Part shown: in pieces, positions 1 through 29,790 of the stretch | Layout: each line of letters opens with the position of its first letter | Numbering within the stretch: the first letter of the stretch is position 1 | IMG/VR virus record: IMGVR_UViG_3300020185_004277 | Span: 1-29,790 of that record | Strand: one strand, 5' to 3' | Length of the DNA: 29,790 nucleotides | DNA from: a virus | The notes under the pieces: generated by a model | What the model was told of the DNA's origin: nothing | Database searches by the model: none | Seen by the model: only the letters and a program-made list of their open reading frames with translations | Translations under genes and position numbers: made by a program

Positions 1-146
1 TAAAATTCTGTAGAAATAAATATGAATTAGGTTATTTTGAAGCTAAAATGCAGTTTGATAAGGATGTATTGCTGAGTGAAGACTATTATAATGGTATAAT
101 CAACTGTAGAATAGGTAAACCACCTAAAAACTTTTTGGAACAGTGA
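1..146 (+). CDS. C-terminal end of an unknown phage protein (partial)
   Basis: An open frame runs from the window edge (first whole codon at base 3) to a TGA at 144-146 and gives 47 residues ending NCRIGKPPKNFLEQ. The start lies outside the window. I do not recognise the family from this tail. The composition (many Lys, Tyr, Asn) matches the neighbouring genes, so it is probably a real phage gene end. The stop lies 12 bp before the GTG of the next gene and overlaps that gene's -10 hexamer region. Confidence 0.55.
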   Translation, partial: KFCRNKYELGYFEAKMQFDKDVLLSEDYYNGIINCRIGKPPKNFLEQ

Positions 147-152
147 TATAAT
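147..152 (+). promoter_or_regulatory. Putative early-type -10 element for the gene at 159
   Basis: TATAAT lies exactly 6 bp before the GTG at 159, the same geometry as in front of folE, queD, queE and the DUF366-like gene. No good -35 is visible at 16-17 bp spacing, so the promoter is weaker or activator-dependent if real. It supports the GTG as start. Confidence 0.4.
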
Positions 153-158
153 CTATAA

Positions 159-719
159 GTGAAGTCGTTAGATTTAGAACCATATAATATATCACTTATT
201 AACTGCAATAAAATATTTGCAGATAGTATTAGTGATAATATAGTCGGCGATTTACACCAATTTGAGCTATTAAACGCTAAAATTACTCATACAGATACTA
301 AAAAGCTTTTATTTCACCATATAATATACGGATTTTGCGAGGCTATTTTAAAAAGTAATACAAATACAAAAAAAATACTCTTTTTTAATTATACACAGCT
401 AATTGACTGTTCTATTCTTAAGTTTTTTGATGAGATAGACGTTATTAAAGTTATAAAAACTGTTCTCGAGCGTTTAAAGCGGATATTACCTGTAAGAATT
501 TACATGAGCAAGTACAGTTTACTCTATTTTGACCATCTCCTGACTAAAAGAGACGGTAGGGGTAGTATGCTTCTTAACGATATTATTAAAAGATTCGAAA
601 CAGAATATAAAACCTTTACATTTAGCGATATTAAGAAATTTACCAAAAAGTATGACCTGACATTTCTTAATACTGATTACTTTAATAGACTTTCAACTAA
701 ACTACTCTTAATTAAATAA
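159..719 (+). CDS. Unknown phage protein, 186 aa
   Basis: I do not recognise this protein. It is a soluble, Lys/Ile/Phe-rich protein without signal peptide or membrane segment. The central part (about residues 70-120) reads like alternating strand and helix, and the C-terminal third is basic (KRFETEYK, DIKKFTKKYD). The start is GTG; I keep it because TATAAT lies 6 bp upstream, the spacing seen at other early genes here. Its stop codon overlaps the late promoter octamer of the next gene. It may be a small DNA-metabolism or transcription accessory protein, but nothing in the sequence proves that. Confidence 0.7.
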   Translation: MKSLDLEPYNISLINCNKIFADSISDNIVGDLHQFELLNAKITHTDTKKLLFHHIIYGFCEAILKSNTNTKKILFFNYTQLIDCSILKFFDEIDVIKVIKTVLERLKRILPVRIYMSKYSLLYFDHLLTKRDGRGSMLLNDIIKRFETEYKTFTFSDIKKFTKKYDLTFLNTDYFNRLSTKLLLIK

Positions 720-722
720 ATA
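715..722 (+). promoter_or_regulatory. Late-type promoter octamer AATAAATA
   Basis: AATAAATA followed by 5 bp and the ATG at 728. It matches the T4 late -10 octamer TATAAATA except at its first base and has the spacing shared by eight other late genes in the window. It overlaps the stop codon of the preceding gene. Confidence 0.65.
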
Positions 723-727
723 TTACT

Positions 728-1411
728 ATGGATAACTTTACAATATTAGCAAATAAAATCCTTTCAGAATCAATTCAGAATGAATATATGTCCTTCGATG
801 ATATATACAGCCAGCCAGGTGCTACTGATTTAAGAGATGAAATGTTAGGTTTAAATGATAAAATTTTTGATGCAATAGACAGAAAAGATAAAGAAGCTCA
901 TTTAGCAGCATTACAAGAGTATGAAGACTTAAGAGATGAAGCTTTAGCTAAATTTGGGGTAGATGGTCCTGTTGGTCTTATTGATCCAGATATGCATGGT
1001 GAATATTCAGATGATTTTAAAAGTGAAAATGGAGTTAGACCGCGCAGTGACGCTTTAAATACTTTTAGAAATGTAGTTGAATTTTATGCAGATGGTAGAC
1101 ATGGTAAGATCGTAGGAGATCAATATGTAGCTCCTGAAGTAAAAAGTTATATAGGTTCAGAAGATCAGGAAAGTGGACCGCAAATTCGTTCATTAGATGG
1201 ATTTTTTAGCGACGAAGAGGCTTTACCGGAAGATGCCGAGTCTAGCTTAACCCCAGAAGATTTAAAGACCATTGAAACTGTTAAAAAATTAGCGAGTGGC
1301 GAGGCTAAGGGCGGTATAAATCCGTTTGACAATCCTGAAAAAAAGATAAAAAAAGCGTACGGTAATATCTTAAACCAAGTATCAGCTAAAATTAATAAAA
1401 TAAAATTATAA
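728..1411 (+). CDS. Putative head/virion protein with capsid-targeting-like N-terminus, 227 aa
   Basis: Acidic, mostly helical protein of unknown family. The first 14 residues (MDNFTILANKILSE) form a short amphipathic segment ending in LSE, fitting the (L/I)xE site that the T4 prohead protease gp21 cuts in internal head proteins. Residues about 25-75 are charged and helical (DLRDEML, LAALQEYEDLRDEAL); the middle is loop-rich and acidic; the C-terminus (NPEKKIKKAYGNILNQVSAK) is basic. It is driven by a late-type octamer and starts a run of late genes to 4866, with the next ATG 1 bp after its stop. A virion role is inference from promoter, N-terminus and context. Confidence 0.65.
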   Translation: MDNFTILANKILSESIQNEYMSFDDIYSQPGATDLRDEMLGLNDKIFDAIDRKDKEAHLAALQEYEDLRDEALAKFGVDGPVGLIDPDMHGEYSDDFKSENGVRPRSDALNTFRNVVEFYADGRHGKIVGDQYVAPEVKSYIGSEDQESGPQIRSLDGFFSDEEALPEDAESSLTPEDLKTIETVKKLASGEAKGGINPFDNPEKKIKKAYGNILNQVSAKINKIKL

Positions 1412-1412
1412 T

Positions 1413-1748
1413 ATGAAATTCTTAAAGAAAATATATGATCTCAATTTAATTAATGAAGCTGACGAGCCTCCTCCACCTCCAGGCGCTGAGGCGGACGCTA
1501 GTGTAGAAGATCCTGGCACGGCTCCTACAGAAGAGCCAACTGAAGAGGTAGTAACTGAGTTATCCCCGGAGAGTGAGGTAATGTATGTCAGGTTACTCAA
1601 AAAGGCTATGGTGATGGATATTGACCCGGAGGATATTGATAATATTATTAATATCGGCGATATTAATGAGACTAACGCTAAAGAATTACTCGGTTCTATA
1701 CTTCAAATAATGAAGTCTTATTCAACTGATATTGACATCGAAACATGA
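1413..1748 (+). CDS. Small acidic Pro/Glu-rich putative virion protein, 111 aa
   Basis: The N-terminus MKFLKKIYDLNLINEADE is a basic amphipathic helix ending in INE, a candidate (L/I)xE capsid-targeting cleavage site at residues 13-15. A low-complexity linker of about 35 residues follows (a run of prolines, then Glu/Thr/Pro), then a compact helical domain (about residues 52-105: SPESEVMYVRLLKKAMVMDI, IDNIINIGDINETNAKELLG). Such linker-plus-small-helical-domain proteins are common in T4-like marine phages next to head genes. The ATG follows the previous stop by 1 bp, and its own stop overlaps the next ATG by 4 bp, so translation is probably coupled. Exact role unknown. Confidence 0.7.
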   Translation: MKFLKKIYDLNLINEADEPPPPPGAEADASVEDPGTAPTEEPTEEVVTELSPESEVMYVRLLKKAMVMDIDPEDIDNIINIGDINETNAKELLGSILQIMKSYSTDIDIET

Positions 1749-2929
1749 GCTGGCGATCATTAGATCAAGTATACTTACAAGAATCTGCTGGTAAATCAGT
1801 AGGTAAATTACCTAGACAGCGTGTATTGGGTGAAGAATTATATAATGTAAAGTATAAGAAAGAATCTCAACCTGAATATACTGATCTAAATGTTGATAGT
1901 GAGCAGTTTGAAAAAGCTTACCGTTACCTCAATACACCTGGTAGTAGTATTAAAAAGGTAATTGAATCATTACAGCTTTCTGGTCTAACAGCTATTCAAG
2001 TTAAAGAGGTTATCGAAGTTGTATACCGATATGACGAGCCAGATAAGTTCTTTGCTGCATTAGAAAATAAAATGCCTATGAAAGAGTTTTTATCAGCTCC
2101 TAGTAATAATATAGTCGATCTGGTATCGAGTAAGTACGATCTAGATAAGGATTTAGTTGGTGATCTATTAATGTTTGCACCGACAACACAACCAGTTACA
2201 GGTAGATGTGAAACTTTTATAATATTATTTGTTGAAGGTGCTCGTAAGGGTACAGCTGGAGGTGATATAGAGCTCGCCGATGACGAAAGTGATATAGAGC
2301 TCGCCGATACCGAAGGTGATATAGAGATAGGCAAAACACAATATGAAATAAAGGGTTCTGGAGCTAGACTGAAAGGTCAGAAGGGGTTTGGATCTCAGCC
2401 AGCTGCTTTACGTACGTTTACTAACGGGGTACAGCAGCTAATTACAAAATCCGGGTTACAACTTGATTTTAAAAATCCAGATTTTGATGTTTTAGTGAGA
2501 ACTAACGGGTTTATTGATCAGATTGCTAACGAATTAGTAGCAACAGGTAATGTAACAAAACAAGACATAGCTCAATTATATGCTAATGGATATGCAGAGC
2601 TTTACACGAATGCCGATAATCAAGCAGATTTATTAAGCTGGATCGAGCCAAATTTAGACGAAAATGGTAATATAGGTGATAAGTTTAGAGAGGCTTATTT
2701 CTTATTTGCTGCAAAGTACTATGCTGATCAAGAGGATTTTGATTACATTCTATTTATAGGTACAGAGCGAATTAAAAAACCGAAAGATTTTGGTAAGTTA
2801 CAATATATATCAGCAGCTGATGTAAAGGATAAATCTACATCTATTTTTAGTAAAGTAATAAGAGGTTATCCTAGTATCAAGCCTAATGCTGGTCCACAAG
2901 GATCGTTCTTCTCAGTTAAACCTCAATAA
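1745..2929 (+). CDS. PD-(D/E)XK nuclease-like putative virion cargo protein, 394 aa
   Basis: The N-terminus (MSWRSLDQVYLQE) ends in LQE at residues 11-13, a possible prohead-protease site. Residues 150-215 look like a restriction-endonuclease-type core: a helix beginning near TGRCETFIILFVEGA, then GDIEIGKTQYEIKGSGARL with a candidate metal-binding Asp (D192) and E201-x-K203, the usual D...(E/D)xK arrangement. Just before it a 9-residue unit (GDIELADDE-like) is repeated, giving extra candidate Asp residues at D174 and D183. The C-terminal half is mixed alpha/beta. It overlaps the previous gene by 4 bp and is followed after 2 bp by the ligase-like gene. A packaged DNA-cutting protein is one reading; an inactive structural relative is the alternative. 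Confidence 0.6.
   Translation: MSWRSLDQVYLQESAGKSVGKLPRQRVLGEELYNVKYKKESQPEYTDLNVDSEQFEKAYRYLNTPGSSIKKVIESLQLSGLTAIQVKEVIEVVYRYDEPDKFFAALENKMPMKEFLSAPSNNIVDLVSSKYDLDKDLVGDLLMFAPTTQPVTGRCETFIILFVEGARKGTAGGDIELADDESDIELADTEGDIEIGKTQYEIKGSGARLKGQKGFGSQPAALRTFTNGVQQLITKSGLQLDFKNPDFDVLVRTNGFIDQIANELVATGNVTKQDIAQLYANGYAELYTNADNQADLLSWIEPNLDENGNIGDKFREAYFLFAAKYYADQEDFDYILFIGTERIKKPKDFGKLQYISAADVKDKSTSIFSKVIRGYPSIKPNAGPQGSFFSVKPQ
2262..2332 (+). repeat. In-frame tandem repeat, 27-bp unit, about 2.6 copies
   Basis: Units begin at 2262, 2289 and 2316. The first two are nearly identical; the third diverges after about 12 bases. Each encodes a nine-residue block (GDIELADDE, SDIELADTE, GDIEIGKTQ) directly ahead of the E-x-K of the nuclease-like motif, so the repeat multiplies the candidate catalytic Asp. 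Confidence 0.85.
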
Positions 2930-2931
2930 GA

Positions 2932-4866
2932 ATGAAACCATTTAAGCAATATTACAATACTATACGTTTAATAGAAGAGCAAGCAGCTAATAAACACCTC
3001 ACTCACTTAGAAGAGCTTATTTTAACAAGAGGGCAGGAAGGTTATGATGTAGCTAAGAGCGTATTAACAAACTTACTTTCTCATCTTCAAGGTAAATCAA
3101 AAAATAACATTGGAGTTTCTACTAAATGGGATGGAGCGCCGGCTATATTTGTTGGTCGAGTTGATACAAAGGATGGTAAAAATAAGTTTTTTATAAATAC
3201 AAAATCTATTTTTAATAAACAACAACAGAAAAATAACTTTAGTATCGAAGATATTATTAATCATAACTACCCGGAAGGTCTTGAGCAAAAGCTTATTGCA
3301 GCATTTAATAGTCTTAAAGGTATGAAAATTAAACCTAATTCTATGGTTCAAGGTGATTTGATGTTTACCACTAGTTTAGAGGATTCAAAACAGGTGATTG
3401 ACGGTGAAGAGTTTATTGTTTTTAAACCTAATACTATCACTTATGCTGTACTTGCTGATTCAGATTTTGGTAGACAGTTAGCCAATTCAAACTTGGGTGT
3501 TATTTTTCATACAGGTTACCCTAATATATCTTCATCATATCATGACGACAATAAAGATGGTGAGTTGAGATTATATATAACAGTAGAAGAAGGTAGTGGA
3601 GATCCTATTGAATATAATGCTCAACTTAAAAAGTACAATATTGACCCAAAACAAATGGCGAGTGAAGGTGTATGGGTCGATGATGCTAACTTTACGGATG
3701 ATACAGGTATTGTTACCTTAACAGAAGACGAAGCAAAACAGGTACGTGATTTAATTAAGACTGCTGATATGCTTAAGGTTAATTATAGTGATCTACCGGT
3801 AGCAGAGTTAAATATTTACGGTAATACGGAGATTAAGAAGGGGACGTTTTTTGATAACCCTGAAAAATCATACGATGATTTTTATGATTGGTATTTTGAA
3901 CGTGGTAATACTGCAATTAATAAGGTTACAACAGATAAACGTAAAGGAGAGCTAAGAGTTATATGGGATAAAAAGTTAGAGCAAGTATCTCAACGTAAGG
4001 TTGACATTATTAACATCTTTAAGATTAGTAAGTTACTTCAACAAGCTAAACAAATTTTTGTTAATAAATACAACAACGCTATTTACACCACAAAACACTT
4101 TATAGATAATGGTGATGGTATATTAAAGACGACATCACCGGAGGGTTATGTAGCTGTTCAGAATGATGGTAACGCTGTTAAGCTTGTTGATAGATTAGAG
4201 TTTAGTGCTGCTAATTTCGGTACTGGTAAGCCAACATCACCAGCTGTAGCAGAACAAGAATCAGTCTATTCAAATCCACCTAATCGTCGGGTTCACAGCC
4301 CGGGTAGTGGACCTGTTGAGAATTTTAAGGATTTATATAATAAACTAATTGCTGAAGATGAAAATGCTGAAACAATTGCTTTATATCCCGGTGGTTACAA
4401 GCCGCCAACAAAAGGTCACTACCATTCTTTCGATTACATCTTACAAGATGCAGATAAAGGTGTAATTTTTATAGGTAAGAAAGAAAGAGATGGTATTACA
4501 GCTGAGCAATCAAAGCAGATATGGGAAATATATGCAAAATATTTAGGTAAGCCAGTTGAAGTTATTATCTCTGACGTCACCCCTGTTAAATCTGTATATG
4601 ATTACGCAGATAATAATAAAGATGTTAATATTATAGTAGGAGCTGGTGATAAAGACGACGATGTAAAGCGGTATGCATACTTTGAGAAGAATATAGAAAA
4701 ATATCCGTTAGTACGTGTTGTAAAAATACCTCTTCAATCAGAAGGTATATCAGGTACAATGACAAGAGAGTTAATTGCTTCAGATATCGATAAAGCTATC
4801 GACTATTTTACCCCTGAAGTATTATCTACAGAAGATAAAGCTAATATTAAGCAAATATTAAGTTAA
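2932..4866 (+). CDS. Bifunctional protein: ligase-like nucleotidyltransferase domain fused to an NMNAT/cytidylyltransferase-like domain, 644 aa
   Basis: Residues 1-16 (MKPFKQYYNTIRLIEE) are a capsid-targeting-like segment with LIE/IEE. Residues about 20-430 carry the marks of covalent nucleotidyltransferases (DNA/RNA ligase superfamily): K65-W-D-G (motif I KxDG, the lysine that would carry AMP), QGDLMF at 140-145 (motif III-like), EGYV at 404-407 (motif IV-like) and VKLVDR at 416-421 (motif V-like). A linker (about 435-480) leads to a HIGH-superfamily domain at 483-644: YPGGYKPPTKGHYHSF, with T/HxGH-like TKGH, and ISGTMTRELI resembling the ISSTxxR motif of NMN adenylyltransferases and related enzymes. 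The domain assignments are seen in the sequence; substrates are unknown. It ends a late operon and converges on the gene at 4869. N-terminal relatives are, from memory, common in T4-like marine phages. Confidence 0.7.
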   Translation: MKPFKQYYNTIRLIEEQAANKHLTHLEELILTRGQEGYDVAKSVLTNLLSHLQGKSKNNIGVSTKWDGAPAIFVGRVDTKDGKNKFFINTKSIFNKQQQKNNFSIEDIINHNYPEGLEQKLIAAFNSLKGMKIKPNSMVQGDLMFTTSLEDSKQVIDGEEFIVFKPNTITYAVLADSDFGRQLANSNLGVIFHTGYPNISSSYHDDNKDGELRLYITVEEGSGDPIEYNAQLKKYNIDPKQMASEGVWVDDANFTDDTGIVTLTEDEAKQVRDLIKTADMLKVNYSDLPVAELNIYGNTEIKKGTFFDNPEKSYDDFYDWYFERGNTAINKVTTDKRKGELRVIWDKKLEQVSQRKVDIINIFKISKLLQQAKQIFVNKYNNAIYTTKHFIDNGDGILKTTSPEGYVAVQNDGNAVKLVDRLEFSAANFGTGKPTSPAVAEQESVYSNPPNRRVHSPGSGPVENFKDLYNKLIAEDENAETIALYPGGYKPPTKGHYHSFDYILQDADKGVIFIGKKERDGITAEQSKQIWEIYAKYLGKPVEVIISDVTPVKSVYDYADNNKDVNIIVGAGDKDDDVKRYAYFEKNIEKYPLVRVVKIPLQSEGISGTMTRELIASDIDKAIDYFTPEVLSTEDKANIKQILS

Positions 4867-4868
4867 GC

Positions 4869-5531
4869 TTAAGCAAATCCGGTCTTTTTAGCTACTTCAT
4901 CACCATCGAACTCGTCGATTTCAATATCGTCTTCTTCGTCTTCAACATTAGCATCTAATGCATCATATTCTAGTGCATGGTATACAGATGAAAGATAATC
5001 AGAAGCTTTTGTAATTTTACTTGCTGTCCAACCTTCTAAGCTACCAACATTAGCAAGATGATTAAATAATTTTGTAGCATATTCAGCTGCTTTAAGTAAT
5101 TCAGCTCTTGCCATATCTATCTCACCATCAAAATCGTCGTCATCTTCTACTTGACTGATGCATGGTGTTTGACCGCAACCGCAATTTGATTCACCAGCAC
5201 CATCACCAGCTTGAATATAAACTTCTTCATCGCTATGTGGACGACCACATTCCTCTTCTGGTTTTGCATAATTCTCAGCATTTTCAGCATTTTTTGCACA
5301 TTCAGGGCAACCTCCGCATGTGCAACCGTTCTTAGCTTCTTCACACTCTGAATGAGTCTCTTCATCGCTAAAAGCATTAAATGCTGTTCCGCCTGGTGTA
5401 CGCCTAGGTGGGTGTTTAGTTGTATGTCCGATTTTAATAGTTACAATCGATGGGGTGTTAGGGCCAAGACCTAAAGCTTCATTTACTTGTTTATATTGTT
5501 CAAAGATTAAATTACTATCATTCGTTGACAT
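4869..5531 (-). CDS. Cys-rich acidic putative virion protein, 220 aa
   Basis: The N-terminus (MSTNDSNLIFEQ) has a candidate (L/I)xE site, IFE at 9-11. Residues about 55-130 are rich in Cys and Glu, with paired cysteines (CTCGGCPEC, then GCGQTPC) that could bind zinc or iron. After an Asp-rich stretch a helical module (about residues 142-190) reads ELLKAAEYATKLFNHL, then GWTASKITKASDYLSSVYHA. That GW-x-SKIT-x-A-x-DYL pattern recurs, as I recall, in small head-associated proteins of marine T4-like phages. The C-terminus is strongly acidic. A perfect TATAAATA lies 5 bp upstream of the ATG on this strand. It is the only minus-strand gene in the 728-7828 virion block. Function unknown. Confidence 0.7.
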   Translation of the reverse strand: MSTNDSNLIFEQYKQVNEALGLGPNTPSIVTIKIGHTTKHPPRRTPGGTAFNAFSDEETHSECEEAKNGCTCGGCPECAKNAENAENYAKPEEECGRPHSDEEVYIQAGDGAGESNCGCGQTPCISQVEDDDDFDGEIDMARAELLKAAEYATKLFNHLANVGSLEGWTASKITKASDYLSSVYHALEYDALDANVEDEEDDIEIDEFDGDEVAKKTGFA

Positions 5532-5536
5532 ATAAT

Positions 5537-5544
5537 TATTTATA
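5537..5544 (-). promoter_or_regulatory. Late promoter octamer TATAAATA
   Basis: Perfect T4-late-type TATAAATA on the minus strand, 5 bp before the ATG at 5531. It is divergent from the plus-strand octamer at 5549-5556, with only 4 bp between them. Confidence 0.75.
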
Positions 5545-5548
5545 CAAG

Positions 5549-5556
5549 ATTAAATA
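5549..5556 (+). promoter_or_regulatory. Late promoter octamer ATTAAATA
   Basis: ATTAAATA followed by 5 bp and the ATG at 5562. It is the plus-strand half of a back-to-back late promoter pair. Confidence 0.65.
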
Positions 5557-5561
5557 ATTTT

Positions 5562-5984
5562 ATGACTTTTAATAAATTATATGAATCATTAATGGAAACA
5601 TTAGAAGAATCAAAGAAGTGCTGGGATGGTTATGAAAAAGTACCAGGTATTGCGCGTAGTAAGCAAGGCTCATGCAAGAAAAAAACTGAAGGTGAAGAAG
5701 TACCTGAAGAGGATGCAGAATATAAAGGTAGGAAAGTAACTCTTAATAAACCTACAAGAGGAGATGTTAAGAAGTTTAAGGTGTATGTAAAGAATCCTAA
5801 AACTGGTAACGTAAAGAAGGTAAATTTCGGACACGGAGGAACATCTGCTAAGAGTAGAGGAGAAAAGACGATGAAAATTCGTAAGAGTAATCCAAAAGCT
5901 CGTAAATCTTTTAGAGCTAGACATAAATGTGATCAAAAGAAAGATAAAACTACTGCAGGTTACTGGAGTTGTCGCAAATGGTAA
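5562..5984 (+). CDS. Small basic Cys-containing putative virion protein, 140 aa
   Basis: Starts with an amphipathic segment (MTFNKLYESLMETLEE) holding two candidate (L/I)xE sites, LME and LEE. Two modules follow. Residues 20-41 read CWDGYEKVPG...GSCKKK, a short Cys-bounded motif common in marine phage proteins. Residues about 70-140 form a Lys/Arg-rich module ending RKSFRARHKCDQKKDK then YWSCRKW, where one His and two Cys could make a small metal site. A packaged DNA-binding or protein-binding role is plausible from the charge and late promoter, but not shown. The ATG is set by the octamer 5 bp upstream. Confidence 0.7.
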   Translation: MTFNKLYESLMETLEESKKCWDGYEKVPGIARSKQGSCKKKTEGEEVPEEDAEYKGRKVTLNKPTRGDVKKFKVYVKNPKTGNVKKVNFGHGGTSAKSRGEKTMKIRKSNPKARKSFRARHKCDQKKDKTTAGYWSCRKW

Positions 5985-6001
5985 TGAAGTACAACTACGT
6001 A

Positions 6002-6009
6002 ATTAAATA
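6002..6009 (+). promoter_or_regulatory. Late promoter octamer ATTAAATA
   Basis: ATTAAATA, 5 bp, then the ATG at 6015. Confidence 0.65.
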
Positions 6010-6014
6010 ATAGT

Positions 6015-6902
6015 ATGAGTATTAAGACAACTATAAATACCCCGGAAAATACTCTCAACTACATGAAATATGTTGAGATTGAGAATGATACTCGCTACCC
6101 TGCAGTTACAGGAGGGGCAGGTCAAGGTGTTTTTAATAAATCAGCAATCTTAGTACAGCAAGTCGACCCTCTTGGTTTAGATATCGGCGGTCAATCAGGT
6201 ATTAATTATATTGAGAAGTTTGGAGCTAATTTGTCAGTAAATTCTAATATCGAGACAATCTGGGATGCCGGCGGTGTATATACATACCTTACAACCGCAT
6301 CTAAGCTATCTGCTATCAGTGATAACCTAGAGGATTCATTAATAGGTACAGGTGCTAGATTAATTGAAGTTCAGGGGTTGGATGTTAATTATAATACTAT
6401 TACAGAAGTTATATCTTGCAACGCTACAGATGGTCGAAATGGTGGACCAGAATCTGTAAATGAATTCTTGAGGGTTTATAGAGCAGCAGTTCGAACAGCA
6501 GGCGCTGAAGGTACAAATGAAGGGTTTATAACTATAGATGCTAATATTGGACCTGTAATAGCTATAGGAACGCGCGGTGTAGGTGTTAATGAAGAGGGGT
6601 TCGGTCAATCCCAAACTAGCGTCTATACTATACCAGCTGGTAAGACAGGTTATCTGACTCAGTGGTCGGTCGGGTCGAGTGACTCTTCGAAACAAATACA
6701 TGCATACTTTATGGCGTCAGAAGTCAATAATGGCAAAATTATGAGAGTAAAAGATGTAATGTTTCTAAGTAATTACTCTATTAAAGATTATAAGGTACCG
6801 CTGCCTTTTACGGAAATGACGGATATAGAGGTAAGAGCTTGGGACGGCTCCACTGGAACAGCTGTATCTACATCTTATAATATAATCTTAGTAGATAATT
6901 AA
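6015..6902 (+). CDS. Putative phage structural protein, beta-rich, 295 aa
   Basis: The sequence is typical of a virion surface or neck/tail protein. The middle holds a pattern I associate with a structural family seen in many marine phages: an ETIWDAGGVYTYL stretch near residues 80-92, IEVQGLDVNYNTITEV near 117-132, then a conserved FLRVYRAAVRTAGAEGTNEG region, and a C-terminal beta region (YTIPAGKTGYLTQWSVGSS, then IEVRAWDGSTGTAVS). No signal peptide, membrane segment or enzyme motif is visible. It has its own late promoter and is followed 41 bp later by another structural gene with its own late promoter. The exact place in the virion cannot be told from sequence alone. Confidence 0.7.
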   Translation: MSIKTTINTPENTLNYMKYVEIENDTRYPAVTGGAGQGVFNKSAILVQQVDPLGLDIGGQSGINYIEKFGANLSVNSNIETIWDAGGVYTYLTTASKLSAISDNLEDSLIGTGARLIEVQGLDVNYNTITEVISCNATDGRNGGPESVNEFLRVYRAAVRTAGAEGTNEGFITIDANIGPVIAIGTRGVGVNEEGFGQSQTSVYTIPAGKTGYLTQWSVGSSDSSKQIHAYFMASEVNNGKIMRVKDVMFLSNYSIKDYKVPLPFTEMTDIEVRAWDGSTGTAVSTSYNIILVDN

Positions 6903-6930
6903 TGTAAGGCAGTAAAAAATAGTTTTACTA

Positions 6931-6938
6931 CATAAATA
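6931..6938 (+). promoter_or_regulatory. Late promoter octamer CATAAATA
   Basis: CATAAATA, 5 bp, then the ATG at 6944. A weak A/T hairpin (AGTAAAA...TTTTACT, 6911-6929) lies just before it and might end the upstream transcript. Confidence 0.65.
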
Positions 6939-6943
6939 CAAAT

Positions 6944-7828
6944 ATGGCTATTGTACCTATTGTAAATGATGTATCTATTCTTACTATCCGTGAGGTTATA
7001 AATTTAAAGAGTATAATACTAGGTCAAATTCAAAGTCGGTTTTCCGGATCAGGTCAATATGATGTTGATTTACAAAACGGCTTTATAAAAGTAAAATTAA
7101 AGAACTTTAGATCGGGGTATAGTCCTACTATCAAAATTACTGTATATAAAGGAGCGGTAGTGTACCGTACTGCAACGTTTAATCTCGCCTCCACTTCTAC
7201 ACATATCGAAACTTTTAATGGGTTACCGCAGGGTACATATAGTGTTAAGATAGACGAAACTACTACACCGAACAGGTCTCAACAAGTTAATATTATATTC
7301 GGAAATTACCAGAGTATATACATTTTAAATCAATACCCGGTTGTAGATATTAGTATAGCTCAGGATAGCGGAAATATAACATCTAACTGGGATCGCGCAG
7401 AAGGTGTTAATATACCGAGAGCTCTTTCACCTACTAATGATGCGAATGTAGGGTTAAAAGAGTGGAGAGGTGCACAGGTTTTTCAAGGTACTTATTTCAC
7501 TCAAGATTCTAGTCAAGGTAGATACGGTGCAGATAAGATAAACGGAATAATAACTTTATATTTAAATAAAGCTGGTTTTAGTAATGGCACAGTTACAGTA
7601 AACATAGACGGTGGTCAGAGCGTTACTCGTAATCTACAAACATCAACTTCAAACAAATACACGTTTAAAGGTCTTGCGTCTGGTTCTAGACAAATTAAAA
7701 TAACCGACAACTTAACGGGGAGTTATCAGTATTTACGTACCACAGTAGGTCTAGAGCAACCTGCAAATCGAAGAACTCGTACATATGCCTTTAATGGTCT
7801 AGATGTATTAACAGGGTATACGGTATAA
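6944..7828 (+). CDS. Putative tail/baseplate-type structural protein with two similar beta domains, 294 aa
   Basis: A beta-rich protein without enzyme motifs. Two segments are alike: residues about 78-104 (TFNLASTSTHIETFNGLPQG then TYSVKID) and about 229-254 (RNLQTSTSNKYTFKGLASG then SRQIKITD). Each has the strand-turn-strand ending of an Ig-like or carbohydrate-binding-like sandwich, so the gene probably arose by domain duplication. Between them is a loop-rich region (residues 140-200, ITSNWDRAEGVNIPRALSP). It has its own late octamer. A role in the tail or as a virion decoration is inferred from context. Confidence 0.65.
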   Translation: MAIVPIVNDVSILTIREVINLKSIILGQIQSRFSGSGQYDVDLQNGFIKVKLKNFRSGYSPTIKITVYKGAVVYRTATFNLASTSTHIETFNGLPQGTYSVKIDETTTPNRSQQVNIIFGNYQSIYILNQYPVVDISIAQDSGNITSNWDRAEGVNIPRALSPTNDANVGLKEWRGAQVFQGTYFTQDSSQGRYGADKINGIITLYLNKAGFSNGTVTVNIDGGQSVTRNLQTSTSNKYTFKGLASGSRQIKITDNLTGSYQYLRTTVGLEQPANRRTRTYAFNGLDVLTGYTV

Positions 7829-7870
7829 GTCCATACTTGCTATTAATAAGAGTTATAATAATTAAATTAT

Positions 7871-8596
7871 ATGATTGAAGATATTTTATATATGTTGAAT
7901 AATAGAATTAGCGTTGGGCTGACGGACGAAAATAATCAGACCTTTCTATTTTCAAGCTGCAGTGTAGATAATAATCAGGTAACATTTACAGATAGTATTG
8001 ATAATGTACAGTATACTGTTAATATTGCCGGTGTATCAATTTTAACCTTCTCCGATAAGTCTATTCCATATGCAGCGGATATAGATGAATTTAAGAAAGC
8101 TGTATTAGATAAAAATTTAGATGAATATAATATTGATTTTTTTAAAAATAATAAAGAAGATCATGAGCAGAATAATTTAATTTTTAATAATAAGGTACAA
8201 TTATGTCTATTATATCTGGATCAGTTTACTGATAGTGCTGATATTATTAGAAATAACGTGCTTGATAATAATACAACTGATTTAGAGAGACTAAAGATAC
8301 TGGGATGTGATAAAGCTTTTAATATAAGTACAGCTACAATGGAGCAAGGACTCTCGATTAGAGCATTATACTTTAGCTTAATTAATGAGAAGTTAACAGA
8401 AGCTATAATTGAAATCGATAGTAGTATACAGGAAATTGATGATGAGGAGTTTGAAGAGGATGCTAATATTATAAAACGAGATTTAAGGGATGATGTAGAT
8501 TTATTTAGAGGGTCTATGGATGGTGTTAGATTTGATAAATTATTTAACCACTGGCCAACTCTACTTAATCCTTCGCCTTTTAATATAAATGTCTGA
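7871..8596 (+). CDS. Unknown protein preceding the GT29-like gene, 241 aa
   Basis: I cannot assign a family. The N-terminal about 60 residues look beta-rich (ISVGLTDENNQTFLFSSCSV, VTFTDSIDNVQYTVNIAG). Residues about 70-200 are helical and acidic (IQEIDDEEFEEDANIIKRDL), and the end reads FNHWPTLLNPSPFNINV. There is no signal peptide or membrane segment. The stop overlaps the next start by 8 bp, suggesting coupled expression with the GT29-like protein. The upstream A/T-rich stretch has TATAAT at 7854-7859 and ATTAAATT at 7861-7868, but neither sits at the spacing used elsewhere, so its promoter class is unclear. Confidence 0.65.
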   Translation: MIEDILYMLNNRISVGLTDENNQTFLFSSCSVDNNQVTFTDSIDNVQYTVNIAGVSILTFSDKSIPYAADIDEFKKAVLDKNLDEYNIDFFKNNKEDHEQNNLIFNNKVQLCLLYLDQFTDSADIIRNNVLDNNTTDLERLKILGCDKAFNISTATMEQGLSIRALYFSLINEKLTEAIIEIDSSIQEIDDEEFEEDANIIKRDLRDDVDLFRGSMDGVRFDKLFNHWPTLLNPSPFNINV

Positions 8597-9176
8597 TAGT
8601 ATTATAGTAGTCGGTAACGGTGAGAGTGTATTAGAGTCAGAGGCGGGTGATATAATTGATAATTTTAAAACTGTTGTAAGGCTTGGTAGTTACGTAACTG
8701 AAGGATTTGAAAAATATGTAGGCTCTAAAACTGATATTATATCAACAATATATTGGAAGTTAAATATTAATCGATTAAAAGACCATAAGGTAATTTTAAG
8801 TGTGCCGTTAAATTATCAAGAAAAATTTCTCGAAAGTGAAGAGTTTATTGATAAAGAATTTTCAGAATATAAAAAAAATATTATACATCTTAACACTTTT
8901 AACGATATTGCCGGTATTAAGGGTATGTATTTGGGTATAATGCCTGCACTTAAGGATATAGATAATGTTAACTTCTCCTTAGGCTTTAAGACATTCTATT
9001 TTATATCAAAGCTATTCCCAGATAAAAAAATATACGCTACTGGTTTTGACTTCTTTAAGACTGGGTGGTATTGGGATCCTTCGCATAATAGAAATGACTC
9101 TAACTTACACCCGTATATATGGGAAAGGTTATGGTATAAGAAGATGGTACGTAGCAATAAGATTAATGAACTCTAA
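8589..9176 (+). CDS. GT29-like (sialyltransferase-like) glycosyltransferase, 195 aa
   Basis: The N-terminus SDSIIVVGNGESVLESEAG followed by IDNFKTVVRLGSYVTEGFEKYVG and SKTDI matches the pattern of family 29 sialyltransferase-like proteins: a nucleotide-sugar-binding GNGxS turn, a hydrophobic strand with V(I)R, and G-x-KTD. A later strand YATGFDFFKTGWYWDP resembles the conserved region after the acceptor site. At 195 aa it is short for a complete GT29 enzyme but usual for phage versions. It overlaps the genes on both sides and opens the first sugar block. Probable role: transfer of a sugar to a cell-surface or virion glycan; donor and acceptor unknown. Confidence 0.65.
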   Translation: MSDSIIVVGNGESVLESEAGDIIDNFKTVVRLGSYVTEGFEKYVGSKTDIISTIYWKLNINRLKDHKVILSVPLNYQEKFLESEEFIDKEFSEYKKNIIHLNTFNDIAGIKGMYLGIMPALKDIDNVNFSLGFKTFYFISKLFPDKKIYATGFDFFKTGWYWDPSHNRNDSNLHPYIWERLWYKKMVRSNKINEL

Positions 9177-10059
9177 ATTTTTAATATCTACAAAAAGCTC
9201 TGGCTTATGTTTTAATATTATGAGATTAATAATATTAACTGATATTGCAGAAAAATATAAAAGAGATATAATATTTTTGACTAAGCCTGATCATATACCT
9301 ATATTACGATTATTCAATAATAAATGTACGTTTATACCGTATATTAATAATCATACGGTGTTGTTTAATAATTATAAGCGAAAGCAAAGTTTAAATAAAT
9401 TATACGATTTAAAGTATGTTAAATTTATACGCGATAATTATCTAAATAGTATGTTTGGTAATATTTCTAATACTGATATTAAATTTATATGCGGGTGTAA
9501 ATATGATGTAGTAGATAGCGGTCATAAGTTCTTATTAATTGATTATAATGATGGTACTCATGATACTGATATTTTAAATTCTGTTAAAATATCAACACTC
9601 GACAGTTCTAGTCTGCAAACCGCGTTTACTAATTATAATAATGATGTTATAGCAGTCAATGTAAAGGTTAACGATTCTAATAATAAACGCATATTCGAGA
9701 TGTGGGATAAGTTAATTCAAAAAATTAAGATAGATTATAAAAAGCCTATTTTGCTTATATCTGGTAATAATAAAATTAAAGAAATATTAGGTAAAAAATA
9801 TAACTGTATATTTGACAGTACCGGTTCAGAGACTAACTACTCATTCGTTAGAGGTAATAATATTACCCGCGGCTCTGCGAGTAATATATTTTCAGATGTT
9901 GTAACATGCACGACAACCGACTATCTGCCTTTTACTGAAATACGAATAAAATATGCTAATATTTTAAAAGACTATACTGATATAAATTTCGTTGTTGAGA
10001 AGGTAGAAAAATTTGATATTTTAGTTGAGTATATGACCGGTAATATAAAGGTCAATTAA
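9166..10059 (+). CDS. Unknown protein, possibly sugar-transfer related, 297 aa
   Basis: I place the start at the ATG at 9166 (MNSKFLISTKSSGLCFN). The longer frame upstream runs inside the GT29-like gene, while this start overlaps its stop by only 11 bp. The N-terminal layout (glycine-containing loop, then IMRLIILTDIAEKYKRDIIF, a helix and strand) recalls GT-B or O-fucosyltransferase-like proteins that begin with a short strand and a loop before a long helix. Residues about 180-215 (KKPILLISGNNKIKEILGKK) resemble the second half of such folds. The gene at 12047 has the same kind of segment (LILISGSNDYKTYFSDKFG), so the two may be distant paralogues. No catalytic residues can be named. Confidence 0.55.
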   Translation: MNSKFLISTKSSGLCFNIMRLIILTDIAEKYKRDIIFLTKPDHIPILRLFNNKCTFIPYINNHTVLFNNYKRKQSLNKLYDLKYVKFIRDNYLNSMFGNISNTDIKFICGCKYDVVDSGHKFLLIDYNDGTHDTDILNSVKISTLDSSSLQTAFTNYNNDVIAVNVKVNDSNNKRIFEMWDKLIQKIKIDYKKPILLISGNNKIKEILGKKYNCIFDSTGSETNYSFVRGNNITRGSASNIFSDVVTCTTTDYLPFTEIRIKYANILKDYTDINFVVEKVEKFDILVEYMTGNIKVN

Positions 10060-10639
10060 CTTTAAACTCAGTTTTAAAGGTACAGTAGTTAACCATTATA
10101 GCTCTACGTCTCTCTTTGATATTAATAGACTCTAGCCCATGCCATGTATTATTACTTGGGTAAAAATAGAAGCCAGTATTGTTAATAAACGGCACTGTAG
10201 TTATATATTCTTTTTTATTATTGTATAACGCTGTACCTATATCAGGACTTTCATCCGTAGTATTTAAATACACTAAAAAGCTCATAATTTTTTCATTAAT
10301 ATCTACATGAGGCTCAAGCCAGGATTTTTCCTTATCTTCAATAAGTTCAATTCTAAGATAATTACCCCTAATCTTTACATTAGACTCACTCTCAAACATA
10401 TTAATAGTCTCATCTCTAAGAAAGAAGTCTACAATACGATTTAATGCAGAGCTGCTCCACATATTTTCTTTATTAACAAAAAATCTATTACCGTTGCTAG
10501 CGCGCTCACCGTCGAGTGATGCTGAGTGATCATCTATCTTAATATTTTCAATATCAGCTAATTCTTTATCACAGAAAAAATCAGTAAAAATATAATGCTG
10601 AAACGGATTAATACTACACTGCTTATTTCGAAATTTCAT
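10052..10639 (-). CDS. 2-oxoglutarate/Fe(II)-dependent oxygenase, 195 aa
   Basis: Double-stranded beta-helix oxygenase of the 2OG-Fe(II) superfamily (prolyl-4-hydroxylase-like branch). The iron facial triad is visible: H111-x-D113 in EPHVDINEKIMSFLVYLN, and distal H167 in NTWHGLE, followed about ten residues later by arginines (KERRRA, 176-179) that can bind the 2OG carboxylate. Length fits the small phage members. It overlaps the upstream gene on its strand by 17 bp and converges on the gene ending at 10059 with an 8-bp overlap. Placement in a sugar block suggests a sugar, lipid or protein hydroxylation step, but the substrate is unknown. Confidence 0.8.
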   Translation of the reverse strand: MKFRNKQCSINPFQHYIFTDFFCDKELADIENIKIDDHSASLDGERASNGNRFFVNKENMWSSSALNRIVDFFLRDETINMFESESNVKIRGNYLRIELIEDKEKSWLEPHVDINEKIMSFLVYLNTTDESPDIGTALYNNKKEYITTVPFINNTGFYFYPSNNTWHGLESINIKERRRAIMVNYCTFKTEFKVN

Positions 10640-11132
10640 TTAATTTATTATATATTAACTCTAAGTACTTATCAAGATATCTTCTTATAGCTGCTTTTTT
10701 CTTCTGCTTAATAATGTTACTATCATTTAGTATTTCTAGAGCTGTCTCATAATGACCTTCTAGCGACATAACTATCATAATAAATAATGGAGCTAGTACG
10801 TTATTTTCATTACATACAAATAATATAATATTCTCTTGATTACATAAATCTTTTATATATTTTAACTTACTCAATAGTATTGATTCTCTAATTTTAGATC
10901 TGAGTAACGTCTGGGTATCAGTTCTGCAGTCAGGTTTAATTTTTTTAATACCTATAAGATCTTTATTATCAAAAAAATTATGAGATTTAATACCTAACTT
11001 TAATAACTGTAAGCTCTGTTCTGATGAAAGCTGATCACGCTCGGTTAAATTAACAACTATTTTGATGTCCAGTAAATTTGATCGACCGCGAGGGGTGAGC
11101 ATATGTTCAGTTAACTCACTAAACGTACTCAT
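10623..11132 (-). CDS. Dual-specificity-phosphatase-like protein lacking the catalytic CX5R, 169 aa
   Basis: I choose the start at 11132 (MSTFSELTEHML). A longer frame starting at 11159 exists, but TATAAT at 11142-11147 would lie inside it. The layout recalls small tyrosine/dual-specificity phosphatases: IKIVVNLTERDQL with LGIKSHNF (compare the usual 'v-i-N-L... G-i-x-h'), a long helix, then a buried strand IILFVC where the phosphate loop begins, followed by a hydrophobic helix and GHYETALEIL. The loop reads C107-NENNVLAP with no Arg six residues after the Cys, so it should not be an active phosphatase. The family call is tentative. Its end overlaps the oxygenase start, so the two form an operon. 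Confidence 0.5.
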   Translation of the reverse strand: MSTFSELTEHMLTPRGRSNLLDIKIVVNLTERDQLSSEQSLQLLKLGIKSHNFFDNKDLIGIKKIKPDCRTDTQTLLRSKIRESILLSKLKYIKDLCNQENIILFVCNENNVLAPLFIMIVMSLEGHYETALEILNDSNIIKQKKKAAIRRYLDKYLELIYNKLNEISK

Positions 11133-11141
11133 ATATAGATT

Positions 11142-11147
11142 ATTATA
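11142..11147 (-). promoter_or_regulatory. Possible early-type -10 element for the 11132 gene
   Basis: TATAAT on the minus strand, 9 bp before the ATG at 11132. I see no convincing -35, so this is a weak call. Confidence 0.3.
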
Positions 11148-11192
11148 TACTAATATCATTGGATATATTTAAAAATATGAATAATTACTTAG

Positions 11193-12050
11193 GTGATAGC
11201 TGATAATAAGCAAGATATTATAGATCTGAGAAAAAGGCAGATAGCTGTAGATGCTGATAAGACCCCAATGAAAGCGCTGCAAAGTATTACTATCAACCCG
11301 ACTGAATTGTGCAACCGTACTTGCCACTTTTGCCCACGAAGCGATCCTAAGGTTTACCCTAATCAAAACTTGCACATATCAGAAGATACTGTCAGGTCGT
11401 TAAGTCGCCAGTTAGCAATAAACAATTACTCTAATAGAGTTGGATGGTCTGGCAACGGAGAGCCGTTGCTTACTAAAGATTTTTATAAATTAGTAAAAAT
11501 TATAAATGATGAAAATCCTCAACTAAGAGTTCATGAAATTAATACTAACGGAGATAAAATAAAGGATGGTACAATAGAAAAAATATATCAAGCTGGTATT
11601 AATCATATTGTTATTAGTCTGTATGATGGTGAAGAGCAATTAGAAAAATTTAATAAAATGTTTGAAGGGTATAATTCTGATGCCTTTACTCTACGTAAGA
11701 GCTACTATCATTCAGATAATTTTTCTGGATTTACAAACAGAGCAGGAGCAGTGAAAGTTAATACAAATTTATTGAAGGATAATATAAAGAATAAATGTTA
11801 TTTACCTTTTTATAAACTTTTTATTGACTGGAATGGAGATCAAATATTATGCTGTGAGGATTGGTTTAAACTCTCAAAAAATAAACTCAACATTAATACC
11901 CATACTTTAAAAGAAATATGGGAGTCGGCATTCTTAGATAAATATAGGCAACATTTAAATAAGGGTAAGAGAGATTTAGCTGTATGTAATAAATGTAATA
12001 TACATGGCGAAAAAGTAGGTAAACAATACACGGAATATTATAAATTATGA
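11193..12050 (+). CDS. Radical SAM protein with SPASM-like C-terminus, 285 aa
   Basis: The radical SAM cluster motif CX3CX2C is C40, C44, C47 (TELCNRTCHFCPRS). GNGEP at 88-91 is the usual GGEP-like motif. The C-terminal half has C202, C220, C221, C265 and C268 (ILCCEDW and CNKCNIHG), the arrangement of a SPASM/twitch auxiliary-cluster domain ending in a CxxC. These enzymes do radical modifications of peptides, sugars or small molecules. The start is a GTG with no good Shine-Dalgarno. It overlaps the next gene by 4 bp (ATGA). It is a clear paralogue of the gene at 13691: both carry CPRSD(P/A)KVYPN(Q/R)NL. Substrate unknown; the setting suggests sugar metabolism. Confidence 0.85.
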   Translation: MIADNKQDIIDLRKRQIAVDADKTPMKALQSITINPTELCNRTCHFCPRSDPKVYPNQNLHISEDTVRSLSRQLAINNYSNRVGWSGNGEPLLTKDFYKLVKIINDENPQLRVHEINTNGDKIKDGTIEKIYQAGINHIVISLYDGEEQLEKFNKMFEGYNSDAFTLRKSYYHSDNFSGFTNRAGAVKVNTNLLKDNIKNKCYLPFYKLFIDWNGDQILCCEDWFKLSKNKLNINTHTLKEIWESAFLDKYRQHLNKGKRDLAVCNKCNIHGEKVGKQYTEYYKL

Positions 12051-13036
12051 TTTATTTTGCACAAGCAATTAGAGAGAGAACAACCTATACTGATTTTTTA
12101 ATTGGGCTTATAATGCTCAATCAATATTATAGTAAGTATGATAAGGCTTTTTATATAAAAGAAGATATTGCAAATGTCTTTGAAAACAAAAGCTGTGTCT
12201 TTCATAATATAGAAGAAAATAATTCATATAAACTTCTTAAAAATTTAAGATTGAAAGCAGTAAAAGATCTTCCAGTCGATCCGATGCATCGCGATGATAC
12301 CTATCTTAAGCAATTATTTATAGAAAGAGTTACCAGAGGTAATAATATTAACGATATGTATGTTAACGGTATAGATGCTGGTGATAACTTCTTATTAGAC
12401 AATACGGTAAAATTTTATTACCTCAGTACATACGACGATGAGAATTTGCATTATATTAATAACAGTAAAAAGCGAAAGAATAAAAGTAGTGTTAAAATAA
12501 AACTTAAAACATCGAATGATAAAATAACGGCTAGTAAGTTTACTAAAGATAAGTACTTTATAAATCTACCAACTTTTAGGATAAATGGTCAGGAAGATAT
12601 AAAAATGTTAGATATTTTTTGTAAGTTTTTAATAAATGAAACTCAATATAAAAATCTTATTTTAATTAGCGGTAGTAATGATTATAAGACTTATTTTAGC
12701 GATAAGTTCGGGATAGAAACGACACATATGTATAACGATGGATTTTCGAGTGAGAAGCTAGGTTTTAGAAAGAAGGAAGCTGGATTTATTTGTAAGGATA
12801 AGGGCTCACTGAATAGCTTACTAACCGATTGTATGTATATACAAAACTCACCTGCTAGTTATATAGATTTTATGCAGGTATATAATGTACATAGAGAAGA
12901 TCTATTTAAATATGGTATGAGTAAGTATAGCGACTCGTATTACGATACATTTATAACTAGAAATAAAAGCCAAGCGATTGATATTATAGGTCGCGAGCTC
13001 AAGCGTAATAAAGTTTTTTATGAAGACAAAAGTTAA
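12047..13036 (+). CDS. Unknown protein between radical SAM and GT8 genes, 329 aa
   Basis: No catalytic motif is recognised. It begins MIYFAQAIRERTTYTDFLIG, without signal peptide. Around residues 160-215 a strand-helix-strand passage (FINLPTFRI, LILISGSNDYKTYFSDKF) resembles part of the protein at 9166, so a distant sugar-transferase relationship is possible. The C-terminus is basic. It is coupled on both sides: ATGA overlap with the radical SAM gene and a 17-bp overlap with the GT8-like gene. Such coupling suggests the three products work in one pathway. Confidence 0.6.
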   Translation: MIYFAQAIRERTTYTDFLIGLIMLNQYYSKYDKAFYIKEDIANVFENKSCVFHNIEENNSYKLLKNLRLKAVKDLPVDPMHRDDTYLKQLFIERVTRGNNINDMYVNGIDAGDNFLLDNTVKFYYLSTYDDENLHYINNSKKRKNKSSVKIKLKTSNDKITASKFTKDKYFINLPTFRINGQEDIKMLDIFCKFLINETQYKNLILISGSNDYKTYFSDKFGIETTHMYNDGFSSEKLGFRKKEAGFICKDKGSLNSLLTDCMYIQNSPASYIDFMQVYNVHREDLFKYGMSKYSDSYYDTFITRNKSQAIDIIGRELKRNKVFYEDKS

Positions 13037-13694
13037 AATATTTGTAGGTTTAGATGAACCAAATAAAATATCATACGATGTTTGCGTTAAGAGTATATTA
13101 TCAAAAAATGTAAAGTATGATTTAGATATAATACCTATTAACTATAATACGGTTAAGGATTATAAGAGAAAAAAAGATCCATTCGAATCAACTCAGTTTG
13201 CTTTTGCACGTTTTTTCGTACCACATCTCAGTGAATTTACCGGTATTAGTATTTTTATGGATGGTGATTTTTTATTTTTAGATAATATTGATAATCTTAT
13301 AGATTTATATGATGATAGGTATGCGGTCATGTGTTGCCAGCATGACTACAAACCTTTAAATCTTGAAAAAATGGATGGTAAACCGCAAACACAATGGCCT
13401 CGTAAGAACTGGAGCAGTTTAATGATTTTTAATTGCAATCACCCTAAAAACAAAACACTTACCCCAATGACTATTAATAATCAGTCAGGGGCTTTTTTAC
13501 ATAGATTTAAATGGTTAGATGATTGTGAGGTTGGTTCGCTACCATTGCAATGGAACTGGCTTGTCGATTGGTATAAAGAGCCTGGTGATGGAGCACCTAA
13601 AGCTTTACATTATACCGAAGGTGGTCCATGGTTAGATAAGTTTAAAGATTGCGAATACGCAGATGAATGGCTAGAACAATATAAGTTAGTTTAA
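13020..13694 (+). CDS. GT8-like glycosyltransferase, 224 aa
   Basis: GT-A fold transferase. IKIFVGLDEPNKISYDVCV opens the first nucleotide-binding strand. D81-G-D83 in ISIFMDGDFLFL is the DxD metal/nucleotide-sugar motif. HYTEGGPW near residues 197-204 is the conserved His-containing motif close to the C-terminus of GT8-type enzymes. Length and features agree with phage and bacterial lipopolysaccharide-type transferases. The ATG overlaps the previous gene by 17 bp. Its end overlaps by 4 bp with the convergent radical SAM gene. Donor and acceptor cannot be read from sequence. Confidence 0.75.
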   Translation: MKTKVKIFVGLDEPNKISYDVCVKSILSKNVKYDLDIIPINYNTVKDYKRKKDPFESTQFAFARFFVPHLSEFTGISIFMDGDFLFLDNIDNLIDLYDDRYAVMCCQHDYKPLNLEKMDGKPQTQWPRKNWSSLMIFNCNHPKNKTLTPMTINNQSGAFLHRFKWLDDCEVGSLPLQWNWLVDWYKEPGDGAPKALHYTEGGPWLDKFKDCEYADEWLEQYKLV

Positions 13695-14569
13695 TTGTAA
13701 AAGCTCTTAAATAAATTGAAGCTCTTTTCACCATAAACCTGACCGTGAACTTCACAGTTAGTACAGGGTGATATACCTTTACGACCGCTCTGTATATGAT
13801 GCTGTCTAATAGTCTTTGCAGCTTCCGAAAGCCATATATCCTTTATAGAGGTATCGTGTATATTACCAAATTTTACATCTTTTCTCCAGTTATGTGTACA
13901 TAAAAGCACATCTCCATTCCAGTCTATAAACGATGAATTAAATGACATATAGCATGGTCTAGTAGGTACAGCCTTTTCATTTAATTTCATCATACCTACA
14001 CGATTACTAATACCTGACATACCATACTCCTCTTCTGGACCGTACCAGAATCTCTTAACAATATACTGGTCAGAAGTAATACCGCATTCATCGAATAATT
14101 TTAAAAATTGCTCTTCTTGCTCTGGACCGTCATATAGACTCATCTTTAATAAGTCTAGACCATTTTCGAATAACCCTATTAACGTCTCTTTACTAAGTAA
14201 GTCCCCATTTGTTGTTATAGAAATATTATTATTATGTTTAAGCTTATCTCTAAATGTCTTAATAATTTTAAATATCTGTTTATTAGCTAATGGCTCACTG
14301 AACCCAGCAAATACTACTTGATTTCTATAATCAAATTCAGCTAAATCGTTAGCTAGCTTTTCACATGTCTTAATTGACATATTTAAATTACGATTAGGGT
14401 AAACTTTTGCATCAGATCGCGGACAAAACACACATTTTCTTGTACATATTTCAGTTACATTTATATCGATTATCTGCAAAGCAGACATAATATTAGTTTC
14501 ATCGATCTCGAAGTTATTAAAAATATTTTTTCTAAATTCAATAAATTCGTTTGTAGGTACACTATCCAT
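13691..14569 (-). CDS. Radical SAM protein with SPASM-like C-terminus (paralogue of the gene at 11193), 292 aa
   Basis: The CX3CX2C motif is C42, C46, C49 (TEICTRKCVFCPRS), and FSEP at 90-93 takes the place of GGEP. Auxiliary-cluster cysteines are at C206, C224, C269 and C272 (LLCTHNW and CTNCEVHG). It is alignable over its length with the protein at 11193, including NRVGMMKLN versus NRAGAVKVN and IDWNGD in both. It faces the opposite way, has its own early-type promoter, and converges on the GT8-like gene. Two diverged copies in one block suggest two related steps, or a duplication with specialisation. Reaction and substrate unknown. Confidence 0.85.
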   Translation of the reverse strand: MDSVPTNEFIEFRKNIFNNFEIDETNIMSALQIIDINVTEICTRKCVFCPRSDAKVYPNRNLNMSIKTCEKLANDLAEFDYRNQVVFAGFSEPLANKQIFKIIKTFRDKLKHNNNISITTNGDLLSKETLIGLFENGLDLLKMSLYDGPEQEEQFLKLFDECGITSDQYIVKRFWYGPEEEYGMSGISNRVGMMKLNEKAVPTRPCYMSFNSSFIDWNGDVLLCTHNWRKDVKFGNIHDTSIKDIWLSEAAKTIRQHHIQSGRKGISPCTNCEVHGQVYGEKSFNLFKSFYN

Positions 14570-14576
14570 ATAGTAT

Positions 14577-14604
14577 ATTATATAGTAACTATTCTATTTT
14601 TAAA
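14577..14604 (-). promoter_or_regulatory. Early-type promoter of the minus-strand radical SAM gene
   Basis: TATAAT (14577-14582) lies 7 bp before the ATG at 14569. A weak -35, TTTAAA (14599-14604), is 16 bp further up. Geometry is close to the folE/queD/queE class. Confidence 0.5.
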
Positions 14605-14625
14605 CTTGAATCTGAAAATAAAGCA

Positions 14626-14633
14626 AGTAAATA
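14626..14633 (+). promoter_or_regulatory. Late-like octamer AGTAAATA
   Basis: AGTAAATA lies 8 bp before the ATG at 14642. It keeps the TAAATA core but has an unusual start and wider spacing, so it is a weaker member of the late class. It also lies inside the longer frame beginning at 14606, which argues for the 14642 start. Confidence 0.45.
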
Positions 14634-14641
14634 TTTTTTAT

Positions 14642-14830
14642 ATGACAGATATCGAAAATAATATTAATTCACTTAAGGAAAATTACGAGCACTTTACAGC
14701 AGATGTTGCCAACTTTACAGAAAGAGGTAATAAGGCAGCTGCTACTCGAGCTCGAAAAGCTCTGCTAGAGATATCTAAGCTTTGCAAAGATGTAAGAAAA
14801 CAGATTCAAGAGATAAAGAATGACAGTTAA
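14642..14830 (+). CDS. Histone H1-like small basic helical protein, 62 aa
   Basis: Starting at the ATG at 14642 the protein reads MTDIENNINSLKENYEHFTA and continues into ERGNKAAATRARKALLEISK and a Lys/Arg-rich helical end. The GNKAAxTRARKAL core is what small histone-H1/Hc1-like proteins of T4-like marine phages look like. All of it should be helical. It probably binds DNA or acts as a nucleoid-like packaging aid; this is from family resemblance. An upstream ATG at 14606 would add 12 residues but would place the promoter octamer inside the gene. The next gene's late octamer begins 2 bp after its stop. Confidence 0.65.
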   Translation: MTDIENNINSLKENYEHFTADVANFTERGNKAAATRARKALLEISKLCKDVRKQIQEIKNDS

Positions 14831-14831
14831 G

Positions 14832-14839
14832 CATAAATA
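14832..14839 (+). promoter_or_regulatory. Late promoter octamer CATAAATA
   Basis: CATAAATA, 5 bp, then the GTG at 14845. The spacing picks the GTG over the out-of-frame ATG at 14843. Confidence 0.65.
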
Positions 14840-14844
14840 ATAAT

Positions 14845-15285
14845 GTGATTACTTTTAAACATTTTTTTGAATCAAAACAACCATTAGGGTTGATCGAAAC
14901 TATTACATTTGAAGACCTAGGTCCCATTGAAGCTAAGATTGATAGCGGTAATGGAGCTTACAATGTCTTACACGGGGTTAATTTAGAGTTTAGTGGTCTA
15001 GATGATAACTACGAAGGTAGATCTCACGTTACATTTGAAACGGTAGATGGTAAGACTGTAAAAAAGCGTGTTGTTGAGTTTATCGATATCAATATTGGTT
15101 CCGGTAATATCGAAGAAAGACCTGTTGTAGAGTTTGATATTAAAATAGGTGATGAATTGCACCCTAATACAAAATTCTCTATAGGTGATAGAACAGAAAA
15201 CGAGTATAAAATACTCGTTGGTAAAGATTTTATTGAAGAGCTTGGCGGCGTCATCGACGTCACCAAGCAAAACAATTTAGACTAA
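14845..15285 (+). CDS. Retropepsin-like aspartic protease (RimB/DUF785-like) with capsid-targeting-like N-terminus, 146 aa
   Basis: IEAKIDSGNGAYNVLHG (residues 28-44) matches the catalytic DSG/DTG loop of the RimB/DUF785 retropepsin-like family, with D33-S34-G35. The end, IGDRTENEYKILVGKDFIEE then GGVIDVTKQN, matches that family's 'R...LlGR.fl...vDp' ending. About 120 residues of core is the family's usual size. The N-terminus (MITFKHFFESKQPLGLIE) has an (L/I)xE site at residues 16-18, as in the other putative packaged proteins. The start is GTG, placed by the late octamer. It touches the convergent folE gene with no gap. Target proteins unknown. Confidence 0.7.
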   Translation: MITFKHFFESKQPLGLIETITFEDLGPIEAKIDSGNGAYNVLHGVNLEFSGLDDNYEGRSHVTFETVDGKTVKKRVVEFIDINIGSGNIEERPVVEFDIKIGDELHPNTKFSIGDRTENEYKILVGKDFIEELGGVIDVTKQNNLD

Positions 15286-15936
15286 TTAACTCTTCATATC
15301 AGCTACAAACTGATAGAATTCACTTCTAGTAGATGCATCTTCTAAGAAATCGCCAGTTAACTTTGATGTTTTCATCTCACATCCATCATGCTTCACACCT
15401 CTTAAACAAGCACATGTATGGGTAGCTGATAACATAACTGCTACACCTTTATTTCCTTCACATATTTCATTAATTGCATCTTGAATCTGAACAGTTAATC
15501 CTTCTTGAATCTGAGGTCGACGAGCATAATGCTCTACAATTCTATTAAGCTTACTTAACCCAATTACTTTACCGTCTTTTGAAGGAATATAAGCAACATG
15601 AGCTACTCCTGTAAATGCTAGATGATGATGAGAGCAAAGACTCTTAACTGGTATACCACCTTGAAATACCATCCCATCATAACCATCAGATGGGAATGCA
15701 GTAACATTAGGTAACTCATTATAACAACCTGCTGCTAAGTCATTCACATAAGCTTTTGCAACGCGTCTAGGTGTATTATCACTATTAGGATCCTTACGCC
15801 AATCAATACGTAACGCATCTAAGAACTTTTCATAAGCAAACGTTGCATCATTAATGACATCTGCTTTTTCTTCATCTGTTAACGGCATATTACCGTTAGC
15901 TGTTGGTAATTTCGTAGTTTTAACTCTTTCTGACAT
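15286..15936 (-). CDS. folE: GTP cyclohydrolase I
   Basis: Converts GTP to 7,8-dihydroneopterin triphosphate, the entry step shared by folate and 7-deazaguanine synthesis. The zinc and catalytic motifs are present: C101-SHHH in SLCSHHHLAF, the GKVIGLSKLNRIVEHYARRP stretch, and HTC175ACLRG near the C-terminus. Length (216 aa) is normal for bacterial FolE. The ATG at 15936 is set by a TTGACT-16-TATAAT promoter whose -10 ends 6 bp upstream. queD and queE in this window continue the pathway, so the product is probably headed for 7-deazaguanine rather than folate. High confidence. Confidence 0.95.
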   Translation of the reverse strand: MSERVKTTKLPTANGNMPLTDEEKADVINDATFAYEKFLDALRIDWRKDPNSDNTPRRVAKAYVNDLAAGCYNELPNVTAFPSDGYDGMVFQGGIPVKSLCSHHHLAFTGVAHVAYIPSKDGKVIGLSKLNRIVEHYARRPQIQEGLTVQIQDAINEICEGNKGVAVMLSATHTCACLRGVKHDGCEMKTSKLTGDFLEDASTRSEFYQFVADMKS

Positions 15937-15942
15937 ACATTA

Positions 15943-15970
15943 ATTATATAGTATATTACTATAAAGTCAA
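15943..15970 (-). promoter_or_regulatory. Early-type promoter of folE
   Basis: TTGACT (15965-15970), 16-bp spacer, TATAAT (15943-15948), then 6 bp to the ATG at 15936. The expected transcription start is the A of the ATG. The -35 overlaps by 2 bp the late octamer of the divergent gene at 15986. Confidence 0.85.
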
Positions 15971-15976
15971 TAAATA
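15969..15976 (+). promoter_or_regulatory. Late-like octamer AATAAATA
   Basis: AATAAATA, 9 bp before the ATG at 15986. The spacing is wider than in most late genes. It shares bases 15969-15970 with the folE -35. Confidence 0.5.
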
Positions 15977-15985
15977 ATATTAACA

Positions 15986-17680
15986 ATGAGCAATTTTTTA
16001 AAAATAATACAGGAAGCTACCCCAGCTACTGATACCCCTCCTGGTGATGATGTTAAGGTTGGCCCTAATTCTCCTGTTAAAAAAGGAGGCTTCTTGCAGA
16101 AGGCTGCAGCGGGCGCGGCAAAGGCTACCGCTATAATACAAAAAGGTGAGCAGATATCACAAGGTAAATGGGATGTCACGACTGCATTACAACGTATATT
16201 AGATAGTCAATTAGATAATAGTACCAAGAAGTTAGGTAAGTTTGGAAAGGATGGGTTTAAAAAAATAAGATTAGGATCTGACATTGTTGAAAAAATAAAT
16301 GAATATATACCGAAGAGCGCGGAGACAGGACCGGCGGTAACTGACGCGCCGTCTGACGACGTTAGTGAGTCTTATAGAATTAACAGTAATTTCTTACGAC
16401 GTATAACAGAAGTAACAGCTGTTATGACTCCAGATCCTGTGGATGGCAAATATAAGACAGCTCATAAAAGTAAAAAACCTGTTGTAGAACGAGTTTATGA
16501 TATATTAAAAACATTCGATCTAGAGCCTCCGATTAATTTTAAGGTAAAAAATGTTAATGGAAAGAAAGATGATGATCGGAGGATTAAGTGGATAACAAAG
16601 GGAGCTAGCTCCTTTTTATCTGGAGTTAGAGAATTATATCCCGACTTTAAGTTTACATTTTCAAAAGACCCAGGTGATTTATCAGTAGGGATGGGATCTC
16701 AAAACGATGAGCCTAGTGAAGATAATGAAGCTGCGGTTGCTAAGAGATTAGGATTTAAGACTGTAAGAGAATTTCGAGCTGCGGCTAAGGAAGCTGGAGG
16801 ACCAGCTAAGTATTTTGAACAAAACCCTGATAAGGCTGAATTAGTTAGATGGGATAGTAGTAAGAGTAATGTAGATAATTTTAATCAATATACAATAGGA
16901 GATATACCAGACGAAATGGAAGATCTAGATCTTCCAGAAGATTTTCAAGGCACTAGTAAGTCAGACTTCATGAAGAGTATTGGTCGCAAAAATATTGAAA
17001 CATTAGTTAGAGGTCTGGCCGATATATACCCTAATGAAAATATAAGATTTCCAGACGATGATCCTGATACAGAGGATGGTCCAGATACCGGCGAAGCGCC
17101 TGATCCAGAAATTACAGAAGATATAGCCCTCTTCGAGCTAGCTAAACCAAACGGTTATGGGCAGAAGGGTACTCAATATACACTCAAACCTCTTACACCT
17201 GAGCTCGGTAATATGTTGAAACAAAAAGATATTAAATATCTAACATATTTAAATCAAACCCCACAGAATGAGTTTAAAGTACCAGAATCAAATGTAGGTA
17301 TAATATATGCATATGATAATAATAATGAAGTTATTAATGATATTACAACAGAATTTGCGCGGTTTCAATGGAACGGTCAAGATAAACTATATACCATAAG
17401 CACAAAAAATAAAGAATTAATGGGTGTTAGTTATAGTGAAGGTCAATTCCCTATTAAAGAAACGGATGCTGCGTTTATAGATCCAGCGGGTAAGTATCTT
17501 ATATATAAGGATAAAGAATCCGGTAATTTAGCTAAATGGCCTATAGTTACCCAAAAATCACCTACAGGTATATATACTATCAACAAAAATAAACCACAGC
17601 CTATAACTGAAAAAGATAAAAATGATGTTATTGAAGCTGAATCGACAACAGAATCACCACCGTTATCCGCAACTGCTTAA
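15986..17680 (+). CDS. Large modular putative virion protein, 564 aa
   Basis: The N-terminus MSNFLKIIQEATPATD has IQE at residues 8-10, a possible (L/I)xE prohead-protease site. A Gly/Ala/Lys-rich segment follows (QKAAAGAAKATAIIQKGEQI), then two related small helical units: about residues 160-225 (VVERVYDILKTF...SGVRELYPDFKF) and about 310-345 (SDFMKSIGRKNIETLVRGLA then DIYPNENIRF). Both pair a helix with a (R/A)xLYP / IYP ending. Acidic linkers (DDDPDTEDGPDTGEAPDPE) separate parts, and the last 200 residues are beta-rich. No enzyme motif is seen. Late promoter and composition suggest a virion component or packaged protein. Confidence 0.65.
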   Translation: MSNFLKIIQEATPATDTPPGDDVKVGPNSPVKKGGFLQKAAAGAAKATAIIQKGEQISQGKWDVTTALQRILDSQLDNSTKKLGKFGKDGFKKIRLGSDIVEKINEYIPKSAETGPAVTDAPSDDVSESYRINSNFLRRITEVTAVMTPDPVDGKYKTAHKSKKPVVERVYDILKTFDLEPPINFKVKNVNGKKDDDRRIKWITKGASSFLSGVRELYPDFKFTFSKDPGDLSVGMGSQNDEPSEDNEAAVAKRLGFKTVREFRAAAKEAGGPAKYFEQNPDKAELVRWDSSKSNVDNFNQYTIGDIPDEMEDLDLPEDFQGTSKSDFMKSIGRKNIETLVRGLADIYPNENIRFPDDDPDTEDGPDTGEAPDPEITEDIALFELAKPNGYGQKGTQYTLKPLTPELGNMLKQKDIKYLTYLNQTPQNEFKVPESNVGIIYAYDNNNEVINDITTEFARFQWNGQDKLYTISTKNKELMGVSYSEGQFPIKETDAAFIDPAGKYLIYKDKESGNLAKWPIVTQKSPTGIYTINKNKPQPITEKDKNDVIEAESTTESPPLSATA

Positions 17681-17802
17681 TTAATATATGATTATCTCTT
17701 CCCTCCCTCATCACCTAAAGGTATTATAACTTAATTCAAACATTAATCAACTTTTATTTTTTTATTGTTGATCTTTAAGGTACTATATCATATAATTAAT
17801 AT
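17681..17802. other. Intergenic region ahead of queD
   Basis: 122 bp without a gene. It holds a pyrimidine-rich patch (17697-17707), an A/T-rich stretch, and the queD promoter at its right end. I see no hairpin with a T-run. Confidence 0.6.
17768..17796 (+). promoter_or_regulatory. Early-type promoter of queD
   Basis: TTGATC (17768-17773), 17-bp spacer, TATAAT (17791-17796), 6 bp, ATG at 17803. The -10 region matches that of the DUF366-like gene over CTATATCATATAATT. Confidence 0.85.
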
Positions 17803-18435
17803 ATGAGATATGTATCAACTAAAATTATCCCCATGGGGTCGACTGCTTTTCGTCAATGGAGAGCAGATAGTCATTGTAAGTTAATTCACGGTTATCGTCT
17901 ACAGTGTAAGCTATGGTTTACAGCAGATGAATTAGATGATAAAAATTGGGTATTTGATTTTGGTGGTTGCAGAGAGATCAAAAAGCTTTTGGAGAAGCAA
18001 TTTGACCATACAACTGTTGTAGCTGCTGATGATCCTGAATTAAGTATGTTTGAGTTGATGTCTACTAAAGGTATGATTGATCTTCGCATTGCTGCAAAAG
18101 GGGTTGGTATTGAAAGGACCGCTGAATGGGTATATGACACAGTTAGTGAATATGTAAATGATACGACTGATGGTAGAGTACGCGTTATTAAGGTTGAAGT
18201 ATGGGAGCATGAAGGTAATAGTGCTATATATGAACAAGATGAACTACAAATTATACAAAAAGAAAAATTAGCTGAACCGAAATCAGATATCGCTACGAAT
18301 ACTGCAGTGATTGGAAATAATATTACCGAAGTACCGGAAGTTAAAGCAGCTGCACCGACGTGTCCTCCTCTTAATAGTAAGGTTACAACAGGGATGAGTG
18401 ATCCATTTGCAGGTACATCATGGGGGAATAGTTGA
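17803..18435 (+). CDS. queD: QueD-like 6-carboxytetrahydropterin synthase (PTPS fold)
   Basis: Turns dihydroneopterin triphosphate into 6-carboxy-tetrahydropterin, the second 7-deazaguanine step. The PTPS fold shows in FRQWRADSHCKLIHGYRL (candidate catalytic C25, H29), VFDFGG at 50-55, FDHTTVVAADDPEL at 67-80, with the conserved DH, and VEVWEHEGNSAIYE. Unlike textbook QueD, the HGH zinc motif is HGY and the first His of FxxAH is replaced, so the metal site is non-standard. A disordered tail of about 55 residues follows the core. The ATG at 17803 is set by the promoter; it is followed by the small gene at 18435 with a TGATG overlap. Confidence 0.8.
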   Translation: MRYVSTKIIPMGSTAFRQWRADSHCKLIHGYRLQCKLWFTADELDDKNWVFDFGGCREIKKLLEKQFDHTTVVAADDPELSMFELMSTKGMIDLRIAAKGVGIERTAEWVYDTVSEYVNDTTDGRVRVIKVEVWEHEGNSAIYEQDELQIIQKEKLAEPKSDIATNTAVIGNNITEVPEVKAAAPTCPPLNSKVTTGMSDPFAGTSWGNS

Positions 18436-18707
18436 TGAGTTTAGGAGATATATATTCAAAGAATGTTCAAAAGACGTCTGTAGGAATGTCCGGACTGGCT
18501 GGTAGTATGCCGGCTACGCGGGAAAGAGATCCTAAATCAGTAGAGTTAGAAACAAATGTGTTAACACAAATGCAGCAAGCAGTTGCACCGGTACATAAAC
18601 CTAAAGAAAAGGAGCCTGAACCAATTATAAATGTACAACCGATCGGGCTAGAGCAAGCGATGAAAGAATTACTTGACAGTGCTGAGTCTTTCGACGATAA
18701 ACTTTAA
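18435..18707 (+). CDS. Unknown small protein co-expressed with queD, 90 aa
   Basis: The ATG overlaps the queD stop (TGATG), so translation is coupled; an in-frame TTG one codon earlier is less likely. Low-complexity, mostly disordered: a Gly/Ser/Met-rich first third (SLGDIYSKNVQKTSVGMSG), a Lys/Pro/Glu linker, and a short predicted helix near the end (GLEQAMKELLDSAESFDD). No known domain. Its 3' end overlaps the convergent phoH gene by 39 bp. It might be a partner of QueD, but only position suggests that. Confidence 0.6.
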   Translation: MSLGDIYSKNVQKTSVGMSGLAGSMPATRERDPKSVELETNVLTQMQQAVAPVHKPKEKEPEPIINVQPIGLEQAMKELLDSAESFDDKL

Positions 18708-19430
18708 GATTTCACTTCGAACTATATCATCACCGTCAAATTTAAAGGTATTAATACCTTCATCAGCGCATATCGGGTCATCAAAAGCTTTATATATACC
18801 TTTAAACCCACTCTTTTCGCCGATATCAGCTTGAAAGGTATCGCCAACAACAATATACTTACTATCTACACCAAATCGTGTTAATATAGTAGTTAATTCT
18901 GAGTTGGTCATGTTTTGCGCTTCGTCAATTATGACGCATGCGTTTTTAAATGTTAAACCTCTAGTGAAGTTGACCGGTATACACTTAATATAACCTTTAG
19001 ATAACAAGTTATTACCAGTATTACCAACTAATACCTCTTCTAATTTATCAATAAGAGGCATTGACCATGGTGCAAACTTATCTTCTAATTCACCAGGTAA
19101 AGCTCCCATACTTCTAGAAGCACTTTCAACGATTGATCTAATATATACTATATTATCAACACTTCTTGTATTTAAAAGCTTTAAGGCAGCAAGAACAGCT
19201 AGATAAGTCTTTGCTGTACCCGCGGGCCCGTCAACAATACACATTTTATTTGTTTGTTGTAGTGTAGCATTTAAAAACTCCTGCTGTCTTGGAGTTAAAT
19301 CATACTCCTGCTTTATTTTAAAATCTAAATCCCAACCATCTTTTGGTATTTCAAAATTTAAATCTGTTTGCGCTGTAGGTTGTTTCTTTACGGTTTTAGT
19401 ACTCTTACGAGTAGTTTTTTTTATTGCCAT
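18669..19430 (-). CDS. phoH: PhoH-like P-loop ATPase
   Basis: PhoH-family ATPase, common in marine phages; the cellular role is uncertain (proposed in RNA metabolism or stress). Walker A is GPAGTAKT (68-75), Walker B is CVIIDEAQN (165-173), and VVGDTFQAD follows, the PhoH sensor region. A basic N-terminal tail of about 30 residues (TTRKSTKTVKKQ) precedes the domain. I start at the ATG at 19430 (MAIKK) rather than 19436, because the late-type TATAAATA at 19438-19445 would put the transcript start at about 19431. Tail overlap with the small gene at 18435. Confidence 0.92.
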   Translation of the reverse strand: MAIKKTTRKSTKTVKKQPTAQTDLNFEIPKDGWDLDFKIKQEYDLTPRQQEFLNATLQQTNKMCIVDGPAGTAKTYLAVLAALKLLNTRSVDNIVYIRSIVESASRSMGALPGELEDKFAPWSMPLIDKLEEVLVGNTGNNLLSKGYIKCIPVNFTRGLTFKNACVIIDEAQNMTNSELTTILTRFGVDSKYIVVGDTFQADIGEKSGFKGIYKAFDDPICADEGINTFKFDGDDIVRSEILKFIVERLSTVK

Positions 19431-19437
19431 ATACATA

Positions 19438-19445
19438 TATTTATA
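19438..19445 (-). promoter_or_regulatory. Late promoter octamer TATAAATA ahead of phoH
   Basis: Perfect TATAAATA on the minus strand, 7 bp before the ATG at 19430 and 1 bp before the ATG at 19436. Confidence 0.6.
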
Positions 19446-19509
19446 ATTTTTTTACACAGTAAAAAATGTATTTGTAAATAGGTATTTGCAATTAAATATA
19501 ATATTCAAC

Positions 19510-19537
19510 TTGATTTGGATCGGAACTATAATATAAT
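19510..19537 (+). promoter_or_regulatory. Early-type promoter of queE
   Basis: TTGATT (19510-19515), 16-bp spacer, TATAAT (19532-19537), 6 bp, ATG at 19544. Confidence 0.85.
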
Positions 19538-19543
19538 TAGTGT

Positions 19544-20290
19544 ATGGTAGATTTAAATAAAACGTTAAGCTTGAGTGATGATCATGTTTTTTATACGATT
19601 GAAGGGGAAGGTAAATATATAGGGGAACCTTCTGTGTTTATGAGACTTGCTATGTGTAATCTTACATGTAAAGGATTTGCATCTGAGGATTCACCTCATG
19701 GTTGTGATTCGTTTATATCATGGTCAGTCAAAAATCGTTATACATATGATGAACTTAATAATTTCTATGAGAACAATGGGTTTGTACAGAATCTTAAGGA
19801 CGGTGCAATATTAAAGATTACCGGTGGAGAACCATTGCTCCAGCAAAAGAGATTAATGAGCTGGTTAATATCATTTATCGATAGGTTTAAATTCTCCCCT
19901 CGTATTGATTTCGAAACGAACGGTTCATTAATGCCTCTACCTGACTGGGCTTCAGTATATAACGCAACATTTACTGTATCTCCTAAGATGAGTAATAATG
20001 GTGATGCAGAAAGACTTAGATATAAGCCAGAAGTATTAAAATATCATAACGAACTCGGCTCATGCTTTAAGTTTGTTGTTAATAGTGAAGAAGATGAAAA
20101 GGAACTATTTGAGAAATATATCGATATTGGTTTAGTAAGCAGAGAAAGAGTATGGTTAATGCCTTGTTGCGGTAGTAGAGAAGAGCATACTGCTAAATCT
20201 GCAATGGTAGCTGAGTTATGCAAGAAACATACACTTAAGTTTAGTCCGAGATTGCAGTTAGTCATCTGGGATATGGCTTTAAAGGTATAG
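19544..20290 (+). CDS. queE: QueE-like 7-carboxy-7-deazaguanine synthase (radical SAM)
   Basis: Radical SAM enzyme that makes 7-carboxy-7-deazaguanine from the QueD product. YTIEGEGKYIGEPSVFMRLA is the QueE N-terminal signature, and ITGGEPLLQ is the SAM-binding GGEP motif. FETNGS, VSPK and LMPCCGS follow in QueE order. The cluster cysteines are C38 and C42 (CNLTC), with the next candidate at C54 (GCDS), so the usual CX3CX2C is widened to CX3CX11C by an insert. queC, which would give preQ0, is not in this window. The gene ends at a strong palindromic terminator. Confidence 0.92.
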   Translation: MVDLNKTLSLSDDHVFYTIEGEGKYIGEPSVFMRLAMCNLTCKGFASEDSPHGCDSFISWSVKNRYTYDELNNFYENNGFVQNLKDGAILKITGGEPLLQQKRLMSWLISFIDRFKFSPRIDFETNGSLMPLPDWASVYNATFTVSPKMSNNGDAERLRYKPEVLKYHNELGSCFKFVVNSEEDEKELFEKYIDIGLVSRERVWLMPCCGSREEHTAKSAMVAELCKKHTLKFSPRLQLVIWDMALKV

Positions 20291-20291
20291 T

Positions 20292-20325
20292 AAAAAAAAG
20301 CCGTAATATATATTACGGCTTTTTT
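20292..20325. terminator. Bidirectional intrinsic terminator
   Basis: A perfect 20-bp inverted repeat GCCGTAATATATATTACGGC (20300-20319) is flanked by eight A (20292-20299) and six T (20320-20325), so it can end transcripts from both sides: queE on plus and the gene at 20344 on minus. Confidence 0.9.
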
Positions 20326-20343
20326 ATGTTTATAAATTATTGT

Positions 20344-20691
20344 TTAAACGTAACCTAATTGATGTAATCTCCTAAGTGTAGGTCCAACAGAAATATAACC
20401 AGAAGCTGTTTCTGTTTGAGTTGATGAACCTGAAGCAAAAACAAATTGTGTTGAAAAGCGATCTTTATCAATAATAGCTAAAGTACTACCATTATAACCA
20501 GCGAATATATCGATTTCATATTCAGTACCATTTAATACAGCAGATGTTGTGACAACATTAGTGTCGAAAAATCCTCCGCCTTGCGCATTATATAGAATTT
20601 TTGAAGTACTGGTACCTGCGATACCCGAGACGCCGTCAGTTGCAGATCCAGCACCAAAAACAATCTCATTATTAAAAGATAAATTACTCAT
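20344..20691 (-). CDS. Small putative structural protein, 115 aa
   Basis: A Gly/Ser/Thr-rich beta protein without enzyme motifs (EIVFGAGSATDGVSGIAG, STSKILYNAQGGGFFDTNV, YEIDIFAGYNGSTLAIIDKD). The C-terminus is SVGPTLRRLHQLGYV. Composition and a late octamer 5 bp upstream of the ATG suggest a virion part, such as a small fibre- or decoration-type protein. It ends at the shared terminator. Confidence 0.65.
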   Translation of the reverse strand: MSNLSFNNEIVFGAGSATDGVSGIAGTSTSKILYNAQGGGFFDTNVVTTSAVLNGTEYEIDIFAGYNGSTLAIIDKDRFSTQFVFASGSSTQTETASGYISVGPTLRRLHQLGYV

Positions 20692-20696
20692 ATTAT

Positions 20697-20704
20697 TATT
20701 TAAT
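20697..20704 (-). promoter_or_regulatory. Late promoter octamer ATTAAATA
   Basis: ATTAAATA on the minus strand, 5 bp before the ATG at 20691. Confidence 0.65.
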
Positions 20705-20707
20705 AAA

Positions 20708-20938
20708 CTATGCGTTGGATTTACCAGGACTTACACGAAAACCTCGTGTAGATGTCTCAGCTTTAACTGGCTTAGCTGATTCTACCGGAGCTGCAACTGT
20801 AGATTCTTTTGTAAAGAGACTAGTTAACTGTTCAATTAATGTTTTTTTATTAAATCGTCTATCTAATTCAACACCTTTTGTTCTACCTAACTTCTCTAAT
20901 TCAATTTTAGAAAGCTTTTTTAATTCTGTTTTATTCAT
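20708..20938 (-). CDS. Small basic protein with SAP/HeH-like helices, 76 aa
   Basis: The first 42 residues (MNKTELKKLSKIELEKLGRT then KGVELDRRFNKKTLIEQL) form two charged helices joined by a short turn, like the SAP or HeH motifs used for nucleic-acid binding and seen in small phage proteins. The rest is an Ala/Pro/Val/Lys linker ending in GFRVSPGKSNA. A late octamer sits 5 bp upstream of the ATG. Function unknown; a DNA-binding or scaffolding role is possible. Confidence 0.65.
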   Translation of the reverse strand: MNKTELKKLSKIELEKLGRTKGVELDRRFNKKTLIEQLTSLFTKESTVAAPVESAKPVKAETSTRGFRVSPGKSNA

Positions 20939-20943
20939 ATTAT

Positions 20944-20951
20944 TATTTATT
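20944..20951 (-). promoter_or_regulatory. Late promoter octamer AATAAATA
   Basis: AATAAATA on the minus strand, 5 bp before the ATG at 20938. It is divergent from the octamer at 20974-20981. Confidence 0.65.
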
Positions 20952-20973
20952 GTTGAATATGGGTATATTTTAG

Positions 20974-20981
20974 ATTAAATA
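20974..20981 (+). promoter_or_regulatory. Late promoter octamer ATTAAATA
   Basis: ATTAAATA, 8 bp before the ATG at 20990. Confidence 0.5.
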
Positions 20982-20989
20982 ATTATCTT

Positions 20990-21178
20990 ATGGATATTCT
21001 AGTTACATTATCAATCTTCATTGCTGGTTTTATTACTGGTGCACTTACATTCCGCAATAATACTGCAAAGTCTGAGCAAATCGTTAAGGATACTTTAAAG
21101 TTTGCAGCAAAAGCTGAAGAAGAAGCTAAAGAATTAGCAGCAAAATTAAAGAAAAAGAAGACTACAAAGAAAAAGTAG
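20990..21178 (+). CDS. Small membrane-anchored coiled-coil protein, 62 aa
   Basis: Residues 3-21 (ILVTLSIFIAGFITGALTF) form one membrane helix. A charged coiled-coil-like helix follows (about 27-55, KDTLKFAAKAEEEAKELAAK) and then a Lys-rich tail. The layout fits small phage inner-membrane proteins such as spanin-like or holin-associated factors. With a late promoter and the holin next to it, a lysis role is possible but not proven. A hairpin terminator follows its stop. Confidence 0.65.
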   Translation: MDILVTLSIFIAGFITGALTFRNNTAKSEQIVKDTLKFAAKAEEEAKELAAKLKKKKTTKKK

Positions 21179-21203
21179 ATTATACGTTTTTTTCTTTCAA
21201 TTC

Positions 21204-21230
21204 AAACCTACCAGACCGGTAGGTTTTTTT
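21204..21230 (+). terminator. Intrinsic terminator
   Basis: Stem AAACCTACC (21204-21212), loop of 5, GGTAGGTTT (21218-21226), followed by a T-run. It ends the transcript of the gene at 20990 and abuts the convergent holin gene. Confidence 0.8.
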
Positions 21231-21712
21231 TACTTTCTACCACCAGGTGTAAAGTAGAATCCTATAATAGCTCCTAACATTGTAATAGCTATTAATGCAA
21301 TATGACCGGTGGTAATTGCCACAACGGTTTCTGTTCCCATAGGTATTTTAATGAGTCCGAATAAGAAGGAGAAATAGTCTTTATTTTCTCTGGGGACGAA
21401 GGTGAGGAGTTCAACACTCGGCCAGACGGTGCAGAGAACCGAGATGACGAAAAAGTTGAGCATCCCGATAAGAGCAATAAGGCGACGTGTACCGCGAGTA
21501 AAAGCGCTGTTATCGTTATTAGCTTCTCCAAAAACTGCTTTTTGAAACTCAACATCAGCTTTACGTAAGTCCATTTCTCTGAGTATCTCACGCTTCTCTT
21601 TAGATTCTTTTGCAGCACCGATCCGATCAAAAATACCGGCGATGATTTTAAGGGTTGACCCCATCCCGGTTGCGCCGAGAGTACTAAGTAACATTGTAAT
21701 AAGTCCAAACAT
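21230..21712 (-). CDS. Holin of the 3-TM type
   Basis: Matches the phage 3-TM holin pattern: an N-terminal weakly hydrophobic helix with Gly, a charged middle (AKESKEKREILREMDLRKAD), the hallmark TRGTRRLIALIGM entering a membrane helix (about 77-98), and a final one (about 135-154). At 160 aa it has the expected size. It would open the inner membrane at lysis. Unlike other late genes here, the nearest octamer (CATAAATA) lies 19 bp upstream, so its mRNA should have a short leader. In that leader an out-of-frame ATG at 21717 precedes the true ATG at 21712. Confidence 0.8.
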   Translation of the reverse strand: MFGLITMLLSTLGATGMGSTLKIIAGIFDRIGAAKESKEKREILREMDLRKADVEFQKAVFGEANNDNSAFTRGTRRLIALIGMLNFFVISVLCTVWPSVELLTFVPRENKDYFSFLFGLIKIPMGTETVVAITTGHIALIAITMLGAIIGFYFTPGGRK

Positions 21713-21725
21713 ATCATTCTATTGT

Positions 21726-21733
21726 ATTAAATA
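21726..21733 (+). promoter_or_regulatory. Late promoter octamer ATTAAATA of the NUDIX gene
   Basis: ATTAAATA, 5 bp, then the GTG at 21739. It overlaps the opposite octamer at 21732-21739 by 2 bp. Confidence 0.6.
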
Positions 21734-21739
21734 TTTATG
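21732..21739 (-). promoter_or_regulatory. Late promoter octamer CATAAATA of the holin gene
   Basis: CATAAATA on the minus strand, 19 bp upstream of the holin ATG at 21712. Confidence 0.55.
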
Positions 21740-22314
21740 TGATTTTTAATGATTTAGTCAATTTAGTTGTATCTGAGAAGAAAAATAACGACACCAACAG
21801 AGTATCTAAGATTATTACCGTATGTAATGGTAAGGTTTTAATGCTTCAAAAAATAAATGGTAAATTCGAATTACCTGGTGGTCATATAGAAGTAGGTGAA
21901 GATGCTATTAGCGGAGCAAAGAGAGAGTTTTTTGAAGAAACCGGATTAGATATTAAGAGGTTAAAACAAATAACAGCTAATAATGAACGTGTTTTATATA
22001 GAGGTACCTGCTCAGGTAATAATATTAAATTAAGTAACGAGCATAAAAGTTTTAAATTTGTATCTGAAAAGGATTTATTTAAATTACCATTGAGTAAATG
22101 GTCTAAGAAAGATTTAGCTTTTCTCAAACAAAAAGAAAAACAAACAATAGAGGAAAAGAAAATACATGAACCAGTTAAACCTGGTATACTTAAAAAAAGA
22201 TTAGGTAAATTATCATGTAGTAAAGTTAAAACAAAAAAAGGTTCCCTTAAAAATAAAGGAACACATTTTGCAAAAGCTTTACAGCGTTACTTAAACTACC
22301 ATTGCAATAAATAA
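21739..22314 (+). CDS. NUDIX hydrolase with basic C-terminal domain, 191 aa
   Basis: The NUDIX box GX5EX7REXXEEXG is complete: G48, E54, R62-E63, E66-E67, G69 (GGHIEVGEDAISGAKREFFE then ETGL). Such enzymes cut nucleoside diphosphates linked to another group (for example damaged nucleotides, ADP-ribose, NAD or capped RNA); the substrate cannot be told. Residues about 145-191 form a separate Lys-rich module (PGILKKRLGKLSCSKVKTKK, then KGTHFAKALQRYLNYH) that recurs in marine phage proteins and may bind nucleic acid. The start is GTG, placed by the late octamer. Confidence 0.85.
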   Translation: MIFNDLVNLVVSEKKNNDTNRVSKIITVCNGKVLMLQKINGKFELPGGHIEVGEDAISGAKREFFEETGLDIKRLKQITANNERVLYRGTCSGNNIKLSNEHKSFKFVSEKDLFKLPLSKWSKKDLAFLKQKEKQTIEEKKIHEPVKPGILKKRLGKLSCSKVKTKKGSLKNKGTHFAKALQRYLNYHCNK

Positions 22315-22337
22315 TATTAAGCAGTTTTTAAAAGTAG

Positions 22338-23024
22338 TTAACTGGGATTATTGTAATCTTCAATTAGAGCTTTAATTTCAGTCTTCATATAATTCAAGCG
22401 AATAGGGTACCAAGTATCATCTTTATTTTTATAAAAGATAACTAACCCGCTACACTTCTTACCACTACTTAACTCGTATAGGTATGCGTATAATGAAAGC
22501 TGTAAGCAGTATGTATTAAATTCACATACACCTAAATGCTCGACAGGAGCTTTAAAAAACTCGTTATATTCACTAAAGAATCTAAAGTTTTTATTTGTCT
22601 TAAAATCACCTACATAAAAATATTTTGAATTTTCATAAATTAAGTCAGCTGTACCGGCAATATTTAGCCTGATATTATGCAATCTCATCTCACATGTTAG
22701 CTTCGGAAACTCCTTGAATATATACTCCCACTTCTTATAGGAGTCATACAATGTAGTATACTCTTCTTCACGCTTATCTTCACCAAGAAAGTCTTCCATT
22801 ACTTTATGAATATGGGTACCATAATCGCAAGCTCTATTTTTCTCGGTATTCCATTCCTCAAGTATAAAATCAACACTTACACCTTCTCTAGCTGCTACTC
22901 GAGTAGCATTACCCATTTTATCAAACGCAGGTTTATACTTACCGATTAAGGTAGTAGCTGATATTAACTCTTTACCAGTTTCATCATCAACATACTTGTG
23001 CTTCTTTTCATTAAAAATAACCAT
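22338..23024 (-). CDS. PD-(D/E)XK nuclease of the RecB/Cas4-like type, 228 aa
   Basis: All RecB-family motifs are visible: YGTHIH (H71/H73), E112 in TCEMRL, AGTADLIY with D127, GDFKT with D140 and K142, and QLSLYAYLYE with Q175 and Y179. These enzymes are metal-dependent DNA exonucleases; phage versions work in recombination, replication or host DNA breakdown. No extra Cys cluster as in Cas4 is evident. It shares a back-to-back promoter with the kinase at 23084, and the two may be co-regulated. Confidence 0.88.
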   Translation of the reverse strand: MVIFNEKKHKYVDDETGKELISATTLIGKYKPAFDKMGNATRVAAREGVSVDFILEEWNTEKNRACDYGTHIHKVMEDFLGEDKREEEYTTLYDSYKKWEYIFKEFPKLTCEMRLHNIRLNIAGTADLIYENSKYFYVGDFKTNKNFRFFSEYNEFFKAPVEHLGVCEFNTYCLQLSLYAYLYELSSGKKCSGLVIFYKNKDDTWYPIRLNYMKTEIKALIEDYNNPS

Positions 23025-23033
23025 TATAAAACA

Positions 23034-23061
23034 ATTATATTATATAAACTTGAAAAGTCAA
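23034..23061 (-). promoter_or_regulatory. Early-type promoter of the RecB-like nuclease
   Basis: TTGACT (23056-23061), 16-bp spacer, TATAAT (23034-23039) on the minus strand, 9 bp before the ATG at 23024. Its -35 directly abuts the -35 of the divergent gene. Confidence 0.75.
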
Positions 23062-23077
23062 ATTTATGTATTAAAAT
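23050..23077 (+). promoter_or_regulatory. Early-type promoter of the P-loop kinase gene
   Basis: TTGAAA (23050-23055), 16-bp spacer, TAAAAT (23072-23077), 6 bp, ATG at 23084. Confidence 0.65.
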
Positions 23078-23083
23078 AAATAT

Positions 23084-23908
23084 ATGAGAATTGCAATAAG
23101 CGGAACCGGTAATCAAGGTAAGACGACTCTAATTAATGACTTCTTACAGGAATGGTCAAATTATAAAACTGAAAGCTCTACATACAGAGATAAGTTAGAA
23201 GCTGAAAAATTACCTCATAGTAAAGAAGCCACAAAAGATACTCAATGGAAAATTCTCAATCATATGATTGACGAAATGCAGACTTTCGGAGCGGAAGATA
23301 ATATAATTATGGATAGATGCCCTATTGATAATCTTATATATTCTCTATGGTGTTTTGAGAAAGGTGTTGGTGATATAGATAAAGAATTTATCGATAAGTG
23401 CATACCTCTTGTATGCGAAAGTATGAGAAATTTAGATATTATATTCTTTATACCAATTACTAAAGCTGCTCCTGTCGCTATAGAGGAAGATGGTGTCAGA
23501 GAAACAGACGAAGTTTATATTAAAGAGATCGATAACATCTTTAAAATGATTGGCGCTCAACACCACGAAAACAACGGTAGAAATCCTTTCTTTCCTAAGG
23601 ATGATGCTCCTGGCTGGATCGAAGTATTCGGCGATAGGCAGACGCGTATTGCAATGATTAAGCAATATCTAGATGCAGATGGAGACCTTATAGGTGGTAC
23701 TGCAGAGAGTATGAACGAACTTATCAACCCTCTAGACGGCGAATCTACAGATGAAGTAAGACAGCAGATGAACGAGCTCTTAAAAGATCAGGAGAAAGCT
23801 AACCAATTTGCAACTGATCTAGCTGAACAGAAGCAACAAATTAAAGAAATGCTAGGTGATGATGATATAATTAGCTTATCAACAACCTATAAAGACAAAA
23901 TTAATTAA
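23084..23908 (+). CDS. P-loop ATPase/kinase-like protein (AAA_28-like), 274 aa
   Basis: Walker A is GTGNQGKTT (7-15) after the strand MRIAIS. IIMDRCPIDNLIYSLW (about 74-89) is the kinase-type 'DR' region that follows the second strand in NadR/thymidylate-kinase-like P-loop proteins, and LDIIFFIPI is the next strand. The last 70 residues form a Glu/Gln-rich helical tail (VRQQMNELLKDQEKANQFAT). The family is common in phages as an ATP-binding protein of unknown substrate; a nucleotide or vitamin kinase is possible. The ATG is set by the promoter 6 bp upstream. Convergent with the tail-fibre-like gene; the ends overlap by 4 bp. Confidence 0.8.
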   Translation: MRIAISGTGNQGKTTLINDFLQEWSNYKTESSTYRDKLEAEKLPHSKEATKDTQWKILNHMIDEMQTFGAEDNIIMDRCPIDNLIYSLWCFEKGVGDIDKEFIDKCIPLVCESMRNLDIIFFIPITKAAPVAIEEDGVRETDEVYIKEIDNIFKMIGAQHHENNGRNPFFPKDDAPGWIEVFGDRQTRIAMIKQYLDADGDLIGGTAESMNELINPLDGESTDEVRQQMNELLKDQEKANQFATDLAEQKQQIKEMLGDDDIISLSTTYKDKIN

Positions 23909-24480
23909 GCTGGGGCGATGGTAGTTTCTGTACCACTAGATCCTATATATTTTAAAGCTCCAGCTTCAACGTACATAATACCTCCGCTAGTAGGGGTACC
24001 TGGAGCTGCTCCGGTTATGTTAGATATCCATATATATCCTTCGTCTGAGTCGAATCCTATAGTTCTACCACCGGTTAAACTTTGAAAAGTATGGAACCGA
24101 GCTCTATGATATATTTGACTAGGCGTTCCAGATTGTTCACTATATAGATTAATCAATGCTCCACCATTTGTACCATCAGGAGCTTCTGGATCTGATTTAA
24201 GAATTAAGCTATCACCCGCTTCGTTACCGATAATATTAGTAGCTGTAGTATTACCTGTAAGTATAGCATTATTTATATTTGCCTTTGTACTCGATAAAGA
24301 CTCAATATCAGTTGTATTAGTCTCGATAGTATTTTGAAATGTGGTATTTTCTAACCCTACTACAAAATCTTTAAAATCTAATTTATTAGTAGAATTCTCT
24401 GTTTGTATAATAATAAAATTACCATCTTCAATACTATTTGCAGTTGGTAGTTGTTTGATACTTATTTCTGTACTAGCCAT
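23905..24480 (-). CDS. Putative tail-fibre-type protein, 191 aa
   Basis: The N-terminus STEISIKQLPTANSIEDGNF is the attachment-type start seen in many phage fibres (ordered 'LP.a..i..gd.ii'). A Thr/Asn-rich repeat-like shaft follows (residues 45-85, TNTTDIESLSSTKANINNA). The C-terminal part is Gly-rich and beta (EQSGTPSQIYHRARFHTFQS) and ends in GIMYVEAGALKYIGSSGTET. No chaperone or enzyme motif is seen. It sits beside the second sugar block. Late octamer AATAAATA lies 6 bp upstream of the ATG. Confidence 0.7.
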   Translation of the reverse strand: MASTEISIKQLPTANSIEDGNFIIIQTENSTNKLDFKDFVVGLENTTFQNTIETNTTDIESLSSTKANINNAILTGNTTATNIIGNEAGDSLILKSDPEAPDGTNGGALINLYSEQSGTPSQIYHRARFHTFQSLTGGRTIGFDSDEGYIWISNITGAAPGTPTSGGIMYVEAGALKYIGSSGTETTIAPA

Positions 24481-24486
24481 ATTAAT

Positions 24487-24494
24487 TATTTATT
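24487..24494 (-). promoter_or_regulatory. Late promoter octamer AATAAATA of the fibre-type gene
   Basis: AATAAATA on the minus strand, 6 bp before the ATG at 24480. Confidence 0.6.
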
Positions 24495-24508
24495 ATAAAA
24501 TATATATA

Positions 24509-25336
24509 ATGTCAAAGGAAAAGATAGGTATAGCTATAATCACATGCGATAGGCCAGATTTTTTATCTAAATGCGTAGAGAGTATTGACCAAGCGCAGGG
24601 AAATGAATTTATTATTATAAACGATGGTACTGTGGAAGTAGATATCGAAAATATTAAAGTGATTAAGACTGAAGGTAAAATTGGTGTAGGCAAGAGTAAA
24701 AATATTGCTTTAAAATATCTATACAACCGTGATTGTGATTTTATTTTCATTATAGAAGATGATACTATAATTACAGATCAAAGAGTTTTTACAGAATATA
24801 TTAAAGCATCTAAAAAGACCGGTATACAGCATTTTAACTACGGTCCTGGATCTCCTTTTAATCGTAAACAAAATGTAGACTTCGATCTACATAATAGACA
24901 TCAGCTAGATCAAAACTCCGACCCACTACCACGTAAAATTATTGATTATGGTGATAATATTAAAATATCATTATTTCAACATGTTGCAGCTATGTTTTCT
25001 TTTTTTACACGACAGGTAATAGAAGAGGTCGGTTACATAGATGAAGAATACTATAATGCTTGGGAGCATGTAGATCATACGTATCGTATTATAAAAGCTG
25101 GTTTGCACCCACCATTTTGGTATTTTGCAGATATACATAATAGCCATCTCTTTCTAACTGAAGTACCAGGAGCTATTGAGAATTCTTCAATTAATAAAGA
25201 TAGTAAAGAATGGCTCGAATGTGTCAACGTAGGTCGCGAAATATATCTTAAAAAGCACGGGCATTATCCTAATCAACCGCCTATAGTGACAGATCAGGAG
25301 GTAATAGCCTTTTTAAAAAAACTAAAAGCTGTATGA
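24509..25336 (+). CDS. GT2-type glycosyltransferase, 275 aa
   Basis: I place the start at the ATG at 24509 (MSKEKIGIAIITCDRPDFLS); the longer frame reaches into the fibre gene on the other strand. GT-A fold: strand IGIAIITCDRPDFL, GKIGVGKSKNIAL (57-69), and E83-D-D85 in IFIIEDDTII as the DxD-like metal motif. YNAWEHVDHTYR (about 186-197) is the acceptor-side motif with ED/EH. The TATAAAAT-like stretch just upstream is a possible promoter but does not match either class well. Overlaps the next gene by 4 bp (ATGA). It opens the second sugar block. Confidence 0.8.
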   Translation: MSKEKIGIAIITCDRPDFLSKCVESIDQAQGNEFIIINDGTVEVDIENIKVIKTEGKIGVGKSKNIALKYLYNRDCDFIFIIEDDTIITDQRVFTEYIKASKKTGIQHFNYGPGSPFNRKQNVDFDLHNRHQLDQNSDPLPRKIIDYGDNIKISLFQHVAAMFSFFTRQVIEEVGYIDEEYYNAWEHVDHTYRIIKAGLHPPFWYFADIHNSHLFLTEVPGAIENSSINKDSKEWLECVNVGREIYLKKHGHYPNQPPIVTDQEVIAFLKKLKAV

Positions 25337-26928
25337 TTTCTCTTATTATAGCATATAAGTCAGATACAGTAGAGCGTGAAAAAAATCTAGAATACTGTAA
25401 GAGATATTACCGCCAGATGATACCTAATTGCGAAATTATTGTACAGGAATCATCTGATGAAACATTTAATAAATGTAAATTATATAATGAAGGAGTTGGA
25501 CGTGCTACTTATGATAGCTTATGTTTTTTGGATAGTGATGTTTTTGTTTCGCGTGAATCTCTTTGTAAGAGTATAGAAGCCATAAAGGATGATATAACCA
25601 CAGTAGCTATAGGATATAACGGAACGGCCCTATACCTAAGCTACTCCGCAAAAGCTAGCTTGCGTGAAACATTTACATATAGAGATTTAAATGATATCAT
25701 TCCGCAGGGGTATAAACTACAGCTTTTAGAAAAAAATGATATGTTTGAAGTATCAAATCTTAGAGCTGTCGGTGGGTGCTTATTAATGGATAAAGCATGC
25801 TTTAAAGATATAAACGGTTTTAACCCTAACTTTACCGGGTGGGGATATGAAGATAATGAAATTATTCTCAGGAGCCATAAACTCGGTAAGAAGGTTGTAT
25901 ATATAAACACAAATAAGCCGTATCTTTTTCACCTACCTCATATGGATAAAAGTAGTACATCAAACCAACACGAGGATCGTACTCATCAGAAAAATGAAAA
26001 TCATAATCTTATAGAATTTACAAAGATCCAAAAAATGAGATCTGCAGAGCTGAGCAATTATATTAAGTCATGGCAAATATCATCAGAAAAAGATTCAAGG
26101 GTAAAAATTGATATTATAGACAAAAATTTTGTTAGCTACGATCGCAGTTGTTGTCGATTTCAGCGCCCAAATAACATAGAATGGGATCCAACGCTTACCT
26201 CTGACAGTAAGAGTATTTTTTTAACTGACACTTCAATTCCTACTATTGATAATTTAAATACGGGTCAACAAAAAGTGGCGTGGTTACTGGAGCCTAGAGC
26301 TATAATACCACACATCTATAAATATATTGAAAATAATTACGAAAAATTTGATTTTATACTTACATACGACGAAGCATTAATTAATATAAGTTCTAAGTTT
26401 TTATTTTACCCGTTCGGCTGCTGCTGGGTGCACCCATATATAACAGGCGCTGAGGTTGAAAAGACAAAACATATGTCTATAATAGCGTCCGGTAAAAATC
26501 AAACTCCAGGTCATCAATTAAGACACCAAGTAATTAAAGAGTTGGGTATGATCGACGACTCATCAATAGACGTTCTAGGGAGTGGTTATAAGCGATTTGC
26601 AAATAAAAAATCTGCGCTAGATGAATATAGGTTTTCAATCGTTATAGAAAATTCAATCCAAGACACATATTTCACGGAAAAAATTATAGATTGTTTTGCA
26701 ACTAAAACCGTACCTATATATTACGGTACATCAAAAATAACTGATTTCTTCGATAAAGATGGTATTATTTTGTTTAATACTGTTGAAGAGCTTAGAGAAA
26801 TACTTGATAGCTTAACCGAGCAAGACTATCAAAAAATGAGTAAGAGTATTGATAAAAATTTCGACAGTTATAAATATTTTATTATACCAGAAAATTATAT
26901 TTTTGATAACTATTCGTCATTATTCTAA
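25333..26928 (+). CDS. Two-domain glycosyltransferase: GT2/GT7-like plus GT10 fucosyltransferase-like, 531 aa
   Basis: Residues 1-225 form a GT-A domain: strand ISLIIAYKSD, D67-S-D69 in CFLDSDVF, and GGCLLMDKACFKDINGF then GWGYEDNEIILR (147-180), the acceptor motif shared with GT7 galactosyltransferases. Residues about 255-531 resemble GT10 alpha-1,3-fucosyltransferases: VAWLLEPRAIIP, and RFSIVIENSIQDTYFTEKII then VPIYYG (433-465), which is the GDP-fucose-binding ENS...YvTEKi...VPvyyG motif. One polypeptide may therefore add two sugars in sequence. Coupled to the gene before by ATGA; the next gene starts 8 bp after its stop. Confidence 0.85.
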   Translation: MISLIIAYKSDTVEREKNLEYCKRYYRQMIPNCEIIVQESSDETFNKCKLYNEGVGRATYDSLCFLDSDVFVSRESLCKSIEAIKDDITTVAIGYNGTALYLSYSAKASLRETFTYRDLNDIIPQGYKLQLLEKNDMFEVSNLRAVGGCLLMDKACFKDINGFNPNFTGWGYEDNEIILRSHKLGKKVVYINTNKPYLFHLPHMDKSSTSNQHEDRTHQKNENHNLIEFTKIQKMRSAELSNYIKSWQISSEKDSRVKIDIIDKNFVSYDRSCCRFQRPNNIEWDPTLTSDSKSIFLTDTSIPTIDNLNTGQQKVAWLLEPRAIIPHIYKYIENNYEKFDFILTYDEALINISSKFLFYPFGCCWVHPYITGAEVEKTKHMSIIASGKNQTPGHQLRHQVIKELGMIDDSSIDVLGSGYKRFANKKSALDEYRFSIVIENSIQDTYFTEKIIDCFATKTVPIYYGTSKITDFFDKDGIILFNTVEELREILDSLTEQDYQKMSKSIDKNFDSYKYFIIPENYIFDNYSSLF

Positions 26929-26936
26929 AACTAGCA

Positions 26937-27581
26937 ATGAAAAAAACAAATGTAATATCATTTAGTCTCTGGGGTAGTGAAGAAAAATATATTACCGGTG
27001 CATTAGAGAATTTAAAATTAGCCTCGGAAATATACCCCGGGTGGTCAGTAAGAATTTATGTAGATACTACTGTAACTCTCGATTACTGTAAAGAGTTACA
27101 TAAAAATGGCGCTGATATTAGACTTGTAAAAAATAATAATAAGGGACCGTTCTACGGCGCGTTTTGGAGATTTTTTGTTAATGATGATGAGAGTGTAGAT
27201 CGATATCTAGTTAGGGATATCGATTCGCGGTTAAACTTCCGCGAGTATGCAGCTGTCCAAGAGTGGATTTCAGCTGATAAAGATTATCATATAATGCGCG
27301 ATCACCCAAATCATAAATGGCCTATCCAGGCGGGGATGTGGGGTGGTAAAACTAACAAGTTTAAAATTATGCCTCTGATTAATAAAGTTAGTAATTTAAA
27401 TTATTACGGATGCGATGAAAGATTTTTAATGGATGAGGTGTTTCCTAAAATTAAAGATAGCTGTACTGTGCATGACTCTAATAATAAAGAATTGATATTT
27501 CCGGTACACCCTCCTATATATAATGGTGGTACTTTTGTTGGTCAAGATTTTATAAACAATATACCTCAAGGCTCTGTATGA
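26937..27581 (+). CDS. Glycosyltransferase-like protein, 214 aa
   Basis: GT-A-type protein of a family common in phage sugar blocks: start TNVISFSLWGSEEKYITGAL, KGPFYGAFWRFF (69-80), D94-I-D-S-R98 as the DxD-like metal motif, then HPNHKWPIQAGMWGGK and YGCDERFL. No signal peptide or membrane segment. It ends with an ATGA overlap into the next gene. Probable nucleotide-sugar transferase; donor and acceptor unknown. Confidence 0.7.
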   Translation: MKKTNVISFSLWGSEEKYITGALENLKLASEIYPGWSVRIYVDTTVTLDYCKELHKNGADIRLVKNNNKGPFYGAFWRFFVNDDESVDRYLVRDIDSRLNFREYAAVQEWISADKDYHIMRDHPNHKWPIQAGMWGGKTNKFKIMPLINKVSNLNYYGCDERFLMDEVFPKIKDSCTVHDSNNKELIFPVHPPIYNGGTFVGQDFINNIPQGSV

Positions 27582-28399
27582 ATAAAGAAAATTTTAGAAT
27601 AATAACGTGTACAAATGAAAGAGATCTATATATCCACTTTTGGCCAAGTATGGCGCAGAATTGGACTAAATGGTATGGTATTGAAAAAATAACATGCGCT
27701 GTTATAACAGAAAGAAATGAAGATGACCCGGTTATACAGGAAATGAAAAAATATGGCGAAATAATTCTCATTAAACCTTTGAAAGGTATCGTAACTGACG
27801 ATATACAATCTAAAGCGACCCGTCTATATCTCGCGACTCAATATCCCGACGATTATTGTATAATAGCAGATATTGATATGTATATTCTGAACAAAACAGA
27901 AACGTGGGATAAATGGTTTTCCTATGCAGAAAAAGATAAATTATTATGTATAAGCCGGAACGCGCCTTACAGTGGGACAGATATTGGAAAATTTCCTATG
28001 GCATTTACCACAGCGACTGGGTCAGTATGGAAAGAGATAGTAAATCCAAATAATTTAACATACGAAGAATTATTTAAAAGCTGGTATGATATGCACGAGC
28101 ACGATTCGATGGAAAAGGTGAACCAACCATTTCGTCAATTTTCTGATGAATCGCTTTTAAGAGGACTTATAAGTAAGTGGGAAGATTACGGTGAGAAATA
28201 TGGTTATAATCACCCTCGATGTATAGGTATTGAAAGAGAGGATTGGTCTGGAGAAAGAGCTATTAGACGAATTGATAGATTATATTGGAATATTGATAAA
28301 ACCTTGCTTGAATCTGGTGGGTATTATGATAGCCAGCCGGTTAGACCATTTAATCGACACGCGTTACAACCTATACTGGAGTATTTAAACATAAAATGA
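27578..28399 (+). CDS. Glycosyltransferase-like protein, 273 aa
   Basis: Second GT-A-like protein: FRIITCTNERDLYIHFWPSM, D98-I-D100 in YCIIADIDMYIL as the DxD motif, and a late region FSDESLLRGLISKWEDYG that would close the active site. The last part is GERAIRRIDRLYWNID. Family number not assigned. The gene overlaps its neighbours by 4 bp at both ends, so the run from 24509 to about 29136 reads as one operon. Confidence 0.65.
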   Translation: MNKENFRIITCTNERDLYIHFWPSMAQNWTKWYGIEKITCAVITERNEDDPVIQEMKKYGEIILIKPLKGIVTDDIQSKATRLYLATQYPDDYCIIADIDMYILNKTETWDKWFSYAEKDKLLCISRNAPYSGTDIGKFPMAFTTATGSVWKEIVNPNNLTYEELFKSWYDMHEHDSMEKVNQPFRQFSDESLLRGLISKWEDYGEKYGYNHPRCIGIEREDWSGERAIRRIDRLYWNIDKTLLESGGYYDSQPVRPFNRHALQPILEYLNIK

Positions 28400-29136
28400 A
28401 TATAGCAATAGTAGGGTATGGGGAAATAGGTAAATCACTAGAGCAGGTTTATAACGATTATAGTGAATTTAAACTTACAGTAGTAGATAAGGATTTTATT
28501 TGCGGTGATGAAAATATCGATATAATGAATATTTGCTTACCTTTAGTAGATTTTTTCGATACGGTAGTAGCTAGTTATATTAAGAAATATAACCCCAAAC
28601 TTTGTATAATTCACACTTCAACTACCCCGGGCATGACGGAGCGTATTGCTGAAAAAGTTAGTTGCTGCGTTGTACATTCACCAGTACGAGGAGTTCATCC
28701 AAATTTGTACGATGGTTTAAAGACGTTTAAAAAATATATTGGGTATGTGGATAATAAAGGTAAGGAATTATGCGAAGAGCATTTTAATAAATTAGAGCTA
28801 TCATATGAAAGTATTGACGGTCCTAGTAATACAGAATTAGCCAAGTTATATAGTACGACATACTACGGGCTCTGTATTGCTTTTCACGGTGAAATGAAAA
28901 AACATTTTGAAGAATTAAATTTAAATTATGATATAATAACTGATTGGAATAAAACATATAACGACGGGTATAAAGAACTCGGAAATAGTAGTGTAATTAG
29001 ACCGGTATTAACACCGCCAGATAAATTTATCGGCGGGCACTGTGTCATTCCTAATACAGAACTTCTACGAGGAATTTTCGAGAGTAAGGCCTTTGATTTA
29101 ATTTTAAACTATAAGAATATCAATGACAAGAGCTGA
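28396..29136 (+). CDS. UDP-glucose/GDP-mannose dehydrogenase-like protein, shortened, 246 aa
   Basis: A Rossmann NAD-binding start MNIAIVGYGEIGKSLEQVY (GxGxxG at 7-12). The middle carries NTELAKLYSTTYYG (145-158; K150 is the usual conserved Lys), and IGGHCVIPN (212-220) holds C216 in place of the catalytic Cys of UDP-sugar dehydrogenases. At 246 aa it is far shorter than the usual 390-450 aa family and lacks the C-terminal UDP-binding domain. It could be a stand-alone NAD(P) oxidoreductase on another sugar, or need a partner. The fold is clear, the substrate is not. Confidence 0.75.
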   Translation: MNIAIVGYGEIGKSLEQVYNDYSEFKLTVVDKDFICGDENIDIMNICLPLVDFFDTVVASYIKKYNPKLCIIHTSTTPGMTERIAEKVSCCVVHSPVRGVHPNLYDGLKTFKKYIGYVDNKGKELCEEHFNKLELSYESIDGPSNTELAKLYSTTYYGLCIAFHGEMKKHFEELNLNYDIITDWNKTYNDGYKELGNSSVIRPVLTPPDKFIGGHCVIPNTELLRGIFESKAFDLILNYKNINDKS

Positions 29137-29632
29137 ATTAAAAGATAAAGGAATTGATACAACGTCTCTTACGGGCTCGAGCTTATCATGGACTGTATAT
29201 AAATGGATATATGAAAACATTTCGAAAGATTCGCGAATACTGGAGGTTGGAGCAGGCTATGGTACAAAGATACTGAATACTTTTTGGGAAATAACATCAA
29301 TTGAACATGATAAAAATTTTATAGATATCGTCGATGATGTTAATTACGTTTACTGTCCTATCAAAGATGGTTGGTATGATATCGAAGCTTTTAGTAAGGG
29401 TGTTTTAAAAGAATACAAACTGGTTATAGTAGATGGTCCGGTTGGTGATAACAGGGGTAATATTATCGATCATATAGAGTTGTTTGATCCAGATTCGAAT
29501 TATATAGTTGATGATATACATTATAAATCAGCTTTAAAAATAGCTGAATGTATTAGAGATAGATTCCATAAGCAGATGGAAATTGTACGCGATCCAATTT
29601 ACCATGCACGTAGCTATGCTATTCTAACGTAA
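29123..29632 (+). CDS. SAM-dependent methyltransferase-like protein, 169 aa
   Basis: Class I methyltransferase-like: motif I RILEVGAGYGTKIL (38-51), acidic loop SIEHDKNFIDIV (59-70), and strand KLVIVDGPVGDNRGN (99-113), which is the motif IV region. Small size fits a sugar or small-molecule methyltransferase. It overlaps the dehydrogenase-like gene by 14 bp and is the last gene of the sugar operon. O-methylation of a surface sugar is the simplest guess, inferred from context. Confidence 0.65.
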   Translation: MTRAELKDKGIDTTSLTGSSLSWTVYKWIYENISKDSRILEVGAGYGTKILNTFWEITSIEHDKNFIDIVDDVNYVYCPIKDGWYDIEAFSKGVLKEYKLVIVDGPVGDNRGNIIDHIELFDPDSNYIVDDIHYKSALKIAECIRDRFHKQMEIVRDPIYHARSYAILT

Positions 29633-29646
29633 TTAACCATAAGTAG

Positions 29647-29674
29647 TTGATTCATTAAAACTATATCATATAAT
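29647..29674 (+). promoter_or_regulatory. Early-type promoter of the DUF366-like gene
   Basis: TTGATT (29647-29652), 16-bp spacer, TATAAT (29669-29674), 6 bp, ATG at 29681. Nearly the same as the queD promoter (CTATATCATATAATT in both). Confidence 0.85.
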
Positions 29675-29680
29675 TGATGT

Positions 29681-29790
29681 ATGATTATTAAAGATATCAA
29701 AGTGTATGACGGTCCATTAATTCATAAGCGTTTTGCTTACGATTATTTTCGTAATAAGACGTTACCTATTGGTAATATTATCGCTTTTAG
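29681..29790 (+). CDS. DUF366-like protein, N-terminal part (runs off the window)
   Basis: 36 residues are visible, MIIKDIKVYDGPLIHKRFAY and then NKTLPIGNIIAFR. The YDG...L.....A......G..I.AFR pattern is how DUF366 proteins begin (from memory of the family). Function of DUF366 is not established. The promoter is of the class used by folE, queD and queE, which hints at co-regulation with the 7-deazaguanine genes. Tentative, as most of the gene lies outside. Confidence 0.5.
   Translation, partial: MIIKDIKVYDGPLIHKRFAYDYFRNKTLPIGNIIAF

Follow-up and report, generated by a model that had tools for sequence, protein, structure and literature searches.

The window analysed here, a viral contig of 29.8 kb from a marine relative of phage T4, encodes nine proteins that begin with a short leader and continue into quite different bodies. 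The original prediction had listed eight proteins that start with a short amphipathic stretch ending in (L/I)xE. All eight open reading frames and their N-termini were found where it had placed them, and seven of the eight carry an amphipathic leader of 10-15 residues with this ending, whereas that of the gene at 14845 ends in FFE. A ninth gene, at 21739, encodes a Nudix hydrolase and had been overlooked.

The genes are named below by their first coordinate, and a slash closes each leader. The first gene (728..1411, plus strand; leader 728-769, MDNFTILANKILSE/S) encodes an acidic protein of 227 aa and net charge -19 whose body has no assignment, and genes 1413, 1745 and 2932 trail it with gaps of 1-3 nt or an overlap. 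The second (1413..1748, plus; leader 1413-1457, MKFLKKIYDLNLINE/A) encodes 111 acidic residues (net charge -18) and is a candidate core-like protein. The third (1745..2929, plus; leader 1745-1783, MSWRSLDQVYLQE/S) has a PD-(D/E)XK nuclease-like body, and the fourth (2932..4866, plus; leader 2932-2976, MKPFKQYYNTIRLIE/E) fuses a DUF6267 part to a PPAT/NMNAT-like nucleotidyltransferase. On the minus strand follows a very acidic protein of 220 aa and net charge -31 with a Cys-rich middle (4869..5531; leader 5499-5531, MSTNDSNLIFE/Q). The sixth (5562..5984, plus; leader 5562-5597, MTFNKLYESLME/T) has a basic phrog_7595 body of net charge +21. Further along lie a protein with a PF05618 Zn_protease-like domain (14845..15285, plus; leader 14845-14871, MITFKHFFE/S), a 564-aa protein whose body has no assignment (15986..17680, plus; leader 15986-16015, MSNFLKIIQE/A) and the Nudix hydrolase, which has a GTG start and a basic tail (21739..22314, plus; leader 21739-21777, MIFNDLVNLVVSE/K).

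Two of the leaders are non-canonical at P3. That of 14845 has F there, and other contigs read FKQFFIE/K or FKQYFEE/K; the LIE at residue 18, which the original prediction had taken as the leader end, was rejected because it lies within the conserved protease body, where LGLIE is conserved among the orthologues listed. The leader of 21739 ends in VSE, and its orthologue in the relative G003 reads MILNNLTGLVISE/N.

The functions proposed earlier for three of the bodies hold as predictions. In the nuclease-like protein 1745, the PD-(D/E)XK residues E156, D192, E201 and K203 are invariant across 13 aligned sequences, most of them only 16-24% identical to the window protein; its structure model (mean pLDDT 51) was of too low quality to be searched by fold, and a profile search against solved-structure sequences gave only chance-level matches to FtsX. 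The NMNAT-like assignment of 2932 applies to the C-terminus (residues 479-644), which adopts a predicted PPAT/NMNAT fold: the model aligns to PPAT with a VIA-align Z of 13-14, at 2.5-3 A over ~145 residues, and inspection of the sequence places TKGH at 493 and ISGTMTR at 606, motifs of the (H/T)xGH and ISxxxxR type. When the complete 2932 model was searched by fold, the matches covered this C-terminal domain and did not extend to DUF6267. The DUF6267 part scores 238 bits and has KWDG at residue 65, which presumably recalls the KxDG nucleotidyl-lysine motif of nucleotide ligases and which we treat as a lead only. The protease-like protein 14845 matches PF05618 Zn_protease at 32.9 bits against a curated cut-off of 27, and 21739 matches the Nudix family PF00293 at E=1.9e-13.

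Other genes of the window are of separate interest. The leader-bearing protease-like gene 14845 has as its neighbour a gene (14606-14830) for a small protein that matches the histone H1-like Hc1 domain (PF07432, E 3e-20). A GTP cyclohydrolase I (15286-15936, minus), a QueD-like PTPS (17803-18435) and a QueE-like protein (19544-20290) together suggest 7-deazaguanine (preQ0-type) synthesis, perhaps with a role in DNA modification. Two similar radical SAM/SPASM-type proteins (11193-12050 and 13691-14569, minus; the Pfam match was run for 11193-12050) lie amid glycosyltransferase-like genes.

Relatives of the window's DUF6267 protein occur in 367 phage records, chiefly T4-like cyanophages, and Pelagibacter phage HTVC008M and Methylophilales phage Melnitz are among them. 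At the DNA level the first 20 kb of the window had no close relative or deposited match in the phage collection, and a protein search of this collection returned no relatives of 1745 and 15986. Contigs of the same clade are present in IMG/VR, and in the 185-kb relative G016 the orthologues of 728, 1413, 1745, 2932 and 4869 lie side by side; genes outside annotated records were called by a custom script. In one relative the terminase gene gp17 is broken after ~190 residues by an intein-like insert (L033:10099-11979), which contains a homing-endonuclease-like open reading frame.

To gauge how far the leader exceeds chance, we defined the canonical motif as [LI]xE with E at residues 8-16 and took internal windows of the same proteins as background. 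After dereplication by family, the motif occurs in 63.7 of the clade's 293 families against 28.1 expected (2.3-fold, p ~3.5e-10), with the excess concentrated at residues 8-15, and it is present in at least 60% of the non-redundant members of 20/131 families versus 6.0 for decoys. Within the window itself, 12/38 genes carry the motif against 4.55 expected (2.6-fold, p=0.0012). Five of these 12 are other genes, near chance level, so the motif alone cannot identify a member, and because the bare motif gives false positives each member needs orthologue support. A de novo EM motif search over family representatives scored barely above decoys and returned an uninterpretable motif, and HTVC008M showed no genome-wide motif excess.

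Orthologues support the leader in 728, 1413, 2932, 4869, 5562, 14845 and 15986 and partly in 1745; for 21739 the support comes from one close orthologue. The terminal E of the 728 leader is retained in most divergent orthologues and lost in G016, where the 728-like protein reads ILKK, and losses recur elsewhere (YLQK in the 1745-like protein of G017; no E in L014, L010 and L016). The leader appears to be a movable module. In 1745 the first 16 residues average 69% identity over 14 homologues versus 29% for the body; in the other window families, 15986 excepted, the leader is no more conserved than the body. DUF6267 is tagged in the window's clade, in Melnitz (MINFSKYITE/D) and in DLP6 (MMKFTQFLAE/S), and is free of the tag in P-HM2, S-CRM01 and S-PM2, where the protein begins straight at its body. 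Melnitz carries tags on four adjacent genes (MQGFKTFLSE/A, MINFSKYITE/D, MKKFSELTSELIE/R and MKKFSEIIE/A). Unrelated bodies thus share the tag, namely the nuclease-like, DUF6267/nucleotidyltransferase, protease-like and Nudix proteins, to which relatives add a Fe/Mn superoxide dismutase. This leader-bearing dismutase was found in three relatives; the G016 copy (55023-55643; L143:15026-15643:-) has the capsid-targeting-like leader MNYDNLTDLLLE/ELNG, and its domain starts from residue 17.

The leader recurs inside two of the window's proteins. At the DUF6267/nucleotidyltransferase junction of 2932, in a low-confidence linker, lies FKDLYNKLIAE/D (4324..4356, plus), and in the structure model this junction tag is a lone helix (465-478) directly before the C-terminal domain. 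The tag, FxxLYxx(I/L)xxE, is conserved among the fused homologues listed, whose junctions read FKDLYNKLIAE/DE, FNELYNKIISE/DE, FDNLYSKIMSE/DE and FKSLYDNIVNE/SE, and it lines up with the tag at the N-terminus of the stand-alone enzyme. The sister contigs L014, L016, L017 and L018 encode the nucleotidyltransferase in a gene of its own; the tags of the stand-alone enzymes read MITFKEYFE/G and MKIFKEFFE/D, and L018 has MITFKDYFTQ, which is without the E. A second internal site, NFLRRITE/V (16388..16411, plus), lies within 15986, and its orthologues read FLSTINE/A and YFIKRINE/A.

Upstream of six of the nine genes we found a TAAATA box, at 717-722 (728), 5537-5542 on the minus strand (4869), 5551-5556 (5562), 14834-14839 (14845), 15971-15976 (15986) and 21728-21733 (21739). 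From box end to start codon the distance is exactly 5 nt in five cases and 9 nt in 15986, and the boxes support the predicted start codons of these six genes. Across the genomes of the clade, the 5-nt spacing stands out as a sharp peak (161/808 genes), and in 63 of the 808 genes a TATAAT ends 6 nt before the start. Shine-Dalgarno sequences are nearly absent from the window and its relatives; HTVC008M, by contrast, has a normal Shine-Dalgarno peak. From these sequence patterns, the clade of the window's phage probably makes leaderless transcripts. TAAATA is similar to the T4 late promoter core TATAAATA, so late expression of the leader genes is likely. Leader families did not differ significantly from others in carrying a late-type box (20/39 vs 108/289, p=0.068), and our first tests of the motif against late-promoter-like sequence were mostly non-significant, with only G003 reaching p=0.034.

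In phage T4, the capsid-targeting sequence (CTS) of IPIII needs only the first 10 residues, with residues 4 and 7 serving targeting and residues 8 and 10 processing (PMC9026906), and the leader is the only part that Ip1-3 share (PMC12373910). T4-type head genes accompany the leaders in relatives of the window. An initial search for the S77 family in the window and the first 15 relatives gave no match, but the controls were silent too, and the null was therefore not taken as absence. The window fragment is without a gp21 match; beyond it, the prohead protease search that the original prediction had called for located gp21 (S77) in G016 and G020. The head set of G016 comprises gp20, gp21 (E 7e-34), gp22, gp23, gp17 and sheath; its gp22 begins MDIKQILSE/ATGG, and its gp23 reads CLNE/AGPNYAG close to the position of the T4 site.

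Published mass spectrometry of purified cyanophage particles, in whose protein sequences we read the leaders, provides the virion evidence. Among the non-structural virion proteins listed for S-CREM2 (PMC10665884, Table 3), the tag is carried by the SAM hydrolase (MKDFDSFLEE), gp13 (MKDLHSFLTE), the APH kinase (MKRFDAFLTE), the cytidylyltransferase (MKNFSSFLTE/A) and gp136 (MQTFSMFFSE/D). The Cas9-like nuclease of the same virion (OR473000 7704-10313) has a delayed leader-like RFASFMAE/A ending at residue 25. A loose T4-like pattern matches 6/28 non-structural virion proteins versus 6/109 non-virion proteins (p=0.017), and a strict pattern built on the T4 residue classes matches 6/28 versus 3/109 (p=0.0024); the strict pattern was tightened, and its range widened to residue 26, after the sequences had been seen, which makes the looser p-value the fairer of the two. 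All four table entries classed as regulatory or DNA-metabolic, i.e., the SAM hydrolase, APH kinase, cytidylyltransferase and Cas9-like nuclease, are among the strict matches. Leaders are also found on the virion NMNAT of S-SCSM1 (MKSFLQFLKE/A) and the virion cytidylyltransferase of S-SM1 (MKKFSAFLNE/A). In S-SCSM1 the strict motif occurs in only 1/48 virion proteins, and ORF30 has a textbook leader (MKTFKQFMSE/S), yet no virion-protein annotation. These virion enzymes include a related cytidylyltransferase-type protein with the same type of tag as in the window and were detected in purified virions; in S-SM1 the cytidylyltransferase adjoins DUF6267 as a separate gene, while in the window's clade the two are fused. 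A literature search, which covered few subscription papers, found no paper linking cyanophage virion enzymes to a CTS.

Taken together, the leaders are very probably T4-type CTSs that mark late-made proteins for docking on the scaffold core, packaging in the prohead, cutting by a gp21-type protease and possible entry into the host with the DNA. We infer late timing, targeting, cleavage, packaging and delivery for the window's phage and clade along the following lines. The leader-bearing proteins would be made late, and their N-terminal amphipathic helix would dock them onto a gp22-type scaffold core of the prohead, around which the shell would close. A gp21-type prohead protease would then cut after (L/I)xE, leaving the mature protein free inside the head, from where it could pass into the host along with the DNA. 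The original proposal that leader-bearing enzymes are packed in the head and injected is partly supported: head packaging by a T4-type leader is well supported by the head set and protease of relatives and by the tagged enzymes in relatives' virions, with cleavage and injection as predicted steps; the site in 14845 had been misread, and false positives are frequent when the motif is used on its own.

Chance resemblance of ordinary amphipathic helices to the T4 leader is strongly disfavoured, and we consider it highly improbable. The bare motif is indeed common (~4.6 of the 38 window genes would be expected to match), and the de novo search yielded no clear motif, but the family-level excess with its positional peak, the conservation among orthologues, the gain or loss of the tag before the same body and the enrichment among S-CREM2 virion proteins all argue against it. 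It is likewise very unlikely that the leader directs proteins elsewhere, for example to the host membrane, or to the virion exterior rather than the head; relatives do have a tagged membrane-like protein of 93 aa (MSGFIRFLTEVGFPIAGAL...), but at residues 4, 7, 8 and 10 the leader agrees with the CTS defined by experiment in T4 (PMC9026906), and the gp22 and gp23 sites of a relative obey the same rule.

A different outcome inside the head carries more weight, although we judge it unlikely: the tagged proteins might mainly be parts of the prohead core (scaffold), chopped and expelled at maturation and not delivered as effectors. In T4, gp22, gp67 and gp68 belong to the core and are cut to fragments (PMC9026906); the small proteins 728, 1413 and 4869 are strongly acidic, each with more than one LxE-type site, and the clustered leader genes adjoin gp17 in G003 and G016. 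Against this, the Nudix, superoxide dismutase, PPAT/NMNAT-like, PD-(D/E)XK and Zn_protease-like bodies can still be recognised by domain or motif, and the mature virions of relatives were found to contain tagged enzymes. The small acidic members may nevertheless be core proteins that are cut up instead of delivered.

Packaging by a T4-type CTS, which we favour, places the window's clade beside T4, in which IPI, IPII, IPIII and Alt likewise carry a short N-terminal tag ending in (L/I)xE on unrelated bodies; an S77 protease and T4-type head genes, here in relatives, and late-promoter-like boxes are further likenesses. Unlike in T4, there are about nine tagged genes in the 30 kb of the window and roughly 18-20, counted by eye, in the 185-kb relative, several of the tagged bodies are enzymes, and proteins can have a tag-like sequence internally as well, at a domain junction. 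The giant phages SPN3US and phiKZ are similar in that their head proteins are cut by a gp21-like protease and many are ejected; phiKZ differs in its S/A-x-E sites and SPN3US in several propeptides of >100 residues (PMC9026906, PMC5694885).

The recurrence of the leader within the DUF6267-nucleotidyltransferase fusion is new here and, read from its sequence, predicts a cargo polyprotein: with a second tag-like sequence at the domain junction of 2932, two packaged enzymes may come from a single gene, and gp21 would separate the parts during maturation. More speculatively, marine T4-like phages may run a general cargo system, in which tagged proteins would be packaged, some as polyproteins cut at internal tags by the prohead protease inside the head. 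A nuclease, a nucleotidyltransferase, a protease and a Nudix hydrolase would then be delivered as soon as infection begins, joined in relatives by a superoxide dismutase.

The leader offers a sequence rule to predict the protein cargo in the heads of marine T4-like phages. It gives a possible reason for the NMNAT-like enzymes, kinases, SAM hydrolase and Cas9-like nuclease in cyanophage virion proteomes, which the authors of those proteomes were unable to tell from carry-over. The rule suggests cargo polyproteins processed by gp21, and with it the question of what marine T4-like phages inject becomes directly testable.
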